Assembly (NCBI RefSeq): GCF_030812675.1
Contig: NZ_JAUSTE010000010.1
Span: 62,001 to 126,000 of the forward strand
Reading direction: 5' to 3'
DNA length: 64,000 nucleotides
DNA from: Sinomonas atrocyanea
Lineage (GTDB): Bacteria; Actinomycetota; Actinomycetes; Actinomycetales; Micrococcaceae
The notes under the pieces were generated by a model that saw only the letters and a list, made by a program, of their open reading frames with translations, made no database searches and was not told the origin of the DNA. A program made the position numbers and the translations under genes. Shown here in pieces: positions 1-64,000 of the stretch (its first letter is position 1; each line of letters begins with the position of its first letter).

Positions 1-50
1 GCCAGGGAGCCGGCGGCTGCGTCCGTGATGCTGGGGTCGGTGAGCGTCAT
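1..50 (-). CDS. possible N-terminus of a gene running off the left edge
   Basis: Read on the minus strand, an ATG at 48-50 opens a frame that stays open to the window edge, giving about 16 residues beginning MTLTDPSITDAAAGSL. No convincing Shine-Dalgarno sequence precedes it. The product cannot be recognised from so few residues. It would be divergent from the EamA-type transporter that starts at 280. Only the open frame and the start codon support it. Confidence 0.3.
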   Translation of the reverse strand, partial: MTLTDPSITDAAAGSL

Positions 51-121
51 GTACTGACTGTCGCGGGCTACCTTTTGACCGCCTTAGCGCGATGCTGTGG
101 CGCTGCTGTGAGCCTCGGGGC

Positions 122-161
122 GACCTCGCGCTCCCGCGGGTGATCTCGCGCTCCCGCGGGG
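122..161. repeat. 20-bp tandem duplication in the first intergenic region
   Basis: Two near-identical 20-bp units (core CTCGCGCTCCCGCGGG) lie head to tail at 122-141 and 142-161, followed by a partial third (TGACCTCGG). They sit between the divergent partial gene at the left edge and the transporter start. No function is evident. The rest of 51-279 shows no further gene. Confidence 0.6.
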
Positions 162-279
162 TGACCTCGGCCGACCCGGGGCGGCGATGATTCGGCCCAG
201 CCCGAATCGTTCCGGATGTCCGGGCCCCCGCCTAGAGTGGCATCGTGATCCACTCCACCGCCCTCCAGGACCGGGTCCG

Positions 280-1188
280 ATGAGCCGCCGCGCCTGGGTC
301 CTCTTCGCGGCCATGAGCCTCATCTGGGGCGTGCCGTACCTGCTCATCCGCGACGCGGTGCACGAGGTGAGCCCCGCCGTCGTCGTGTTCTCGCGGACGG
401 CGATCGGCGCGGTCGTGCTCCTGCCGTTCGCCCGCCGGGGGATGCGCATCGTGTGGGAGCACCGCTGGCCCGTCCTCGCGTTCGCGCTGCTCGAGATGGT
501 CGGCCCGTGGTTCCTCCTCAGCGACGCCGAGCGGTTCCTCACCAGCTCGCTGGCCGGGCTCCTCATCGCCTTCGCACCGGTGCTCGCCCTCGTCGTCGCG
601 CGGCTGATCGGGCTCGAGAAGCGCATCGGACGGCTGCGGATCGCCGGCCTCGCCGTCGCGGTCGGGGGAGTGGCGGCCCTCGGCGGCGGCGGCATGGAGG
701 CCGCCGGACCGTGGCCCGTGGTCGAGATGATGCTCGTGGCGGTGGGCTACGCGATCGCGCCGCAGATCGCCGCCACGAAGCTGCGCGAGGTGCCGGCGCT
801 GCCCATGACGGCGGCGTGCCTGACCGTCGCTGCGGCCATCTCCTCGCCGTTCGCCCTCATGTCCTGGCCCGCCCAGGCGCCGTCGGCGCTCGCGACCGGC
901 TCGCTCGTGCTCCTGGGGCTGCTGTGCACCGCCCTGGCGTTCCTGCTCTTCTTCCGCCTCATCGCGGACGCCGGGCCGGCCCGGGCGACGGCGATCGCCT
1001 ACGTCAACCCGGTCGTGGCCCTCGCGCTCGGGGTCGCCCTCCACGGCGACCCGCTCACGCCGCTGATCGGCGCCGGCGCGGTGCTCGTCCTCGCGGGGAC
1101 CTTCATGGCCACGCGCCGCAGCGCCCACGAGGCCGAGCCCTCGCCGGCCGGCCCCGCGCAGGCGCCCTCCGCGCAGGCTTCGGGATGA
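280..1188 (+). CDS. EamA/DMT-superfamily transporter
   Basis: A 302-residue hydrophobic protein of the drug/metabolite transporter superfamily, about ten membrane helices in two EamA repeats. The first repeat opens with the typical SLIWGVPYLLIRDAV segment. The second ends with a G-A-x-L-V-L-A-G-type helix near residues 265-285. Such proteins are inner-membrane exporters of amino acids or other metabolites; the substrate is unknown. The ATG at 280 is preferred over an in-frame ATG at 187 because the extra 31 residues are proline/arginine-rich and precede the first membrane helix; CCAGGA at 265-270 is a weak ribosome site. The C-terminal 25 residues are Ala/Pro-rich and likely cytoplasmic. Confidence 0.88.
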   Translation: MSRRAWVLFAAMSLIWGVPYLLIRDAVHEVSPAVVVFSRTAIGAVVLLPFARRGMRIVWEHRWPVLAFALLEMVGPWFLLSDAERFLTSSLAGLLIAFAPVLALVVARLIGLEKRIGRLRIAGLAVAVGGVAALGGGGMEAAGPWPVVEMMLVAVGYAIAPQIAATKLREVPALPMTAACLTVAAAISSPFALMSWPAQAPSALATGSLVLLGLLCTALAFLLFFRLIADAGPARATAIAYVNPVVALALGVALHGDPLTPLIGAGAVLVLAGTFMATRRSAHEAEPSPAGPAQAPSAQASG

Positions 1189-1237
1189 CCGGGGCGCCGC
1201 GCGATGCTCGGCGCGCGCGGCTCCCTCGGCCCGGGGG

Positions 1238-2743
1238 CTACGCGGCGGGCAGGTAGACGGCGAACTCGGTCCGGCCGGGCCTCGAGGTGACGTCGATGGA
1301 GCCGCCGTGCGCCTTGACGATGGCGTCGACGATGGAGAGCCCGAGTCCCGTGGAGCCCTCGCCCGTGGAGGTGCGCGCCTTGTCGGCGCGGGTGAAGCGG
1401 GAGAAGACGGTGTCCCGCAGGTCGGCGGGGATGCCCGGGCCGTCGTCCGTCACGGTCAGCACGGCTTCGCCGGTCGCCGACCGGCCCGCCGCCGCGGTGA
1501 CCGTGGTCCCCGCCGGCGTGTGCTTGCGGGCATTGCTCAGCAGGTTCACGAGCACCTGGTGCAGCTTCGCACCGTCGGCCGTGATCTCGACCGGCTCCTC
1601 GGGCAGGTCGAGGCGCCACACATGGTCCGGTGCAATGACCTTCTGGTCCGTGACCGTCTCCACGAGCAGCTGGGTGAGGTCCACGGGCCCCCGCTTGAGC
1701 GGCTGGCCCTCGTCGAGCCGGGCCAGCGTCAGCAGGTCCTCCACAAGCCGGGACATCCGCAGCGACTGCGACTCGACCCGCCCGAGCGACTCCGCGCCCT
1801 GGTCGGTGAGCGGCTCGGTCAGGCGCAGCATGTCCGTGTAGCCGCGGATCGCCGTGAGCGGGGTGCGCAGCTCGTGCGAGGCGTCGGCGACGAACTGGCG
1901 CACCTTCATCTCCGAGGCCTGGCGCGCCTGGAGGGCACCGGAGACGTTGTCCAGCATCCGATTGAGCGCGTTCCCCACCTGGCCGACCTCGGTCCCGGGG
2001 TTGGCGGCCGACTCGGGAACCCGCACCGCGAGCGCCACCTCGCCGGCCTCGAGCGGCAGCTGCGCCACCTGTCCGGCCACGCGGGAGAGCTCGTCCAGGG
2101 GCTTCATGGTGCGACGGATGATCACCGTGCCGAGCAGCCCGACGAGCACGAGCCCCCCGAGGGACACGGTGACGGTGGTGAGCACGAGCGATCCGAGGGT
2201 CGCCTGCATCGACGTCAGCGGGAGGCCGGTCACGACGACGTCGCCGTTGGCGACCTGGACGGCGACCAGCCGGAACGACCCGGCGCTGAGGTGCCGGTCC
2301 ACGGCGCCGGTCGCGCCGCCCGGCCCGCCGGGCCCCTGGCTGCCGGCCGGGATCGAGGCGAGCGCATCGGCGTCGGACTGCGTGATCGAGACGATCTTGC
2401 CGTCGGCCGTGCGCAGCCCGCTCGTGACGAGGACCCCGTTGCTGATCCTCGCGCTGAGGGTGCCGGCGCCCTGGCCGGGCGCGTCCAGCGGGTCGCGGCG
2501 GAGGCCGCCCGAGGGGGTGCCGAATTCCACGGCGCGGTGGCTCGCCTGGGCCAGCTGCCCGTCGAGCTGCTGGGTGAGCACCCGGTCCATGGTCGCGTAC
2601 AGGAGGGTGCCTACCACGGTGCAGATGCCCACGAGCAGGAGCATCACCACGAGGACGAGCTTGGTCCGCAGGTGCCACGTGTCGGGGTGGAGCCAGCTGC
2701 GCCCCGAACGCGGTTCCGCGCCCGAGAGCTTGCTCATGGTCAT
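1238..2743 (-). CDS. sensor histidine kinase (HAMP, HisKA, HATPase)
   Basis: A 501-residue membrane sensor kinase. A first membrane helix lies at about 27-50, a roughly 130-residue extracytoplasmic loop follows, then a second helix near 185-210 and a HAMP linker. The H-box (DASHELRTPL) carries the phosphorylated histidine near residue 295. The ATP-binding domain has an N-box (NLLSNARKH), a G1 box (DDGPGIP) and a G2 box (GLGLSIV). All catalytic motifs are intact. The start overlaps the stop of the response regulator (ATGA at 2740-2743), so the two are co-translated. It belongs to the TrcS/PrrB-like actinobacterial group. Its signal is unknown; the divergent envelope gene at 3648 suggests envelope sensing (inference). 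Confidence 0.93.
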   Translation of the reverse strand: MTMSKLSGAEPRSGRSWLHPDTWHLRTKLVLVVMLLLVGICTVVGTLLYATMDRVLTQQLDGQLAQASHRAVEFGTPSGGLRRDPLDAPGQGAGTLSARISNGVLVTSGLRTADGKIVSITQSDADALASIPAGSQGPGGPGGATGAVDRHLSAGSFRLVAVQVANGDVVVTGLPLTSMQATLGSLVLTTVTVSLGGLVLVGLLGTVIIRRTMKPLDELSRVAGQVAQLPLEAGEVALAVRVPESAANPGTEVGQVGNALNRMLDNVSGALQARQASEMKVRQFVADASHELRTPLTAIRGYTDMLRLTEPLTDQGAESLGRVESQSLRMSRLVEDLLTLARLDEGQPLKRGPVDLTQLLVETVTDQKVIAPDHVWRLDLPEEPVEITADGAKLHQVLVNLLSNARKHTPAGTTVTAAAGRSATGEAVLTVTDDGPGIPADLRDTVFSRFTRADKARTSTGEGSTGLGLSIVDAIVKAHGGSIDVTSRPGRTEFAVYLPAA

Positions 2744-3480
2744 GCCTCTGCTGGCTTGATGACGTACCCGGCGCCGCGGACCGTGTGGATCATGGGGGCG
2801 CGGTCCACGTCGATCTTCTTGCGCAGGTAGGAGATGTAGAGCTCCACGATGTTGGCCTGGCCGCCGAAGTCGTACTGCCACACGCGGTCGAGGATCTGGG
2901 CCTTGCTGACCACGCGCTTGGGGTTCTCCATGAGGTAGCGCAGGAGCTCGAACTGCGTGGCGGTGAGCTGGATGTCGTCGCCCCCACGGGTCACCTCGCG
3001 GGTGTCCGTGTTGAGCACGAGGTCGCCGACCACGAGCTCGGCGTCGTCCTGGGCGGCCACGCCGGAGCGTTGGACGAGCCGGTGCAGGCGCAGCATGACC
3101 TCCTCCATGCTGAACGGCTTCGTGACGTAGTCGTCGCCGCCGGCCGCGAGGCCCGTGATGCGGTCCTCGACCGCGTCCTTGGCGGTGAGGAACAGCGCGG
3201 GCACCTCGGGCATGAACTGGCGGATGCGCGTGAGCGCCTCGACGCCGTCGAAGCCGGGCATCATGACGTCGAGCACGAGGACGTCCGGCCGGAACTCCCT
3301 GGCTGCCTTGACTGCGGAAGGCCCGTCCGAGGCCACCTGCACGCTCCAGCCCGCCATGCGCAGGCCCATGCTCATGAGCTCGGACAGGCTCGGCTCGTCG
3401 TCCACCACGAGGGCGCGGATGGGTGTGCCGTCGGGGTGCGTCAGCGCCGGCAGGTTGTTGGTGGAGAAGGGGCTTGCCAT
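2740..3480 (-). CDS. OmpR-family response regulator
   Basis: A 246-residue regulator. The N-terminal receiver (about 20-140) has the acidic pair in VVDDEPS, the phospho-acceptor Asp in VLDVMMPGFDG and the conserved Lys in YVTKPFS. The C-terminal winged helix (about 150-243) ends in the typical VRGAGYVIK wing. I chose the ATG at 3480 because AGGGAGG lies just upstream; an upstream extension to 3543 would add 21 unconserved residues. It is followed, with a 4-bp overlap, by its histidine kinase. It closely resembles TrcR-type actinobacterial regulators. Phased CTGTG/CACAG repeats in the divergent promoter region may be its binding sites. Confidence 0.93.
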   Translation of the reverse strand: MASPFSTNNLPALTHPDGTPIRALVVDDEPSLSELMSMGLRMAGWSVQVASDGPSAVKAAREFRPDVLVLDVMMPGFDGVEALTRIRQFMPEVPALFLTAKDAVEDRITGLAAGGDDYVTKPFSMEEVMLRLHRLVQRSGVAAQDDAELVVGDLVLNTDTREVTRGGDDIQLTATQFELLRYLMENPKRVVSKAQILDRVWQYDFGGQANIVELYISYLRKKIDVDRAPMIHTVRGAGYVIKPAEA

Positions 3481-3524
3481 GGTTCCAGCCTCCCTGTGAC
3501 GGATTGTCCGAGCCTGAGCGCGGG

Positions 3525-3597
3525 CTGTGAACGCCCTGTGCACGCAAGCCTAGCCCGGTCACAGTAGCCGCAGGCGGCCGGCACAGCCCGGACACAG
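3525..3597. promoter_or_regulatory. candidate response-regulator binding array (11-bp phased CTGTG / CACAG)
   Basis: Between the divergent regulator and the gene at 3648, CTGTG occurs at 3525 and 3536 (11 bp apart). Its complement CACAG occurs at 3582 and 3593 (11 bp apart), with another CACAG at 3560 (22 bp away). OmpR-type regulators bind direct repeats spaced about one helical turn. This pair of inverted, phased arrays flanking the divergent promoters therefore looks like autoregulation plus control of the gene at 3648. Spacings are read directly; binding is inferred. Confidence 0.5.
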
Positions 3598-3647
3598 CAT
3601 CCGCGCCAACCCTGATACCAGAACGCCGCACCCTCGAGGAGGACACC

Positions 3648-4610
3648 ATGGCCCAGAACGATTCACCCCGCCCGGACGAGCACCGCCCCGCCGAGCCGAC
3701 CGTCCCGCAGGAGACGGTCGCCTCGCCGTACGGCGAGCACGGCGGGCATCCCGAGCACGACGGCGTGTCCCGTCCGGGTGCCGGGCCCTCCGCCGGCTGG
3801 GGCGCGCCCCAGGAGCAGACCCAGCAGTATCCCGGATGGGGCGCCCCGCAGACCGACCCGGCCCAGCCGACCGAGCAGACCCACCAGTACCCGGGCTGGG
3901 TCGCCCCGCCCGAGCAGCTCTACGCCCAGCCCGCTCCGGGATGGGGCGCGGCTGGGGGCAAGGGGCCGCACGCCCCTGCCGCGCGGTGGCGCGGCCTCAC
4001 CTCGACCCAGAAGGGCGTCGCCGCGGCGGCGGCAGCAGTCGTGATCGCCGGAGGAGCCGGCGCGGCCGTGTGGGCGGCGAACTCCTCCAACGCGTCCACG
4101 GACAGCAGCGCCGCGAACGGCTTCGGCGGCGCGGCCGGGCAGGGCGGGTTCGGCCCCCAGGGCGGCACCGGCGCGCAGGGCGGAACCGGCCAGCAGGGCG
4201 GAAGCGCGGCCCAGGGCGGCACGCGCGGATTCGGCGGCGCCGGCGGGGTCGGCATCGGGATGCTCGGCCAGATGCTGCACGGCGAGTTCGTCGTGGTCCA
4301 GGGCAGCACGAACGTCACGATGGTCGAGCAGGCCGGCACGGTGACGGCCGCCTCCGGGCAGTCGGTGACGGTCAAGAGCAGCGACGGCTTCCAGCAGACC
4401 TACGCGCTCTCGTCCTCGACCCAGATCGCCGCGCGCGGGATGCGGGGACGGGGTGCCTCCGGCAGCGGGGCCTCGGGCACCGAGACCCTCGCCGAGGGCG
4501 AGACGGTGAGCGTCATGGCCCTCAAGGACGGCCTCGCGGCCCAGACCGTCATGATCCTCGGCACCGGCACCGGCACCGGAACCGGGACGGGTTCCGGCAC
4601 CTCGAGCTGA
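3648..4610 (+). CDS. membrane-anchored DUF5666-like protein
   Basis: A 320-residue protein in three parts. A Pro/Gln-rich N-terminus (about 1-115) has repeated WGAP-Q motifs. One membrane helix lies at about 125-145. An exported Gly/Gln-rich stretch of GGTGAQGGTGQQGG type leads into a beta-rich domain (about 210-300; residues such as GTVTAASGQSVTVKSSDG) resembling DUF5666. The tail is a Gly-Thr repeat. Start: ATG with GAGGAGG 6-12 nt upstream. It is divergent from the two-component genes and shares a regulatory region with them, so it is a likely target. DUF5666-like proteins are often found next to actinobacterial two-component systems; their biochemical role is not established. Confidence 0.8.
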   Translation: MAQNDSPRPDEHRPAEPTVPQETVASPYGEHGGHPEHDGVSRPGAGPSAGWGAPQEQTQQYPGWGAPQTDPAQPTEQTHQYPGWVAPPEQLYAQPAPGWGAAGGKGPHAPAARWRGLTSTQKGVAAAAAAVVIAGGAGAAVWAANSSNASTDSSAANGFGGAAGQGGFGPQGGTGAQGGTGQQGGSAAQGGTRGFGGAGGVGIGMLGQMLHGEFVVVQGSTNVTMVEQAGTVTAASGQSVTVKSSDGFQQTYALSSSTQIAARGMRGRGASGSGASGTETLAEGETVSVMALKDGLAAQTVMILGTGTGTGTGTGSGTSS

Positions 4611-4630
4611 AGCGGCCCTCCCTGGGACAC

Positions 4631-4678
4631 CACAACGGCGCCGCCGGCCTCGAACGTGAGGCGGGCGGCGCCGTCGTG
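4631..4678. terminator. bidirectional terminator hairpin, GCACGACGG-arm family
   Basis: A 15-bp stem with one mismatch: the left arm at 4631-4645 pairs with GGCGGCGCCGTCGTG at 4664-4678. It lies between the convergent genes ending at 4610 (+) and 4718 (-). The outer arm belongs to the GCACGACGG/CCGTCGTGC family seen at several other terminators in the window. Confidence 0.7.
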
Positions 4679-4717
4679 CGCAGCGGGGACGGCGTGAGCC
4701 GTGCCCGGCGGCTGCCC

Positions 4718-5524
4718 TCAGTACCAGTTGTGGGCGAGGTGGAACGCGAGCGCGTTCGCGGGCGAGCCGTAGCTCTTCTTGATGTAGTCAAGGCCCCAGT
4801 CGATCTGGGTCTTGTAGTTCGTCTGCCAGTCCGCGCCCACGGACGCCATCTTGCTGCCCGGGAGCGACTGCACGATCCCGTAGGCACCCGAGCTGGCGTT
4901 GGTGGCCGTGGTCGACCAGCCGGACTCCTTGTTCCACAGCGTGACCAGGGCGCTCATCTGGTCCTGCCCCCAGCCGAACGCCGAGAGCCGGCTCGCGGCG
5001 TAGGCCTGGGCTGCCGCCGGGTCGTTGACCGGCTGTGCCGCCGCGGCGGCCTTGGCTGCGGCTGCGGCGGCCTGGTCGGCTGCTGCCTTGTCCGCCGCCG
5101 CCTTGTCGGCTGCGGCCTTGTCCGCGGCACTCTTGTCGGCTGCGGCCTTGTCCGCGGCAGCCTTGGCAGCGGCGGCCTTGTCGGCTGCCGCCTTGTCGGC
5201 TGCGGCCTTGTCCGCAGTGGCGCGCGCATCGCTGCTCGCCTGGGCGAGCGCGCCCGGCTGGCTCGGGCTCGGGGTCTGCGCGGCGGCGGACGCCGAGGGG
5301 GCCGTCACCGAGGCGGTGCGGGCGAGGTCTGCCGAGTTCGCGGTGGCCGCCGCGCCTCCGCCGGCAACGGCAAGGAGGCCGAGGGACAGGGCGACGACGG
5401 CGCTCCGGTTGCCGAAGCGGTCAGTTCCCTTCTTCGCGGCACGGGCCAGGGCGGAACGGTTCGGGGCGACGGCTCGACGTCGGCCATGAGGGCGCGCGGA
5501 AGCGCGGTCAGGGGTCTTGCTCAC
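4718..5524 (-). CDS. secreted lytic-transglycosylase-like protein with Ala-Asp-Lys repeat linker
   Basis: A 268-residue exported protein. After a basic N-terminus, a hydrophobic segment (about 42-60, VVALSLGLLAVAGGGAAATA) acts as signal peptide or anchor. Residues about 100-165 are a low-complexity linker of tandem A-A-D-K-A pentapeptides, encoded by a 15-bp minisatellite. The C-terminal domain (about 170-268) resembles transglycosylase SLT domains, with a candidate catalytic Glu in WNKESGW and an ASSGAYGIVQ segment. It probably cleaves peptidoglycan, as in Rpf/resuscitation-type actinobacterial proteins. GTG start, with GAGAGG about 12 nt upstream. The leader carries a c-di-AMP riboswitch, as is typical for actinobacterial cell-wall hydrolases. 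Confidence 0.85.
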   Translation of the reverse strand: MSKTPDRASARPHGRRRAVAPNRSALARAAKKGTDRFGNRSAVVALSLGLLAVAGGGAAATANSADLARTASVTAPSASAAAQTPSPSQPGALAQASSDARATADKAAADKAAADKAAAAKAAADKAAADKSAADKAAADKAAADKAAADQAAAAAAKAAAAAQPVNDPAAAQAYAASRLSAFGWGQDQMSALVTLWNKESGWSTTATNASSGAYGIVQSLPGSKMASVGADWQTNYKTQIDWGLDYIKKSYGSPANALAFHLAHNWY

Positions 5525-5545
5525 AAGCGTAAGGGCCTCTCGTTT

Positions 5546-5745
5546 GCGCCTGCGAAGTTAGCTGTCGGGTTCGGATGAGAGTCATCCGGCCCGGCCAGTG
5601 GCACGGGCTTCACCCCGAGGCCGCCATGAATGCGCGTAGCACTGGGCGCGGCCGCTGAGTGGGTCCTCCGTCTCTGCCTCCTACGTCCCCCCAGGCCGTC
5701 GGCAGAGCTCGGCGGACAGGGCCTGAGGGATGCCAGCCGTGGGGC
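5546..5745 (-). promoter_or_regulatory. c-di-AMP riboswitch (ydaO-yuaA type)
   Basis: Read on the minus strand, the leader of the transglycosylase-like gene contains the hallmark elements of the ydaO/yuaA riboswitch in order. These are a GGAGGACCCA segment, GGGGTGAAGCC, a GGGCCGGA stem, and the highly conserved 3' block AACCCGACAGCTAAC followed by TTCGCAGGCG (5546-5571). In this class c-di-AMP binding generally lowers expression of downstream wall-hydrolase genes. The 5' boundary is approximate; the 3' block ends about 21 nt before the GTG start codon. Confidence 0.92.
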
Positions 5746-5782
5746 GGGCACCAAACCACTGTAGGGGAACGGACCCCTGATT

Positions 5783-5799
5783 GTCACATTTGGGTAACA
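5783..5799. promoter_or_regulatory. possible MtrA-type direct repeat
   Basis: GTCACA at 5783 and GTAACA at 5794 form an 11-bp-phased direct repeat just upstream of the riboswitch leader. The essential actinobacterial regulator MtrA binds GTnAC-type direct repeats at wall-hydrolase promoters. The match and location suggest MtrA control, but the motif is short and this is inference. Confidence 0.35.
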
Positions 5800-6367
5800 G
5801 CAGATTGGTCGGCCGCCGGACCGGGCAAAACCGGCGCGCCCGCGTGCGGTGTAGACCATGTGGTCTGGCCATGTCCAGCCGCGCGACGCTCCGGGCGGCC
5901 CGCGTGTCGAGTCACGTCCACGCTGTGAGATCGACCGCGCGCGGCGCCACCCGTCCCGAAAGGCCCGAAAGGCCGAATATTGTTCGACAAAGAGCCGGCC
6001 GCTTCTCGAAACTGTGAAAATATCTGTTCACATTCTCGGATCGCCGAATCGTGATTCCTGTCACAACCAGCACTGTCTGTCTCGCATGGTGAGACGAACC
6101 CGACAATGTTACTTGCCTGTAGCCATTGTTACGGGACACACTCTCACTGTGAACAAAGACTCAGCAGCACCTGCAGCCGCAGACCGCCGCCTCGCCGGGA
6201 CACCCTCCGGCCGAACCGCATGCTGCTGTCGAATGCCGAGCTAACTGCACCACCCCAGCACTCAGCCCCAGTCTTTTCGCCGCCCAGCGTCGGGCATCCA
6301 CCGCCAGGCGGGCGCATCTGCTCCGCATTCGAAGCCTTCACGGCTAGCAGTCTCACGAGGTTCATCC
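5800..6367. other. long non-coding upstream region, locally AT-richer
   Basis: No convincing gene lies between the riboswitch leader and the regulator at 6368. The stretch 5970-6160 is clearly lower in GC than its surroundings. It contains an inverted repeat TGTGAA-N8-TTCACA (6013-6032), a dyad GAATCGTGATTC (6046-6057) and two GTTAC motifs (6108, 6128). This looks like a complex promoter/5' leader for the downstream regulator. Confidence 0.5.
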
Positions 6368-7195
6368 ATGTCTGTTGCATCCGGCTACGTCCACATCTCT
6401 GTCCGCAACGCCCAGAAGGCCCAGAAGCCGGGCCACCGCCAGCCCTTCAGTGCCCACTTCGGCGGTGCCGAGGCGTACCAGCACGGCGCCGCCGCCGCGG
6501 CCCGTACCCCGTCCCTGGGCGCCGTCCAGGACGCCGCGCCCATGACGGCCCCGACCCCGGTCATCCAGCCGGGCGCCGAGCCGGTCCGCGCGGTTGCGGC
6601 GGACAACGTCGCCCACGGCTTCGTGCTCTACGTGGGCCTCTCCGAGCAGCAGGCCGCCGCCGCCGGGACCTCGATCGCGCGCATCGCCCAGGAGATCCGG
6701 GCCTACGCCCAGTCGCTGGTCGAGGGCGTCGAGAGCTACGCCGCGGTGGCCGTGGCGCCCGCGAGCGCGCCGGGCTCCCCGCTCGACGTCGTGCGTTCGA
6801 CCTTTGGTGACCCGACCGTGTCCGTCCGGCAGCCGCGCCCGGAGCCGCGCCCCGCGGTGTCAGATTCCCGCCCCGCCGGTGTGCTCATCGACCTCGCCCG
6901 CCGCGAGGTGCACCTCGACGGCGAGACGCTCAACCTCACGTTCAAGGAGTTCGAGCTCCTGAACTACCTCGTCGAGAACGGCACGCGCACCGTGAGCCGG
7001 GACGAGCTCCTCGAGAGCCTGTGGAAGAACGCCGAGGAGGTGCCCAACGAGCGCACCATCGACGTCCACATCCGCCGCCTGCGCTCCAAGCTCGGCAGGC
7101 TCGCGAACACCGTCCGCACGGTGCGGGGCCAGGGCTACCGCTTCTACGAGCACCCCGAGGTCATCGTCTGGGCCGCGCCCGAGTACTCGATCTGA
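6368..7195 (+). CDS. winged-helix transcriptional regulator lacking a receiver domain
   Basis: A 275-residue protein. The last 100 residues (about 170-268) form an OmpR/PhoB-type winged helix: a TFKEFELLNYLVENGTRTV helix pair, the recognition-helix region ERTIDVHIRRLRSKLG, and the wing TVRGQGYRFYEHPE. The N-terminal 165 residues are Ala/Pro-rich with a short alpha/beta patch (HGFVLYVGLSEQQAAAAGTS, 75-95) and no receiver: there is no acidic pair, phospho-Asp or Lys motif. It therefore cannot be a classical phospho-regulator. ATG with a weak ACGAGG upstream; a long AT-richer leader precedes it. Related receiver-less regulators occur in Arthrobacter-type genomes; targets are unknown. Confidence 0.85.
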   Translation: MSVASGYVHISVRNAQKAQKPGHRQPFSAHFGGAEAYQHGAAAAARTPSLGAVQDAAPMTAPTPVIQPGAEPVRAVAADNVAHGFVLYVGLSEQQAAAAGTSIARIAQEIRAYAQSLVEGVESYAAVAVAPASAPGSPLDVVRSTFGDPTVSVRQPRPEPRPAVSDSRPAGVLIDLARREVHLDGETLNLTFKEFELLNYLVENGTRTVSRDELLESLWKNAEEVPNERTIDVHIRRLRSKLGRLANTVRTVRGQGYRFYEHPEVIVWAAPEYSI

Positions 7196-7250
7196 CGGTG
7201 CGCCTCTCCGGCCGCGGCCGGGCCCTGCTGCCCGGCCGTAGGCTGGTGGC

Positions 7251-7787
7251 GTGAGCAAGCACCACCTCAAGCGCCTCATCGTCCTCCGCCACGCGAAGGC
7301 TGCGTGGCCCGAAGGGGTCCCGGACGCCGAGCGGCCGCTCGCCGAGCGCGGGCATGCGGACGCGCCCGAGGCAGGCAAATGGCTTGTCAAGCATCACGTC
7401 ATCCCCGACTTCATCCTCTGCTCCACGGCACTGCGCACCCGCCAGACCACCACCTGGGTCTGCGAGGAGCTCGGGGACCGGGCGCCCACGCCGAAGCTCG
7501 AGTCCGGCCTCTATGCGGCGAGCGCCGCGCGCATGCTCGCCGTGGTCAACCACGTCCCGGAGACGGTCCGGTCCCTGCTGATCGTCTCCCACATGCCCGG
7601 CGTGCAGGACCTCGCGCTGCGGCTCGCTTCGCGCGACTCCGACCAGGACGCCTACATGGACGCCGCGAGCCACTTCCCGACCACCGGTCTTGCCGTCTTC
7701 GAGACCGAGACGCCCTGGGCCGAGCTCGACGGCCAGGACGCCCGGCTGGTCAGCTTCGCCGTGCCGCGTTCGAAGAAGAGGGGCTGA
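7251..7787 (+). CDS. SixA-like histidine phosphatase
   Basis: A 178-residue histidine-phosphatase-superfamily protein. The catalytic RHxK motif is near the N-terminus (VLRHAKAAWP), with the second Arg in STALRTRQTT and the distal His in IVSHMPGVQD. Size and motifs fit SixA-type phosphohistidine phosphatases, which are short cytoplasmic members of the family; the substrate here is unknown. GTG start at 7251, preceded by TAGGCT and only 6 nt, suggesting a leaderless transcript. Its 3' end overlaps the convergent membrane-protein gene by 38 bp. Confidence 0.88.
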   Translation: MSKHHLKRLIVLRHAKAAWPEGVPDAERPLAERGHADAPEAGKWLVKHHVIPDFILCSTALRTRQTTTWVCEELGDRAPTPKLESGLYAASAARMLAVVNHVPETVRSLLIVSHMPGVQDLALRLASRDSDQDAYMDAASHFPTTGLAVFETETPWAELDGQDARLVSFAVPRSKKRG

Positions 7788-8367
7788 CGCGGGTCCGGGT
7801 CTGCGCCGGCGTGCGCGGCACTCCGGCGCGCTGGGGCGTCCGCGCCGCGGTGGTGCGGGCCCGGGCCGGGGCCGCCCTCGTGGGGGCAGGCTTCGTAGCG
7901 GACGACGGCGCTCTGTTCGGGCGGCGCGCGCCCGCACCGGCGGCCGGGCGGGGCCGCACGGCGGCCCTGCGGGACTCGGGCCAGACGGCGCCGCCCAGCA
8001 GCATCGCGAGCGTGGCGGCGGCGGCCACCAGGGCGCCGAAGAAGAACGGATCGGCGTCGCGGCTCGAGACCGTCGTGACGCTGTTCGGATCCTGGTCCCA
8101 GGCGAGGCCGAGCAGGCGCAGGAACGCGAGTCCGGAGCCGATCGCCAGCGACGAGCCCGCCGCGGCGAGCCCTGCGATGAGGTAGCGCGACATGCCCAGC
8201 ATGGCATAGAGGGCGCAGGTCACGAACGCGCCGAGGCCCGCGAGCGCGAGGGTGGCCGCGCCGCCGTCCAGGGTGAGGCCCGCGACGACGCACAGGAGGA
8301 CGGCCGCGCCCGCGGCCCAGAGCGTCGCCCGGGCGCTCGTGCGCAGGGGGCGGAAACGGCTGGCCAT
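7750..8367 (-). CDS. small integral membrane protein of unknown function
   Basis: A 205-residue protein with about four membrane helices: 16-33, 36-57, 61-85 and 108-126. They are followed by a 75-residue Ala/Arg/Pro-rich basic tail (from about 130), likely disordered and cytoplasmic. I do not recognise a family beyond general actinobacterial membrane proteins. The ATG at 8367 follows a CACACT hexamer by 6 nt (leaderless style). The last 38 bp overlap the 3' end of the convergent phosphatase gene. Confidence 0.65.
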   Translation of the reverse strand: MASRFRPLRTSARATLWAAGAAVLLCVVAGLTLDGGAATLALAGLGAFVTCALYAMLGMSRYLIAGLAAAGSSLAIGSGLAFLRLLGLAWDQDPNSVTTVSSRDADPFFFGALVAAAATLAMLLGGAVWPESRRAAVRPRPAAGAGARRPNRAPSSATKPAPTRAAPARARTTAARTPQRAGVPRTPAQTRTRVSPSSSNAARRS

Positions 8368-8404
8368 GCCTCCAGTGTGACAGCAGCCAGTGCTGTTGCT
8401 GCTG

Positions 8405-9049
8405 TTACTGCTGTTGATGGTGCGGTGACGTGTCGCCTGCCGGCCGCCCGAGGCCGAAGGCTCCGGCCGCCACGGCCACGACCGCCTCGACGGCAGGTTC
8501 CGCCGGCTTCGCCGGCACCGCGGAGACCCGGTCCACGCCGACCATGAACGCCGCCCCGAAGAGGGCGGTGGCCACCACCTCGAGGTCCTGGCCCGGAGCC
8601 GGCCGCACCTGCGCGGCCACCCGCTCGAGGGCCGCGCGGATCTCGGCGAGCACCACGGCCCGCATCCCGGCGAGCACCGGCTGCCACGTGCCGCCGGGGC
8701 GCCACTGCTCGCCCATCCACAGCCGCACGAACGCCGGGTACGCCTCGATGAAGTCCAGCGCCCGGCCCACCATGCCGCGGACCTCGGCCAGGGGGTCCGA
8801 GCACGCTCCGGCCGCCTCGGAGGGGCGGCGCAGGGCGTCCATCAGGATCTCCATGCCGTAGTCGAGCAGCTGGGCCACAAGCTCGTTCTTGCTGCCGAAG
8901 TTGTAGTAGACCGTGCCCTTGGCGACTCCCGCCGCCGCGGCGATCTCGTCCACGGTGACAGCCTCGGCCCCGCGCTGGCCGATGAGCTCGATCGCGGCGT
9001 CGAAGAGCCGCTGCCGGGTCGCGAGGGTGCGGGGCGTCGCCCGGCTCAT
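8405..9049 (-). CDS. TetR-family transcriptional regulator
   Basis: A 214-residue TetR/AcrR regulator. The N-terminal helix-turn-helix (about 8-55) reads TRQRLFDAAIELIGQRG then AAGVAKGTVYYNFGSKNEL, the standard TetR signature; a helical ligand domain follows to residue 195. The start overlaps the YhgE stop (ATGA at 9046-9049), so it is the last gene of a three-gene operon. A 14-bp perfect palindrome sits inside the operon promoter at 11775-11788 and is its probable operator, giving negative autoregulation. The C-terminus ends in a His/Gln run encoded by CAG-like triplets. Confidence 0.92.
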   Translation of the reverse strand: MSRATPRTLATRQRLFDAAIELIGQRGAEAVTVDEIAAAAGVAKGTVYYNFGSKNELVAQLLDYGMEILMDALRRPSEAAGACSDPLAEVRGMVGRALDFIEAYPAFVRLWMGEQWRPGGTWQPVLAGMRAVVLAEIRAALERVAAQVRPAPGQDLEVVATALFGAAFMVGVDRVSAVPAKPAEPAVEAVVAVAAGAFGLGRPAGDTSPHHQQQ

Positions 9050-11079
9050 ACCGTGATCTCCGGCTGGAGGGCCTTGAGCCGCCACGTCATGTTCTTGCGG
9101 GTGCCGAGGAGGTTGAGCAGCCCGCCCAGCAGCGTGTAGCCGATCAGGCCCAGCACGATCGGCAGGATCCCGGACATGTCCCCGCCGTAGATGAGGTGCC
9201 GCATGCCCGTCACCATATAGCCCATGGGGAGGATCTGGTGCGCCACCTGGAACGCCGTGGGCGTCACCTGCCAGGGGAACGTCCCGCCCGAGGAGACGAG
9301 CTGCAGGATGAGCAGGATCAGCACCACGAACTTCCCGCTCGTGCCCAGCAGCGCAATGATGCCCTGGATCAGGGCACTGAAGGCGATCCCCCCGAGCAGG
9401 AGGAACAGCCACATGAGCAGCGGGTGCGCGGGGTCCAGGCCGAGGGCGAAGTCCACGACCGCCGTCAGGAGGGTCGCCTGCGCCGCCGAGACCACGGCGA
9501 ACGGCAGCCAGCCTCCGAGCGCCACCTTCCACGCCGGGGCGTTCGAGGCGAGCGCGCGCAGGGTGAACGGGCGCATCGCCTGGGTCAGCATGAAGATGCC
9601 CACCCACATCGCCAGGGAGAGGAAGAACGGGGCGAGCCCAGCGCCGTAGGAGGCGGCCTTGGTCTGCGCCGCATGCTCGACGGCGACCGGGTCGCCCATG
9701 ACGTTGGCGAGCTGCTGGGTCTGCTCCTGGGAGGGGTTCGGCACCTTCCCGGCCCCGGCCGCGAGGCCCCGGGCGAGGTCGTGGGAGCCCGCGTCGGCCT
9801 GCGCGGCACCGTCTCGGAGCTGTGCCGCGCCGGTGTCGAGCTTCGCCGCACCGGCATCGAGGGTGCGGGTCCCGTCCAGCGCCGCGTGTTCGCCCGAGGC
9901 GAGCTGCGCCGCCCCCGCGGACAGCGAGCGGGCGCCGTCGTCCGCCTGCCCGATCGCCCCGGTGAGGGCCGGCATGCCCGCGGCGAGCTGCGCGGCGCCG
10001 TCGGCCACCCGCTGGGAGCCGGCCGCGAGCTGCTGGACCTGCCCAGCTGCGGTGTGCAGCTGCTTCGCGGCGTCGGCGGCCGGTGCCGACGCCTGGGCGG
10101 CGAGGTCCGAGACGACCGCGTCCGCCTGGGCCTGGGTGAGGACACCCGAGCCAACGAGCGCCTGCGTGCTCTGGCGGGCGCGGTCCGGCAGGGCCGCGTT
10201 CGCGGCGTCTGCGGCAGTCACCGCCGCCTGGACCTTGCTGCTGAGGGCGGCGTTGCCGGCGGCGACCTGCGCGGCACCGTCGGCGAGGCGCCGGGTCTCC
10301 GCGGGGAGCGAGCCGGTCGAGGTGCGCAGCGTGTCGAGGCCGGAGGTGAGCTGGGCGGACCCGTCGCGGAGCTGGTCGGCACCGCTGCTGAGCCGCTCCT
10401 GTCCGGCCACGAGCTGGCCCGCCCCGGTGTGCAGCTGGCTGGCCCCGTCGGCGAGCTGCGCCGAACCGCCCTTGAGCGAGTCCAGCCCGGCGGCGAGCCT
10501 GTCCGCGCCGTCGGAGGCCGTGGCCAGCTGGGCGTGGATGGTGCCGTAGCCCGAGAGGAGCCGGGCGGCCGTGTCCGTGCCGACCTCCTTGGCCACGGAA
10601 TCGTGGACGGCGGTGGTGACCTTGTCCACGATCGTCGAGAGGAGGTAGTTGTTCGCGTCGTTGGTCGTGACCTTGAGCATGGCCTGGTGCGCGGCGTCGA
10701 AGCCCGCGGGGGAGGCGAGGTTCCTGGAGAAGTCCGCCGGCAGGGTCAGCGAGAACGAGTACGTGCCCTTCCGGACGTCCTCGTCGGCCTCGGCGGTGCT
10801 GGCCACGCGGTGCCAGTCGAACAGGTGCCCGTCCACGAGGCTTCCGGCGACCTGGCCGCCGGCGTCGAGGCGCGAGCCGTCGGGCAGCTGCGCGCCCTGG
10901 TCCTCGACCACGAGGGCGGCCGGGATCCGGTCCAGGTTCTTGTACGGATCCCAGTTCGCGTACAGGTACACGGCACCGTAGAGGAGGGGGACCACGGTGA
11001 GCGCGAGGATGGTCAGCTTCGGCAGCAGGCCGTAGGTCATCCGCTTGAGCTCGGAGCGGGCCAGGCGCAGGACGGTCAT
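9046..11079 (-). CDS. YhgE/Pip-type membrane protein
   Basis: A 677-residue protein of the YhgE/Pip (phage infection protein) family. One membrane helix lies at about 20-42. A large extracytoplasmic region contains many 7-residue-phased L-x-x-G-A-x-Q-L repeats (for example QLADGASQLHTGAGQLVAG), predicting long coiled-coil-like helices. Five C-terminal membrane helices (about 490-670) resemble ABC-2 permeases. Members are exporters or envelope proteins, sometimes type VII-related or phage receptors; the cargo here is unknown. The ATG at 11079 overlaps the upstream ATPase-like stop by 4 bp. Co-transcription with a degenerate ATPase and a TetR regulator suggests an inducible envelope or efflux unit. 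Confidence 0.88.
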   Translation of the reverse strand: MTVLRLARSELKRMTYGLLPKLTILALTVVPLLYGAVYLYANWDPYKNLDRIPAALVVEDQGAQLPDGSRLDAGGQVAGSLVDGHLFDWHRVASTAEADEDVRKGTYSFSLTLPADFSRNLASPAGFDAAHQAMLKVTTNDANNYLLSTIVDKVTTAVHDSVAKEVGTDTAARLLSGYGTIHAQLATASDGADRLAAGLDSLKGGSAQLADGASQLHTGAGQLVAGQERLSSGADQLRDGSAQLTSGLDTLRTSTGSLPAETRRLADGAAQVAAGNAALSSKVQAAVTAADAANAALPDRARQSTQALVGSGVLTQAQADAVVSDLAAQASAPAADAAKQLHTAAGQVQQLAAGSQRVADGAAQLAAGMPALTGAIGQADDGARSLSAGAAQLASGEHAALDGTRTLDAGAAKLDTGAAQLRDGAAQADAGSHDLARGLAAGAGKVPNPSQEQTQQLANVMGDPVAVEHAAQTKAASYGAGLAPFFLSLAMWVGIFMLTQAMRPFTLRALASNAPAWKVALGGWLPFAVVSAAQATLLTAVVDFALGLDPAHPLLMWLFLLLGGIAFSALIQGIIALLGTSGKFVVLILLILQLVSSGGTFPWQVTPTAFQVAHQILPMGYMVTGMRHLIYGGDMSGILPIVLGLIGYTLLGGLLNLLGTRKNMTWRLKALQPEITV

Positions 11080-11756
11080 GCGGGCACCTCCGTCAGGACC
11101 GCGTCCTCGGCGTCGTGCTGGACCGCGTTGCCGATCTCTGCCGTCGGTCCGGCCCAGCCGTCCGGGACGTCCCCGACGACGGCGACGACGGCGATCGGCC
11201 GCCCCGCGCGGGCGGCGGTGGCAGCGAGGAAGGGCAGCCACGCGGACGGGTCGTCCGTGTGCCGGTCGGGGGAGTCGAGCACGAGGAGGGCGGTCTCGGG
11301 ATTGGCGAGCGCGAGCGCGGTAAGGAGCTCGGTGCGGCGCGCGGCCGGGAGGTCCTGGGCCCACTCGCCCTCGATGTCGGCGAAGGCGTTGACCGTGAGC
11401 CACGCCTCCGGCCGGACGGGGCCGCGGTAGCGGCGCGGGAGGAGGGCGAGGTCCTCGGCGACGAGGTCGCGCACCCGCAGGTGGAGTTCGGCCTCGTTGA
11501 CCTCGGGGGCGTCGACGATCGCGCTTACGCGGCGCAGCGCCCTGAGGTCCCGGCGGGCGCTCGCCTGCGGGGCGCCCCAGCGGACCGTTCCACTGCTCGG
11601 CGCGCAGCGGCCGGTGGCCGCGAGCGCGAGGGCCGTGCGGTGCTCCTGGCCGTCCCCGCGCACGAGCGTGAGCTCGCCGGGGGCCGCGTCGAAGGAAGTG
11701 GGGGGAACGAGGTCGCCGTGCCGCCCGGCGACTCTCAGGGCACTAACTGAAAGCAT
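11076..11756 (-). CDS. degenerate ABC-type ATPase-like protein
   Basis: A 226-residue protein with the overall plan of an ABC ATPase subunit but eroded motifs. Where a Walker A GxxGxGKS/T is expected it has VRGDGQEHRTALALA, with no GK(S/T). The signature region is DLPAARRTELLTALALA instead of LSGGQ. A Walker-B-like strand ALLVLDSPD persists. It probably does not hydrolyse ATP conventionally. It is the first gene of an operon with YhgE and TetR. The ATG follows the -10 hexamer by 7 nt, so the transcript appears leaderless. Confidence 0.75.
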   Translation of the reverse strand: MLSVSALRVAGRHGDLVPPTSFDAAPGELTLVRGDGQEHRTALALAATGRCAPSSGTVRWGAPQASARRDLRALRRVSAIVDAPEVNEAELHLRVRDLVAEDLALLPRRYRGPVRPEAWLTVNAFADIEGEWAQDLPAARRTELLTALALANPETALLVLDSPDRHTDDPSAWLPFLAATAARAGRPIAVVAVVGDVPDGWAGPTAEIGNAVQHDAEDAVLTEVPA

Positions 11757-11763
11757 GCTACCG

Positions 11764-11792
11764 ATTGTAGTAAAACTGACCGGTCAGTACAA
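11764..11792 (-). promoter_or_regulatory. YhgE-operon promoter with TetR operator in the spacer
   Basis: On the minus strand: -35 TTGTAC (11787-11792), a 17-bp spacer, -10 TACAAT (11764-11769), then 7 nt to the ATG at 11756. A perfect 14-bp palindrome ACTGACCGGTCAGT (11775-11788) occupies the spacer and overlaps the -35 box. The TetR protein encoded at the end of the operon is the obvious candidate to bind it. Confidence 0.8.
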
Positions 11793-11865
11793 AGTCGAGA
11801 CCGAAGGGCCGCCCATCGGGCCGTCGGCGCGGCGGGGGCGGCGCGGAGGGTTGGTGGCCCCGGCG

Positions 11866-12756
11866 TCAGGGGAGGCGGGGAGCGGCGGGGCGGGCGGCGT
11901 CGTCGGCCGCCCCCTCCGTGGGGTCGGCCGCGCCGAAGCTGCCCAGCAGCGCGAGGGAGTCCGCCGAGGCCGAGCCGGGCGCGGCGGTGAAGACCCTCAG
12001 GGTCTGGTCGGGGTCGTGCCGTGGAGCGAGGTCCTCGAAGGCCAGCTCGAGGTCCCCCACCACGGGGTGGCGGAGGCGGAGCGTCCCGGCGTGCGTCGTG
12101 ACCACCCGGTGGCCGGCCCACCACTGCCGGAACTCCTCGCTGTGCACGGCGAGGTCGCCCACGAGCTGGTTCGCCTGGGGGTCGTTGGGATGCCGGCCGA
12201 TGTCCACCCGTAGGGCGCCCGCCGCCTCGGCGGCGACCGCCTGCCAGTCCGTGAAGAGCTCGCGCGCGGCCGGGTCCAGGATCATCCAGCGCGTGAGGTT
12301 GCGCTCGCCCACGGGCATGGCCGGAAAGTCCGCCAGCAGCAGGAAGGCCAGCCGGTTCCCGGCGAGGACGTCCGTGCGGCGCCCCAGCACGAGGGCCGGC
12401 ACGCTGCCCACGGAGGCCAGCAGCTGCCGGAGCGCGGGGCGCACGGTCTCCGCGGGCACGGGGGTCCGCTGCGAGAGGGCGCAGTGCTCGAGCAGGTCCA
12501 CCATGTGCGCACGCTCGCCCTCGTCGAGGCGCAGCGCGCGCGCCACCGCGTCCAGGACCGAGCGGGACGGGTGGATGTTGCGGCCCTGCTCAAGCCGGGT
12601 GTAGTAGTCGGTGCTGACCCCCGCCATGAGCGCGATCTCCTCCCGGCGCAGGCCCGGCACCCGCCGGCTGCCCGCCGCCGGGAGCCCGGCCTCCTGGGGC
12701 GAGAGCCGCCCACGCATTGCCCTGAGGAACCGACCGAATTCCGCGCTCTGACCCAT
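11866..12756 (-). CDS. XRE-family regulator with MmyB-like ligand domain
   Basis: A 296-residue regulator. The N-terminal helix-turn-helix (about 5-75) has the characteristic VPGLRREEIALMAGVSTDYY motif and a RLEQGR continuation. The remainder (about 95-265) matches the MmyB-like ligand-binding domain, with WMILDPAARELFTDW and HPVVGDLELAFE segments. Such proteins are common actinobacterial one-component regulators, often divergent from an oxidoreductase they control. Here the aldo/keto reductase lies divergently downstream of a small gene. The ATG at 12756 is preferred because a CAGAAT hexamer lies 6 nt upstream; a GTG at 12792 would add 12 residues. Confidence 0.88.
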   Translation of the reverse strand: MGQSAEFGRFLRAMRGRLSPQEAGLPAAGSRRVPGLRREEIALMAGVSTDYYTRLEQGRNIHPSRSVLDAVARALRLDEGERAHMVDLLEHCALSQRTPVPAETVRPALRQLLASVGSVPALVLGRRTDVLAGNRLAFLLLADFPAMPVGERNLTRWMILDPAARELFTDWQAVAAEAAGALRVDIGRHPNDPQANQLVGDLAVHSEEFRQWWAGHRVVTTHAGTLRLRHPVVGDLELAFEDLAPRHDPDQTLRVFTAAPGSASADSLALLGSFGAADPTEGAADDAARPAAPRLP

Positions 12757-12958
12757 GGATCCATTCTGGCCGGGAGCCGGCGCAGGTTCCACGGCCAGCG
12801 GGCGCTGAGGGTAGGCCTGCCACTCCTAGGAAGCGCAGGGCACCGCTGGCGCGATGACAAGCGTGTGCCGGCCGCCGTAGCGTGGAACGCGTACCGCACC
12901 GGAGCGGAGGCCGCCCCGGTGGGCGGTCCGACGCCCCACTCCTCGCAGAAGAAGGACC

Positions 12959-13156
12959 ATGGACCACTCGGCGTCGATCGCCTATGCCCTCGTCATGCCC
13001 CTCCGCCACCACGAGGCGCGCAGTGCCCTGCCGGACGCCCCCGTGGTGGACGACCGCGGGGACCTCAGCCGCCGGACCGCCGCTGTCCGGGCCCGGCTCG
13101 CGACCGCGCTCCACCGCCTCGCCTGGGCCGTGGAGCCCGGGCAGCGGGCCCTGTAG
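12959..13156 (+). CDS. small hypothetical protein (65 aa)
   Basis: A short frame with ATG at 12959, a good AGAAGGA site 3-9 nt upstream, and strong G/C third-codon bias throughout. It starts 202 bp after the start of the divergent XRE regulator and ends 41 bp before the aldo/keto reductase, probably in one transcript. The product is mostly helical, ending RARLATALHRLAWAVEP. I recognise no family. A leader peptide or a small partner of the reductase are both possible. Confidence 0.55.
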   Translation: MDHSASIAYALVMPLRHHEARSALPDAPVVDDRGDLSRRTAAVRARLATALHRLAWAVEPGQRAL

Positions 13157-13197
13157 CAGCCAGAGCAGGACCACCCACCAGAGAAGGAGGAGACCCC

Positions 13198-14043
13198 ATG
13201 TCCCCCGCACCGCAGAGTTCCGTCCCCACCCTGGCGCTGAACAACGGCGTCGAGATCCCGCAGCTCGGCTTCGGCGTGTTCCAGGTGCCGCCCGAGGAGA
13301 CCCAGCGTGTGGTCGAGGAGGCGCTCGAGGCCGGGTACCGGCACATCGACACCGCCGCCGCCTACCGCAACGAGGCTGGCGTCGGGGCCGCCATCGCCGC
13401 CGCGGGGATCCCGCGCGAGGAGCTGTTCATCACCACGAAGCTGCGCAACGGCGACCAGGGCCGGGCCCGCGAGGCGTTCGAGGACAGCCGCTCCGCCCTC
13501 GGCCTGGACTACCTGGACCTCTACCTCATCCACTGGCCGGTTCCCTCCCAGGACCTGTACACCACGGCGTGGGGCCAGCTCGAGGAAGTCTATGCACAGG
13601 GGCTGGCGCGGGCCGTGGGCGTCTCGAACTTCCTGCCGGAGCACCTCGACAGGCTCCTCGGCGAAGCGACCGTGACCCCGGCCCTGAACCAGATCGAGCT
13701 CCACCCGACCTTCCAGCAGCGCGCGCTCGCGGACCTGTGCCGCTCCCGGGGCATCGCCGTCGAGGCCTACAGCCCCCTCGGCCAGGGGGCAGACCTCGAC
13801 GCCCAGGCCGTGCGCGATGCCGCGGCCGCGCACGGCGCCACGCCCGCGCAGGCGGTGCTCGCGTGGCACCTCGCCCAGGGCACCATCGTCATCCCCAAGA
13901 CGGCGACGCGGGAGCGGATGGCCGAGAACCTCGCAGCCGCCGCGCTGACACTCACCTCCGCCGAGGTCGAGGCGATCACCGGGCTCGAGAGGGGCGAGCG
14001 CATCGGAGGCGACCCCGCCACCGCCGCCCACACCCAGTTCTGA
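13198..14043 (+). CDS. aldo/keto reductase
   Basis: A 281-residue NADPH-dependent reductase of the AKR5-like 2,5-diketo-D-gluconate reductase group. The catalytic tetrad is visible: Asp and Tyr in HIDTAAAYRNEAGVG, Lys in FITTKLRNGDQG, His in LYLIHWP. Cofactor-site motifs VGVSNF, NQIELHP and VIPKTATRERM are intact. ATG with an excellent GAAGGAGGAGA site upstream. The preceding 65-residue gene and the divergent XRE regulator suggest ligand-induced expression. A paralogue lies at 53414 (similar length, same motifs). It acts in the cytoplasm on aldehydes or ketones; the true substrate is unknown. Confidence 0.93.
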   Translation: MSPAPQSSVPTLALNNGVEIPQLGFGVFQVPPEETQRVVEEALEAGYRHIDTAAAYRNEAGVGAAIAAAGIPREELFITTKLRNGDQGRAREAFEDSRSALGLDYLDLYLIHWPVPSQDLYTTAWGQLEEVYAQGLARAVGVSNFLPEHLDRLLGEATVTPALNQIELHPTFQQRALADLCRSRGIAVEAYSPLGQGADLDAQAVRDAAAAHGATPAQAVLAWHLAQGTIVIPKTATRERMAENLAAAALTLTSAEVEAITGLERGERIGGDPATAAHTQF

Positions 14044-14093
14044 CGGCTGGCGGCCGCCGGGCGCCGCGGTCTGGCCCGTGCTCCCCGACTGGG

Positions 14094-14127
14094 GCCGGGC
14101 GCCGGGCTCTGCCGGGCGCCGGGCTCC
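14094..14127. repeat. 17-bp tandem duplication between convergent genes
   Basis: GCCGGGCGCCGGGCTCT (14094-14110) is repeated with one change at 14111-14127 in the 105-bp gap between the convergent aldo/keto reductase and flavoprotein genes. The region is GC-rich and self-complementary and may act in termination. Confidence 0.5.
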
Positions 14128-14148
14128 CCGCACCCGCGGGGGCCCGGG

Positions 14149-15564
14149 TCAGAGGCCGTACGCCTCGAGGAACCGCAGCCAGACCTCGCTGATCGTCGGG
14201 AAGGCCGGCGTGGCGTGCCAGAGCCGCTCGAGCGGGACCTCGCCGGCAATCGCGATCGTGGCCGCGTGCAGCAGCTCGGCCACGTCCGGGCCGGCGAAGC
14301 ACGCGCCCACGAGCGTGCGGGTATCCTCGTCGACGAGGAACTGGGCCCAGCCCTCGTAGCCCTCCGCGTGCTGCCAGGCGCCGGCCACCGAGATCGGAAG
14401 CTCCACCGGGCGCACGCGGATGCCGGCCTCCCAGGCGTCCTCCTCGGTCAGTCCCACCGAGGCGATCTCGGGATCGGTGAAGACGACATGGGGCACGGCG
14501 AGGACGTCCGCCGTGCGGGCCCAGCGGCTCCACGGGGCGGGAGCGGCGCCGCTCAGCTCGCCCCGGGCGCGGGCCACGATCGCGTCGCCCGTGATGCGGG
14601 CCTGGTACTTGCCCTGATGGGTCAGCTTGGGGCCTCCGGAGCAGTCGCCCACCGCGTACAGCCACGAGAGGCCCTGCACGCGGCCGGACTCGTCGACCTT
14701 GAGGGATGGGGGCTCGATCCCGAAGGCGGGCAGGCCCAGCCCGTCGAGCGCCGCGCGGCGGCCTGCGGCGACGAGCACCCGCTCTGCCACGAGCTCGCGG
14801 CCGCCCGGGAGCGTGAGGCGGGCCGCGCCGTCGTCCGTCAGCTCCGCGCGCTCGGGGCTGACGCCTTCGAGGATCTCGACGCCGTCTGCGCGCAGCCCGT
14901 CGGCGACGAGGGTGCGTGCGTCCTCGGGGAACGCGCTCAGGAACGACCCGCGCGCCAGGACGGTGACCTTCGAGCCGAGCCGTGCGAAGGCCTGCGCGAG
15001 CTCGGCGCCCGCGACGCCCGCGCCGATCACCGCGAGGCTCTCGGGCATCTCCTGGGCGCTCGTCGCGTCGGGGGTGGTCCAGGGGTGGATGCCGGCCAGG
15101 CCCGGGATCTTCGGGATGGAGGGCGCCGAACCCGTCGCGAGCACGACGGCATGGCGCGCCGTGAGCGCGAAGTGGTTGCCGTCCTCGCCGGTCACCCACA
15201 GCCGCTTGGCGCCCGTGAGGCGGGCGGTCCCGCGGAGGACGGCGATGCCCGCGCCCTCGGCCCACTCGACCTGCGAGGAGTCGTCCCAGTTGCTCGAGGC
15301 CTCGTCGCGGTGGGCGAGGACCGCGCGGACGTCGAGGGCGCCGGTGACCGCCTCGCGCGCGCCGGGGACGCGGCGGGCCGCGCTGAGCGCAGTGCCGGGG
15401 CGCAGGAGTGCCTTGGACGGTTCGCAGGCCCAGTAGGAGCAGGCGCCGCCGAGGAGGCTGCGCTCCACGATGGCCGCCGTGAGGCCTCCCTTGACGGCGC
15501 GGTCCGCGGCGTTCTCGCCGGCCGCGCCGCCGCCGATCACAATGACGTCGTACTCGGTGTCCAC
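14149..15564 (-). CDS. pyridine nucleotide-disulfide oxidoreductase
   Basis: A 471-residue flavoprotein of the dihydrolipoamide dehydrogenase/mercuric reductase family. The FAD motif GGGAAGENAADRAV is at the N-terminus, followed by the redox-active CxxxxC (ACSYWACEPSK, near 41-46). The NAD(P) motif VIGAGVAGAELAQAFARLG lies near 180. A C-terminal dimerisation domain has the catalytic H-x-x-P and Glu in HATPAFPTISE. All catalytic parts are present, so it is likely an active disulfide or quinone reductase. It is not beside 2-oxoacid dehydrogenase genes and is therefore not obviously an E3 subunit. GTG start, TAGCAT 6 nt upstream. A 14-bp repeat array begins 38 bp before the start. Confidence 0.9.
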   Translation of the reverse strand: MDTEYDVIVIGGGAAGENAADRAVKGGLTAAIVERSLLGGACSYWACEPSKALLRPGTALSAARRVPGAREAVTGALDVRAVLAHRDEASSNWDDSSQVEWAEGAGIAVLRGTARLTGAKRLWVTGEDGNHFALTARHAVVLATGSAPSIPKIPGLAGIHPWTTPDATSAQEMPESLAVIGAGVAGAELAQAFARLGSKVTVLARGSFLSAFPEDARTLVADGLRADGVEILEGVSPERAELTDDGAARLTLPGGRELVAERVLVAAGRRAALDGLGLPAFGIEPPSLKVDESGRVQGLSWLYAVGDCSGGPKLTHQGKYQARITGDAIVARARGELSGAAPAPWSRWARTADVLAVPHVVFTDPEIASVGLTEEDAWEAGIRVRPVELPISVAGAWQHAEGYEGWAQFLVDEDTRTLVGACFAGPDVAELLHAATIAIAGEVPLERLWHATPAFPTISEVWLRFLEAYGL

Positions 15565-15602
15565 CCCAGCATGCTACGGGACCGCCCCCCGCCTCCCTCC
15601 AT

Positions 15603-15700
15603 CTGGGAGTCACCTTCTGGGGGTCAGATCCTGGGGGTCACCTTCTGGGGGTCACCTTCTGAGAGTCACGTTCTGAGAGTCACCTTCTGGAGATCACGTC
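15603..15700. repeat. 14-bp tandem array, locus 1 (7 units)
   Basis: Seven consecutive 14-bp units of CTGGGGGTCACCTT type (variants CTGGGAG and CTGAGAG) fill 15603-15700, in the gap between the flavoprotein start and tRNA-Arg. The same unit forms arrays at 18140, 30323, 37784 and 42204. Confidence 0.9.
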
Positions 15701-15768
15701 CGTGTACGGGTGGGCGGCGGGGCCGCCGCGGGTCACCCGGCCGATCGCAGCCGGGCACGCGCCGTCGT

Positions 15769-15816
15769 GCGTACCCGGAGCGCGGAAAGGGCGGCGAGAT
15801 GCGTACCCGGAATGGA
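15769..15816. repeat. 32-bp-period dispersed repeat, locus A
   Basis: GCGTACCCGG occurs at 15769 and again exactly 32 bp later at 15801. The intervening bases (ending GGCGAGAT) resemble those of the 42411-42490 locus, which has the same 32-bp period. It lies just beyond the terminator of tRNA-Arg. Confidence 0.7.
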
Positions 15817-15817
15817 A

Positions 15818-15846
15818 AAGGACCCGGTCGCTGTGACCGGGTCCTT
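15818..15846 (-). terminator. terminator of tRNA-Arg
   Basis: A perfect 12-bp stem (AAGGACCCGGTC / GACCGGGTCCTT) with a 5-nt loop lies immediately downstream of the minus-strand tRNA-Arg gene. Confidence 0.85.
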
Positions 15847-15855
15847 CGTGTGTGG

Positions 15856-15929
<74 letters not shown>

Positions 15930-16049
15930 TTGCGTGCCGTTCGGTTCGTTCCCGCCCCGTTCGGCCTCGAATAACTGTACGCGAACACCCCGCCAACTCC
16001 AAATTGCCGGGGCATGGCCACAGCCGACGCCATGGGACGCCACAATAAC

Positions 16050-16061
16050 TAGACCGGTCTA
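16050..16061. promoter_or_regulatory. 12-bp palindrome upstream of pckG
   Basis: TAGACCGGTCTA is a perfect dyad about 160 bp before the pckG start, adjacent to the CRP-like site. It has the look of a dimeric repressor operator; the regulator is unknown. The remainder of 15930-16222 holds no gene. Confidence 0.45.
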
Positions 16062-16062
16062 C

Positions 16063-16076
16063 GTGACCTTGATCAC
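16063..16076. promoter_or_regulatory. candidate CRP/GlxR-type site
   Basis: GTGACCTTGATCAC has the GTGA-N6-TCAC form recognised by CRP/GlxR-family cAMP regulators in actinobacteria. It sits about 147 bp upstream of pckG. Gluconeogenic genes are known targets of this family, so control of pckG by carbon status is plausible. Confidence 0.5.
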
Positions 16077-16222
16077 TTAACTGGGATCCAAGTCGCTGTT
16101 CACCCGCGGAAACTCGCGATTTTCCGAAGCCAGGCTCTCCAATCAGTGACTTTCGCCCCCGGTGGTACAGACCACCTTCCCTAGCATGGAAGGACACGCC
16201 GACCCCACCGAAGGAGACCGAC

Positions 16223-18046
16223 ATGGGCGAAACTCGTCTGCCGCTGCTCGCGGAAGCCCCCACCACGTACGAGCCCCTGCTCTCCTGGGTCGAGGACATC
16301 GCCGAACTGACGAGGCCCGACCACATCCACTGGGTCGACGGCTCCGAGGCGGAGTACCGGCAGCTGACCGACGAGCTCGTCGCCGCTGGCACCCTCACCC
16401 GTCTGAACCCCGAGCTCTTCCCCAACTCCTTCGCGGCCTTCTCGGACCCCGCGGACGTGGCCCGCGTCGAGGAGCAGACCTTCATCTGCTCGCGGAACGA
16501 GCGCGACGCCGGCTTCACCAACAACTGGATGGACCCGGACGCCATGAAGGAGAAGCTCGAGGGCCTCTTCGACGGCTCCATGCGCGGCCGCACGATGTAC
16601 GTCATTCCGTTCGTCATGGGTCACCTCGACGCCGAGGACCCGAAGTTCGGCGTCGAGATCACCGACTCCGCCTACGTCGTGGCCTCGATGCGCATCATGG
16701 CGCGCATCGGCACCGACGTGCTGAAGAAGATGGAGGAGACCCGGGCGTTCTTCGTGCCGGCGCTGCACTCCGTGGGCGCCCCGCTCGAGGAGGGCCAGGA
16801 GGACGTGCCGTGGCCGTGCAACCCGGAGAAGTGGATCGTGCACTTCCCCGAGGAGCGCTCCATCTGGTCCTACGGCTCGGGCTACGGCGGCAACGCCCTG
16901 CTGGGCAAGAAGTGCTACGCCCTGCGTATCGCCTCCGTCATGGCACGGGACGAGGGCTGGCTGGCCGAGCACATGCTCATCCTCAAGCTCACAAGCCCCG
17001 AGAACAAGGTCTACAACATCGCCGCCGCGTTCCCGTCGGCCTGCGGCAAGACCAACCTCGCGCTCCTCGACCCGACTATCGAGGGCTGGAAGGTCGAGAC
17101 CCTCGGCGACGACATCACGTGGATGCGCTTCGGCAAGGACGGCGAGCTGCGCGCCGTCAACCCCGAGGCCGGCCTGTTCGGGGTGGCCCCCGGCACCGGC
17201 TGGGGCACCAACCCGAACGCGATGCGCGCCATCGCCAAGGGCAACAGCATCTTCACCAACGTCGCCCTCACCGACGACGGCGGCGTGTGGTGGGAGGGGA
17301 TGACCGAAGAGGTCCCCGCACACCTCACCGACTGGCAGGGCAACGACTGGACGCCGGACGCCGACCAGCCCGCCGCCCACCCCAACTCCCGGTTCTGCAC
17401 GCCGATCGACCAGATCGACATGCTGGCCCCCGAGTACTTCGCCCCGGACGGCGTCGAGGTCAACGCGATCCTCTTCGGCGGCCGCCGCAAGACCACTGTG
17501 CCGCTCGTGACGCAGTCGCACAGCTGGGCCCAGGGCATCTTCTACGGCGCCACGCTCTCCTCGGAGACCACCGCCGCCGCGGCCGGGGCCGTCGGCGTGG
17601 TCCGCCGCGACCCGATGGCGATGCTGCCGTTCATCGGCTACGACGCCGGCGACTACCTCGCCCACTGGGTGCGGGTCTCCGCGAAGGCCAACCCCGCGAA
17701 GCTGCCCAAGATCTTCCTCGTGAACTGGTTCCGCCGCACCCGGGACGGCGGGTTCGCGTGGCCCGGATTCGGCGACAACAGCCGTGTCCTCAAGTGGGCC
17801 ATCGAGCGCATCGAGGGCACCGCCGACGCGGCCGAGACGCCGATCGGCTTCGTGCCCACGCCGTCGAGCCTGGACCTCACCGGCCTCGACATGACCGAGG
17901 CCGAGGTCGACGAGGCGGTCCGCTTCGACCGCGACGAGTGGCTCAACGAGCTCCCCGGCCTCACCGAGTGGTTCGAGCGGTTCGGCGGCTCGCTGCCGAA
18001 GAGCATCACCGCCGAGCTCGACTCCCTCAAGACCCGTCTCGCCTGA
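16223..18046 (+). CDS. pckG: phosphoenolpyruvate carboxykinase (GTP)
   Basis: A 607-residue GTP-dependent PEP carboxykinase (EC 4.1.1.32), converting oxaloacetate and GTP to PEP, GDP and CO2: the entry step of gluconeogenesis, in the cytoplasm. The P-loop with reactive cysteine is [13 protein letters not shown] (near 270). Other family blocks include [29 protein letters not shown] and [16 protein letters not shown]. Full length for the family (about 600). ATG with AAGGAG 5-10 nt upstream. The upstream region contains a CRP-like site and a palindrome. A strong terminator follows, so it is monocistronic. The next gene also handles PEP. Confidence 0.98.
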
Positions 18047-18086
18047 GACGGCCATGACCCCGGCGGTTTAGACGGCGCCGGTCTTC

Positions 18087-18123
18087 AGGAGGGCTGCCCC
18101 GCTGCACACGGGGCGGCCCTCCT
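18087..18123 (+). terminator. pckG terminator
   Basis: A 15-bp stem (one G-T pair), AGGAGGGCTGCCCCG with CGGGGCGGCCCTCCT, and a 7-nt loop, followed by a T-rich stretch (ACTCTTT): a good intrinsic terminator 40 bp after the pckG stop. Confidence 0.88.
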
Positions 18124-18139
18124 ACTCTTTCCGCGGGCG

Positions 18140-18200
18140 CCTCCTGCGGGTGGCCTCCTGAGAGTCACCTTCCGGGGGTCACCTCCTGCGGGTGGCCTCC
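18140..18200. repeat. 14-bp tandem array, locus 2 (about 4 units)
   Basis: About four 14-bp units (CCTCCTGCGGGTGG, CCTCCTGAGAGTCA, CCTTCCGGGGGTCA, CCTCCTGCGGGTGG) plus a decayed fragment lie between the pckG terminator and the next gene. The phase is shifted relative to locus 1 but the unit is the same family. Confidence 0.8.
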
Positions 18201-18232
18201 CCGTGGCGGGGATGCGGCGGTACGTTGGAGCG

Positions 18233-20683
18233 ATGGACGACGGCGTCTCCTCACCTCGTGTCCTCCCGCTCGCCTCGGTGGGCGCTGACGACCTGCCCGC
18301 GGTGGGCGGCAAGGGCGCGAACCTCGGGGAACTGGTGGCCGCCGGGCTCCCGGTCCCGCCCGGGTTCGTCGTGACCACCGCGGCGTACCGCGCGCACGCC
18401 TCAGCCGCCGGACTCGACCCGGCGGCCGCCGCGGCGGATCCGGCCCGCGCCCGGGACCTCCTGACGCGCACGCCCCTCGCCCCCGCAACGCGGCACGGAA
18501 TCGCCGCCGCCCTGACGGACCTCGGACCGGAGGGCACCCGCGTCGCCGTCCGGTCCAGCGCGACAGCCGAGGACCTTCCCGGTGCGGCGTTCGCCGGGCA
18601 GCAGGACACCTTCCTGGACGTGACGGGCACGGACGAGGTGCTCGACGCCGTCCGCCGCTGCTGGGCCTCGCTCTGGACGGACCGGGCGGTGGCGTACCGG
18701 CAGCGCCAGGGGATCGGGCCGGAGGAGGTCGCGATCGCCGTCGTGGTCCAGCGCATGGTCCCGGCCCAGGCCGCCGGCGTGCTCTTCACGGCCAATCCGC
18801 TCACGGGCCGCCGCGCGGAGCTCGTGGTCGATGCCGCCCCGGGCCTCGGCGACGCCGTCGTCTCGGGCGAGGTCACCCCCGAGCACCTCGTCGTCGGCCG
18901 CGACGGTGCCGTGCGCTCGGTGCTGCCGCGGTACGAGGGCGCATCCCGCGTCCTCTCCGACGCCGCCGCCGCGCAGCTGGCCGCCCTCGCGGTCAGGGCC
19001 GAGGGGCACTTCAGCGGCCTCGCGGGCGAGGAGGTGCCGCAGGACATCGAATGGGCGCTCGCGGACGGGCGGATCAGCCTTGTCCAGGCCCGGCCCATGA
19101 CGGCGCTCCCGCCGGAGCCGCCGGAACTGGGCCGGATCCAGCGGACCGTGGGCCCGTTCTTCCTCGAGATGTTCGCGGTCCGGCCGTACCCCCTGGACGT
19201 CACCGGATGGCTCGCCCGCGGCGTGCTGCCGATGCTGGACCTCATGGCCGGCAGCATCGGGGTCCGCTTCCCGCCGCTCGGCCAGGTGATCCGGGAGCGC
19301 GAGGGCTTCCCGCTCCAGCTCGTCCCCCCTCGGCCCAGGCCGAGCCTGCCCATGGTCGGGGCACCGCTCTCTCTGGCACGGCGCGCGCGCCGGTACGACG
19401 TCCGCCGGTGGACCGCGGACCCGCTCCTGGCCGAGTTCGACGCCGCGGTGGCCGCCCTCGAGGCCGAGGACCCGGCCGCGCTCCCGTGGCCCGACCTCGT
19501 GCGGCGCGTGGACCGCTGCAATGCCTCGCTGGAGCCGGTGGCCAGGATCCGGGTGCGCTACCTGCCCTCGGCATTCGTCCCCTTCGCCCCGCTCCGTCTC
19601 CTGCTCGCCGCGCTCGGGCTCGGACGGCTCGCGTCGCCGCTCGTGGCGGGCGAGCGGACGCGGACGCGGGACGGCAACGACGCGCTCGAGTCGCTCGCCG
19701 GCGTCGTCCGCGCCGACCCGGAGCTGGCCCGCGCGGCGGCCGGGCCGGACCCCGCCGAATTCCTCCGCGCCGTCCGGCACCGCCCCGAGTTCGCAGGCTT
19801 TGCGGCAGAGCTGGACGCCTTCCTCGCCGAGTACGGGCACCGGGAGTCGGTCAGCGTGCTCCTGGCCACGGCGCCCACGTGGCGCGACGATCCCACCCCG
19901 GTCGCCGCGATCCTGATGTCCCTCGCGGCCGCGCCACCGGAGGGCCCCATGCCCGACAGGGCCGCGGAGGCCCTCTCGGAGCTCCTCGCCCACCCGCTCC
20001 TGCGGCCACGGCGCGCCGCGGCGGCCGCCCGCGCGGTGGTCGGCGCGTGCCGCCGCGGGCTCGCCTTCCGTGAGGACACCCACTTCCACGCCGCCCGGCT
20101 GCTGCCGCCGCTGCGCCACACCTTCCTCGAGCTCGGCCGCAGGCTCTCAGAGGTGGACGCCCTGGCGGCCCCCGAGGACGTGTTCCACCTCCGCTTCGAG
20201 GAGCTGGCCGCCCTTGCGGATCCGGTGGTGATGGACGACGCCGAGGCCGCCCGGGTGCGCGGCCTCGCCGCCCGCAGGGCGCGGCTGAGGCGGGAGTATG
20301 CGGGCGTGCCGATGCTCGACCCGGGGCTCTTTGCCCCGGCCCGCGCCGGAGCGGACGCCGCCGGCGCCCTGCTCTCGGGGACGCCGGCGAGCGGCGGGGT
20401 CGCTGAGGGGCCCGTGCGGGTGGTTTCCGGCCCCGAGGCCTTCGCCTCCCTGCGGGCAGGGGAGGTGCTGGTGTGCCCCAACACGAACCCCTCGTGGACC
20501 CCGCTGTTCGCCCGGGCGGCGGCGGTGGTCGTGGACACCGGCGGGCTGGGGTCCCACGCGGCGATCGTCGCCCGGGAGTACGGGGTGCCGGCCGTCATGG
20601 CGACCGGGCATGGAACGTCCGCGCTGCGGGACGGACAGCGCGTCCGAGTCGACGGCACCCGGGGGCGCGTCGACCTTCTGTGA
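18233..20683 (+). CDS. PEP-utilizing enzyme, rifampin-phosphotransferase-like architecture
   Basis: An 816-residue protein with three parts. An N-terminal PPDK/PEP-synthase ATP-grasp domain spans about 1-305 (VGGKGANLGEL, ATAEDLPGAAFAGQQDTFLD, DIEWALADG). A long middle domain spans about 310-720 and includes YGHRE...PTWRDDP and REDTHFHAARLLPPLR. A C-terminal swivelling phosphohistidine domain has the catalytic His near 775 (GGLGSHAAIVAREYGVPAV). It lacks the C-terminal PEP-binding barrel of PpsA/PPDK. The order ATP-grasp, substrate domain, His is that of rifampin phosphotransferases, which transfer the beta-phosphate of ATP. Whether rifamycins are the substrate is unknown. The ATG at 18233 follows TACGTT by 6 nt; a GTG at 18203 is less likely. 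Confidence 0.88.
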   Translation: MDDGVSSPRVLPLASVGADDLPAVGGKGANLGELVAAGLPVPPGFVVTTAAYRAHASAAGLDPAAAAADPARARDLLTRTPLAPATRHGIAAALTDLGPEGTRVAVRSSATAEDLPGAAFAGQQDTFLDVTGTDEVLDAVRRCWASLWTDRAVAYRQRQGIGPEEVAIAVVVQRMVPAQAAGVLFTANPLTGRRAELVVDAAPGLGDAVVSGEVTPEHLVVGRDGAVRSVLPRYEGASRVLSDAAAAQLAALAVRAEGHFSGLAGEEVPQDIEWALADGRISLVQARPMTALPPEPPELGRIQRTVGPFFLEMFAVRPYPLDVTGWLARGVLPMLDLMAGSIGVRFPPLGQVIREREGFPLQLVPPRPRPSLPMVGAPLSLARRARRYDVRRWTADPLLAEFDAAVAALEAEDPAALPWPDLVRRVDRCNASLEPVARIRVRYLPSAFVPFAPLRLLLAALGLGRLASPLVAGERTRTRDGNDALESLAGVVRADPELARAAAGPDPAEFLRAVRHRPEFAGFAAELDAFLAEYGHRESVSVLLATAPTWRDDPTPVAAILMSLAAAPPEGPMPDRAAEALSELLAHPLLRPRRAAAAARAVVGACRRGLAFREDTHFHAARLLPPLRHTFLELGRRLSEVDALAAPEDVFHLRFEELAALADPVVMDDAEAARVRGLAARRARLRREYAGVPMLDPGLFAPARAGADAAGALLSGTPASGGVAEGPVRVVSGPEAFASLRAGEVLVCPNTNPSWTPLFARAAAVVVDTGGLGSHAAIVAREYGVPAVMATGHGTSALRDGQRVRVDGTRGRVDLL

Positions 20684-20686
20684 CGG

Positions 20687-20809
20687 TTGAGGGGTCATGT
20701 CCCTGCCTTGAGGGGTCAGAAGACAGCGATGAGGGGTCAGGTCCTCTCGACACCTGACCCCTCATCGTGGGGATATGACCCCTCATCGTGGGGATATGAC
20801 CCCTCAGGA
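20687..20809. repeat. three-tier dyad of GAGGGGTCA / TGACCCCTC with 21-bp spacing
   Basis: GAGGGGTCA occurs at 20689, 20710 and 20731. Its complement TGACCCCTC occurs at 20755, 20776 and 20797. Each set is spaced by exactly 21 bp and mirrored about position 20747. The array fills the gap between two convergent genes. Confidence 0.85.
20728..20766. terminator. bidirectional terminator hairpin at the centre of the dyad
   Basis: A perfect 15-bp stem, GATGAGGGGTCAGGT with ACCTGACCCCTCATC and a 9-nt loop, between the convergent PEP-enzyme and ClpC-type genes. Confidence 0.75.
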
Positions 20810-23494
<2,685 letters not shown>

Positions 23495-23557
23495 CAGTTG
23501 TCCTCCGAGGGATATCGTGCGGTGGCGTTGGAGCGGGCTGGGGCTACAACGGTAGAA

Positions 23558-23578
23558 GTTGAGTTACTTACGCTCAAG
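23558..23578. promoter_or_regulatory. HAIR element (HspR operator)
   Basis: GTTGAGT-N7-GCTCAAG matches the HspR-associated inverted repeat CTTGAGT-N7-ACTCAAG with one change per arm. On the minus strand it overlaps a TTGAGC -35 box spaced 17 bp from TACCGT, upstream of the ClpC-type gene. HspR represses clpB/dnaK genes through HAIR in Streptomyces and mycobacteria. It also lies 73 bp upstream of the divergent poxB start. Confidence 0.75.
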
Positions 23579-23650
23579 TTCAACGCTGTGTCCGACGAGA
23601 TATTCCCGAGGGGTATCGGTGCTCTGCGCCACACGGCTAGGTTGAGGACC

Positions 23651-25375
23651 ATGACGACCATCGCGCAGAACATCGTCGAGACCCTCGCAGCCAACGGGGT
23701 CCGCCGCGTCTACGGCCTCCCGGGCGACTCGCTCAACGGCTTCACGGACGCGCTCCGGGCCACGCCGAGCATCGACTGGGTCCACGTGCGGCACGAGGAG
23801 GCGGGGGCCTTCGCCGCGGCGGCCGAGGCCGCGCTCACCGGGGAGATCGCCGTCTGCGCAGGCTCCGCGGGGCCGGGGAACCTCCACCTCATCAACGGCC
23901 TCTACGACGCCAACCGCTCCCGCGTGCCCGTCCTCGCGATCGCTGCCCACATCCCCTCAGCCGAGATCGGCTCGAACTACTTCCAGGAGACGCACCCGCA
24001 GGAGGTCTTCCGCGAGTGCAGCGTCTACGCCGAGCAGGTCACCGACCCGGCGCAGATGCCCCGCATCCTCGAGATCGCCATGCGCACCGCGATCGAGAAG
24101 CGGGGCGTCGCGGTGGTGGTCCTGTCCGGCGACGTGGGGCTGACGTCGACGAACTCGGACCGGGTCACGGTGGTGCGCCGGACCCGGCCGCGCGTGGTGC
24201 CCAACGAGGCGGAGCTGCGCGAGGCCGCGGGGATCCTCAACGCCGCAGGCAAGGTCACGATCCTCGCCGGCGCCGGCGTCGAGGGCGCCCATGACGAGGT
24301 GGTGGCGCTCGCAGACGCGCTCGGCGCTCCGATCGTGCACGCCATGCGCGGCAAGGAGTTCATCGAGTACGACAACCCGTTCGACGTCGGCATGACCGGC
24401 CTCCTCGGCTTCTCCTCGGGCTACCGGGCCATGGAGGACTGCGACGCCCTGCTCATGCTCGGCACCGACTTCCCGTACCAGCAGTTCTTCCCGTCCAGGG
24501 CCAAGGTCATCCAGGTCGACCTCCGCGGCGAGCAGCTCGGCCGGCGCGTGCCGCTCGACCTCGGCCTCGTCGGCGACGTCCGGGACACTGCGGCGGCGCT
24601 CCTTCCGCTCGTGCCGCGCAAGAAGCGGCGCACCCACCTCGAGTCCTCGCTCAAGCACTACGCCAAGGCCCGGTCCAAGCTCGACGACCTCGCGACCCCG
24701 ACCAAGAAGGGCCAGCCGCTGCACCCGCAGTTCGTCACCCGCACCCTCGATCGGCTCGCGGCCGACGACGCGGTCTTCACGGCGGACGTCGGCACCCCCG
24801 TCATCTGGGCGGCCCGCTACCTGACCATGAACGGCCGACGCCGGCTGGTCGGCTCGTTCACGCACGGTTCCATGGCGAACGCCCTGCCGCACGCGATGGG
24901 CGCCCAGGCCGCGTTCCGCGGCAGGCAGGTCGTGGCGCTCGCGGGCGACGGCGGGCTCTCGATGCTCATGGGCGAGCTCCTGACGCTCGTCCAGAACCGG
25001 CTGCCGGTGAAGCTCGTGGTCTTCAACAACGCGTCGCTGAACTTCATCGAGCTCGAGATGAAGTCCGTGGGATTCGTGAACTTCGGCACGGGCCTGGACA
25101 ACCCGAACTTCGCGGCGGTTGCCGAGGCGATGGGCATCAAGGGGGTGCGGGTCAACGACTCCTCCGAGCTCGAGGCGGGACTCGCGGAGGCCCTCGCGCA
25201 CGACGGGCCGGCGCTCGTGGACGTGGCGACGATGCGCGAGGAACTCGCCATGCCGCCGACGATCACCGCCCAGCAGGCCGGAGGGTTCACGCTCTACGCC
25301 CTGAGGACCGTCCTCTCGGGCCGCGGGGACGAGGTGCTTGACCTCGCGCGGGCCAACTGGCGGCGGGTCTTCTAA
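23651..25375 (+). CDS. poxB: pyruvate dehydrogenase (quinone) / pyruvate oxidase
   Basis: A 574-residue ThDP- and FAD-dependent enzyme closely resembling E. coli PoxB, converting pyruvate and a quinone to acetate and CO2 at the membrane. The catalytic Glu lies in VRHEEAGAF (near 45). The ThDP motif is GDG...NN (ALAGDGGLSM to VVFNNASLNF). PoxB-like blocks follow: LEMKSVGF, DPALVDV-type DVATMREELAMPP, and a membrane-binding-type C-terminus (FTLYALRTVLSGRGDEVLDL). The ATG follows TAGGTT by 8 nt with only a weak ribosome site, so it is probably leaderless. It is divergent from the ClpC-type gene; the HAIR element in between could affect both. Confidence 0.93.
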   Translation: MTTIAQNIVETLAANGVRRVYGLPGDSLNGFTDALRATPSIDWVHVRHEEAGAFAAAAEAALTGEIAVCAGSAGPGNLHLINGLYDANRSRVPVLAIAAHIPSAEIGSNYFQETHPQEVFRECSVYAEQVTDPAQMPRILEIAMRTAIEKRGVAVVVLSGDVGLTSTNSDRVTVVRRTRPRVVPNEAELREAAGILNAAGKVTILAGAGVEGAHDEVVALADALGAPIVHAMRGKEFIEYDNPFDVGMTGLLGFSSGYRAMEDCDALLMLGTDFPYQQFFPSRAKVIQVDLRGEQLGRRVPLDLGLVGDVRDTAAALLPLVPRKKRRTHLESSLKHYAKARSKLDDLATPTKKGQPLHPQFVTRTLDRLAADDAVFTADVGTPVIWAARYLTMNGRRRLVGSFTHGSMANALPHAMGAQAAFRGRQVVALAGDGGLSMLMGELLTLVQNRLPVKLVVFNNASLNFIELEMKSVGFVNFGTGLDNPNFAAVAEAMGIKGVRVNDSSELEAGLAEALAHDGPALVDVATMREELAMPPTITAQQAGGFTLYALRTVLSGRGDEVLDLARANWRRVF

Positions 25376-25392
25376 GAGCTGGCGTCCCGGGG

Positions 25393-25758
25393 TCAGTCTG
25401 CCGCATCGAAGGCCTCGCGGGCTTCCAGGATGGTCGCGGCGTGGCTCTCGGCCCACGCGCGCACCGCCTCGAGCGGCGCCAGCAGGCTGCGCCCCAGGGG
25501 TGTGAGCGTGTACTCGACGCGCACGGGGACCTCGGCGAAGACGGCGCGCGAGACGAGGCCGTCCCGCTCAAGGGTGCGGAGCGTCTGGGTGAGCACCTTC
25601 GGCGTCACGCCCCCGATATCGGCCCGCACCTCGGAGAACCGCCGCGGACCGTCCTTCAGCGACTGGAACACGAGCGGTGTCCACTTGTCCCCGATCCGTT
25701 GGAGGACCACGCGGGAGGGGCAGGCCGGATCCATGACGTCGAAGGGGATGGTTTCCAT
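25393..25758 (-). CDS. HxlR-family transcriptional regulator
   Basis: A 121-residue winged-helix protein of the HxlR/YodB family. It has the typical VLQRIGDKWTPLVFQSLKDG start of the DNA-binding domain, RFSEVRADIGGVTPKVLTQT as helix-turn-helix, and the VEYTLTPLGRSLL wing. Such regulators often sense electrophiles, oxidants or formaldehyde and control a divergent reductase, as here. The ATG follows TATAGT by 6 nt (leaderless) with TTGATA 18 bp further upstream. A GTATC-N5-GATAC operator candidate overlaps that -35 box. Confidence 0.92.
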   Translation of the reverse strand: METIPFDVMDPACPSRVVLQRIGDKWTPLVFQSLKDGPRRFSEVRADIGGVTPKVLTQTLRTLERDGLVSRAVFAEVPVRVEYTLTPLGRSLLAPLEAVRAWAESHAATILEAREAFDAAD

Positions 25759-25787
25759 GAGGAAACTATAGAACGTTGAAGTAGCTG

Positions 25788-25802
25788 GTATCAATTGGAT
25801 AC
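25788..25802. promoter_or_regulatory. candidate HxlR operator
   Basis: GTATCAATTGGATAC is a perfect 5-bp-arm dyad with a 5-bp centre between the divergent hxlR-type and oxidoreductase genes. It overlaps the -35 box of the regulator and lies 41 bp before the oxidoreductase start. Confidence 0.6.
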
Positions 25803-25842
25803 TGTGGTTTCCGTCCACGACATCGAGCACCGAGGAGCCCTC

Positions 25843-26451
25843 ATGAAGATCGCCGTCTACGGAGCCACCGGAATGGTGGGGAGCCAGATCGTCGCCGAGG
25901 CCGCGCGCCGCGGCCACGAGGTGACCGCCATCAGCCGCAAGGGTGCCCCGGTGGAGGGGGCCGCCGTCGTGCGCGCCGCCGAACTGGCTGACACGGATGC
26001 GTTCCGCGAGATCGCGGAGGCGAACGACGCGGTGGTGCTGGCGACGGCGCCCGACCGCACCGGCGGGCCGCGGGAGCCCTACATCGACGCGCACCGCGCG
26101 ATCGCCGCGGTGCCGACCGCAGCCAGGCTCTACCTGGTGGGCGGCTTCGGCGGGCTCTCGACGCCGGACGGCACCCGCATCAAGGACACTCCGGGCTTCC
26201 CGGCGGAGTACAAGGGCGAGTCGGACGCGGCGTTCGCCGCCTACGAGGCCCTGCGGGACGCGGGCGCGGACCTCACCGTCCAGGCTCCCGCGGCCGTCAT
26301 CGCGCCGGGGGAGCGCACCGGCAAGTACGTCACCGCTGTCGGCGTGCCGGCCGCGGGCGAGTCGATCTCGTCGCAGGACTTCGCGGTCGCCGCGCTGGAC
26401 GAGCTCGAGCAGCCCCAGTTCCGCGGGACGTTCTTCACCGCCGCCAACTGA
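25843..26451 (+). CDS. NAD(P)-binding Rossmann-fold oxidoreductase
   Basis: A 202-residue atypical short-chain dehydrogenase/NmrA-like protein. A GATGMVGSQIVAEAARRGH nucleotide motif is at residues 7-25, followed by strands ending in ISRK and LATAPD, then LYLVGGFGGLSTPDG near 100. Proteins of this group bind NAD(P)H and act as redox sensors or reductases; the substrate is unknown. ATG with GAGGAG 8-13 nt upstream, preferred over an in-frame ATG at 25795. Divergence from an HxlR regulator with a shared operator suggests induction by reactive electrophiles. A long perfect terminator follows. Confidence 0.85.
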   Translation: MKIAVYGATGMVGSQIVAEAARRGHEVTAISRKGAPVEGAAVVRAAELADTDAFREIAEANDAVVLATAPDRTGGPREPYIDAHRAIAAVPTAARLYLVGGFGGLSTPDGTRIKDTPGFPAEYKGESDAAFAAYEALRDAGADLTVQAPAAVIAPGERTGKYVTAVGVPAAGESISSQDFAVAALDELEQPQFRGTFFTAAN

Positions 26452-26470
26452 CGTCCGGGCGCGCCTGCGC

Positions 26471-26519
26471 GTCGAGCCGCCACCCTGATGCCTTCCAGAG
26501 CGCAGGGTGGCGGCTCGAC
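26471..26519. terminator. bidirectional terminator
   Basis: A perfect 17-bp stem GTCGAGCCGCCACCCTG / CAGGGTGGCGGCTCGAC with a 15-nt loop lies between the convergent oxidoreductase and hmp genes. Confidence 0.88.
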
Positions 26520-26550
26520 GCCGTCGTGGGGAGGGCGGCTGCCCTGGGGC

Positions 26551-27777
26551 TCAGTTCGCCGAGGCCAGCCAGAGGTCGGGGCCGAAGACCTCGTAGTGGA
26601 TGTTCGTGGCGGGGATGCCCTTGGCGATCGCCTGGGAGCGGACCTTCTGCATGAACGGCAGTGGCCCGCACAGGTACACGCTGGCGTCCTCGGGCAGATC
26701 GATCTCGGCGAGGTTCATGAAGCCCTCGTGCGTGTCCAGGCGGCCGGAGCCGCCGCCGGCGCCGGCGCCGGCGCCGACCGGGGCCAGCTCGGGCTGGGCC
26801 TGCTCGAGCCAGACCTTCAGGTGCGCGCCGTCGATCTTCTCCACGTCCCGGAGCATCTGGTCCGAGAGCGCCCACGTGTCGAGGCTGCGGTCCGCGTGGA
26901 GCGCGAGGACCTCGCGGCCCGAGCCGTTGGTGGCCAGGGCGCGCAGGATCGAGGCGGCCGGGGTGCAGCCGATCCCGGCGGTCGCGAGCACGAGGGGGCC
27001 GTCGCCGTCGTCCAGCGTCACGTCGCCGTACGGGTTGGAGAGCTCGACGACGTCGCCCACCTGGATCTTCTCGTGCATCACCGGCGAGACCTCGCCGCCG
27101 TCGTTGAACTTGGTGGTGATGACGCGGCGCTCGGTCGACTCGGCGTCGGCGGAGAGCGTGTACTGGCGTGCCTGGAGGAGTCCGTCCGCGACCGGGATGC
27201 GCACCGAGACGAACTGCCCGGGCTGGCCGGGGGTGGCCGGGGTATCGTCCGCGGGCTCGAAGACGAACGTCATGGTGGTGGGGCTCGCGGGGACCTTCTC
27301 GACGACCCGCCACGGCATCCACATCTTCGTGTTCGCCTGCTTGGCGTAGAGGCCCTTCTCGATCTTGACGAGCGCGTCCGCCATGAGCCAGTAGACCTCG
27401 GTCCAGGCGGCCGCAACCTCGTCGGTGACCGCGTCGCCGAGGTCCTCGGCGATGGCCTCGAAGAGGTACTTGTAGACGATCTGGTACTGGTCCTCGGTGA
27501 TGCCGAGCGAGGTGTGCTTGTGGGCGATGCGGCTCAGGACCGCCTCGGGGAGGGTGTCCGGGTTGCTGATGAGGTGGCTCGCGAACGCGGCGATGGCGCC
27601 GGCGAGGGCCTGGCGCTGCGTGCCGTTGGCCTGGTTGGCGCGCGAGAACGTCCCGTTGAGCAGCTCGGGGTGCGCGGCGAACATCTTCTGGTAGAACAGC
27701 GGCGTGATCTCGCCGATGCGGCTGCCGACCAGGGGCAGGGTGGCCTCGATGACGGGGCGCGCGGTATCCGAGAGCAT
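26551..27777 (-). CDS. hmp: flavohemoprotein, nitric oxide dioxygenase
   Basis: A 408-residue flavohemoglobin that oxidises NO to nitrate with O2 and NAD(P)H. The globin domain (about 1-140) has distal Tyr in TPLFYQKMF and proximal His in RIAHKHTSLGI. The FAD domain has RQYTLSA. The NAD domain has GIGCTPAASIL and the C-terminal YEVFGPDLW. A Gly/Ala insertion (VGAGAGAGGGSG, near 335) is unusual and probably a surface loop. ATG with GAGGAG upstream. It lies downstream of nsrR on the same strand, with inverted repeats resembling NsrR sites in the gap. Confidence 0.96.
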   Translation of the reverse strand: MLSDTARPVIEATLPLVGSRIGEITPLFYQKMFAAHPELLNGTFSRANQANGTQRQALAGAIAAFASHLISNPDTLPEAVLSRIAHKHTSLGITEDQYQIVYKYLFEAIAEDLGDAVTDEVAAAWTEVYWLMADALVKIEKGLYAKQANTKMWMPWRVVEKVPASPTTMTFVFEPADDTPATPGQPGQFVSVRIPVADGLLQARQYTLSADAESTERRVITTKFNDGGEVSPVMHEKIQVGDVVELSNPYGDVTLDDGDGPLVLATAGIGCTPAASILRALATNGSGREVLALHADRSLDTWALSDQMLRDVEKIDGAHLKVWLEQAQPELAPVGAGAGAGGGSGRLDTHEGFMNLAEIDLPEDASVYLCGPLPFMQKVRSQAIAKGIPATNIHYEVFGPDLWLASAN

Positions 27778-27824
27778 TGCGACTCCTCAAGCATGGGGCT
27801 GGTCCCCGCGGCGGGGACTTGGTT

Positions 27825-27848
27825 AATTCGCATCTGCGATGCTGAATT
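27825..27848 (-). promoter_or_regulatory. candidate NsrR operator at the hmp promoter
   Basis: An imperfect dyad, AATTCGCATC on one side and GATGCTGAATT on the other, lies 48 bp upstream of hmp. Its GATGC-centred form resembles NsrR sites. With nsrR next door this is the likely NO-responsive repressor site. Confidence 0.6.
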
Positions 27849-27859
27849 GATCCCAAGTC

Positions 27860-27876
27860 TTCTACCTGTTGTAGAA
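27860..27876. promoter_or_regulatory. second inverted repeat upstream of hmp
   Basis: TTCTAC-CTGTT-GTAGAA, perfect 6-bp arms, lies 12 bp beyond the NsrR-like dyad. It could be another regulator site or part of the nsrR transcript end. Confidence 0.4.
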
Positions 27877-27940
27877 AATGGCAATTCGGGCCCGCGTGGG
27901 GGTCGTCACATGACGGTGGCGCCCGGGTGCGGGTGTCGTG

Positions 27941-28393
27941 TCAGGCGGCGGGCGGGCGGAGCCCGATCTGCACGAGCACGGGGTCCATCTGGCGCGCGTG
28001 CGGCAGCGAGGCGACCACCACGCCGTCGAGCTCGCGGTAGAAGGCCTCGCGGGCCCGCCGGAGGGCGCCGCGCAGGCCGCACTGGAAGTTCAGCGGGCAG
28101 GAGCCGTTGGGCGTCTCGCAGTCCGCGAGGTCCGCCCGGGTGTCCAGGTCGCGCAGGACGCCGCCCACGGTGGCAGACCGGCCCTTGGGGCTGAGCTGGA
28201 CACCGCCCGCGCGCCCGCGGGTCGATTCGAGGTAGCCGAGCTCGCGGAGCCGGAGGACGGCCTTGCTCACGTGGTTGTAGGGGGTCCCGACACCCTCGGC
28301 GATGGTACGCGTGGCGAGCGGGACGCCGGAGTCGTTGGCGGCCAGGAGCATGAGGGCGCGCAGGCTCACATCCTCGAAGGCCGTCATACGCAT
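27941..28393 (-). CDS. nsrR: Rrf2-family NO sensor NsrR
   Basis: A 150-residue Rrf2 regulator. The winged helix at about 1-85 contains YNHVSKAVLRLRELGYL. Three cysteines spaced for an iron-sulfur cluster lie at about 93-105 (DCETPNGSCPLNFQC). Nitrosylation of the cluster releases DNA in NsrR proteins. Its position directly upstream of hmp supports the assignment. The start is the ATG at 28393, 7 nt after TAGAAT (leaderless); an internal ATG at 28387 is also possible. It is adjacent to, but not overlapping, the LysR gene upstream. Confidence 0.92.
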   Translation of the reverse strand: MRMTAFEDVSLRALMLLAANDSGVPLATRTIAEGVGTPYNHVSKAVLRLRELGYLESTRGRAGGVQLSPKGRSATVGGVLRDLDTRADLADCETPNGSCPLNFQCGLRGALRRAREAFYRELDGVVVASLPHARQMDPVLVQIGLRPPAA

Positions 28394-28403
28394 GGCGGAT
28401 ATT

Positions 28404-29336
28404 CTACTCGCCGGTTTCCGCGTCCGCGGAGCTGGGCGGGTCGGCGGCGGCAGCCTCGTGCAGCAGCCGCACGAGCAGCTGCACTCCGGGGCTCGCGGCC
28501 ATCGTGCGGCGGAAGGCCGTGGAGATCACGCGGCGGGGCCGCTCGCCCGTCAGGGGACGTGCCACGACGGTCCTCGGGAGGGGCGGCCGGCCGAGCCTCG
28601 GCACCAGGGCCAGCGCCGCGCCGTCGGCCGCGAGGGCCACGTGGGTGGCGAAGTCCGGGTCGGTGAAGGCGATGCGGGGCAGCGCGCCCTCGGCCTGGAA
28701 GAGGCGCATGAGGGCCTCGTGGCAGATCGCCCCCTTCGGAGTGGCGCACCAGGTCTCATCGAGCAGCTCGCGGCGGTCAAGGGCGCGCCGGTCGGCGAGC
28801 GGGTGGTCGCGGGGGAGCACCACGTCGGCCTCGTCCTCGCACAGCTGCTCGACAGTCACCTGCGCCGGGACCTCCAGAGGGACGGAGTTCCAGTTGTGCA
28901 CGACCGCGAGATCCGCCTCGCCGTGGGCCACGAGGGCGACGGCGTCGACGGGGTCGACGCTCGTGACCTCGAGGCGCGCCTGCGGGGCCTCCTGGCCGAG
29001 TCTGCGCGCCACCTGCCCGAACAATGCCCGGGTCGCCGTGGAGAAGGAGGCGACCGAGAGCGTGCCCTGCGGGGCGTCCCCGGCCGTGAGCATGGCCTCG
29101 ACGCGTTCGAGGTCGGCCAGCAGGCGGGATCCGTGCTCCACGAGCGTCCGTCCGCGTTCGGTGAGCAGTACGCCTCGGCCCTGGCGTTCGAGGAGGGCCG
29201 CGCCCGACTGGCGCTCGAGCTTCTTGATCTGCTGCGATACCGCGCTCGGGCTGAAGCCGAGCGCGTCTGCCGCGCCGACGACCGAGCCGTGCCGCTCGAC
29301 GGCGGCGAGCGAACGGAGCGCCTGGAGATCGATCAT
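28404..29336 (-). CDS. LysR-family transcriptional regulator
   Basis: A 310-residue LysR regulator. The helix-turn-helix is at about 5-60 (ERHGSVVGAADALGFSPSAV, SQQIKKLER). A periplasmic-binding-protein-like effector domain spans about 90-300. The ATG at 29336 is 6 nt after TACGAT, with TTGATT 16 bp upstream of that: a leaderless promoter. It is divergent from an EamA-type amino-acid exporter, the classic LysE/EamA control arrangement, so it probably activates that exporter in response to an amino acid. Confidence 0.92.
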   Translation of the reverse strand: MIDLQALRSLAAVERHGSVVGAADALGFSPSAVSQQIKKLERQSGAALLERQGRGVLLTERGRTLVEHGSRLLADLERVEAMLTAGDAPQGTLSVASFSTATRALFGQVARRLGQEAPQARLEVTSVDPVDAVALVAHGEADLAVVHNWNSVPLEVPAQVTVEQLCEDEADVVLPRDHPLADRRALDRRELLDETWCATPKGAICHEALMRLFQAEGALPRIAFTDPDFATHVALAADGAALALVPRLGRPPLPRTVVARPLTGERPRRVISTAFRRTMAASPGVQLLVRLLHEAAAADPPSSADAETGE

Positions 29337-29408
29337 GAAGAAATCGTAGATGGTGGCGTGCAGAAATCAACGCTGGTGCTGCATGGTCGGGGCACGGATG
29401 ATGGAGGG

Positions 29409-30362
29409 GTGAAACCCCGCCACGCCGCCCTCGCCGTTCTCGTCGCCGTCCTCTGGGGGCTCAACTTCATCGCCATCGAGCTGGGACTCCGGGACGTCCC
29501 GCCGCTCGCCTTCGTGGCGCTGCGGTTCGCCCTCGTGGCCTTCCCCGCGGTGTTCTTCGTGAAGAAGCCAGACCTTCCCTGGCGGGTGATCGCGGGGGTG
29601 GGGGCCTTCATGAGCGCCGGGCAGTTCGGCCTCGTCTACCTCGCCATGCACCTCGGGATGCCGGCCGGACTCGCGCCCCTCGTGCTCCAGAGCCAGATGC
29701 TCTTCACGATCCTCCTCGCGGCGGCGGTGCTCAGGGAGCGGCCGACGGCGGCGCAGCTCGCCGGGGTGGGGGCCGGCGTCGTGGGCCTCGGCCTCGTCGC
29801 GGCGGGGCGCGGGGCCGTCGCGCCACTCGGTCCGATGCTGCTGGTGGTCCTGGCGGGCCTGTCGTGGGGGATCGGCAATACGATCTCGCGGGCGGCCAGA
29901 GGCACGTCCGGGCTCGGGCTCGTCGTGTGGTCCGCGCTCGTGGTGCCCGTGCCGATGCTCGCGCTCTCCGCCCTCGTGGACGGCCCGGCGGAGCTGCTCG
30001 GAGCGCTCGGCCACCTCACGCTGCCCGCCTGGCTGAGCACGGTCTTCACCGTGGTCCTCGCCTCGCTGGTCGGATACTCGGCGTGGAACACGCTGCTCGG
30101 GACCTACCCGGCCGCCGCAGTCGTCCCGTACACGCTGCTCGTCCCGCCGGTCGGGATGGTCGGGGCCTGGCTGGCGTTCGGCGAGGTGCCCGAGCCGCTT
30201 GAGCTCGTGGGCGGCGCCGTCCTGCTGTCCGGTGTGGCCACAGCCGTCCTCCGTCGCCGCACCGCCGCCCCTTCTGGGCCCGCCTCCAGGACGTCCCGCG
30301 CAGCGGCGCCCCGGAGGCGACCTCCAGGAGGTGACTTCCAGAAGGTGGCCTCCAGGAAGTGA
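29409..30362 (+). CDS. EamA-family exporter (O-acetylserine/cysteine exporter-like)
   Basis: A 317-residue DMT-superfamily protein with ten predicted helices. It resembles E. coli EamA along its first half: VLWGLNFIAIELGLRDVPPL, LRFALVAFPAVFFV, GMPAGLAPLVLQSQ. E. coli EamA exports O-acetylserine and cysteine; the substrate here is inferred. GTG start close after GATGAT and GGAGG. The divergent LysR gene is the likely regulator. Its last ~14 codons, encoding PPGGDFQKVASRK, lie inside or against a 14-bp repeat array, so the natural C-terminus has been replaced or extended by repeat sequence. Confidence 0.9.
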   Translation: MKPRHAALAVLVAVLWGLNFIAIELGLRDVPPLAFVALRFALVAFPAVFFVKKPDLPWRVIAGVGAFMSAGQFGLVYLAMHLGMPAGLAPLVLQSQMLFTILLAAAVLRERPTAAQLAGVGAGVVGLGLVAAGRGAVAPLGPMLLVVLAGLSWGIGNTISRAARGTSGLGLVVWSALVVPVPMLALSALVDGPAELLGALGHLTLPAWLSTVFTVVLASLVGYSAWNTLLGTYPAAAVVPYTLLVPPVGMVGAWLAFGEVPEPLELVGGAVLLSGVATAVLRRRTAAPSGPASRTSRAAAPRRRPPGGDFQKVASRK

Positions 30363-30406
30363 CTCTCAGAAGGCGGCCTCCAGGAAGTGACTCTCAGAAG
30401 ACGGTG
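30323..30406. repeat. 14-bp tandem array, locus 3 (6 units)
   Basis: Six units of TCCAGGAGGTGACT type (reverse orientation to loci 1 and 2) occupy 30323-30406. They cover the 3' end of the plus-strand exporter gene and the stop region of the convergent minus-strand gene. Confidence 0.88.
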
Positions 30407-30825
30407 GCCTCGTGGCCGTCCGCCTCGAGGGCGCCGAAGGCGTAGCCCTCCGCCGTCAGCTCGTAGGGGACGACAGCGGCCATCACGCCGCCGCCGCGGT
30501 GCTCGGCGGCGCCGTGGATGCCGTCAGAGCCGTGCTCGGGGAGGTGCACGTCCGAGGCGAACGCCACGGCCTGGCAGCCGTCACGGCCCTGCCGGAGGAG
30601 CTCGAGGAGATCGGCCATCATGGCCTCGGCGTCGTAGTCCCCGTCCCCGGCGGCCTCGGGCGGGGTGACCATGACGAGCCGCAGTTCGCCCTCGGAGTCC
30701 AAGGTCACGCCGAAGGGCAGGAAGCCGCCGTTCTGCTCTAGGTGCTCCTGGGCCAGGCCCAGCGCGGTGCCGAGCACTTCACGCAGCTGGGCCTGCTGGG
30801 TCTCCAGGGGGATATCCTCCGCCAT
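30394..30825 (-). CDS. hypothetical protein downstream of phosphomannomutase
   Basis: A 143-residue acidic soluble protein (MAEDIPLETQQAQLREVLGT...). It starts 2 bp after the phosphomannomutase stop, so it is presumably translationally coupled. I do not recognise the family. It has an alpha/beta character with an FLPFGVTLDSEGELRLV strand pair and a LLRQGRDGCQAVAFASDVH segment, somewhat like small actinobacterial hypothetical proteins. No membrane segment or signal. Its stop codon lies within the last unit of the 14-bp repeat array. Confidence 0.75.
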   Translation of the reverse strand: MAEDIPLETQQAQLREVLGTALGLAQEHLEQNGGFLPFGVTLDSEGELRLVMVTPPEAAGDGDYDAEAMMADLLELLRQGRDGCQAVAFASDVHLPEHGSDGIHGAAEHRGGGVMAAVVPYELTAEGYAFGALEADGHEATVF

Positions 30826-30827
30826 CG

Positions 30828-32276
30828 TCACGCCCGCACGATCGCGAGGACGGTGTCCTGGATCGACTCGAGGGTCTCGCGGTCCTTGGCCTCGCCGTTG
30901 AAGCGCAGGAACGGCTCGGTGTTGGACGGGCGGAGGTTGAACCACCACGAGCCGTCCGCGGCGGAGAACGTGGTGCCGTCGAGCTCGTCGATCGCGACGT
31001 CGTCGCCCTCGTACTCCTCGCGCACCCGGGCGACAGCGGCCGCCTTGTCCTCGATCTCGGAGTTGATCTCGCCCGAGGCCACGTAGGGCTCGTACTCGGC
31101 CGCGAGCTCGGACAGCGGGGCCTCCTGCTCGCCCAGGGCCGCGAGGACGTGCATCGCAGCGAGCATGCCGGTGTCGGCGTTCCAGAAGTCGCGGAAGTAG
31201 TAGTGCGCCGAGTGCTCACCGCCGAACACGGCCGCTTCCTCGGCCATGACGGCCTTGATGAACGAGTGCCCCACGCGCGTGCGGACCGGCCGGCCGCCGT
31301 CGTGCTGGACGAGCTCGGGGACCGCGCGCGAGGTGATGAGGTTGTGGATGATCACCGGCTCGGCCTCGCCCGCGGCCTTGGCCCGGGCGATCTCCCGGCG
31401 CGCCACGAGCGCTGTGATGGCCGAGGGGGACACCGGCTCGCCCAGCTCGTCGATGACGAAGCAGCGGTCCGCGTCGCCGTCGAACGCGAGCCCGAGGTCG
31501 GCCCCGTGCTCCACGACGGCCTTCTGCAGGTCCCGCAGGTTCTCCGGCTCGAGGGGGTTGGCCGGGTGGTTCGGGAACGTCCCGTCCAGCTCGAAGTACA
31601 GCGGCACGATCTCCAGCGGCAGCGCGGCCAGGAGCTGGTCGCCGAGGACGGCCGGCGTGGTCATGCCTGCCATGCCGTTGCCGGCGTCCACGACCACCTT
31701 GAGCGGGCGGATGCCGCCCAGATCCACGAGGCCGCGCAGGTACGCGGCGTAGTCGGCCAGGATGTCCCGCTGGTCGACGCTCCCGGGATCGGCGACGGCG
31801 AGGACGGTGCCGGCCGCGAGGTACGCCTCGGCGGCGGCCTGGACCTCCTGGAGTCCGGTCTCGGAGGAGACCGGCTGCGCCCCGGCCTTGGCCATCTTGA
31901 TCCCGTTGTACTGGGCAGGGTTGTGGCTGGCCGTGAACGTCGCCCCGGCCGCGTCGAGGGCACCGCAGGCGTAGTAGAGCTCGTCCGTCGAGATGAGGCC
32001 CAGCGTCACGACGCTGCCCCCGCGGGCCGCGGCCCCCTTCGCGAACGCGGCGATGAACTCGGGGGAGGACGGGCGCATGTCCCCTCCCACGAGCACGGTC
32101 TTCCCGGCGAGCCCGAGCACGTCCACGAACGCCGCCCCGACGGCCTCCACGATGCCGGCGTCGATGGTCTCGCCCACGATCCCGCGCACGTCATAGGCCT
32201 TGAACGAGGCCGAGAGGTCGATGGAGGGCCGGGCGCTGCCGGGCAGGCTGGATGCGGCGTTCACGTTGCTGGTCAC
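30828..32276 (-). CDS. phosphomannomutase/phosphoglucomutase
   Basis: A 482-residue alpha-D-phosphohexomutase. The active-site phosphoserine loop is TASHNPAQYNGIK. The Mg-binding loop is FDGDADRC. Other blocks are GGEHSAHYYFRDFW (sugar-binding) and RPSNTEPFLRFNGEA (phosphate-binding). It interconverts hexose 6- and 1-phosphates for GDP-mannose or glucan synthesis in the cytoplasm. I prefer the GTG at 32276, 7 nt after TAGAAT (leaderless); a GTG at 32306 would add 10 residues that overlap the -10 box. The downstream small gene is coupled. A 46-bp palindrome separates it from the upstream ThDP enzyme gene. Confidence 0.92.
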   Translation of the reverse strand: MTSNVNAASSLPGSARPSIDLSASFKAYDVRGIVGETIDAGIVEAVGAAFVDVLGLAGKTVLVGGDMRPSSPEFIAAFAKGAAARGGSVVTLGLISTDELYYACGALDAAGATFTASHNPAQYNGIKMAKAGAQPVSSETGLQEVQAAAEAYLAAGTVLAVADPGSVDQRDILADYAAYLRGLVDLGGIRPLKVVVDAGNGMAGMTTPAVLGDQLLAALPLEIVPLYFELDGTFPNHPANPLEPENLRDLQKAVVEHGADLGLAFDGDADRCFVIDELGEPVSPSAITALVARREIARAKAAGEAEPVIIHNLITSRAVPELVQHDGGRPVRTRVGHSFIKAVMAEEAAVFGGEHSAHYYFRDFWNADTGMLAAMHVLAALGEQEAPLSELAAEYEPYVASGEINSEIEDKAAAVARVREEYEGDDVAIDELDGTTFSAADGSWWFNLRPSNTEPFLRFNGEAKDRETLESIQDTVLAIVRA

Positions 32277-32337
32277 GGGCTCGATTCTACTGGCGGCCTC
32301 CGACACCGCAGGGTCGCGGCGCGGAGCCGGCCCGAAA

Positions 32338-32383
32338 GCACGACGGCGCGTCCCCCACTCGAGTGGGGGACGCGCCGTCGTGC
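32338..32383. terminator. perfect 46-bp palindrome, GCACGACGG-arm terminator
   Basis: A 21-bp perfect stem, from GCACGACGGCGCGTCCCCCAC to its exact complement, with a TCGA centre. It lies directly downstream of the ThDP enzyme gene (same strand) and before the phosphomannomutase promoter. No T-tract follows. Confidence 0.8.
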
Positions 32384-32413
32384 GCGGACTCGCCTGCAGC
32401 CCGCCTGCGGGGC

Positions 32414-34120
32414 TCAGTAGGCCTTGACGCGCTGCTCCACGATGAGGTGGATGAGGGCGAAGGTGCCCTCCTCGTCGATGGCGCGCAGGGCGTTCTCGAG
32501 GGCCGCCGGGACGTCGGCGTCCTTCTCGACGCGGACGCCGAAGCCGCCGAAGGCCTGCGCCATGAGGGCGAAGTCGGGGTTCTTAAGCTGAGTGCCGGAG
32601 ATACGGTGCGGGTAGTGGCGCTCCTGGTGGGAGCGGATGGTGCCGTACTCCTGGTTGTCCATGACGATCACGAGCGGGGTCGCCCCGTACTGGGCGGCGG
32701 TCGCGAGCTCCTGGCCGTTCATGAGGAACTCGCCGTCGCCTGCGATCGTGACGACGCGGCGGCCCGGGTTCGCGAGCGAGGCGGCGATCGCGGAGGGCAC
32801 GGAGTAGCCCATGGAGCCGTTGCGGGCGCTGATCATGGACGCGTACCGCTGGGTGGGGAAGTATCGGTGGGCCCAGTTGGTGTGCTCGCCGGCGCCGAGG
32901 GTGACCATGGCGTCCTCGGGCAGGGACGCGACGAGGTGGGCCATGAGCGTGTCCATCCGAGCGGGGCCGTCCGTCGGCGTGGCGGCCGGGAGCGCGGCGA
33001 ACTTCTCCTGCTCGGCGCGCATGCGCTCGGTCCAGGCCTTCCACTGCTCGCGGGCGGGCAGGTTCATGAGGACGAGGTCGCGCACGAACGAGTCGGGCTT
33101 GGCCACGATCTGGTAGGAGACCGGGCCGGAGCGCCCGCGCAGGGACGGGTCGATGGTGACGAGGAAGTTCTTCTTGGCCCAGTCCTGGCGCACGAGGAAC
33201 CCGTCGGTGATGACGTCCCCGGGGACGGTGCCGACGAAGACGAGGAGGTCGGTCTCCTCGAGGAGGTTGTAGGTCGGCTTGGGCCGGCCGTAGCCGATGG
33301 GGCCGACGTAGGAGGGGGAGTCGAACGGGATGGTGCCCTCGCAGCGCCACTCCGCGGCGGCGGGGATGCTGTGGTCCTCGAGCCAGTTGGTCAGGGCGGT
33401 GGCGCCCTCCTGGGTCCAGTCGTTGCCGCCGACCACGAAGAGGGGCTTCTCCGCCTGGGACAGGGCGGCCTTGAGCGCCTTCCAGTCCGAGACGGTCATG
33501 CCGCCCTCGGCGACCGGGATGACCGGGTGGATCGTGGCGTCGACCTCCTGCTGGATGATGTCCTCGGGCAGGCCCACGACGACGGGCCCGGGGCGGCCGC
33601 TCATCGCGGCGAACATGGCCTCGGCGACGATCTCGGAGGCGCGCTCGGGGTGGTCCAGGACCATGACGCGCTTGGCGCCGGTGTCGAACCAGGACTTGAT
33701 GTCGAACTCCTGGAACGCCTCGCGGTCGCGGTGGGCGAACGGGATGAGGCCCACGAACAGGACCATCGGGGTCGAGTCCTGCCAGGCGGTGTGCAGGCCC
33801 ACGTGCGCGTTCGCGGCGCCCGGGCCGCGGGTGACCATGGCGACGCCGGGGAGCTGGTTCATCTTCCCGTCCGCCTCGGCCATATACGCCGCGCCGCCCT
33901 CGTGGCGGCACACGATCGTCTCGATGTCGGCCCCGTGCAGCCCGTCGAGCACGTCCAGGAACGACTCGCCCGGGACGACGTACGTGCGCTTGACGCCGTG
34001 GGCGGCCAAGGAATCGACGATCACGTGCCCGGCGGACTTGCGCGCGGGCGCGGAGGGTGCGGGCTGGCCGGACTCGGCCGGGTGGAGGGCATCAGAAAGG
34101 GGCGGCACCGTTGCCGTCAT
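32414..34120 (-). CDS. ThDP-dependent enzyme, acetolactate-synthase-like
   Basis: A 568-residue ThDP enzyme of the acetolactate synthase/benzoylformate decarboxylase superfamily. The catalytic Glu is in CRHEGGAAYMAEADGK (near 70). The ThDP motif is GDG...N (IAGDGEFLMNG to VIVMDNQEYG). The N-terminal 30 residues are Pro/Ala-rich. There is no adjacent small regulatory subunit (IlvN) and no branched-chain cluster, so it is unlikely to be the housekeeping acetolactate synthase; the substrate is unknown. ATG with AAGGAA about 8 nt upstream. Monocistronic by position, closed by the 46-bp palindrome. It is one of three PoxB/ALS-type genes in the window. Confidence 0.85.
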   Translation of the reverse strand: MTATVPPLSDALHPAESGQPAPSAPARKSAGHVIVDSLAAHGVKRTYVVPGESFLDVLDGLHGADIETIVCRHEGGAAYMAEADGKMNQLPGVAMVTRGPGAANAHVGLHTAWQDSTPMVLFVGLIPFAHRDREAFQEFDIKSWFDTGAKRVMVLDHPERASEIVAEAMFAAMSGRPGPVVVGLPEDIIQQEVDATIHPVIPVAEGGMTVSDWKALKAALSQAEKPLFVVGGNDWTQEGATALTNWLEDHSIPAAAEWRCEGTIPFDSPSYVGPIGYGRPKPTYNLLEETDLLVFVGTVPGDVITDGFLVRQDWAKKNFLVTIDPSLRGRSGPVSYQIVAKPDSFVRDLVLMNLPAREQWKAWTERMRAEQEKFAALPAATPTDGPARMDTLMAHLVASLPEDAMVTLGAGEHTNWAHRYFPTQRYASMISARNGSMGYSVPSAIAASLANPGRRVVTIAGDGEFLMNGQELATAAQYGATPLVIVMDNQEYGTIRSHQERHYPHRISGTQLKNPDFALMAQAFGGFGVRVEKDADVPAALENALRAIDEEGTFALIHLIVEQRVKAY

Positions 34121-34221
34121 GTCACGTTCCTTCTCGTTGGCGCTGAGATGCCTTTACGGTATCGGGACCGCCGGGGCTGCGGGACCGTGAAGTGTCGGAC
34201 GTCACGGCCATACTGGAAGGC

Positions 34222-36438
34222 ATGGCAGGCAGCGCGCGTGAAAGTGTCCATTCAGCGGAAAGTGTGACGGACCGTGACGATCCGCCCGGGGGTGCAGGCG
34301 GCGGCGCCGAGCAGCTGCGGTCGGAGGCGCTCGCGGTGCTGCGCACCCTCGTGGGCACCGAGGCGGCCGAGTTCCACCCGGGGCAGTTCGAGGCGATCGA
34401 GGCCCTCGTGGCCCACCACCGGCGCACGCTCGTGGTGCAGCGCACGGGCTGGGGGAAGTCCGCCGTGTACTTCGTCGCGTCCCTCCTCCTCCGCGCCCGC
34501 GGCGCGGGGCCGACGCTCATCGTCTCCCCGCTCCTGGCCCTCATGCGCGACCAGGTGGCGGCGGCGGCGCGGGCGGGCGTGCGCGCCGTCGCCATCAACT
34601 CGGCCAACCGGCTCGAGTGGGACGAGGTCCACGCGGCGCTCGAGGCTGATGCGGCCGATGTGGTCCTCATCTCGCCCGAGCGGCTCACCAACCCCTCGTT
34701 CCGCGAGCAGCACCTGCCCGAGCTGATGGCGCGGACCGGCCTGCTCGTCGTGGACGAGGCGCACTGCATCTCGGACTGGGGGCACGACTTCCGCCCGGAC
34801 TACCGCCGCATCGCGGCGCTCATCGACGAGCTGCCCGGCTCGGTGCCGGTCCTCGCGACGACGGCCACCGCCAACGCCCGCGTGGTCCACGACATCGAGG
34901 AGCAGCTCGGCTCGGACGTCCTCACGCTTCGAGGACCGCTGGGCCGCGAGTCCCTGCGCCTCGGCGTGCTCGCTCTGCCCGACGCCGGCCACCGCCTCGC
35001 GTGGCTCCTGGCCCACCTCGAGGAGCTGCCCGGCAGCGGGATCATCTACACGCTCACCGTCTCCGCCGCGGAGGACACGGCGCGCATCCTCACCGAGGCT
35101 GGGCACCGGGTCCTGGCCTACACCGGCAAGACGGACACCGAGGACCGGGAGCGGGCCGAGCAGCTGCTCAAGGACAACGAGGTCAAGGCCCTCGTGGCCA
35201 CGAGCGCCCTCGGGATGGGCTTCGACAAGCCGGACCTCGGGTTCGTTGTCCACCTGGGAGCGCCGTCGAGCCCGGTCGCCTACTACCAGCAGGTGGGCCG
35301 CGCGGGCCGCGGCGCCGCGAACGCGGACGTCCTCCTCCTGCCCGGCCCCGAGGACCGCGACATCTGGCGCTACTTCGCGACCGCGTCGATGCCGGATCAG
35401 GACAAGGCGCAGGCCGTCATCGCGGTGCTGGCCGAGGCGGGGCGCCCCCTCTCGACCGTGGCCCTCGAATCCGCGGTCGAGCTGCGCCGCACCCAGCTCG
35501 AGCTGCTCCTGAAGGTCCTCGCCGTGGACGGGGCCGTCGAGCGGGTCGGCGGCGGGTGGCAGGCCACCGGGCTGCCCTGGGAGTACGACGCCGAGCGGTA
35601 CGCGCGCATCGCGGAGGCGCGGGTCGCGGAGCAGGACTCGATGGTGGTCTACGAGCAGACCGCAGGCTGCCGCATGGAGTACCTCACGAGCGTGCTCGAC
35701 GACGACACCGCTGCCCCCTGCGGCCGCTGCGACACGTGCGCCGGGCGGTGGTTCCCGGACGACGTCGACCCGTCCGTCCTCGAGCGCGCCGGAACCCAGC
35801 TGCGCCATGCGGGCATCCCGATCGAGCCGCGGGCGCAGTGGCCCTCGGGCATGGACAAGCTCGGCGTGGCGGTCAAGGGCAGGATCCCGGTGGGGGAGCA
35901 GCTCGCCGAGGGCCGGGCCCTCGCCCGCCTGACCGATCTCGGCTACGGCGGCCCGCTCAGGGAGCTCTTCGCCGCGGGGGCGCCGGACGCCGAGGTCCCT
36001 CCCGCGCTGGCCCGGGCCTGCGTCGAGCTGCTCTCGGCCTGGGCGCGCGGCGACTCTGCGGCCGGGGCGTGGGGAGGTGCGGGGCGTCCCGCCGCCGTGG
36101 TGAGCGTGCCCTCGGCCACGCGGCCGCAGCTTGTCGACTCGCTTGCGCGGGGGATCGCCCAGGTGGGGCGCCTGCCGTACCTCGGCGCGCTCGAGCGCAC
36201 CGACGCGGCCCGGGCAGGCCAGGGCGGGGGCAACAGCGCGTTCCGCCTCGCCGGGGTCTGGGAGGCGTTCGACGTCGGGGCCGACCTGCGCGAGCAGCTC
36301 GCTGCGGTCGCCGGCCAGCCCGTGCTCCTCGTGGACGATCTGGTCGACAGCCGGTGGACCGTCACGGTCGCCGGCCGTCTCCTGCGCCGGCACGGCGTCG
36401 GCGCGGTCCTGCCCCTCGCCCTCGCTCAGGCGGGATAA
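34222..36438 (+). CDS. RecQ-family DNA helicase with C-terminal phosphoribosyltransferase-like domain
   Basis: A 738-residue protein. A RecQ helicase core spans about 30-420: Walker A RTGWGKSAVYF, DEAHCISDWGHDFRPDYRR, and motif VI AYYQQVGRAGR. A zinc-binding knuckle has cysteines in AGCRMEY and CGRCDTC (near 485-515). A C-terminal domain of about 130 residues, AVVSVPSATRPQLVDSLARG to the end, contains VLLVDDLVDSRWTVTVAG, the PRPP-binding fingerprint of type I phosphoribosyltransferases (ComF-like). There is no HRDC domain. The ATG at 34222 lies 7 nt after CATACT; a GTG at 34192 would add 10 residues over this promoter. The role is in DNA repair/recombination; the second domain is unexplained. 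Confidence 0.9.
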   Translation: MAGSARESVHSAESVTDRDDPPGGAGGGAEQLRSEALAVLRTLVGTEAAEFHPGQFEAIEALVAHHRRTLVVQRTGWGKSAVYFVASLLLRARGAGPTLIVSPLLALMRDQVAAAARAGVRAVAINSANRLEWDEVHAALEADAADVVLISPERLTNPSFREQHLPELMARTGLLVVDEAHCISDWGHDFRPDYRRIAALIDELPGSVPVLATTATANARVVHDIEEQLGSDVLTLRGPLGRESLRLGVLALPDAGHRLAWLLAHLEELPGSGIIYTLTVSAAEDTARILTEAGHRVLAYTGKTDTEDRERAEQLLKDNEVKALVATSALGMGFDKPDLGFVVHLGAPSSPVAYYQQVGRAGRGAANADVLLLPGPEDRDIWRYFATASMPDQDKAQAVIAVLAEAGRPLSTVALESAVELRRTQLELLLKVLAVDGAVERVGGGWQATGLPWEYDAERYARIAEARVAEQDSMVVYEQTAGCRMEYLTSVLDDDTAAPCGRCDTCAGRWFPDDVDPSVLERAGTQLRHAGIPIEPRAQWPSGMDKLGVAVKGRIPVGEQLAEGRALARLTDLGYGGPLRELFAAGAPDAEVPPALARACVELLSAWARGDSAAGAWGGAGRPAAVVSVPSATRPQLVDSLARGIAQVGRLPYLGALERTDAARAGQGGGNSAFRLAGVWEAFDVGADLREQLAAVAGQPVLLVDDLVDSRWTVTVAGRLLRRHGVGAVLPLALAQAG

Positions 36439-36563
36439 CGGGGGACGGCAGGGCGGCACCGGCTGAATGTGACACGCCCCACGTCACAGGATGATCACGG
36501 ATTGGTCACGGTTCGGTAGGGTGGAGCGAAGAGAACATCTGTGACTTAGACGAAAGGGCCCCC

Positions 36564-37523
36564 GTGAGCCACCCGGCCCCGCCGATCGTCCGGCGTCTGG
36601 CCTTCCTTGCCGTGCTTCTGGGTGCCCTTGCCATCCTGCTCCCCGGGGTCCTGGCCCCGGGGGCCTCCGCGGCGGAGGGCCACGTGCCCGCGTCGCCGAG
36701 CGTCCCGGACCCGACCCCGTCGCCCACCCCGACGCCCGCCGGGCCGGCTGCCCAAGTGGCCCTCGCGCGCGCTGCCTGTGACTCAGTGCGCCTCACCGCG
36801 CGGACGGATGCCACGTCGCCCATGACGTACCGCGTCGCCGACGAAGCCGGAAACGTCGTGGCGACGGGCACCTTCTCCGGATCGGTGGATCGGGTCCTCT
36901 CACTTTCGACCGGGCATGACTACACGGCGGCCGTCGGGCCTGCGGGAGCCGACCCGATCGCCACGTCCTCGCCGGCCAGCCTGCGGGATGCCTGCCCGGT
37001 CTCCGTCACCGCAGATGCCCCCGGCTTCGACGATCCATGCGGCACCCAGGCCGACGCGGTCGTGGCGCCCACGATCATCGGGGTGGACTACCGCGTGGGC
37101 GGCACCGTGCTCGCGCCCGGGGCCAATTCCGCCGTGGGGATGGTGACCGTCGAGGCGAGCGCCCGGCCCGGCTACGTCCTCAAGGGCCCCTCGCGGTGGA
37201 CGCACACGTTCTCCGCCGCGCCATGCGCGGGCTCGGCACAGGCGGCGCCCGAGCCCCAGGAGGAGGCCCCTGCGCCCGCACCGCCACCTGCCGTCCCGCC
37301 CGCGGCGTCCGCTCCGGGCACCGGCACCTCCGTGGCCGCCCCGCCCGCGCCGCAAACACCGGCGCCCACTCAGGAACCCGAGCTCGACGCCTCCACCTCG
37401 CGCTCGGCCGCCCAGCCCGCCATGCAGGCTTCGATGGGCGGTCCGGGGCCCCTCGAATGGAGCATCATGATTGCCATCGCGGTGGCCGGCGGCGTCGCCT
37501 TCTGGCTCAAGACCCGCCACTGA
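36564..37523 (+). CDS. secreted, C-terminally membrane-anchored hypothetical protein
   Basis: A 319-residue surface protein. The signal peptide is at about 1-37 (RLAFLAVLLGALAILLPGVL, then ASAAEG cleavage region). Two short beta-rich repeats with cysteines lie at about 60-225 (ACDSVRLTA, ACPVSVTA). A Pro/Ala-rich stalk spans about 225-290, followed by a C-terminal membrane helix (WSIMIAIAVAGGVAFWL) with a short basic tail. There is no LPxTG motif, so anchoring is by the helix. GTG start with GAAAGGG upstream. Family not recognised; cell-wall-spanning display is inferred from the architecture. Confidence 0.75.
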   Translation: MSHPAPPIVRRLAFLAVLLGALAILLPGVLAPGASAAEGHVPASPSVPDPTPSPTPTPAGPAAQVALARAACDSVRLTARTDATSPMTYRVADEAGNVVATGTFSGSVDRVLSLSTGHDYTAAVGPAGADPIATSSPASLRDACPVSVTADAPGFDDPCGTQADAVVAPTIIGVDYRVGGTVLAPGANSAVGMVTVEASARPGYVLKGPSRWTHTFSAAPCAGSAQAAPEPQEEAPAPAPPPAVPPAASAPGTGTSVAAPPAPQTPAPTQEPELDASTSRSAAQPAMQASMGGPGPLEWSIMIAIAVAGGVAFWLKTRH

Positions 37524-37583
37524 GGCCCAGCGGCACGGGCCAAGGCCGTGCGCGCTCCGAGGAGCCTGCGGTCCGAGAATGCA

Positions 37584-37618
37584 GAAACGCCCCCGGTTCC
37601 ATGAACCGGGGGCGTTTC
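37584..37618 (-). terminator. terminator of tRNA-Ser(GCT)
   Basis: A perfect 16-bp stem GAAACGCCCCCGGTTC / GAACCGGGGGCGTTTC with a 3-nt loop, directly downstream of the minus-strand tRNA. It also ends the convergent plus-strand gene at 37523. Confidence 0.9.
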
Positions 37619-37625
37619 CACTCGG

Positions 37626-37714
37626 CGGAGACGGGGGGATTTGAACCCCCGGTCCAAGTTTCCCCGGACCCTTCATTAGCAGTGAAGTCCATTCGGCCGC
37701 TCTGGCACGTCTCC
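37626..37714 (-). tRNA. tRNA-Ser (GCT)
   Basis: On the minus strand an 89-nt class II tRNA: acceptor GGAGACG/CGTCTCC, D-arm GCCAGAGCGGCCGAATGG, anticodon loop CTGCTAA (anticodon GCT, reads AGY serine), a long variable arm (GGGTCCGGGGAAACTTGGACC), T-arm GGGGGTTCAAATCCC, discriminator G. CCA is not encoded. Confidence 0.97.
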
Positions 37715-37783
37715 TTGCTGTCGCCAGCCTGACAAGCGTACCCAACCCGGAGGGCGAGAGCAAAAACCTCGCCCCGCTCGAGT

Positions 37784-37944
37784 CTTGGAGGTCACCTTCA
37801 GGAGGTGACCCCCAGAAGGTGCCCCCCAGGAGGTGACCCCCAGGAGGTGACTCCCAGGAGCGGGGTCAGCGCAGGAGGTGACTCTCAGGAGGTGACCCCC
37901 AAGAGGTGACTCCCAGGAGGTGACTCCCAGGAGCGGGGTCAGCG
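37784..37944. repeat. 14-bp tandem array, locus 4 (about 9 units, with internal duplication)
   Basis: One forward unit (CTTGGAGGTCACCTT) is followed by about nine reverse units of CAGGAGGTGACCCC type. A longer block, CAGGAGCGGGGTCAGCG, occurs twice (37853 and about 37927). The second copy contains the stop codon of the S9 peptidase gene. Confidence 0.88.
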
Positions 37945-40185
37945 CAGGGTGCCGGTCAGGGCGCGCCACAGGAAGGTCTGGCTGCGGGCCTGCAGGGCCG
38001 CGGCCTGCCGGTTGTCCGAGGCCCCGGCGTGCCCGCCCTCGAGGGCCTCGTGGAACCAGACGTTCGGGATGCCCATGGCCTCCATGCGCGCGGCCATCTT
38101 GCGCGCCTGCACGGGCCCCACGCGGTCGTCGGAGGTCGCCGTCCAGATGAAGGTGTCCGGGTAGTCCACGCCGTCCCGCAGCAGGTGGTACGGGGAGAAG
38201 GTGCGGATGGACTCCCACTCGGCCGGATTGTCCGGGTCCCCGTACTCCGCGATCCACGAGTAGCCGGCGGAGAGCTTCGTGTACCGGCGCATGTCCAGCA
38301 GCGGCACCCCGCAGGAGATCGCTCCGAACAGCTGGGGGTAGCCCACCAGCATGTTCCCCACGAGCAGGCCGCCGTTGGAGCCGCCCGAACAGCCCAGGTG
38401 CTCGGGTGAGGTGACCCCGCGCCGGACGAGGTCCCGGGCCACCGCGGCGAAGTCCTCGTAGGCGCGGTGCCGCTTCTCCTTGAGCGCGGCCTGGTGCCAC
38501 GCCGGCCCGTACTCGCCGCCGCCGCGGATGTTCGCCACGACGTACACCCCGCCCTTCTCGAGCCACGCGCGCCCCACGGTGCCCGAGTAGGCGGGCGTGC
38601 GGGAGATCTCGAACCCGCCGTACCCCGACAGCTGGGTCGGCGCGGTCCCGTTGAGGACGAGCCCCTTGGGGCCGACCTGGAAGTACGGGACCTGGGTGCC
38701 GTCCGCCGAGACGGCGAAGTGCTGCTCGACCTCGAACCGTGACTCGTCGAAGAACGACGGCGCGCGCTTCACCTCGGCATGCTCCCCGCCGAGGGTGCCG
38801 CGCAGCAGCGTGGTCGGGGTCAGGAAGCCGGTGGCCACGAGCCAGTAGTCGTCCCCGGCGGCCGGGTCTTCGTCGTCCACCGCGTACGACTCGACGAGGT
38901 GCAGCGGGGGGCACGCATCGAGCACCCGGGGCGACCACGCGGCGTCGTCCGCCGATTCCTCCTGCTCTGCAGACTCCGGCTCCGCAGCCGCAGCCCCGCG
39001 CACGGGCGGGGTGAGGACACGGATCTCGGAGGAGACGTCGCGGAGGAGGTTGAGCAGCAGGTGGCTCCTGGTCCACGACCACGACTGCAGCGAGGTGTGG
39101 GCATCCGGCGCGAACAGCACCCTGACCTCCCGCGAGCCGGCCATGAACGCCTCGAAGTCGGCGGCCAGGAGCGACCCCGCGGGGAACACGCGCCCGTTCG
39201 CGCCGTCCTGGCCGGCCCGGTCTTGGCCGGCGCCGTCCTGGTCCGCGCCGTCGGCGCCGAAGTGCCAGTCGCGCTGGGGCCGGAACAGGATCCACTCCCG
39301 GTGCAGGTCAACGTCCACATCGGTGGGCACGGGGATGCGCTGCCAGGCGCCGTCCCACCAGATCGAGTGCTCGACGTCGAAGAAGCTGATGCGGTCGCTC
39401 GCGATGAGGCGCTCGAACCCGGGAGTGTCGTCGAATCCGGCGCCGGCCATCATGTGCTCTGCGGGGACCTCGAAGATCACCTCGGCGTCGGCGAGGTCGG
39501 TGCCGCGCGGCAGCCTGCGCACGATCCGCGGGTAGGAGGACGTGGTGACCGCGTCCTCGCCGAGGGTCGAGGAGACCAGGAGGGTGTCGGAATCCAGCCA
39601 GTCCACCCCGCCCTTCGCGGCGGGGAGGGCGAAGCCGCCCTCGGCGGGGTCGACGAAGGCGCGGTCCTCGACGTCGTACTCCCGCACGGCCGCGGCATCG
39701 CCGCCGTCGGGGGAGAGCCGGACCATGCAGCGCCGCCACGAGATCCCGTCCGCCGGGCGCAGGAAGTTGGCCCCGCCCCAGACCCACTCGACCCCGTCCG
39801 CGGCAGCCAGCGCATCGACGTCGAGCACGGTCTCCCACTCGGGGGTCCGGGTCACATAGGACTCCCACCGGGTCCGCCGCCACAGCCCCTTGGGGTGCTC
39901 GCCATCCCGCCAGAAGTTGTAGTACCAGTCTCCGCGCTTGGCGACCATGGGGATCCGGTCCGTCGAGTCCATGACCTCGAGGATCCGTGCCTCGAGCTCG
40001 GGGTAGTCGGCCGTCTCGAGCAGTTCCTCCGTGCGGGCGTTCTGCTCCCGCACCCACGCGAGCTGGTCCTCGCCATGGATGTCCTCGAGCCACAGGTTCT
40101 CGTCGACGGGCTGGTCTGCGGGGACGGGGGCGGCCGGGGCAAGGGTGGCGGTGTCCGCGGCGGACTCTGGCGGCTGGGCAGTCAT
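37939..40185 (-). CDS. S9-family prolyl oligopeptidase
   Basis: A 748-residue serine peptidase. A beta-propeller-like N-terminal part spans about 30-480. An alpha/beta-hydrolase domain follows, with nucleophile Ser in GCSGGSNGG (near 600), Asp in TSDDRVGP (near 680) and His in EGGHAGAS (near 717). Conserved lead-in motifs YGGFEISRTPAYSG and NIRGGGEYGPAWHQAALKEK fit prolyl oligopeptidase S9A. No signal peptide, so probably cytoplasmic degradation of proline-containing peptides. Insertions rich in Asp/Gly/Gln (near 320-335) and Glu (near 410-425) are probably loops. ATG with GGAAGG upstream. The 3' end abuts a 14-bp repeat array. Confidence 0.93.
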   Translation of the reverse strand: MTAQPPESAADTATLAPAAPVPADQPVDENLWLEDIHGEDQLAWVREQNARTEELLETADYPELEARILEVMDSTDRIPMVAKRGDWYYNFWRDGEHPKGLWRRTRWESYVTRTPEWETVLDVDALAAADGVEWVWGGANFLRPADGISWRRCMVRLSPDGGDAAAVREYDVEDRAFVDPAEGGFALPAAKGGVDWLDSDTLLVSSTLGEDAVTTSSYPRIVRRLPRGTDLADAEVIFEVPAEHMMAGAGFDDTPGFERLIASDRISFFDVEHSIWWDGAWQRIPVPTDVDVDLHREWILFRPQRDWHFGADGADQDGAGQDRAGQDGANGRVFPAGSLLAADFEAFMAGSREVRVLFAPDAHTSLQSWSWTRSHLLLNLLRDVSSEIRVLTPPVRGAAAAEPESAEQEESADDAAWSPRVLDACPPLHLVESYAVDDEDPAAGDDYWLVATGFLTPTTLLRGTLGGEHAEVKRAPSFFDESRFEVEQHFAVSADGTQVPYFQVGPKGLVLNGTAPTQLSGYGGFEISRTPAYSGTVGRAWLEKGGVYVVANIRGGGEYGPAWHQAALKEKRHRAYEDFAAVARDLVRRGVTSPEHLGCSGGSNGGLLVGNMLVGYPQLFGAISCGVPLLDMRRYTKLSAGYSWIAEYGDPDNPAEWESIRTFSPYHLLRDGVDYPDTFIWTATSDDRVGPVQARKMAARMEAMGIPNVWFHEALEGGHAGASDNRQAAALQARSQTFLWRALTGTLR

Positions 40186-40223
40186 GGGGCCATCCTTCCA
40201 CGCCGCACGTTAAGCTCAACCCT

Positions 40224-42221
40224 ATGGTTCGGGGCGGGATTCTGCGTGTGGCGGTGGTGGGCGGCGGCCCCCGCGGAGCCTCCGCCGTCGAGCGTCTCCT
40301 CGCCGTGCACGCCCAGCGGTCGGCCCCCGCGCACGACGCCGACGCCTCCCCGCGCGGCCGCCCCGCCGCCCGCGGAGCCCGCCTCGAGATCACCGTCTAT
40401 GACCCGTTCGCCCCCGGGCCCGGCAAGGTCTGGCGCCCGGCGCAGCCGCGCCTGTTCCTCATGAACACCCAGGCCTTCTATCCCACGCTCATCCCGAGCG
40501 AGCCCGGCCTCGCGCACCCTCTCGCGGGAGGGAGCTTCGACTCGTGGCGCGCGGCCCAGCGCGAGGCGATCGACGCCGGAACGTGCACCCTCGCAGCCGA
40601 GGAGCAGGCCGAGCTCAAGGGCCTCGAATCGAGCGACTTCCCGCCGCGCGCGCTCTACGGGCGCTACCTCGCCCAGACGTGGGACGCGGTCCTCGCAGCG
40701 GCGCCGCCCGGGGCGGCCGTGCGGCACGTGCCGGCCGAGGTTGCCCGGGTGGGGCGCACTCCCCACGGGTTCGCCGTCACCTGCTCCAACGGCCGCGCCC
40801 AGGAAGCGGACGCCGTCGTCCTCGCGCTCGGCCACGTGCCCGCCCAGCCCAGCCCCGAGCAGGCGGCGCTCGCCGACGCGGCGGCGCATCTGGGGCTGCA
40901 CTACCTGCCGCCGGCGGCTCCCGCCGATGTGGACTGGGACCGGCTGCCGGCGGGCGAGACCGTGCTGGTGCGCGGCATGGGGCTGAACTTCTTCGACGTG
41001 ATGGCCGCGCTCACCGAGGGCCGCGGCGGCCGGTTCGCCGAGGGGCACGACGGGCGGCTCGTGTACACGCCGTGCGGGCGCGAGCCGCTCATCGTCGCCG
41101 CCTCCCGGCGCGGGGTGCCGTACCGGGGCAAGGCCGAGCTCGATGCCTACTACGCTCCCTCCGTCGAGCTGCGCTGGCTCACCCGAGCGGCAGCCCTCGC
41201 CCCGCGGCAGGCCGGGATCCAGCCCTCCTTCGACCAGGACCTCTGGCCCCTCCTGCACCGCGACACACTGTGGGCGTACTATGCGACCCTCGCCCGGGTC
41301 GAGCCCGCGGCCGTGTCCGAGGGCTTCCTCGGAGAGCTCTCGTCCGCGCTGGCCGTGGAGGGCCCGGGCTGGGAGCCGCGCGCCTCGGCGGTGGTGCGCG
41401 ACGGCGTGGTCCCGGCCCGGCGGCTCGACCTCCGTGCGCTGGGGGCGCCGCTGGCCGGCTGGCACGCCGCCGACCGCGCCGAGCTCGACGCCCGGGTCCT
41501 CGCGTACCTCGATGAGGACGCCGCAGGATCCGCGCGGGGAGAGTACGACCCGGTCAAGATGGCCATCGCCGCCCTCCACCGGGGCCGGGCGGTGCTCAAG
41601 GAGGCCGTGGCGGACGGCGGCATCACCGAGGCCTCGTGGGTCTCGGGCCTGCGCGGCTGGTTCGAGGGGCTCGCCGAGGGCCTCGCGAGCGGGCCGCCTG
41701 CCCAGCGGATCCGCCAGCTGGCCGCCCTCATGCGCGCTGGGATCGTGAGCACCGTGGGGCCCGAGCCCCGCTTCTCCGTGGACCGCCTCGCGCGCACCTT
41801 CACCGCAGCCTCGCCCTGGGTGGGCGGCCCGGAGGTGCGCTCGCGCTGGCTGGTCGAGGCCCTCGCGCCGGCGAACGCCGTGGCGCGGGCCGACTCTCCG
41901 CTGCTGTCCGGCCTGCTGGCGGACGGCCTCGTGCGGCCGCGCTTCCTCGCGGGCGCGGACGGGGTGCCGCAGCCCGCTACCGGGCTGGACGTCACCTCAC
42001 CGCCGTACCGCGCGCTCGACGTCAACGGCCTGCCGGTCGAGGGCCTCTACGTGCTGGGCCTCCAGCTCTCCGCGGTGCAGTGGGGCACCGCGATCGCCGC
42101 CGAGGCCCACCCGTTCGCCGCGCCGGGCGAAGCGCACGAGGGCGCCCCCTATCCCAGCGGGCAGCGCACCCTCCGCGACGCGGACGCCATCGCGCGGGAC
42201 ATTCTGGGAGTCACCTCCTGA
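40224..42221 (+). CDS. FAD/NAD(P)-binding protein
   Basis: A 665-residue flavoprotein of the NAD_binding_9 type. The dinucleotide motif is VAVVGGGPRGASAVERLL (10-27), with later blocks VYDPFAPGPGKVWR, LALGHVPAQPS and VLVRGMGLNFFDVMAALTEG. Such proteins are often annotated as hydroxyacylglutathione-like or amine-oxidase-related, but their substrates are unknown. The ATG at 40224 lies 7 nt after TAAGCT (leaderless) in a 38-bp divergent gap from the S9 peptidase. The final residues ILGVTS are encoded by the first unit of a 14-bp repeat array. Confidence 0.85.
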   Translation: MVRGGILRVAVVGGGPRGASAVERLLAVHAQRSAPAHDADASPRGRPAARGARLEITVYDPFAPGPGKVWRPAQPRLFLMNTQAFYPTLIPSEPGLAHPLAGGSFDSWRAAQREAIDAGTCTLAAEEQAELKGLESSDFPPRALYGRYLAQTWDAVLAAAPPGAAVRHVPAEVARVGRTPHGFAVTCSNGRAQEADAVVLALGHVPAQPSPEQAALADAAAHLGLHYLPPAAPADVDWDRLPAGETVLVRGMGLNFFDVMAALTEGRGGRFAEGHDGRLVYTPCGREPLIVAASRRGVPYRGKAELDAYYAPSVELRWLTRAAALAPRQAGIQPSFDQDLWPLLHRDTLWAYYATLARVEPAAVSEGFLGELSSALAVEGPGWEPRASAVVRDGVVPARRLDLRALGAPLAGWHAADRAELDARVLAYLDEDAAGSARGEYDPVKMAIAALHRGRAVLKEAVADGGITEASWVSGLRGWFEGLAEGLASGPPAQRIRQLAALMRAGIVSTVGPEPRFSVDRLARTFTAASPWVGGPEVRSRWLVEALAPANAVARADSPLLSGLLADGLVRPRFLAGADGVPQPATGLDVTSPPYRALDVNGLPVEGLYVLGLQLSAVQWGTAIAAEAHPFAAPGEAHEGAPYPSGQRTLRDADAIARDILGVTS

Positions 42222-42330
42222 GGGTCACCTCCTTGGGGGTCACCTCCTGGGGGTCACCTCCTGGGGGTAGCCTCCTGGGGGTCACCTCCTGGGAACCCAC
42301 ACGTGGTGACCTTCAGGAGGTGACTCCCAG
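42204..42330. repeat. 14-bp tandem array, locus 5 (6 forward, 2 inverted units)
   Basis: Six forward units of CTGGGGGTCACCTC type start inside the last codons of the preceding gene. They are followed by two reverse units ending at 42330. The outer ends, CTGGGAGTCACCTCCTGA and TCAGGAGGTGACTCCCAG, are perfect 18-bp inverted repeats, so the whole element can fold. Confidence 0.9.
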
Positions 42331-42349
42331 ACGATGCTGAGGCCGAATA

Positions 42350-42396
42350 CGACGACGGCCGGCGACCTCCCGTGGGGAAGCCGCCGGCCGTCGTCG
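42350..42396. terminator. bidirectional terminator hairpin
   Basis: A perfect 15-bp stem CGACGACGGCCGGCG / CGCCGGCCGTCGTCG with a 17-nt loop, between the convergent flavoprotein and nuclease genes. Confidence 0.8.
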
Positions 42397-42410
42397 CCCG
42401 TCACCTTGGC

Positions 42411-42490
42411 GCGTACCCGGAACACGGAAACCGCGCCGAGATGCGTACCCGAGAGGGATCAGGGGCGACGAGATGCGTACCCGAAACCGG
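42411..42490. repeat. 32-bp-period dispersed repeat, locus B (3 copies)
   Basis: GCGTACCCGR starts at 42411, 42443 and 42475, exactly 32 bp apart. The first two copies end in CGAGAT, as at locus A (15769). It ends 2 bp before the stop codon of the secreted nuclease gene. Confidence 0.8.
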
Positions 42491-42492
42491 GG

Positions 42493-45400
42493 TCAGTGGC
42501 AGAGCCTCGCGTAGTTCCTGGTCAGCGCCTCGACGGCCTTCGCCGAGCGGTTGCCCGGGTCGTCGAGGCTCTTCCCGAGCGCCGCGCACTGCGCGGACGC
42601 GGGCACCGGGGCCGGTTGGTCGACCACGGGGACGGAGATCGGGAGCGCCACGGCGGTCTTCGACTCGAGCGCCGACACCACGTAGGTGCCGCCCTGCGGG
42701 AACTCCGGGACCGTGAAGTCCAGGACCGCCCTGCCGCCGGTCACGCCGTAGGTCCCCACGAGGACCGGCTCGCCGGCCGCAGGGTAGTACGTGAGCGAGA
42801 CCTGCGAGTTCACCGGGCTGCCCAGAGACGTCAGGTCGAGCTGGCCCACCGTGACGGAGAGCTTCTGGCCGGGCGTCACGGACGACGGCGCACCGGTCAC
42901 CTCGGCGCTGCGCTTGGCGAAGTCCGGGGAGACCGGGGAGTTCGCCGCGAGGTACGAGATCCACGCGTCGCGGTCGATCAGGCCCGAATCACGCGTGTCC
43001 GTGCCGCTCTTGAAGACGTGGAAGTTGTCCCCGCCCTGCGCCAGGAAGCTGAACGTGCCCACACGGTACGTACGCTGCGGATCGATCGGGCCCCCGTTGA
43101 CCTGCACCGACGTGACCCGGTCGCCCTCGGGGCGGGTCGAGTCGAACGTGTAGGTGAGGTTCTTCGAGGTGCCCAGCTGCAGGTACGGACGGCTCGGGAC
43201 GTTGCCCGCGTCGTCACGCTGCCACTGCTGCTCGAGCATCGTCTTGACCTGTGCGCCGGTCAGGGACGTGGTCCAGAGGTTGTTCACGAACGGCAGGACC
43301 GCGTTGGCCTCGGCGTACGTGACCGTTCCATCGGGTGCGTAGTACAGCTCGGCGCGCAGGCCGCCCGGGTTCACGACGCCGATCTCGGCACCGCCCGCGG
43401 ACGCATCCTTGAGCGTGGCCAGCAGTGAGTCGGCGACGAGACCGCCGAGGGTGGACGACGACGCCCGGTCGTCCCGCTTGCCGCCGGAGAACGCGGTCGT
43501 GACGTCCGCGGTCACCTTGCCGATCGGCTGGCTGCCGATCTGGTCGGCCTCGGCGAGTGCCGCGTCGACGATCCCCTTGACCGCGGCGACCCGCGGGTAG
43601 GCGGCCACAAGGCTCGCGTCCGCCGCGGTGGAGCGCTTGACGTTGGACTGCGAGTACCTGGTGACCTGCTTCGTTGCCAGATCGACGGTGAGGTCGATCA
43701 TGCCCACGTTCTCGCCGTAGTTGCCGGTCTGCAGCACGGGCCGGGTCTTGCCAGGCTGGCCGGGGACCGGGCCGTCCCAGGTGTACTCCTTGTGCGTGTG
43801 GCCCGTGAAGATGGCGGCGACGTCCGCGGACGTCTGGGTCACCAGCTTCGCGAAGGGGCCGCCTGCGGCGATCTCCGCCTCGAGGGTCGCACCGTCCGGG
43901 GTGCCGGCGCCGGCACCCTCGTGGTACTCGGCCACGATGACGTCGGCGAGGTTCTCGGCCTTGATCTTCGCGGCCACCCGGTTGACGGCGTCCGTCGGAT
44001 CGCCGAAGTCGAGGGAGCTCACGCCGCCCGGTGAGACGAGCGTCGGGGTCTCCTGGGTCACGACGCCGATCACGGCGACCTTGAGCCCGCCAGACTGGAC
44101 CACGGTGTACTCGGGGAGGGCCGGCGTCGTGGTGCCCTTCTGGTACACGTTCGCGCCGAGGTACGGGAACTTCGCGCTCGAGGACACGCGGCCCGTGAGG
44201 TCAGCGGAGCCCATGTCGAACTCGTGGTTGCCCACCGCGCTGGCCTTGGCCTCGAGGGCGTTGAGGACGTCGAGCGTGGGCTGGTCGTCCTGGCTCGCCG
44301 AGGCGAACAGGGATGCGCCGATGTTGTCGCCCGCGGAGAGGAACAGGGCGTTGCCGCCGGGCGCCTCGGCCTTGAGCTGCTCGACCGTGCCCGCGAACTT
44401 CACGGTGTTGGCGTCGATGCGGCCGTGGAAGTCGTTGATGTTCACGAGCCGGAGGGCCGCCTCGGTCGGTGCGGTGGCGAGGTTCATCCCGAGCACGAAC
44501 GGGTCGTGGTCGGAGGAGCGGTACTGGTCCGCCACGTAGTAGTCCGTGACGTTGTAGTTGTAGCGGCTGTACTCGAGCGCGATCGACTCGTAGGCGTTGA
44601 TGTTCCAGACGTCCGCACCGCTGACCGCGGCATCCGCCGCCGGGGAGGCGAGGACGTGGTCGAGGGACCCGACCATGCCGCCGAACGCGTATGTGTGCTT
44701 GCCCGTGCGGGCCTCCTGGTCGATGTACCCAGCGTCGGTGAGGACCTTGATCGGATCCTCGAACTGGTAGGCGTTGAAGTCGCCGACGAGCAGGACCTTG
44801 TCCGTCTTCGCCGCGGCCTTCATCGTGTCGGCGAACGTCACGAGCGCCTGCGCCTGCCGAGTGCGGGCGAGGTTCGAGGCGCCCTGGCCCTTGTCGGTGT
44901 CATCCGGCGTCGCGGCCGAGCCCTTGGACTTGAAGTGGTTCACGATCGCGAGGAACGTCGTGCCGTCGCCACCGGTGACGGGCTTGAACGCTTGGGCGAG
45001 CGGCTGGCGTGCGATGCCCGTGAACGCTGCGTCATCGAGGATCACGGAGGCGCCCACTGGCGCTGCGACGGCCTTGCGATAGATGAACGCCGTGCGGATC
45101 ACGTCCTCCTGTGCGGGGACGACGGCCGGGCTCGGGACGAACGCCCACGTGTCCGGGGCAGCGGCGTTGAGCGCGTCGACGAGGATCGAGAGCGCGGAGT
45201 CGCGGTTCTTGCCGAACTTGGACGAGTTCTCGATCTCCTCGAGCGAGATGACGCCCGCGCCGGAGGCGTTGATCGCCGCGACGATCTTGGCCTGTTGGCG
45301 CAGGAGGTTCTCCTGGTTCGCGGCGCCGCGGGCGTCGCAGCCCGAATTCACCGTGATCGGGTTGCCCGCGCGGTCGGTGTAGTACGTGCAGCCGGTGAGC

Positions 45401-46962
45401 GTGTCGCCCGTGGTCGGGAAGTAGTTCTGCACGTTGAACGTGGCCATCGTCAGGTTGCCGCCCACCTCCGCGGGAGCAGCCTGGCGGGTGTTCTCGAAGT
45501 GCGCTGGCTGGACCACCGCCGCGTTCGACGGCGTGAGCTGCTCGAGCGGCTGGAGCTTCCACGTGCTGTTGCGGTAGTCGAACACCACGTCGCCCGTGAA
45601 CGTCGTGGGGGAGCCCACGCGGACCGGGTCCGTGGTCGTCAGGTAGGGCAGCGGCTGGGACTTGTTGGCGGCCGACATGAAGTTGGTCGAGGCGCCGTCG
45701 TCCAGGGTGACCTTGCGCGCGGCGCTGTCGGCGACCGCGGCGTTGTATGCGTCAGAGCCGTAGGCCGCGACCGCCGTCGGCTGCACGAGCGCGGAGGTGC
45801 CGGCGGCCAGGCCGATCTCGCCGTACTGGTTCAACGAGTAGTTGTCCGTGACCGTGAACGCGCCCTCCGGGGCCACGAGCATGCCCTCGAGCGCCTCCTT
45901 GGCGGCGTCGGACAGCGGGAGCGTGAATGAGGTCGGCTTGACCTCGGGGGCCGCATCGGAGAGGGTCGTGAGGCCGCCCGCGGCCACCGTGATCTGGGTG
46001 AGGCCGAAGTACTCGCTCACAGCGCCCGTGACCTCGACGTAGTCGCCGCGATGCACCGAGCCGGCCGTTGCGGGGGAGTGGACGAAGATCGCGTCCGACG
46101 ACGTGCGGTCGCCGGCGGCGGTGCCGCCCGACCCGGGGGTCTGGATGTAGTAGCCGTTGAAGCCGCCGGTCGCGTAGACGGCGGTGACCTTGCCACGCGT
46201 CGTGACGGTCTTGCCCGCGAGCGGGCTCGCGGTGCCTGTGCCCTGGATGTCGGCGATGGCCGCCACTCCCGCCGGGTCGGTTCCGGTCCCCGGGTCGGGG
46301 CCGGGATCGGTGCCGCCGCCCGTGGACGCCGAGTTCTGCGGCGTGATGGTGGCACTGAGCGTGAAGTCGGCCGAGTTGTCGTCGGTGTCCTTCCCGCCCG
46401 TGCGGTTGAGGCTCCGCACGTCGCTGTTGCCTGAGGGCGCGGCGGCGGCCTTGGTCTCGAACGTGTTCGAGGTGCCGTAGCCGAGGAGGTCGGCCACGTC
46501 GGGGTTCCCGGTCAGGCTGCCGCTCGGGAGGGTCAGCGCGGTCGCCTTCCTGGCGAGCACGATGGTGCCGGTGGTGCCGGAGGGGTTGAAGCCCGACTGG
46601 ACGTCGGCGGCGGGCAGGCCGGCCCCTGCCGTGCCGTTCGAGCCGCCAGCGACGAGCAGGTAGCCCCCGGCCTTGATGCTCTTGCCGGCCAGGCTCACGG
46701 TGGTGCTCGTGGCCCCGGTGCCGGTCCCCGCCCGGTACTGGAGCGACCACGTGCTCAGGTCGACGTCCTGGGCGGAGGTGTTGCGGAGTTCGACGAACTT
46801 GTTCTTGAAGGCGGCTCCGGCGCTGCCGCCGGAGAGATAGGCCTCATTGATGACGATGCCGGGCGGCTGCTCGGCGGCCGTGGCGGGCACGGCGGAGACC
46901 AGCGGTGACACGACGGCCACCGCGGAGAGGGCGGTCGCCGCTCTCCACGAGAATTTCCCCAT
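42493..46962 (-). CDS. secreted ExeM/NucH-type nuclease fused to 5'-nucleotidase
   Basis: A 1489-residue exported multidomain enzyme. Signal peptide at about 1-31 (ATA-AEQ cleavage). Lamin-tail domain at about 35-150 (IVINEAYLSGG, KFVELRNTS). OB-like domain at about 245-350 (GKVTAVYATGGFNGYYIQTP). Endonuclease/exonuclease/phosphatase domain at about 505-830 (MATFNVQNYFP, ISLEEIENS, LLVGDFNAYQ). Calcineurin-like 5'-nucleotidase at about 840-1110 (NINDFHGRID, LSAGDNIGAS, VGNHEFDMG, TGHTHKEY) with its C-terminal domain to about 1340, then a beta-sandwich tail. It likely degrades extracellular nucleic acids and releases phosphate and nucleosides. No sortase or membrane anchor, so it is secreted. 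ATG with GAAAGAGAA upstream. Confidence 0.93.
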   Translation of the reverse strand: MGKFSWRAATALSAVAVVSPLVSAVPATAAEQPPGIVINEAYLSGGSAGAAFKNKFVELRNTSAQDVDLSTWSLQYRAGTGTGATSTTVSLAGKSIKAGGYLLVAGGSNGTAGAGLPAADVQSGFNPSGTTGTIVLARKATALTLPSGSLTGNPDVADLLGYGTSNTFETKAAAAPSGNSDVRSLNRTGGKDTDDNSADFTLSATITPQNSASTGGGTDPGPDPGTGTDPAGVAAIADIQGTGTASPLAGKTVTTRGKVTAVYATGGFNGYYIQTPGSGGTAAGDRTSSDAIFVHSPATAGSVHRGDYVEVTGAVSEYFGLTQITVAAGGLTTLSDAAPEVKPTSFTLPLSDAAKEALEGMLVAPEGAFTVTDNYSLNQYGEIGLAAGTSALVQPTAVAAYGSDAYNAAVADSAARKVTLDDGASTNFMSAANKSQPLPYLTTTDPVRVGSPTTFTGDVVFDYRNSTWKLQPLEQLTPSNAAVVQPAHFENTRQAAPAEVGGNLTMATFNVQNYFPTTGDTLTGCTYYTDRAGNPITVNSGCDARGAANQENLLRQQAKIVAAINASGAGVISLEEIENSSKFGKNRDSALSILVDALNAAAPDTWAFVPSPAVVPAQEDVIRTAFIYRKAVAAPVGASVILDDAAFTGIARQPLAQAFKPVTGGDGTTFLAIVNHFKSKGSAATPDDTDKGQGASNLARTRQAQALVTFADTMKAAAKTDKVLLVGDFNAYQFEDPIKVLTDAGYIDQEARTGKHTYAFGGMVGSLDHVLASPAADAAVSGADVWNINAYESIALEYSRYNYNVTDYYVADQYRSSDHDPFVLGMNLATAPTEAALRLVNINDFHGRIDANTVKFAGTVEQLKAEAPGGNALFLSAGDNIGASLFASASQDDQPTLDVLNALEAKASAVGNHEFDMGSADLTGRVSSSAKFPYLGANVYQKGTTTPALPEYTVVQSGGLKVAVIGVVTQETPTLVSPGGVSSLDFGDPTDAVNRVAAKIKAENLADVIVAEYHEGAGAGTPDGATLEAEIAAGGPFAKLVTQTSADVAAIFTGHTHKEYTWDGPVPGQPGKTRPVLQTGNYGENVGMIDLTVDLATKQVTRYSQSNVKRSTAADASLVAAYPRVAAVKGIVDAALAEADQIGSQPIGKVTADVTTAFSGGKRDDRASSSTLGGLVADSLLATLKDASAGGAEIGVVNPGGLRAELYYAPDGTVTYAEANAVLPFVNNLWTTSLTGAQVKTMLEQQWQRDDAGNVPSRPYLQLGTSKNLTYTFDSTRPEGDRVTSVQVNGGPIDPQRTYRVGTFSFLAQGGDNFHVFKSGTDTRDSGLIDRDAWISYLAANSPVSPDFAKRSAEVTGAPSSVTPGQKLSVTVGQLDLTSLGSPVNSQVSLTYYPAAGEPVLVGTYGVTGGRAVLDFTVPEFPQGGTYVVSALESKTAVALPISVPVVDQPAPVPASAQCAALGKSLDDPGNRSAKAVEALTRNYARLCH

Positions 46963-47154
46963 ATTCGGTTCTCTTTCACAGGGTGGGTGAGTGAGGTGCT
47001 TGGAGCGAGGTGGAACAGGCTGGATCCAACCAGCGGGATATGAACGGAAGGTTTCGCACCGCGGCCCGCGGCATGACGCCGGAGGCGCGCGGGCGGGCGG
47101 GACGGGACGGGAGTGGCGGCGCGGCCCCCTAGCCGCGGTTCGCACCCCTGCGGC

Positions 47155-47955
47155 CTATGCCTGGCCCTCCTGCCCTCCCTGCCCGAGGTCCTGGGTGATG
47201 CGGAACACCGCTCCGAACGGGTCGGCGAGCGCCGCCATGCGGCCGAACGGGGTGTCGGCGGCGGGCATGAGCACGGTGGCGCCGCCGGCGGTGGCCCGGT
47301 CGACGACCTCGTCCGCGTTCTCGACGGCCCAGTAGACGACCCAATGGGCGGGCACGCCTTCGGGCAGGTCGCGGGCGGCGTCGAAGATGCCGGCCTTGGA
47401 CTCCGGGCCGTCGCCGTAGGTGGAGTAGCGGAAGTCGGGGGTGTCGCTCATGACCGTGAGGTCCCAGCCCAGGGCCTTCGGGTAGAACTCCACGGCGGCG
47501 TCGTAGTCCCGCGCATGGAGCTCGAACCATGCGGGCGTTCCCGGGTCGGCGAGCGCGCCGAAGCCTGTATGGCCCGTGGTCTGCCACGAGCCGAAGGCGG
47601 CGCCGCCGGTGTCGCCGAAGACTGCCATGTGGCCCTGCTCGGGGACCTCCATCGGCGGCATCCAGACCTGGCCGCCGGCGGAGGAGACGGCGTCCGCGGT
47701 CGCGGCGATGTCGTCCGTCTTGAAGTACACGGTCCACACGTCAGGCATGGAGGCCTGCTCCGCCATCTTGCCCATCATGCCGGCCACCATGGCCCCGTCC
47801 TTGAAGGCGGTGACGTAGCCGCCGTACTTCTCCTGGTCGCCGGTCTCGTAGGTCCAGCCGAACAGGTCGGCGTAGAACGCCTTCGCCTTCTCGACGTCGG
47901 TGGTCATGAGGTCGGTCCAGCAGGGTGCGCCGGGCATGAAGTGGGGGGTGGGCAT
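47155..47955 (-). CDS. two-domain VOC (glyoxalase-like) protein
   Basis: A 266-residue protein made of two tandem vicinal-oxygen-chelate domains. The first (about 5-125) opens PCWTDLMTTDVEKAKAFYAD; the second (about 135-260) opens GTPAWFELHARDYDAAVEFY. Each resembles bleomycin-resistance/glyoxalase folds of the kind annotated as VOC family or hydroxylase. The reaction is unknown. ATG with GAGGAGC upstream. It stands alone, with 192 bp to the nuclease gene and 269 bp to tRNA-Ser. Confidence 0.88.
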   Translation of the reverse strand: MPTPHFMPGAPCWTDLMTTDVEKAKAFYADLFGWTYETGDQEKYGGYVTAFKDGAMVAGMMGKMAEQASMPDVWTVYFKTDDIAATADAVSSAGGQVWMPPMEVPEQGHMAVFGDTGGAAFGSWQTTGHTGFGALADPGTPAWFELHARDYDAAVEFYPKALGWDLTVMSDTPDFRYSTYGDGPESKAGIFDAARDLPEGVPAHWVVYWAVENADEVVDRATAGGATVLMPAADTPFGRMAALADPFGAVFRITQDLGQGGQEGQA

Positions 47956-48183
47956 GCGAGCTCCTCGGGTCGGTCTGTCTGGATGTCTGCCGAACTAGCC
48001 GAACGAGACAGACGCTATGTGGCGCATCCGACATTTTTCAAGGATCGGCGGATCCGCGCGCGGACCGCGCCGTGGTCGTCTGCATCCTCGCCTGTGGATA
48101 ACGCCGCGCGGCACCCTGATCCCGCGGCCGGCCGGCGCCCGCCCCGCCCGCCCGCCAGCCCCCCTCAGGCCCTCCGGAACGCG

Positions 48184-48217
48184 GCAGCGCCCCCGGCCGT
48201 GGGACCGGGGGCGCTGC
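48184..48217 (-). terminator. terminator of tRNA-Ser(TGA)
   Basis: A perfect 13-bp stem GCAGCGCCCCCGG / CCGGGGGCGCTGC with an 8-nt loop, 7 bp downstream of the tRNA. Confidence 0.88.
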
Positions 48218-48224
48218 GCCTAGG

Positions 48225-48312
48225 CGGAAGGTAAGGGATTTGAACCCTTGGTACGGGGTGACCGCACACTGGTTTTCAAGACCAGCTCCATAGGCCGCTC
48301 GGACAACCTTCC
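48225..48312 (-). tRNA. tRNA-Ser (TGA)
   Basis: On the minus strand an 88-nt class II tRNA: acceptor GGAAGGT/ACCTTCC, D-arm GTCCGAGCGGCCTATGG, anticodon loop CTTGAAA (anticodon TGA, reads UCN), long variable arm (GTGCGGTCACCCCGTACC), T-arm AAGGGTTCAAATCCCTT, discriminator G. CCA is not encoded. Confidence 0.97.
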
Positions 48313-48383
48313 GTGTCCTAGTAGTGTTTCATAGGCCAGTGATCTCGTGAAAACTTCACGCCCCCTGGGGGAGGAGCACCGAT

Positions 48384-49367
48384 ATGAAGGCCGTGTTCAT
48401 CACCGAGCCCGGAGGGCCGGAGGTACTGCAGGTGCGCGAGGTCGACGCGCCGGAGCCCGGCCCGGGAGAGCTGCTCATCGACGTCGTGGCCGCGGGGATC
48501 AATCGCGCTGACGTCCAGCAGCGCCGCGGGTTCTACCCTCCTCCGCCGGGCGCCTCGGAGATCCCGGGCCTCGAGGTCTCCGGCCGCATCGCCGGATTCG
48601 GGCCCGAGGTCACCCGGCCGTTCGCAGTCGGGGACCGGGTCGTGGCCCTCCTGGCCGGAGGCGGCTACGCAGAGAAGGTCGCGGTCCCCGCCGAGCAGGT
48701 GGTCCGCGTTCCCGAGGGCGTGGACCTCGTCACGGCGGCCGCGCTGCCGGAGACCGCCGCGACGGTCTACTCGAACCTCTTCATGACGGCCCAGCTGGCC
48801 CCGGGCGAGCTGCTCCTCATCCATGGCGCCACCGGCGGGATCGGCACGATGGCGGTCCAGATGGCCAAGGCCTTCGGCGCACGTGTCGCCGCGACGGCGG
48901 GCACGGAGGAGAAGGTCTCGACAGCTCGCGCGTTCCTCGGCGTGGACGTGGCGATCAACTACCGCGAGCAGGACTTCGTCGAGGCGGTCCGCGAGGCCAC
49001 GGACGGCCGCGGGGCGGACGTGATCCTCGACGTGGTCGGCGCGAAGTACCTCGAGCGGAATGTCGAGGCCCTCGCCCCCTACGGCAGGCTCGTGGTGATC
49101 GGGCTCCAGGGCGGGGCCAAGGCCGAGCTCAATCTGGGCACGCTCCTGAGCAAGCGCGCCGCCGTGATCGCCACGTCCCTCCGGCCGCGCCCGGTGGAGG
49201 AGAAGGGGGCCATCATGGCTGCGGTCAAGGAGCATGTGTGGCCGCTCGTCACGGATGGCCGCATCAAGCCGCTCGTGGACAAGTCCTTCCCGCTGGCCCA
49301 GGTGACTGCGGCGCACGAGTACTTCGACTCGGGCGAGCACGTGGGCAAGATCCTCCTCACGATGTAG
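48384..49367 (+). CDS. NAD(P)H:quinone oxidoreductase, PIG3-type
   Basis: A 327-residue zinc-free medium-chain dehydrogenase/reductase. The N-terminal GroES-like domain includes NRADVQQRRGFYPPPPG and the PIG3/QOR-type GLEVSGRI. The Rossmann motif LIHGATGGIGTMAVQMAK lies near 148. The C-terminal SFPLAQVTAAHEYFDSGEHVGKI ends the fold. It probably reduces quinones with NADPH in the cytoplasm. ATG with GGGGAGGAGC about 7 nt upstream. The promoter lies in the 71-bp gap from tRNA-Ser. Confidence 0.93.
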   Translation: MKAVFITEPGGPEVLQVREVDAPEPGPGELLIDVVAAGINRADVQQRRGFYPPPPGASEIPGLEVSGRIAGFGPEVTRPFAVGDRVVALLAGGGYAEKVAVPAEQVVRVPEGVDLVTAAALPETAATVYSNLFMTAQLAPGELLLIHGATGGIGTMAVQMAKAFGARVAATAGTEEKVSTARAFLGVDVAINYREQDFVEAVREATDGRGADVILDVVGAKYLERNVEALAPYGRLVVIGLQGGAKAELNLGTLLSKRAAVIATSLRPRPVEEKGAIMAAVKEHVWPLVTDGRIKPLVDKSFPLAQVTAAHEYFDSGEHVGKILLTM

Positions 49368-49384
49368 CCGGCGTCGCGGGCCGC

Positions 49385-49432
49385 GCACGACGCCGGCCAC
49401 TCACCGCGCGCGGGTGCGGCCCGCCGTCGTGC
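49385..49432. terminator. imperfect terminator hairpin, GCACGACGG-arm family
   Basis: GCACGACGCCGGCC pairs imperfectly with GGCCCGCCGTCGTGC across a 19-nt loop just after the quinone oxidoreductase stop. It shares its outer arm with other terminators in the window. Confidence 0.6.
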
Positions 49433-49570
49433 TTCCCGTCGGCGCCGCTCACCGCGTGCTCCCTACCGCTCACCGCAGCGCCCGGCACGGGCCGGACACC
49501 GGGGCGGTCGGCGCCGTGCCCTCTGGCTAGGGTCGAGAGCATCCATCACTCTCGCTCGAGGAGGAGCACC

Positions 49571-51868
49571 ATGAGTACCGTCTCACGCCGCGCTGGGGGA
49601 GCGCCCGAGACAGGCCCGGCCGAGGGCGACCTCGTCCAGGACCCGGCCCTGCCGCCGGTCGCCGTCGACCCCGCGAGGCTCGAGGCGGAGAGGCGCTGGA
49701 CCCCCGCCAAGATCGCCCTCTGGACCGCCATCGCGCTCGTGGGAGGGCTCGCGTGGGTCATGCTCGCGCTGGTCCGCGGCGAGACGGTGAACGCGATCTG
49801 GTTCGTCTTCGCCGCCGTCTGCACGTACCTCATCGGCTACCGGTTGTACTCCAAGTACATCGAGAAGCACCTGCTCAGGCCCAACGACGTCCGCGCGACG
49901 CCGGCCGAGTACAACGCCGACGGCAAGGACTTCGTCCGCACGGACCGCAATGTCCTCTTCGGCCACCACTTCGCCGCGATCGCCGGCGCCGGCCCGCTCG
50001 TGGGCCCCATCCTGGCCGCGCAGATGGGCTACCTGCCCGGCACGATCTGGATCATCGTGGGCGTGGTCCTCGCCGGCGCGGTGCAGGACTACCTCGTGAT
50101 GTTCTTCTCGATGCGCCGCGGTGGCCGCTCGCTCGGCCAGATGGCCCGCGAGGAGCTCGGGGTCATCGGCGGAACGGCAGCGCTGCTCGCGACCTTGCTC
50201 ATCATGATCATCATCGTGGCCATCCTCGCCCTCGTGGTGGTCAACGCCCTCGGCGAGAGCCCGTGGGGCGTCTTCTCGGTTGCCATGACCATTCCGATCG
50301 CGCTGTTCATGGGCGTCTATCTGCGCTTCATCCGCCCGGGCAAGGTCATGGAGGTCTCCGTGATCGGGTTCGTGCTCCTCATGGCCGCGATCATCGGCGG
50401 CGGCTGGGTCTCGCACACCGACTGGGGCCAGGCGCTCTTCCACCTCGACCGGCTCCCGATCGCCTGGGGCCTCATCGTCTACGGCTTCGTCGCGGCCGTG
50501 CTGCCCGTCTGGCTCCTGCTCGCCCCGCGCGACTACCTCTCGACCTTCATGAAGATCGGCGTGATCGCTCTCCTCGCGGTGGCGATCATCGTGGTGCGCC
50601 CCGAGATCAGCGCCCCGGCGTTCAGCGAGTACGCGTTCAAGGACAACGGCCCCGTCTTCGCCGGCGGCCTCTTCCCCTTCCTGTTCGTGACGATCGCCTG
50701 CGGTGCCCTCTCCGGCTTCCACGCCCTCATCTCCTCCGGCACCACCCCGAAGCTGATCGAGAAGGAGCGCCAGACCCGCTTCATCGGCTACGGCGGCATG
50801 CTCATGGAGTCCTTCGTGGCGATCATGGCCCTCGTCGCCGCGGTCTCGATCGACCGCGGGCTCTACTTCGTCATGAACGCCCCGGCCAACCTCACGGGCG
50901 GCTCCGTCCAGCAGGCCGCGGCCTGGGTCAACGGCCTGGGCCTCGCGGGCGTCAACGTCACTCCCGAGATGCTTTCGGGGACGGCCCAGGGCGTGGGGGA
51001 AGCCTCGATCGTCTCCCGGACGGGCGGCGCGCCGACCCTCGCGGTGGGCCTGAGCCACATCATGCAGCAGCTCATCGGCGGTGCGGGCCTCGCGGCCTTC
51101 TGGTACCACTTCGCCATCATGTTCGAGGCGCTGTTCATCCTCACCGCGGTGGACGCCGGCACCCGCGTGGCCCGGTTCATGCTGCAGGACTCGATCGGGA
51201 ACTTCGTCCCGAAGTTCAAGGACACCTCGTGGCGCCTCGGCGCCTGGCTCTGCACGGCGGCCATGGTCCTCGGCTGGGGCTACATCCTGATCCTCGGCGT
51301 CACCGATCCCCTCGGCGGCATCAACACGTTCTTCCCGCTGTTCGGCATCGCGAACCAGCTCCTCGCGGCGATCGCGCTCGCGGTGTGCCTGGCCATCGTG
51401 GCCAAGCGGCGGACGTTCGGCCACCTGTGGATCGTGGCCCTGCCGCTCGCGTTCGCGGCCGTCGTGACCATCACGGCGAGTGCCTACAAGATCTTCTCGC
51501 CGGTCCCGGCGGTGGGCTACTTCGCCCAGAATGCCGCCTTCGCCAAGGCGCTCGCTGACGGGAAGACCTCGTTCGGCACCGCGAAGACGGTCGCCGCCAT
51601 GGAGGCCGTGGTCCGCAACACGATGGTCCAGGGCGTGCTGAGCGTTGTGTTCGTGGTGCTCTCGATCATCGTGATCCTCGCCGCGCTCGTCGCGACGTTC
51701 AAGGCCTTCCGCGGGATCGGCGTGGGCCCGGAGGCCGATACCGAGGACCCCGCCGTGCCCTCGCGGGTCTTCGCCCCCGCGGGAATGGTGCCCACCGGGG
51801 CCGAACGCGAAGTCCTCGCCCAGTGGCGCGACGCCGGCATGGACACGACGCCGGCGGGTCACCACTGA
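49571..51868 (+). CDS. cstA: carbon starvation protein CstA, pyruvate/peptide transporter
   Basis: A 765-residue polytopic membrane protein (about 16-18 helices) of the CstA family. Family blocks include the opening RLYSKYIEKHLLRPND, GPLVGPILAAQMGYLPG and GFHALISSGTTPK. CstA proteins take up pyruvate or peptides during carbon starvation. ATG with GAGGAGGAGC upstream. The small YbdD-family gene starts on its stop codon (TGATG), as in E. coli cstA-ybdD. A CRP-like site was not found in the short upstream gap. Confidence 0.95.
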   Translation: MSTVSRRAGGAPETGPAEGDLVQDPALPPVAVDPARLEAERRWTPAKIALWTAIALVGGLAWVMLALVRGETVNAIWFVFAAVCTYLIGYRLYSKYIEKHLLRPNDVRATPAEYNADGKDFVRTDRNVLFGHHFAAIAGAGPLVGPILAAQMGYLPGTIWIIVGVVLAGAVQDYLVMFFSMRRGGRSLGQMAREELGVIGGTAALLATLLIMIIIVAILALVVVNALGESPWGVFSVAMTIPIALFMGVYLRFIRPGKVMEVSVIGFVLLMAAIIGGGWVSHTDWGQALFHLDRLPIAWGLIVYGFVAAVLPVWLLLAPRDYLSTFMKIGVIALLAVAIIVVRPEISAPAFSEYAFKDNGPVFAGGLFPFLFVTIACGALSGFHALISSGTTPKLIEKERQTRFIGYGGMLMESFVAIMALVAAVSIDRGLYFVMNAPANLTGGSVQQAAAWVNGLGLAGVNVTPEMLSGTAQGVGEASIVSRTGGAPTLAVGLSHIMQQLIGGAGLAAFWYHFAIMFEALFILTAVDAGTRVARFMLQDSIGNFVPKFKDTSWRLGAWLCTAAMVLGWGYILILGVTDPLGGINTFFPLFGIANQLLAAIALAVCLAIVAKRRTFGHLWIVALPLAFAAVVTITASAYKIFSPVPAVGYFAQNAAFAKALADGKTSFGTAKTVAAMEAVVRNTMVQGVLSVVFVVLSIIVILAALVATFKAFRGIGVGPEADTEDPAVPSRVFAPAGMVPTGAEREVLAQWRDAGMDTTPAGHH

Positions 51869-52119
51869 TGTCCCCCTCATCGGCCCGTCCTGGCGGCGCC
51901 GGGCGCACGACGGCGGTCGCCGCCGTGCGCTCGGTCCTCGCCGGGGCGCGGGCGCTCGCTCGCGGGGTCATGGGCGCCGACGCGTACGAGAGGTACCTCG
52001 AGCACCACCGGGCGGAGCAGGCCGCGGGCCGGTGCGGCGCGCCGGCGATGACCGAGCGGGAGTTCTGGCGCGACCACGCCGACCGCCAGGACGCGAACCC
52101 GCAGGGCCGGTGCTGCTGA
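51868..52119 (+). CDS. YbdD/YjiX-family CstA partner
   Basis: An 83-residue protein. The C-terminal 55 residues are the YbdD/YjiX domain: MGADAYERYLEHHR, MTEREFWRDHADRQ and the terminal GRCC. Family members are co-transcribed with CstA/BtsT-type transporters and are thought to assist transport. Its ATG shares an A with the cstA stop (TGATG), so expression is coupled. The N-terminal 25 residues are an Ala/Arg-rich extension. Confidence 0.9.
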   Translation: MSPSSARPGGAGRTTAVAAVRSVLAGARALARGVMGADAYERYLEHHRAEQAAGRCGAPAMTEREFWRDHADRQDANPQGRCC

Positions 52120-52209
52120 CCGGCCCCCGCTGAACAGGGGCGCCGGGCGCGGTCCCGGCGCGGCACTTCGCCCCGTGGCCCGGCGCGGGGCGCGTGAGAG
52201 GATGGCGCT

Positions 52210-52857
52210 ATGACGTCAGCGGGGAACGAGCATACGGACGGGCAGGCAGCGGACCACACGGAGGAACCCGTCGAGGGGACCGCGATCGAGGGCGACGCCG
52301 CCGCGGAGGCCGGCCACGCGGCGTCGTCCGCGCAGCAGCCGAGGCGGGCGAACCTGCAGGAGCTCGTGGACGAGCCGGCGAAGGTCATGCGGATCGGCAC
52401 GATGATCCGGCAGCTCCTCGAGGAAGTGAAGGGGTCCCCGCTCGACGAGGCAGCCCGCGAGCGCCTCGCCGAGATCCACGAGCGCTCGATCCGCGAGCTC
52501 GAGGACGGCCTCGCGCCCGAGCTCGTCGACGAGCTCCACCGCATCTCGCTGCCGTTCTCGGACGAGTCGGTGCCCTCGGAGTCCGAGCTCCGCGTCGCCC
52601 AGGCCCAGCTCGTGGGCTGGCTCGAGGGTCTCTTCCACGGCATCCAGACGGCCATCGCCGCGCAGCAGGCCGCCCACCAGCTCGCCGCTGCGCAGGTGCA
52701 GCTGCGCCAGCTCCCGCCCGGAACCATGATCGCGCCGGGCGTGGTCATCGGCCCGAACGGCGAGCCCCAGCGCGCGGCCCAGGGGCCCGGACAGATGCCC
52801 GGCCAGCGGCAGGGCATCCCCCGCGATCCGGACCACGGCCCGGGCCAGTACCTCTGA
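52210..52857 (+). CDS. bpa: bacterial proteasome activator Bpa
   Basis: A 215-residue protein matching Bpa (Rv3780-type, DUF2587). The helical core is at about 50-165: KVMRIGTMIRQLLEEVK, HERSIRELEDGLAPELVDEL, AQAQLVGWLEGLFHGIQTAI. The C-terminal GPGQYL is the proteasome-docking tail. Bpa forms a ring that opens the 20S proteasome without ATP and helps degrade damaged proteins, including HspR in mycobacteria. That is relevant because a HAIR-controlled gene lies in the same window. ATG 6 nt after GAGGAT (leaderless style). The N-terminal 45 residues are acidic and disordered. Confidence 0.95.
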   Translation: MTSAGNEHTDGQAADHTEEPVEGTAIEGDAAAEAGHAASSAQQPRRANLQELVDEPAKVMRIGTMIRQLLEEVKGSPLDEAARERLAEIHERSIRELEDGLAPELVDELHRISLPFSDESVPSESELRVAQAQLVGWLEGLFHGIQTAIAAQQAAHQLAAAQVQLRQLPPGTMIAPGVVIGPNGEPQRAAQGPGQMPGQRQGIPRDPDHGPGQYL

Positions 52858-52865
52858 GCGTCTCC

Positions 52866-53306
52866 GTGGGATTCATCAAGTCCGCCCTCGCCGGCCGCCG
52901 TGACGACGCCGAGCTCGGCAAGGGCCTGTGGCGCCGCGCGCACGACCGCTTCCGCAGGGGCCTCGACCGCTACCACCAGGTCCTCGAGGGGATCGACGAC
53001 GACACTCTCTACAGCGAGCTCGTGGTCATCGCCGACGGCCTTGCCGACCTCCTTCCCCGGGTGCGGGCGGTCTGCGCCGAGGCGCAGCGCCGCTCCCCGA
53101 GCGAGGGGCTCGACGTCCCGGGCGACTACGCGGCCGTGCACCGCGCCCTCTCCCGTGCAGGCAATGCCCTCGCGACCACGGCTGAGGCGGCCGCCATGCT
53201 GCGCCTCGCCGTCGGTCACGTGCCCGTAGGGGCGCTGTCCGTGCAGCGCCGGGCCGCGACCGTGCTCGAGCATGTGCAGGAGGCCGAGGAGCTCATGCGC
53301 CGCTGA
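52866..53306 (+). CDS. hypothetical helical protein downstream of bpa
   Basis: A 146-residue protein starting at a GTG 8 bp after the bpa stop. It is helical throughout: FRRGLDRYHQVLEGIDDDTL, VVIADGLADLLPRVRAVCAE, and a final ATVLEHVQEAEELMRR. No membrane segment. I do not recognise a named family. Tight linkage suggests co-expression with the proteasome activator. No clear ribosome site is visible, so translation is probably coupled to bpa. Confidence 0.75.
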   Translation: MGFIKSALAGRRDDAELGKGLWRRAHDRFRRGLDRYHQVLEGIDDDTLYSELVVIADGLADLLPRVRAVCAEAQRRSPSEGLDVPGDYAAVHRALSRAGNALATTAEAAAMLRLAVGHVPVGALSVQRRAATVLEHVQEAEELMRR

Positions 53307-53413
53307 GCTGTACGGCTCCCCGGATCTATTCCGCGGTTCGCGCTCCGCGAAGTCCGCTGGGAAATCCCTTGGAACCGCCGGTGCGCGCGCCCCGCGGTGG
53401 CAGGATGGGCAGC

Positions 53414-54268
53414 ATGACTTCTGCTGAGACCCTGACCTCCCCTGTCCTCTCGTTCCACGACGGCCGCACCATCCCGCAGCTCGGGTACGGAGTGTGGCAG
53501 GTCGAGGACGACGTCGCCGAGCGCGTGGTCGGCGAGGCGTTCCGGGTGGGCTACCGCCACATCGACACCGCCGCGATCTACGGCAACGAGGCCGGCGTGG
53601 GCCGCGCCATCGCCTCCTCGGGGCTGGACCGCGACGAGCTCTTCATCACCACGAAGCTCTGGAACGCGGACCAGGGCCGCGACAAGGTGGCCCCGGCCTT
53701 CGAGACCTCTCTGGACAAGCTCGGCCTCGACTACGTGGACCTCTACCTCATCCACTGGCTCCAGCCGAAGCGCGGCCTCTACCTCGAGACCTGGGAGGAG
53801 TTCGCGAAGCTGAAGGAGTCCGGCCGAGTCCGCTCGATCGGCGTCTCCAACTTCACCGTCGAGGCGCTCGAGGAGATCCAGCGCGAGACCGGTGTGGTCC
53901 CCGTGATCAACCAGGTCGAGACCCACCCGTACTTCCCGCAGGCCGAGCTGCGCGCCTACGAGGAGTCCAAGGGGATCCTGCACGAGTCCTGGTCGCCGCT
54001 GGGCCAGGGCAAGGACCTCCTCGAGGATCCGGTGCTGCGCGAGATCGCCCAGAACCACGGCGTGAGCGTCCCGAACGTGGTCCTCGGCTGGCACCTCGCC
54101 CTCGGCAACGTGGTGATCCCGAAGTCCGTCACGCCCGAGCGCATCGCCCAGAACTGGACGGCCCTCGCCCTCACCCTGGAGCCGGCCGAGATCGAGGCCA
54201 TCAACGGCCTCGGCAAGGGTGCGGCCGGCCGCATCGGCGCCGACCCCGCCGAGGCCGACTTCGCCTGA
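53414..54268 (+). CDS. aldo/keto reductase
   Basis: A 284-residue AKR paralogous to the one at 13198. Catalytic residues: Asp/Tyr in HIDTAAIYGNEAGVG, Lys in FITTKLWNADQG, His in LYLIHWL. Cofactor blocks: IGVSNF, NQVETHP, VIPKSVTPERI. The ATG at 53414 is 7 nt after CAGGAT (leaderless); an ATG at 53369 would add 15 unconserved residues. It is probably a 2,5-diketogluconate-reductase-like carbonyl reductase. A strong hairpin follows. Confidence 0.93.
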   Translation: MTSAETLTSPVLSFHDGRTIPQLGYGVWQVEDDVAERVVGEAFRVGYRHIDTAAIYGNEAGVGRAIASSGLDRDELFITTKLWNADQGRDKVAPAFETSLDKLGLDYVDLYLIHWLQPKRGLYLETWEEFAKLKESGRVRSIGVSNFTVEALEEIQRETGVVPVINQVETHPYFPQAELRAYEESKGILHESWSPLGQGKDLLEDPVLREIAQNHGVSVPNVVLGWHLALGNVVIPKSVTPERIAQNWTALALTLEPAEIEAINGLGKGAAGRIGADPAEADFA

Positions 54269-54288
54269 GCCCGGAAGCCTGGACTGAA

Positions 54289-54339
54289 GCACGACGGAAG
54301 GTGACCCCCCTCCGCGGGGCGGGTCACCTTCCGTCGTGC
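54289..54339. terminator. long hairpin joining the GCACGACGG arm and the GGTGACC motif
   Basis: A perfect 19-bp stem (GCACGACGGAAGGTGACCC and its complement) with a GC-rich 13-nt loop lies between the aldo/keto reductase and rhodanese genes. Its arm unites the terminator-arm motif with the core of the 14-bp repeat unit. Confidence 0.85.
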
Positions 54340-54361
54340 GCCCGGATGAAACGAGGACCCT

Positions 54362-54790
54362 GTGGAACAGCAGGCTGAGGTGTCCGCGGCGGCGGCCGAG
54401 GCGGACGACGGCTGGGCCGCGATCGACCTCCTGCTCGCCGAGAGCCGCGCAGGACTCGAGCGCGTCCAGCCGGAGGACCTGGACCGTGAGATGTCGGCCG
54501 GTGCCCTGGTCGTCGACACCCGACCGGTAGACCAGCGCCGCCGCGACGGGGCCCTCCCCGGGGCGATCGTGGTGGACCGCAACGTCCTCGAATGGCGCCT
54601 CGATCCCACGAGCCCCTGGCGGCTCCCGGTCGCCGACGACCCCGGCCGGCGGATCGTGATCGTGTGCAACGAGGGCTACAGCTCGAGCCTCGCCGCCCAT
54701 ACCCTGCAGCGGCTGGGCCTGAGCCGGGCCACCGACCTGGTGGGCGGCTTCCAGGCGTGGGCGGCGCACCGGCGCCAGGTTCGGGACTGA
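54362..54790 (+). CDS. rhodanese-like sulfurtransferase
   Basis: A 142-residue single-domain rhodanese. The conserved start VVDTRPVDQRRRDGALPGAI is near 50, the active-site loop CNEGYSS near 102, and the C-terminal GGFQAWAA near 128. The active-site Cys is present, so it may carry persulfide sulfur. GTG start with GAGGA about 6 nt upstream. Convergent with mrpD, only 16 bp apart. Confidence 0.88.
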   Translation: MEQQAEVSAAAAEADDGWAAIDLLLAESRAGLERVQPEDLDREMSAGALVVDTRPVDQRRRDGALPGAIVVDRNVLEWRLDPTSPWRLPVADDPGRRIVIVCNEGYSSSLAAHTLQRLGLSRATDLVGGFQAWAAHRRQVRD

Positions 54791-54806
54791 GCGCCGCCGC
54801 CGCGCG

Positions 54807-56627
54807 CTAGAGGAGCACGATCGCGCCGGACGCCGCGACGCCCAGCACGAGCCACACGGTGTAGTCGCCGACCCGCCCCGAGTGCAGGTTCCGCAGGACA
54901 CGCAGGGGAGGGTCGAGGAATGCCAGGGGGCGGCGGCCCGCTGCCGAGGGCAGGCGGTGCCGGTAGAGGTCCGCGGCGGCAACCCCCAGCGCCAAGGCGG
55001 TGGTCACGAGCCCCCAGAGGATGCCCGGGGCGTCCCATCCCGACGAGGGGCCGCCCGGGACCGCGCCCGCCGTGCCCGCGAGGGCGGCTGCCACGTACCC
55101 CGCCCGGTCCGCGAACTGCCGGGCCGCCGCTGCAGCCGCGTCGGCGAGGCCCGGCAGGAAGCCGAGCAGGGCGCCCGCGCCGAGGAGCGCGGCCACCGGC
55201 AGGCTCATCGACGGCGGGACGCGCCGCCGGCCGATCCGGACCTCGATCATCTCCTCGTCCCCGCTCATGCCCTCGGCCTCGATGCCCTCGGGCGGCGAGC
55301 CGAGACCGAGGAAGATCCTCAGGCCCACGCGCAGCACGGCGCCGGCCGTGAGCGCAGAGACCGCGATCATGAGCGCCATGCCCCAGACGCGCCCCGACTC
55401 GGTCAGGGCATGCTCCGTGATGGCCTTGCCGAGACCGGTCGCGAACGGGGGAGCGCCGGCGAGGGCGGCCGCCGCCACCAGGAAGGCGCCCCCGAGCACG
55501 GGCGCGTCGCGTCCCCGGCCCTGCAGGGTGTACTCGTCCACGCTGCCGTACCGGTCGAGGACCACGCCGCTGAGCAGGAAGAGCGAGCCCTTCACCGCGG
55601 CGTGCCCGAGGACGTAGACCGCGAGGCCGGCCAGCGCGGACTCGGAGGCGGAGCCGAGGGCCACGAGGAAGACGCCCATGTGGGCGATCGTCGAGTAGGC
55701 CAGGAGCCGCTTGAGGTGGCGCTGGATGAAGCACATGAGGGTCGCGACCACAGCGGTGAGGACGCCGAGGACGAGGAACAGGGACTGGATCCCGGCCGCT
55801 GCCGGCGTGCCGCTGAACACCGTCCAGTACACCCGGGCCGCCCCGTACAGCCCGAGCTCGACCATGACGCCGGAGAAGAGGACGCAGACGGGGGACGGCG
55901 CCACGGCGTGCGCGTCGTCGAGCCAGAAGTGGAACGGCGCCACCGCACCCTTGACGAGGAAGCCGGTGCACAGGAGGACGAACGCGATGGGCACGAGGAG
56001 GCTGTGGTCGCCCTCGAGCTGGTGGGAGAGGGCGGCGAGGTTGAGGCTGCCCGTGTGGGCGTAGACGAGCCCGACGCCGGTCAGCGACAGATAGGCGGCG
56101 AGCGAGTTGATGATGCCGAAGTTGATGGCCCCGTGGACCGCGGAGGGGTCCTCGCTCTTGAGCCCGGTGAGCGCATAGGCCGCGACCCCCATGAGCTCGA
56201 AGAAGACGAACATCGTGAAGACGTCCCCGGCGAACGCGAACCCCGTCATGCCGGCCAGGAACAGCAGCATGAGGCCGTGGTAGTGCGAGCTGTCCGATTC
56301 GAAGTACCGCCACGAGAAGACCAGGGAGGCGACCATGAGGGCCGCGGCGAGCAGCGCGAGCCCGACCCCCAGGCCGTCGCCCACGAGGGCGATGCCCACG
56401 GTGCGTCCGTCCCGCGCAGACCAGCCGCCCATCCAGTACACGAGCCGGGTCGACGAGGAGCCCGCGAGCAGCACGCCGTCCACGCACACCGCTGCCACGG
56501 CGGCGACGACGGCGAGGACGTCGGCGAAGGGCCTCCGGACGTACCTTCCGACCGCCATGAGCGCGCCGGCGGCGAGCACGAGCCCCACGACAAGGGCGGG
56601 CATCAGGGCCGCCGTCCCGGTCTGCAT
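54807..56627 (-). CDS. mrpD: Mrp/Mbh antiporter large subunit D (NuoL/M/N-like)
   Basis: A 606-residue proton-translocating subunit with about 14-16 helices. The proton-antiporter core carries the conserved Glu in [14 protein letters not shown] (near 135) and Lys residues in [14 protein letters not shown] and [16 protein letters not shown]. It is the only large NuoL/M/N-type subunit in the operon; no MrpA N-terminal homologue is present. ATG 3 bp after the mrpC stop. It is the last gene, converging with the rhodanese. An acidic cytoplasmic loop near 455-475 and a Pro/Gly-rich tail precede the last helix. Confidence 0.9.
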
Positions 56628-56630
56628 GCC

Positions 56631-56978
56631 TCAGCCCTTCAACGGGCCGAGGTCGTCGGGGTCGATGGCGCGCCGGCGCTTGGCCATCTGGATCACGAGC
56701 GCCAGCAGCATCGAGGTGACGGCTGCCGAGACCACGATGTCGGTGAGGGTCAGCGCCTGCACCACGGGGTCGACGACGGGCGTGTCCCGGCCCACCTGCG
56801 AGCCGAAGATGGGAGCCAGGCCGCCGTTCTGGTAGCCGACCGCGATGAGGAGGATGTACGTGGCGGACTGGGCGACGGACAGCGAGACGACGGCGTGCAC
56901 GAGATTCCGGCTCGTGGCGATCCCGGCGATGCCGATCAGCAGGACGGCCCCGGCAACGATGTAGGCGTAGACGCTCAT
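56631..56978 (-). CDS. mrpC: Mrp/Mbh antiporter subunit C (NuoK-like)
   Basis: A 115-residue, three-helix protein matching MrpC/NuoK: NLVHAVVSLSVAQSATYILL and DPVVQALTLTDIVVSAAVTS. It forms part of the membrane proton path. The start overlaps the mrpB stop by 4 bp (ATGA at 56975-56978). Confidence 0.92.
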   Translation of the reverse strand: MSVYAYIVAGAVLLIGIAGIATSRNLVHAVVSLSVAQSATYILLIAVGYQNGGLAPIFGSQVGRDTPVVDPVVQALTLTDIVVSAAVTSMLLALVIQMAKRRRAIDPDDLGPLKG

Positions 56979-57754
56979 GCTGCTCCCTCCTCGTCCTCGT
57001 CCCGCTCGCCGGGATCCTGGTGGGGAGCTGCGCGGATCGCGAGCGCCTGATCGAGGAATCCGGACAGGAGGATGACGACGCTGCTGGCCACCGTCATGCC
57101 CACGGCGATGTTGAACAGGGGCACGGTCCCCGAGGACACGAAGTCTCCGAGCTGGCCTTGGGGGATGGCGTTGGCGAACAGGTCCGCCCCGAGCGCCGCG
57201 CCCGCGAGGCCGAGCGCACCGAACAGCACGACGCCGAGCGATTCCCCCTGCGCGAACCAGTCCAGCGGGCGCAGCCGCTCCAGGAGCCGGTAGTGGCCGC
57301 CGACGTAGAGCAGGTGGATGCCCGTGGCCAGGACCACACCGCCCTGGAAGCCGCCGCCGGGGGTGATCGCCCCGTGGGCCACGACGTCGGCGCCGAGAAC
57401 GAGCGTGAGCGGGAACAGCACGTACACCACGAGACTCGTCGACTCGAGGGTCTGCCCGCCGCTGCCCACGGTGCGCCGGCGCTCGCGGTGGACGGGCCGC
57501 AGGAGGGCGATCACGCCGGCGACGGCGCAGAAGAGGATCGTCTCCTCCCCGAAGGTGTCGAAGCCCCGCTGGTCGAAGTTGATGCTCGAGACCGCGTTGG
57601 CCGTTGCGTGCGCGAAGGTCGCGGCGACCGCGAGGTCTCGGTAGGGGTGGCTCGCGCCGCCGAAGCCGGGGAGCTGTGCGAGGGCGGCCCAGAGCATCGT
57701 GCCGAGCGCCACGAGCGCCACGCCGAGGAGGCCCATCCGCACGCCGCGGCTCAC
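56975..57754 (-). CDS. mrpB: MbhE-MrpB fusion subunit
   Basis: A 259-residue membrane protein with two domains. Residues about 1-90 are MbhE-like (helix at 4-22, then NAVSSINFDQRGFDTFGEETI and a second helix). Residues about 110-240 are MnhB/MrpB (VYVLFPLTLVLGADVVAHGA, ITPGGGFQGGVVLATGIHLL). In Mbh hydrogenases these are separate MbhE and MbhF; in classical Mrp the MbhE part is at the MrpA C-terminus. GTG start overlaps the upstream stop (GTGA at 57751-57754). An acidic tail ends the protein. Confidence 0.88.
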   Translation of the reverse strand: MSRGVRMGLLGVALVALGTMLWAALAQLPGFGGASHPYRDLAVAATFAHATANAVSSINFDQRGFDTFGEETILFCAVAGVIALLRPVHRERRRTVGSGGQTLESTSLVVYVLFPLTLVLGADVVAHGAITPGGGFQGGVVLATGIHLLYVGGHYRLLERLRPLDWFAQGESLGVVLFGALGLAGAALGADLFANAIPQGQLGDFVSSGTVPLFNIAVGMTVASSVVILLSGFLDQALAIRAAPHQDPGERDEDEEGAA

Positions 57755-58044
57755 TGCTCGTCCTCCGCGCCGCGCGACTCCGCCTGCTCCGAGCGCACGC
57801 TTTCGATCTTCCGGATGGCCAGCACCACGATGAGGGGCACGACGGCGGTCCCGATCGCCACCTGGCTCAGCGCCACGTCCGGTGCCTGCAGCACCATGAA
57901 CATCAGCGACAGCACGAGGCCGTAGGCCGAGAGGACCACGGCCTGGCGTGCCGGCCGGCGTGTGAGCACCACCGCGGCGGCGCCGGCGAGCACGAGCGTG
58001 AGGCTCACCGCCACCAGAAGGTCCGTGACCGGGGAGCTGGTCAT
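57751..58044 (-). CDS. MbhD/DUF4040-type subunit (detached MrpA C-terminal module)
   Basis: A 97-residue, three-helix protein. The diagnostic segment LQAPDVALSQVAIGTAVVPL matches the DUF4040/MbhD domain, which in classical Mrp is part of MrpA. Here it stands alone between mrpG and mrpB, as in archaeal Mbh clusters. Both ends overlap neighbours by 4 bp. A charged tail (about 76-97) is cytoplasmic. Confidence 0.88.
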   Translation of the reverse strand: MTSSPVTDLLVAVSLTLVLAGAAAVVLTRRPARQAVVLSAYGLVLSLMFMVLQAPDVALSQVAIGTAVVPLIVVLAIRKIESVRSEQAESRGAEDEQ

Positions 58045-58340
58045 TCGGGCTCCTTCCCGACATCGGCCCCCGCCTCGGCCGCCAGCGCCCGGCCCACGGC
58101 GGCGGTGAGCGCCGGCCCGCTCACGGCGAGGGCCGCGGCCGTGACCGCGACGGACGCGCTGCCCAGGGAGACCCCGAATGCGAGCATGCCGGCGACGGCG
58201 AAGAGCGGCACCGCGAGGGTCGTCACGGGAGCGAGGAAGTGCAGCCGGCCCAGCGGCGAGCGGGCGAGCAGGGCCCCGCCCGCGGCGTAGGCCACGACGA
58301 GGACGGCGAGGGCGCCGCAGACCGCTTGGGCGGCGAGCAT
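58041..58340 (-). CDS. mrpG: Mrp antiporter subunit G
   Basis: A 99-residue, three-helix protein. Its GRLHFLAPVTTLAVPLFAVA segment resembles the RLH-A-T core of MnhG/MrpG. ATG shares one base with the mrpF stop (TGATG at 58338-58342). Functions as an accessory membrane subunit. Confidence 0.85.
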   Translation of the reverse strand: MLAAQAVCGALAVLVVAYAAGGALLARSPLGRLHFLAPVTTLAVPLFAVAGMLAFGVSLGSASVAVTAAALAVSGPALTAAVGRALAAEAGADVGKEPE

Positions 58341-58654
58341 CAGGGGCCCTCTCCCGCGCCGGCGTTGCCCGGGCCCGCGTCCCCCGCGGCGGTGGACTCG
58401 GGGGTAAGCAGGCGCGTGTAGACCAGGGTGCCGGTCGCCGTCAGCACAGCGAGGACGAGCGGGACGATGAGGTAGGAGGACTGGTTCACTGCCGCGGACA
58501 GCGCGACCATGGCCATGATGGCGGAGGCGCCCAGCAGCTCGAGGCCGATCAGCCGTGACACAGCGGTGCCCCGCGCGCACAGCAGCAGTCCCGGGGCCAC
58601 GCCCACGAGGAGGAGCGCGAGGGCGGCGGCCGCCCACAGGGATTCGGACGTCAC
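58340..58654 (-). CDS. mrpF: Mrp antiporter subunit F
   Basis: A 104-residue, three-helix protein of the MrpF family: LLLCARGTAVSRLIGLELLG, then NQSSYLIVPLVLAVLTATGT. GTG start overlapping the mrpE stop (GTGA at 58651-58654). An acidic Gly/Ala-rich tail follows. Confidence 0.88.
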   Translation of the reverse strand: MTSESLWAAAALALLLVGVAPGLLLCARGTAVSRLIGLELLGASAIMAMVALSAAVNQSSYLIVPLVLAVLTATGTLVYTRLLTPESTAAGDAGPGNAGAGEGP

Positions 58655-59154
58655 TGCTCCGGCTCCTTCTCCCTGAGGACCTGCTCGTCCAGACGGGGCC
58701 AGCCCGAGGTGATCGAGTGGACCTTCACGGCCCCCGACTCCGGGTCCGAGGCGACGACGATCGAGCCCGGGGTCGCCGAGAGGGCGACGATGCCGCCCGC
58801 ACGCCAGCCGGTCTCCCGGGGACCGCCAGCGGGCATGCCGGCCTCGCGCAGTTCTTCCCGCTGCCCGGTGCGCAGCCAGCCCGGCAGGCGGACCAGGTCC
58901 GCCACGGTTGCGGCCGGCACTGCGGCGGCCCAGCGCAGCCATCCGCGCACGGGGCGCGCCCGGAACGGCAGGGCCCGGCGGGCCAGCCGCGCCAGCACTG
59001 CGCAGACCAAGGAGACCGCGGCGGCCACCGCGGTCTCCACGGCCGTGACGGTCGAGGCCGTCGCGAGCCAGAAGAGGGTGCCCGCGGCCGTCCACAGCGC
59101 GTACTCGAGGGCGGCGCGGGCGGGTGCGGCGCGGGACGCCGTCTGCTGGTTCAC
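58651..59154 (-). CDS. mrpE: Mrp antiporter subunit E
   Basis: A 167-residue MrpE/MnhE protein. Two N-terminal helices (about 12-50) are followed by the family's cytoplasmic domain with [23 protein letters not shown] start overlapping the stop of the upstream MFS gene (GTGA at 59151-59154), so the antiporter genes are coupled to that transporter. Confidence 0.88.
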
Positions 59155-60599
59155 ACCGCCTCCTGCTGGGCCGTGATGGGCCGCGCGACCTCCTCGAGGG
59201 AGGTGCGGGAGGCCTCGACGCCGAGGAACACCTCGACCAGGCCGGCGGCGACCATCAGGCCCGCGCCGATGAAGTAGCCGCCGGCCACGGCCCCGACACC
59301 CTGGCCGATGAAGCCGCCGAAGAGGAACGGGCCGATGATGCCGCCGAGGCCGGTGCCCACCGCGTAGAAGAACGCGATCGCCAGTGCCCGGGTCTCCAGG
59401 GGGAACACCTCGCTCACCGTCAGGTAGGCGCTGCTCGCCCCGCAGGAGGCCACGAAGAACACGATGGTCCAGCACGCGGTGAGCCAGAAGCCGTCCAGCG
59501 CCCCCGCCCCGAACAGGGCTGCGACGACGGCGAGGAGCACCCCGGAGCCGATGTAGGTGGCCGAGATCATCACCCTGCGGCCCACCGAGTCGAACAGGTG
59601 GCCGAGCGTGAGCGGCCCGGCGAAGTTGCCCACCGCGATGGCCACGAGGGCCCACGGGGCAACGTCCTCGGGGACATGCAGGAGCTTGGTCAGGACCAGG
59701 GCGTAGGTGAAGAACACCGCGTTGTAGAGGAAGGCCTGCCCGACGAAGAGCGAGAGCCCCAGGACCACGCGCTTCGGGTACCGCTCGAGGGAGACTTTGA
59801 TGATCTCGCCGAACCCGATCGAGCGGCGCTGCCCGATCGTGATGGAGTCGTCGACCTCGCCGAGCTGATGCCCGGTCTCCTTCTCGATCTCAGACTCGAT
59901 GTCCACCACGGTCTTCTCTGCGCCGTCCTCCTGGCCGTGGATGAACATCCACCGCGGGGACTCGGGCACGTTCCGCCGCACGAGGAGGATGAGCAGGCCC
60001 AGGACGGCACCGAGGCCGAACGCGAGCCGCCAGCCCAGCTCCGCGGGGAACAGGGCGGTGTTCAGCAGCACGACCGAGAGCATGGCCCCGAAGGCGGTGC
60101 CGAGCCAGTAGGAGCCGTTGATGGCGAGGTCCACGAGCCCCCGGCGCCGGGCGGGGATGAGCTCGTCGATCGCCGAGTTGATCGCGGAGTACTCGCCGCC
60201 GATCCCCGCGCCGGTGAAGAAGCGGCAGATGTAGAAGTAGACCGGGTTGAAGGAGAACGCCGTGGCGACGGTGGCCAGCAGGTAGAGGCCGAGGGTGATG
60301 ATGAACAGCCGCTTCCGGCCGAACCTGTCGGTGAGGTAGCCGAAGACGAGGGAGCCCACGCAGGCCCCCGCGACGTAGATCGCGGCCGCCAGGCCGATCC
60401 CGGCGGGAGAGAGGCCCAGGCCCGCGGAGGGCTGCGTCAGCCGGTCGCTGATGGAGCCGACGATGGTGACCTCGAGCCCGTCGAGGATCCAGACGGTGCC
60501 GAGGCCGATCACGACCATCCAGTGCCATCGGGCCCAGGGCAGGCGGTCGAGCCGGCCGGGGATATTGGTGCGGATGGTGCCGAGCGTGCTCTGACTCAT
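59151..60599 (-). CDS. MFS transporter, sugar-porter-like
   Basis: A 482-residue major facilitator protein with twelve helices. It has the loop 2-3 motif [14 protein letters not shown] and the sugar-porter-type [12 protein letters not shown] before the central loop. It resembles sugar or aromatic-acid porters; the substrate is unknown. ATG with a strong AGGAGGGACC site. Its stop overlaps the mrpE start, an unusual coupling that suggests ion-gradient generation and solute uptake are co-expressed. Confidence 0.92.
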
Positions 60600-60730
60600 G
60601 GTCCCTCCTGGACGAAACCCTCCCGGCGACCCCCGCCAACAGGCGCGCCGTTCTTACCCTCCGCGCCGCGGCGCGAAACGCCGCCCCGCACCGGTCCCCT
60701 CCGGGTGCCCCTGCCCGCGTCCAGGGAGAC

Positions 60731-61867
60731 TCAGGCGACGCGGTACTGCTCGGCGTCGGCGGAGCGGAGGACCAGGCCGTTCCCGAGCAGGGAGGGGTCC
60801 GGCGCGATGGCCCCGCCGTCGGGATCCGGGACGCCGTCGAACAGCATCGACTCGAGACGGACGTGGTCATGGAACCACTCGAGGTGCCGCAGCCCCGGGG
60901 CTGCGGCGGCCGGGGCTGCCGAGATCGCCGGGGCGCAGTGGCCGGAGAAGCCCACGCCGTGGGCCGCCGCCACGGCGGCGATGCGCAGCCAGACGGTGAT
61001 GCCGCCGCAGCGGGTCACGTCGGCCTGCAGGCAGTCGACCGCCCCCGCGGCGCACATCCGCTCGGCGTCCTTGAGGCGGGTGAGGTACTCTCCCGCGGCG
61101 ACGTCGGGGGACGTGCGCTCGCGCACGAAGCGCAGCCCGTCGAGGTCCTCGCTCGAGACGGGCTCCTCGAACCACGTGATCCGGGCCTCGGCGGCGGCGT
61201 CCGCCACGCGCACGGCCTGCTTCGGGGTGTAGGCCCCGTTGGCGTCGACGAACAGGGCGGACCGGCCGCCGATCGCCTCGCGGGCGGCCAGCATCCGGGC
61301 GAGGTCGCGGGACTCCGACGCGCCCCGGTCCTGCCCGATCTTGATCTTCACACGGGGGATCCCCTGCGCCGTCCAACCGGTGAGCTGCTCGACCATGCGG
61401 GCGTCGGTGTAGGTGGTGAAGCCACCGCTGCCGTAGACGGGCACCTCCGTGCGGGCCGCGCCGAGGAACTGGTGCAGGGGCAGCCCGGCATGACGGGCTG
61501 CGGCGTCCCACAGCGCGCAGTCGACGGCCGACGCCGCGTACGCGCAGGCCCCCGACTGGCCCGCGTTGCGCAGCGCCCGGGCCATCGCCTCGGAACAGGC
61601 GGGGACCGAGAAGACGTCCGCGCCGACGACCGCGGGCGCGAGGAGCTCCTGCACGACCGGCACGAGGGCCGCCGGGCCGTACGTGTACCCCGTCCCGTGC
61701 GTGCCGCCCGCCTCCACCCGCACCACCACGATGGTGGTGGAGTCCCAGGCGAAGGTCCCGTCGGCCTCGGGCTCGTCGGTCGGGACGGTATAGGCCGCAG
61801 CGGTGACGGACGAGACCGCGGCGCCCGATCCGGCGTCGTGCATCGGGGCGCCCGCCGGCGCGTTCAT
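60731..61867 (-). CDS. enolase-superfamily enzyme (mandelate racemase/muconate lactonizing type)
   Basis: A 378-residue MR/MLE enzyme. Catalytic elements: the KxK lysine in PRVKIKIGQD (near 175), metal ligands Asp in LFVDANGAY, Glu in WFEEPVSSEDLDG and Glu in VAAGEYL, then DVTRCGGIT and the His in GFSGHCAP. The capping domain is N-terminal. It probably dehydrates or racemises a sugar acid or related carboxylate. The ATG overlaps the upstream ThDP-enzyme stop (ATGA at 61864-61867). The MFS gene starts 131 bp downstream. Confidence 0.92.
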   Translation of the reverse strand: MNAPAGAPMHDAGSGAAVSSVTAAAYTVPTDEPEADGTFAWDSTTIVVVRVEAGGTHGTGYTYGPAALVPVVQELLAPAVVGADVFSVPACSEAMARALRNAGQSGACAYAASAVDCALWDAAARHAGLPLHQFLGAARTEVPVYGSGGFTTYTDARMVEQLTGWTAQGIPRVKIKIGQDRGASESRDLARMLAAREAIGGRSALFVDANGAYTPKQAVRVADAAAEARITWFEEPVSSEDLDGLRFVRERTSPDVAAGEYLTRLKDAERMCAAGAVDCLQADVTRCGGITVWLRIAAVAAAHGVGFSGHCAPAISAAPAAAAPGLRHLEWFHDHVRLESMLFDGVPDPDGGAIAPDPSLLGNGLVLRSADAEQYRVA

Positions 61868-63654
61868 TCCCGATGCCCCGGGAGGAGCTCCTGGGCCTTG
61901 ACCTTGAGGCCCTCCTTGATGAACTGCCAGGCGTTCTCATCCCCCTTGGCGGCGCTCTTGGCCGTGTTGAGGGCCTGCTTGAGCGTGGCGTGGGGCGGGA
62001 TGGGGGGCACGTTGGGGTCAGTGCGCACGTCGAGCAGCGTGGGACGGGTGGCGGTGAGCGCCTTGTCCCAGGCGGCGCCGAGCGCGTCCGGGGTGTCCAC
62101 CGAGATGGCCCCCAGGCCCAGGCTGGCGGCGAAGCCGGCGTAGTCCACGTCCGGCAGCTCCTGCGTCATGGGCACGGTCGGCGAGCCGCTGAACGCCCTC
62201 AGCTCCCACGTGACCTGGTTGAGGTCGTCGTTGTGGAGGACGACCACGACGAGCCGGGGATCGGACCAGTCCTTCCAGTAGCGGGCGATCGTGATGAGTT
62301 CGGCGAGGCCGTTCATCTGCATCGCGCCATCCCCCTCGAAGGCGATGACGGGCCGGTCGGGGTGCGCCATCTTGGCCCCGATCGCGTAGGGCACCGCAGG
62401 TCCCATCGTGGCCAGGTTCCCGGAGAGGCTCCCGCGCACCCCGGCGGGGAACCGGATCTGCCGCGCGTACCAGTTGGCAGCGCTGCCCGAGTCCGAGGTG
62501 ACGATCGCCGAGGCCGGGATGCGCTCCGAGAACTCCGAGAAGACCCGGAGCGGATTGACCGGATCGGCGTCGACGAGGGCCTCGTCCCGCATGTCCGCCC
62601 ACCACTTGGCGACCTTGTCCTCGATGTCCTCGCGCCAGCCGCGGTCCTCCTTGCGGTTCAGGAGCGGCATGAGCGCGCGCAGGCCGGCGGCGGCGTCCGC
62701 CACGAGGTTGACCTCGTAGGGGTAGCGCATGCCGATCATGGTGGCGTCGACATCGATCTGCACTCCCCGGGCCTTCTCCGGATCCGGCATGTACTGCAGG
62801 TAGGGGAAGCTCGAGCCGATCGTGAGCAGGGTGTCGCAGTCGCGCATCATCTCGTAGCTCGGCCTCGTCCCGAGGAGCCCGATCGAGCCGGTGACGAACG
62901 GGAGGGTGTCCGGAAGCGAGTCCTTCCCGAGGAGCGCCTTCGCCACCCCGGCGCCGAGGAGCTCGGCCACCTCCTGGACCTCCGCGGCGGCGTTGCGTGC
63001 GCCCTGGCCGATGAGGATCGCGACCTTCTTGCCCTGGTTGAGCACGTCGGCCGCCCTCCGCAGGCCCTCGGTGTCCGGGGCCAGCTCGGGCCACTCGATG
63101 CCGAGGCTCGAGGGGACCATCTTCATCTCGTGCGGAGGCGCCGAGTACTCGAGATCCTGGACGTCGGAGGGGATGATGACGGCGGTCGGCGCGCGCCGCG
63201 CGCAGGCGACCTTGATGGCCCGGTCGATCACGTTGGGCAGCTGCTCGGGGACGGTGACCAGCTGGACGTAGTCCGAGGCGACGTCCTTGAACAGCGAGGG
63301 GAGATCGACCTCCTGCTGGTAGGAGCCGCCGATCGACGTGCGCGCCACCTGCCCCACGATCGCGACCACCGGGACATGGTCGAGCTTGGCATCGTACAGG
63401 CCATTGAGGAGGTGGACCGCGCCGGGACCCGACGTGGCCATGCACACCCCCACTTTGCCCGTGAACTTGGCATAGCCCACTGCTTCGAAGGCGGCCATCT
63501 CCTCGTGCCGGGCCTGCACGAACCGGGGGCCCTCGCCCTTGCCGAGGGCGGTGACGATGCCGTTGATGCCGTCTCCGGGGTATCCGAACACGGTGCTGAT
63601 GTCCCAGGCCTTGAGCCTTTCGAGCAGGAATTCGGCCACGTTCTTCTCGGCCAT
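61864..63654 (-). CDS. ThDP-dependent pyruvate-oxidase-like enzyme
   Basis: A 596-residue ThDP enzyme. The catalytic Glu lies in QARHEEMAAFEAVG (near 52). The ThDP motif runs GDG...N (AFEGDGAMQMNG to VVVVLHNDDLNQ). FAD-domain segments are PoxB-like. It is similar to proteins annotated as thiamine-pyrophosphate-requiring protein, often found beside oxidoreductases. ATG with AAGGAG 8 nt upstream, located in the end of the GMC gene. The operon with GMC and MR/MLE genes points to a catabolic or redox role. Confidence 0.9.
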   Translation of the reverse strand: MAEKNVAEFLLERLKAWDISTVFGYPGDGINGIVTALGKGEGPRFVQARHEEMAAFEAVGYAKFTGKVGVCMATSGPGAVHLLNGLYDAKLDHVPVVAIVGQVARTSIGGSYQQEVDLPSLFKDVASDYVQLVTVPEQLPNVIDRAIKVACARRAPTAVIIPSDVQDLEYSAPPHEMKMVPSSLGIEWPELAPDTEGLRRAADVLNQGKKVAILIGQGARNAAAEVQEVAELLGAGVAKALLGKDSLPDTLPFVTGSIGLLGTRPSYEMMRDCDTLLTIGSSFPYLQYMPDPEKARGVQIDVDATMIGMRYPYEVNLVADAAAGLRALMPLLNRKEDRGWREDIEDKVAKWWADMRDEALVDADPVNPLRVFSEFSERIPASAIVTSDSGSAANWYARQIRFPAGVRGSLSGNLATMGPAVPYAIGAKMAHPDRPVIAFEGDGAMQMNGLAELITIARYWKDWSDPRLVVVVLHNDDLNQVTWELRAFSGSPTVPMTQELPDVDYAGFAASLGLGAISVDTPDALGAAWDKALTATRPTLLDVRTDPNVPPIPPHATLKQALNTAKSAAKGDENAWQFIKEGLKVKAQELLPGHRE

Positions 63655-63655
63655 G

Positions 63656-64000
63656 TCAGCTCTCCTTTGCTGGTTCGCTTACTGGTTCGCGCTGTGGTTG
63701 GCGCTGCCCCCCGCGCGCGCCCGCAGCGAGGCGGGCCGCGGTGCGTGCGGCGAGGGACATGATGGTCAGTGCCGGGTTGGCGCTGCCCTGGGTGGGCAGC
63801 ACGCTGCCGTCGGTGATGAAGAGGTTCGGAACGGCGAAGGTGCGGCAGTCGGCGTCGACCACGCCGTGCCGCTCGTCGGCCGCCATGCGCGCCCCGCCCA
63901 CGAGGTGGGCGTAGCGCTCGATCGTCATGACCTCGCTGGCCCCCGCGGCGGTGAGGATCTGCTCCATCGTGTCGGCCGCCGCCGCCATGAGCCGGCGGTC
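63656..64000 (-). CDS. GMC oxidoreductase, C-terminal part (cut by the window edge)
   Basis: The last 114 residues of a glucose-methanol-choline flavoprotein. The GMC C-terminal domain is clear: HLVGGARMAADERHGVVDAD, VPNLFITDGSVLPTQGSANP, ALTIMSLAARTA. The catalytic His/Asn pair is consistent with HLVG and the SANPALT segment. The frame continues beyond 64000, so the N-terminal FAD domain is outside the window. It ends 1 bp before the ThDP-enzyme start. Confidence 0.9.
   Translation of the reverse strand, partial: DRRLMAAAADTMEQILTAAGASEVMTIERYAHLVGGARMAADERHGVVDADCRTFAVPNLFITDGSVLPTQGSANPALTIMSLAARTAARLAAGARGGQRQPQREPVSEPAKES

What the first reader, a model, noticed from the sequence alone, without database searches (positions are those of the whole stretch)
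15603..42330. Family of 14-bp tandem-repeat arrays at five intergenic loci
Arrays of the same 14-bp unit (CTGGGGGTCACCTC and variants) occur at 15603-15700, 18140-18200, 30323-30406, 37784-37944 and 42204-42330, with 4-10 units each, in both orientations. All are at intergenic junctions, usually near gene 3' ends. The unit carries GGTCACC/GGTGACC, and two arrays end with units in opposite orientation, so they can fold. They do not match classical REP, BOX or CRISPR. Recurrence within 27 kb suggests many copies genome-wide and an active copying or slippage process, or a protein-binding role.
Basis: seen in the sequence. Interest (0 to 1): 0.72.

Follow-up and report, generated by a model that had tools for sequence, protein, structure and literature searches.

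The report
Fourteen-base repeat arrays after genes
One soil-bacterium genus (Sinomonas) carries dozens of arrays of a 14-letter DNA unit, mostly just after the ends of genes; half of the letters in each unit are kept almost unchanged between species while the rest drift, as expected of a binding site for an unknown protein rather than of junk or a simple RNA hairpin.

Summary
The five arrays are real and belong to a large family confined to one genus. The window's 4.12-Mb genome, a Sinomonas, has 143 dimer matches against 0 for the reversed control and 51 array clusters. Of 295 family genomes, only Sinomonas exceeds chance. The unit is GRASSTGACYYYCA; G1, A3, T6, G7, C9, C13 and A14 are nearly invariant.

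Arrays sit beside stop codons (median 15 bp), rarely between divergent genes. The coding strand usually reads (TGRRRGTCASSTYC)n: 35 of 44, 46 of 57 and 36 of 48 blocks in three species.

Sites persist between close species while copy number changes. In nine gap-free orthologous arrays, invariant positions differ at 4 of 252, variable positions at 72 of 252, flanks at 351 of 2518. Of 39 arrays, 18 are single-orientation and fold little better than shuffles, yet keep the core equally. None of 15 genomes has a Y1/RAYT transposase. One close species lost most units; a sister clade has a similar hairpin family.

Best reading: arrays of binding sites for an unidentified factor at gene 3' ends. The factor is inferred, not found.

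The parts
15604..15701 (-). Array of 7 units, single orientation (+ strand reads TGGGAGTCACCTTC...; unit written GRASSTGACYYYCA is on the - strand). 39 bp upstream of the oxidoreductase start (14149-15564, -), about 150 bp beyond tRNA-Arg 3' end. Atypical position.
18133..18200 (-). Decayed array, two strong units (18159-18186), between PEP carboxykinase (16223-18046, +) and a PPDK_N/PEP-utilising-domain protein (start at 18203 or 18278, +)
30313..30396 (+). Array of 6 units, single orientation with 28-bp alternation, at a convergent junction; overlaps the predicted 3' end of the + strand ORF and abuts the - strand gene end at 30394
37786..37929 (+). Array: one unit on the - strand then 8 on the + strand in two groups, with a duplicated 73-bp block; ends 9 bp before the 3' end of the prolyl-oligopeptidase gene (37939-40185, -); tRNA-Ser (-) on the other side
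42205..42289 (-). First arm of a two-armed array (6 units, one degenerate), starting at the 3' end of the + gene ending at 42221
42302..42329 (+). Opposite arm (one weak and one strong unit); the pair folds strongly (z about -7)

Best explanation
The arrays are clusters of short, strand-asymmetric binding sites (core CAG-N-A-NN-TG-N-C, repeated every 14 bp) for an unidentified sequence-specific factor of Sinomonas, placed where transcription leaves genes. Most likely the factor binds double-stranded DNA and acts as a polar boundary or roadblock that ends or insulates transcription, above all between convergent genes. RNA polymerase leaving a gene would usually meet the same face of the array, and in two-armed arrays both convergent polymerases would. 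Shown: family size and genus restriction; position and orientation; constraint on seven positions in place, in foldable and hardly folding arrays alike; site retention with changing copy number; mass loss in one lineage. Inferred: that a protein is what reads the unit; that it reads DNA rather than RNA; that the effect is on transcription ends; that the unit number changes by duplication and deletion of 14-bp and 28-bp steps.
For: In-place constraint: in 9 gap-free orthologous arrays (36 units) of G000 and G002, invariant positions differ at 4 of 252, variable positions at 72 of 252 and flanks at 351 of 2518. The 42 comparisons together give 4-7% at the invariant positions, 12.5% in flanks and 24-47% at the variable positions. 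The constraint does not need folding: 18 single-orientation arrays fold little better than shuffles (median z -1.0, range -2.8 to 0.9) against 21 two-orientation ones (median -6.2), yet middle units keep the invariant positions as well as in two-armed arrays (0.966 v 0.957 in G000, 0.995 v 0.994 in G002). Little covariation: pairs within the unit hairpin do not covary beyond shuffles, except a borderline 2-12 pair in G000 (reached by 23-25 of 500 shuffles) not repeated in G002. Facing units of the two arms are no more alike than re-dealt arms (0.62 v 0.61, 0.54 v 0.54). Placement: the nearest gene end within 60 bp is a 3' end in 44 of 48, 57 of 63 and 48 of 52 blocks, in one sense in 35 of 44, 46 of 57 and 36 of 48. 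Blocks between divergent genes: 0 of 64, 1 of 80, 1 of 55, although divergent gaps make up 35 of 179 and 29 of 169 gaps in the G000 and G002 regions. Orientation switches are (-)(+) in 19, 27 and 18 cases against 3, 3 and 3. Sites are old: 42 of 48 G000 clusters compared had units within the orthologous stretch in G002.
Against: The G002 regions in the constraint test were fetched because they hold an array, though their units were not required to match; position classes were defined on the same units. About a quarter of blocks have the opposite sense (9, 11 and 12), and with single units and distances up to 100 bp the ratio weakens to 38 v 14. The window's own 15604 array is at a gene start. 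By cluster, 2 of 51 looked divergent (one resolved by a tRNA, one with a doubtful gene call). G003 has 27 strong units where G000 has 114 at 22 places, 12 with none, although its flanks are 89-97% identical, so arrays are dispensable there. At two sites an independent hairpin remains beside the array or its lost place, so the array is not the only 3'-end signal. Only 17 of 49 G005 clusters are at sites that bear an array in G000, so sites turn over. No expression or binding data exist here.
Confidence: 0.42

Rival explanations
1. The arrays are 3'-end RNA hairpins: bidirectional, U-tract-free terminators or 3'-end stabilisers whose stems lengthen in 14-bp steps.
For: Two-orientation clusters fold far below shuffles (21 clusters, median z -6.2). 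They have recurring tips (such as TGCGGGT..ACCCGCA) and bases (CCGTC..GACGG). In G003 two arrays are reduced to a short hairpin. The sister clade has 3'-end hairpins (type B) whose arms covary: position 5 identical in 25 of 25 (19.6 shuffled), position 6 in 21 of 25 (12.0), position 9 in 23 of 25 (14.0). One gene end carries type A in six species and type B in three others.
Against: 18 of 39 arrays folded are single-orientation and fold little better than shuffles (three of these 18 belong to junctions with widely spaced arms, L127 and L137), but are equally conserved. Facing units do not covary. No T-run terminator was found in window 37000-43000, though shuffles gave only 1.0 on average, so this says little. 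Separate hairpins sit next to some arrays and outlive them in G003.
Confidence: 0.27
2. The arrays are non-autonomous mobile repeats (REP, BOX or MITE-like) that spread by an unknown enzyme into gene ends, where insertion does least harm, and then change by slippage.
For: Polar edges ACCCVCA-(unit)n-GANGG, dispersed placement, scarcity between divergent genes, and sites that differ between more distant species (17 of 49 shared) with places in the own window that lack the array.
Against: No Y1 transposase (PF01797) in 15 of 15 genomes, control rings in 5 of 14; other transposase families were not searched. No viral contig holds the type A dimer. Nearly all compared sites shared between G000 and G002. 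Old copies at fixed sites keep the core instead of decaying. No target duplication was recognised by eye at the four places viewed.
Confidence: 0.2
3. Neutral minisatellites: strand slippage at palindromic 3'-end sequence, without function.
For: Copy number differs in 32 and layout in 35 of 42 orthologous pairs. Runs of identical units and 28-bp alternation in G002; lag-2 identity 0.75 and 0.71, and lag 1 above random in G002 (0.649 v 0.592). Large loss in G003.
Against: Seven positions per unit differ far less than the flanks. Adjacent units in G000 are no more alike than random units (0.655 v 0.653), so the conserved core is not just recent duplication. Consistent orientation relative to genes.
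Confidence: 0.09
4. Shine-Dalgarno or anti-Shine-Dalgarno decoys: the commonest unit holds GGAGGTGA, whose complement TCACCTCC equals part of the 16S rRNA tail (recalled).
For: The match in the commonest units (the rRNA tail is recalled).
Against: Positions 2, 4 and 5, inside that match, vary (G/A, G/C), while constrained letters lie partly outside it. Arrays sit after stops, not before starts.
Confidence: 0.02

Closest known systems
REP elements, GTAG and CGTC super-families (PMC3733652; abstract, the first two of eight text parts and search passages read)
   Same: Short dispersed repeats downstream of genes, between codirectional and convergent ORFs, often in opposite orientation; CGTC REPs have no dedicated transposase; type A two-armed ends often carry CCGTC and type B contains CGTC.
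   Different: REPs are 20-40 bp palindromes with an unpaired tag; head-to-tail pairs are negligible in CGTC families. Here the tandem head-to-tail unit is the rule, the core is asymmetric and facing arms do not covary. The five phyla named for CGTC repeats do not include Actinobacteria, and the main text has no occurrence of Actinobacteria, Arthrobacter or Sinomonas.
BOX elements of Streptococcus pneumoniae, boxA-(boxB)n-boxC (PMC3049150; search passages read)
   Same: Distinct end modules around a variable number of tandem inner units; enriched between convergent genes.
   Different: Different size, sequence and host; BOX is predicted to form stem-loops when transcribed, while single-orientation arrays here hardly fold.
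TAACTGA direct repeats of marine Beggiatoaceae (PMC4679880; abstract and outline read)
   Same: Many intergenic sets of a short direct repeat; a sequence-specific binder is proposed but unknown.
   Different: Most of those lie just upstream of start codons and suggest translational control; these lie mostly after stop codons.
Roadblock terminators such as TTF-I/Sal boxes and Tus/Ter (recalled, no call)
   Same: What it may work like: polar, repeated protein sites downstream of transcription or at fork barriers.
   Different: No protein known here; no homology claimed.

Membership tests
REP (RAYT-driven, GTAG) | RAYT/Y1 transposase in the genome | tested here: not met
   PF01797 in 0 of 15 genus genomes; control rings in 5 of 14
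REP (GTAG or CGTC) | each unit a 20-40 bp palindrome with complementary stem | tested here: not met
   type A unit is 14 bp; no covariation except one borderline pair in G000 and none between arms. Type B hairpins do covary
REP (GTAG or CGTC) | unpaired terminal GTAG or CGTC tag | tested here: inconclusive
   CCGTC/GACGG edges are common but face each other and can pair in two-armed arrays
REP (GTAG or CGTC) | located downstream of genes, between codirectional or convergent ORFs | tested here: met
BOX | different end modules around variable tandem inner modules | tested here: met
   ACCCVCA and GANGG edges, copy number varies
BOX | boxA/boxB/boxC sequence | not tested
   no BOX sequence was compared
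CRISPR | repeats separated by unique spacers | tested here: not met
   units are mostly head to tail without spacers
MITE | terminal inverted repeats, target duplication, matching transposase | tested here: inconclusive
   outer inverted ends in two-armed arrays; no duplication recognised by eye at four places; transposases other than PF01797 not searched
Intrinsic terminator | stem-loop followed by a U-run | tested here: not met
   0 found in window 37000-43000, the only stretch scanned; 18 of 39 arrays hardly fold
Protein-bound site array | identified binding protein | not testable with these tools
   inferred only from constraint

The most novel reading that the evidence does not exclude
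Sinomonas has a dedicated, lineage-specific DNA-binding protein that reads a degenerate 14-bp unit and builds polar protein arrays at the 3' ends of dozens of genes. These serve as roadblock terminators or insulators between convergent genes: a bacterial counterpart of Sal-box termination. The whole system can be lost in one lineage and is matched by a hairpin system built on the same GTCASSTY core in the sister clade.
Probability: 0.24. Interest if true: 0.8.

Novelty: new variant of a known kind. Interest (0 to 1): 0.58.

Why it matters
Small dispersed repeats in bacteria are usually explained as selfish elements or as hairpins. Here the data point to a third possibility: the core of the unit is protected in place, also where it hardly folds, while neighbouring letters drift. 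If a protein reads these arrays, it would be a new way for a bacterium to mark or end genes, and the natural loss in G003 offers a way to find the factor by comparing gene content.

Tried and rejected
Anti-Shine-Dalgarno decoys: rejected because letters of the match are among the variable ones. RAYT/REP: no Y1 transposase in 15 of 15 genomes. Unit-internal hairpin: no covariation beyond one borderline pair in G000. Facing-arm pairing under selection: not seen. Pure local slippage: adjacent units no more alike than random in G000, though lag 2 is higher and G002 shows homogenised runs. Described RNA family: Rfam matches in the window are three tRNAs and a c-di-AMP riboswitch, none at an array. 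Phage origin: type A dimer in 0 viral contigs; type B gave 2 related contigs with a lone half-site and no partner arm, not followed further. Shared function of neighbours: 20 adjacent proteins were mostly enzymes, with three regulators, a transporter and two without a family; no common theme. Enrichment around coordinate 1 of two genomes: 38 of 56 clusters in G002 (p 0.01), 32 of 51 in G005 (p 0.09); weak, origin position assumed. Literature: (one search failed on a bad term). No paper on repeats of Sinomonas was seen in those listings; the papers holding Sinomonas there (1, 3) were seen as titles and abstract starts only. PMC12306157 was checked by passages and has no occurrence of Sinomonas or 'tandem'.

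Rows dropped: of 124 own-genome model rows, the 20 with E above 0.004 were not used for clusters. For G002, 140 rows up to E 0.005 of 156 matches were used; the list was cut. For G005, 71 of 95 matches were used because the list was cut; three of the 51 resulting clusters did not pass my unit threshold and one was split, giving 49. Of 48 G000/G002 comparisons, 4 could not be separated from a neighbour and 2 had no alignment (one of these 2 is the edge of the neighbouring window array). Only 9 of 42 alignments were gap-free. Type B was described from 40 regions that I picked from the listed places of G014 and G006.
Full report
WHAT WAS CHECKED. The five arrays are present at the stated places with period 14. 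The consensus, written on the strand that begins GGAGG, is GRASSTGACYYYCA. In the own genome (G000, 4.12 Mb, 32 contigs) a two-unit pattern with up to three mismatches occurs 143 times, against 0 for the reversed pattern. A sequence-only model of three units gives 124 matches at E up to 1 (a lower bound, because only 150 first-look candidates were scored). The 104 strongest fall into 51 clusters, all of which were fetched or lie in the window.

WHERE IT OCCURS. In the 15 genomes of the genus, 9 have matches, with totals of 186, 143, 136, 103, 30, 25, 16, 3 and 1; six have none. Of 295 genomes of the family (the genus included), 18 match; the 9 outside the genus have one match each, as many as the reversed control gives (9 matches in 7 genomes). 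An exact two-unit pattern over the collection of 84,980 species found eight stretches, all Sinomonas (strain R1AF57 and S. atrocyanea DS1018). The tool notes that the own genome may be left out there. The genus is therefore Sinomonas; the species of the window is not known.

ANATOMY. Units that were not selected themselves (flanked in phase by units on both sides) keep G1, A3, T6, G7, C9, C13 and A14 in 92-100%; A8 is kept in 85-87%. Position 2 is G or A, 4 and 5 mostly G or C, 10-12 mostly C or T. Arrays have polar edges: ACCCVCA before the first unit and GANGG (N mostly C or A) after the last, as majority letters. Typical two-armed arrays read CCGTC-(TGRRRGTCASSTYC)n-TGCGGGT...ACCCGCA-(GRASSTGACYYYCA)m-GACGG, with variation. 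The order (-)(+) occurs 19, 27 and 18 times against 3, 3 and 3 for (+)(-) in G000, G002 and G005.

POSITION. With a simple codon-based gene caller of my own, blocks of at least two units lie between convergent genes in 29, 40 and 33 cases, between codirectional genes in 29, 39 and 21, and between divergent genes in 0, 1 and 1 (G000, G002, G005; a further 6 in G000 lack one neighbour). Gaps between divergent genes are available: 35 of 179 and 29 of 169 gaps in the G000 and G002 regions. Counted by cluster, 2 of 51 in G000 looked divergent: the window array at 15604, which has a tRNA on the other side, and L148, where the gene call is doubtful. Where the nearest gene end is within 60 bp it is a 3' end in 44 of 48, 57 of 63 and 48 of 52 blocks, and the coding strand reads TGRRRGTCASSTYC in 35 of 44, 46 of 57 and 36 of 48 (sign tests 1e-4, 3e-6, 7e-4). 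With single units included and up to 100 bp, the G000 ratio is 38 to 14. G000 and G002 are not independent, because they share sites. The median distance to the 3' end is 15 and 14 bp in G000 and G002.

HISTORY. An unrooted tree from two genes separates G000, G002, G003, G005, G004, G009, G010 and G011 from G008, G006, G013, G007, G014, G001 and G012 (the order of G000, G002 and G003 is unresolved). Of 46 queried G000 regions, 43 align to array-bearing regions of G002. Of 48 clusters compared in detail, 42 have units within the orthologous stretch, 4 could not be separated and 2 did not align. Copy number differs in 32 of the 42, and layout is identical in only 7. Against the more distant G005, 17 of 49 clusters are at a place that has an array in G000. 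Four G005 arrays correspond to places in this window without a type A array: at 20.7 kb a different 21-bp repeat, at 25.4 kb a 17-bp gap (the far flank differs), at 26.5 kb an ordinary hairpin, and at 54.3 kb (the far flank is rearranged) a GAAGGTGACC..GGTCACCTTC hairpin.

A NATURAL LOSS. G003, about 93% identical to G000 and G002 in the two tree genes, has 27 strong units where G000 has 114, at the 22 of 24 queried places that were found, within 270 bases of the anchor; 12 of the 22 have none. Two places (L128, L155) keep all four units and a third (L127) has five in another layout. At the L140 place the array is gone but the neighbouring hairpin remains; at the THF dehydrogenase/cyclohydrolase gene end only CTGGGGtgCCCCAG is left. 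Because G002, G005 and G004 have arrays at sites that G003 lacks, this is most simply loss.

CONSTRAINT. In nine orthologous arrays of G000 and G002 that align without gaps (36 units), the seven core positions differ at 4 of 252, the other seven at 72 of 252, and the 150-bp flanks at 351 of 2518. G000 units were chosen by a weight matrix; G002 units were not required to match, but the G002 regions had been fetched because they hold an array; the position classes were defined on the same data. Over all 42 comparisons the values are 4-7%, 24-47% and 12.5%, where repeat alignment is ambiguous. In the 7 pairs with the same layout the core differs at 2 of 193 and the rest at 55 of 193, a set that favours conservation. 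Single-orientation arrays fold little better than shuffles (18 of the 39 arrays folded; median z -1.0, against -6.2 for the other 21), yet keep the core equally well. There is no covariation between facing arms, and inside the unit only one borderline pair in G000. A selfish or neutral copy at an old site would not be expected to keep just these letters, and hairpin pairing does not explain why hardly folding arrays keep them. This is why I prefer recognition of the unit by a factor.

RELATED FAMILY. Species without type A arrays carry GTCASSTYYGCAGGGT elements (type B). With the pattern GTCACCTCYGCAGGGT and one mismatch there are 129 places in G014, 45 in G006, 10 in G012 and 0-3 in the others. 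Exact matches to GTCACSTCYGCAGGGT are found in 5 Sinomonas genomes and once in another genus among 295. In 40 regions picked from G014 and G006 they form hairpins with a loop of about four bases, and in G014 also single-orientation arrays with a step of about 32 bp. In 25 simple pairs the arms covary. They too lie at gene ends: 24 convergent, 19 codirectional, 3 divergent, 9 without one neighbour and 1 inside a gene. The innermost part of many type A two-armed arrays, GTCASSTYCTGCGGGT, resembles type B. One gene end (THF dehydrogenase/cyclohydrolase by Pfam) has type A in G000, G002, G004, G005, G010 and G011 and type B in G007, G012 and G014. That type A grew out of a type B-like hairpin is an inference.

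MECHANISM. Two-armed arrays would hide single-stranded sites in a duplex RNA, while double-stranded DNA shows every unit in both array types; so a DNA-binding factor is the better guess. The preferred sense after genes suggests that direction of transcription matters, as with polar roadblocks (analogy recalled).

COMPARISON WITH KNOWN KINDS. REP elements share the position, and CGTC REPs share the lack of a transposase, but REPs are single palindromes and CGTC families have few head-to-tail pairs (PMC3733652). BOX elements share the modular build (PMC3049150). TAACTGA repeats share the idea of a lineage-specific binder but lie mostly before start codons (PMC4679880). No paper on these repeats was seen in the listings, which cover open-licence papers only.

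Noticed in passing
window 15795, 42437, 42469: A second dispersed repeat family, with CGAGATGCGTACCC and GCGTACCCGGA motifs, also found elsewhere in G000 and in G002, G003 and G008.
   Followed up: partly
window 20685-20810: A 21-bp tandem repeat (TGACCCCTCATCGTGGGGATA) with inverted TGAGGGGTCA copies at a convergent junction where R1AF57 (G005) has a type A array; it shares the TGAC..CA core.
   Followed up: partly
window 54297-54331: Hairpin GAAGGTGACCCCCC..GGCGGGTCACCTTC at a place where R1AF57 (G005) has a type A array; possibly a one-unit relative.
   Followed up: partly
L347 from 1521 and L334 from 1503 (G014): Long single-orientation type B arrays with steps of mostly 31-32 bp, up to 18 copies.
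   Followed up: no
L127 2500-2853 and L137 2505-2876: Two convergent junctions have the two arms about 210-260 bp apart, with about 66% similar sequence over 373 columns that include the arms.
   Followed up: no
own genome C1, C15, C21, C23 contig ends: Several arrays lie within about 2 kb of contig ends, possibly because of repeats at assembly breaks.
   Followed up: no
window 5532-5724 (-): c-di-AMP riboswitch, Rfam RF00379, 62 bits.
   Followed up: no
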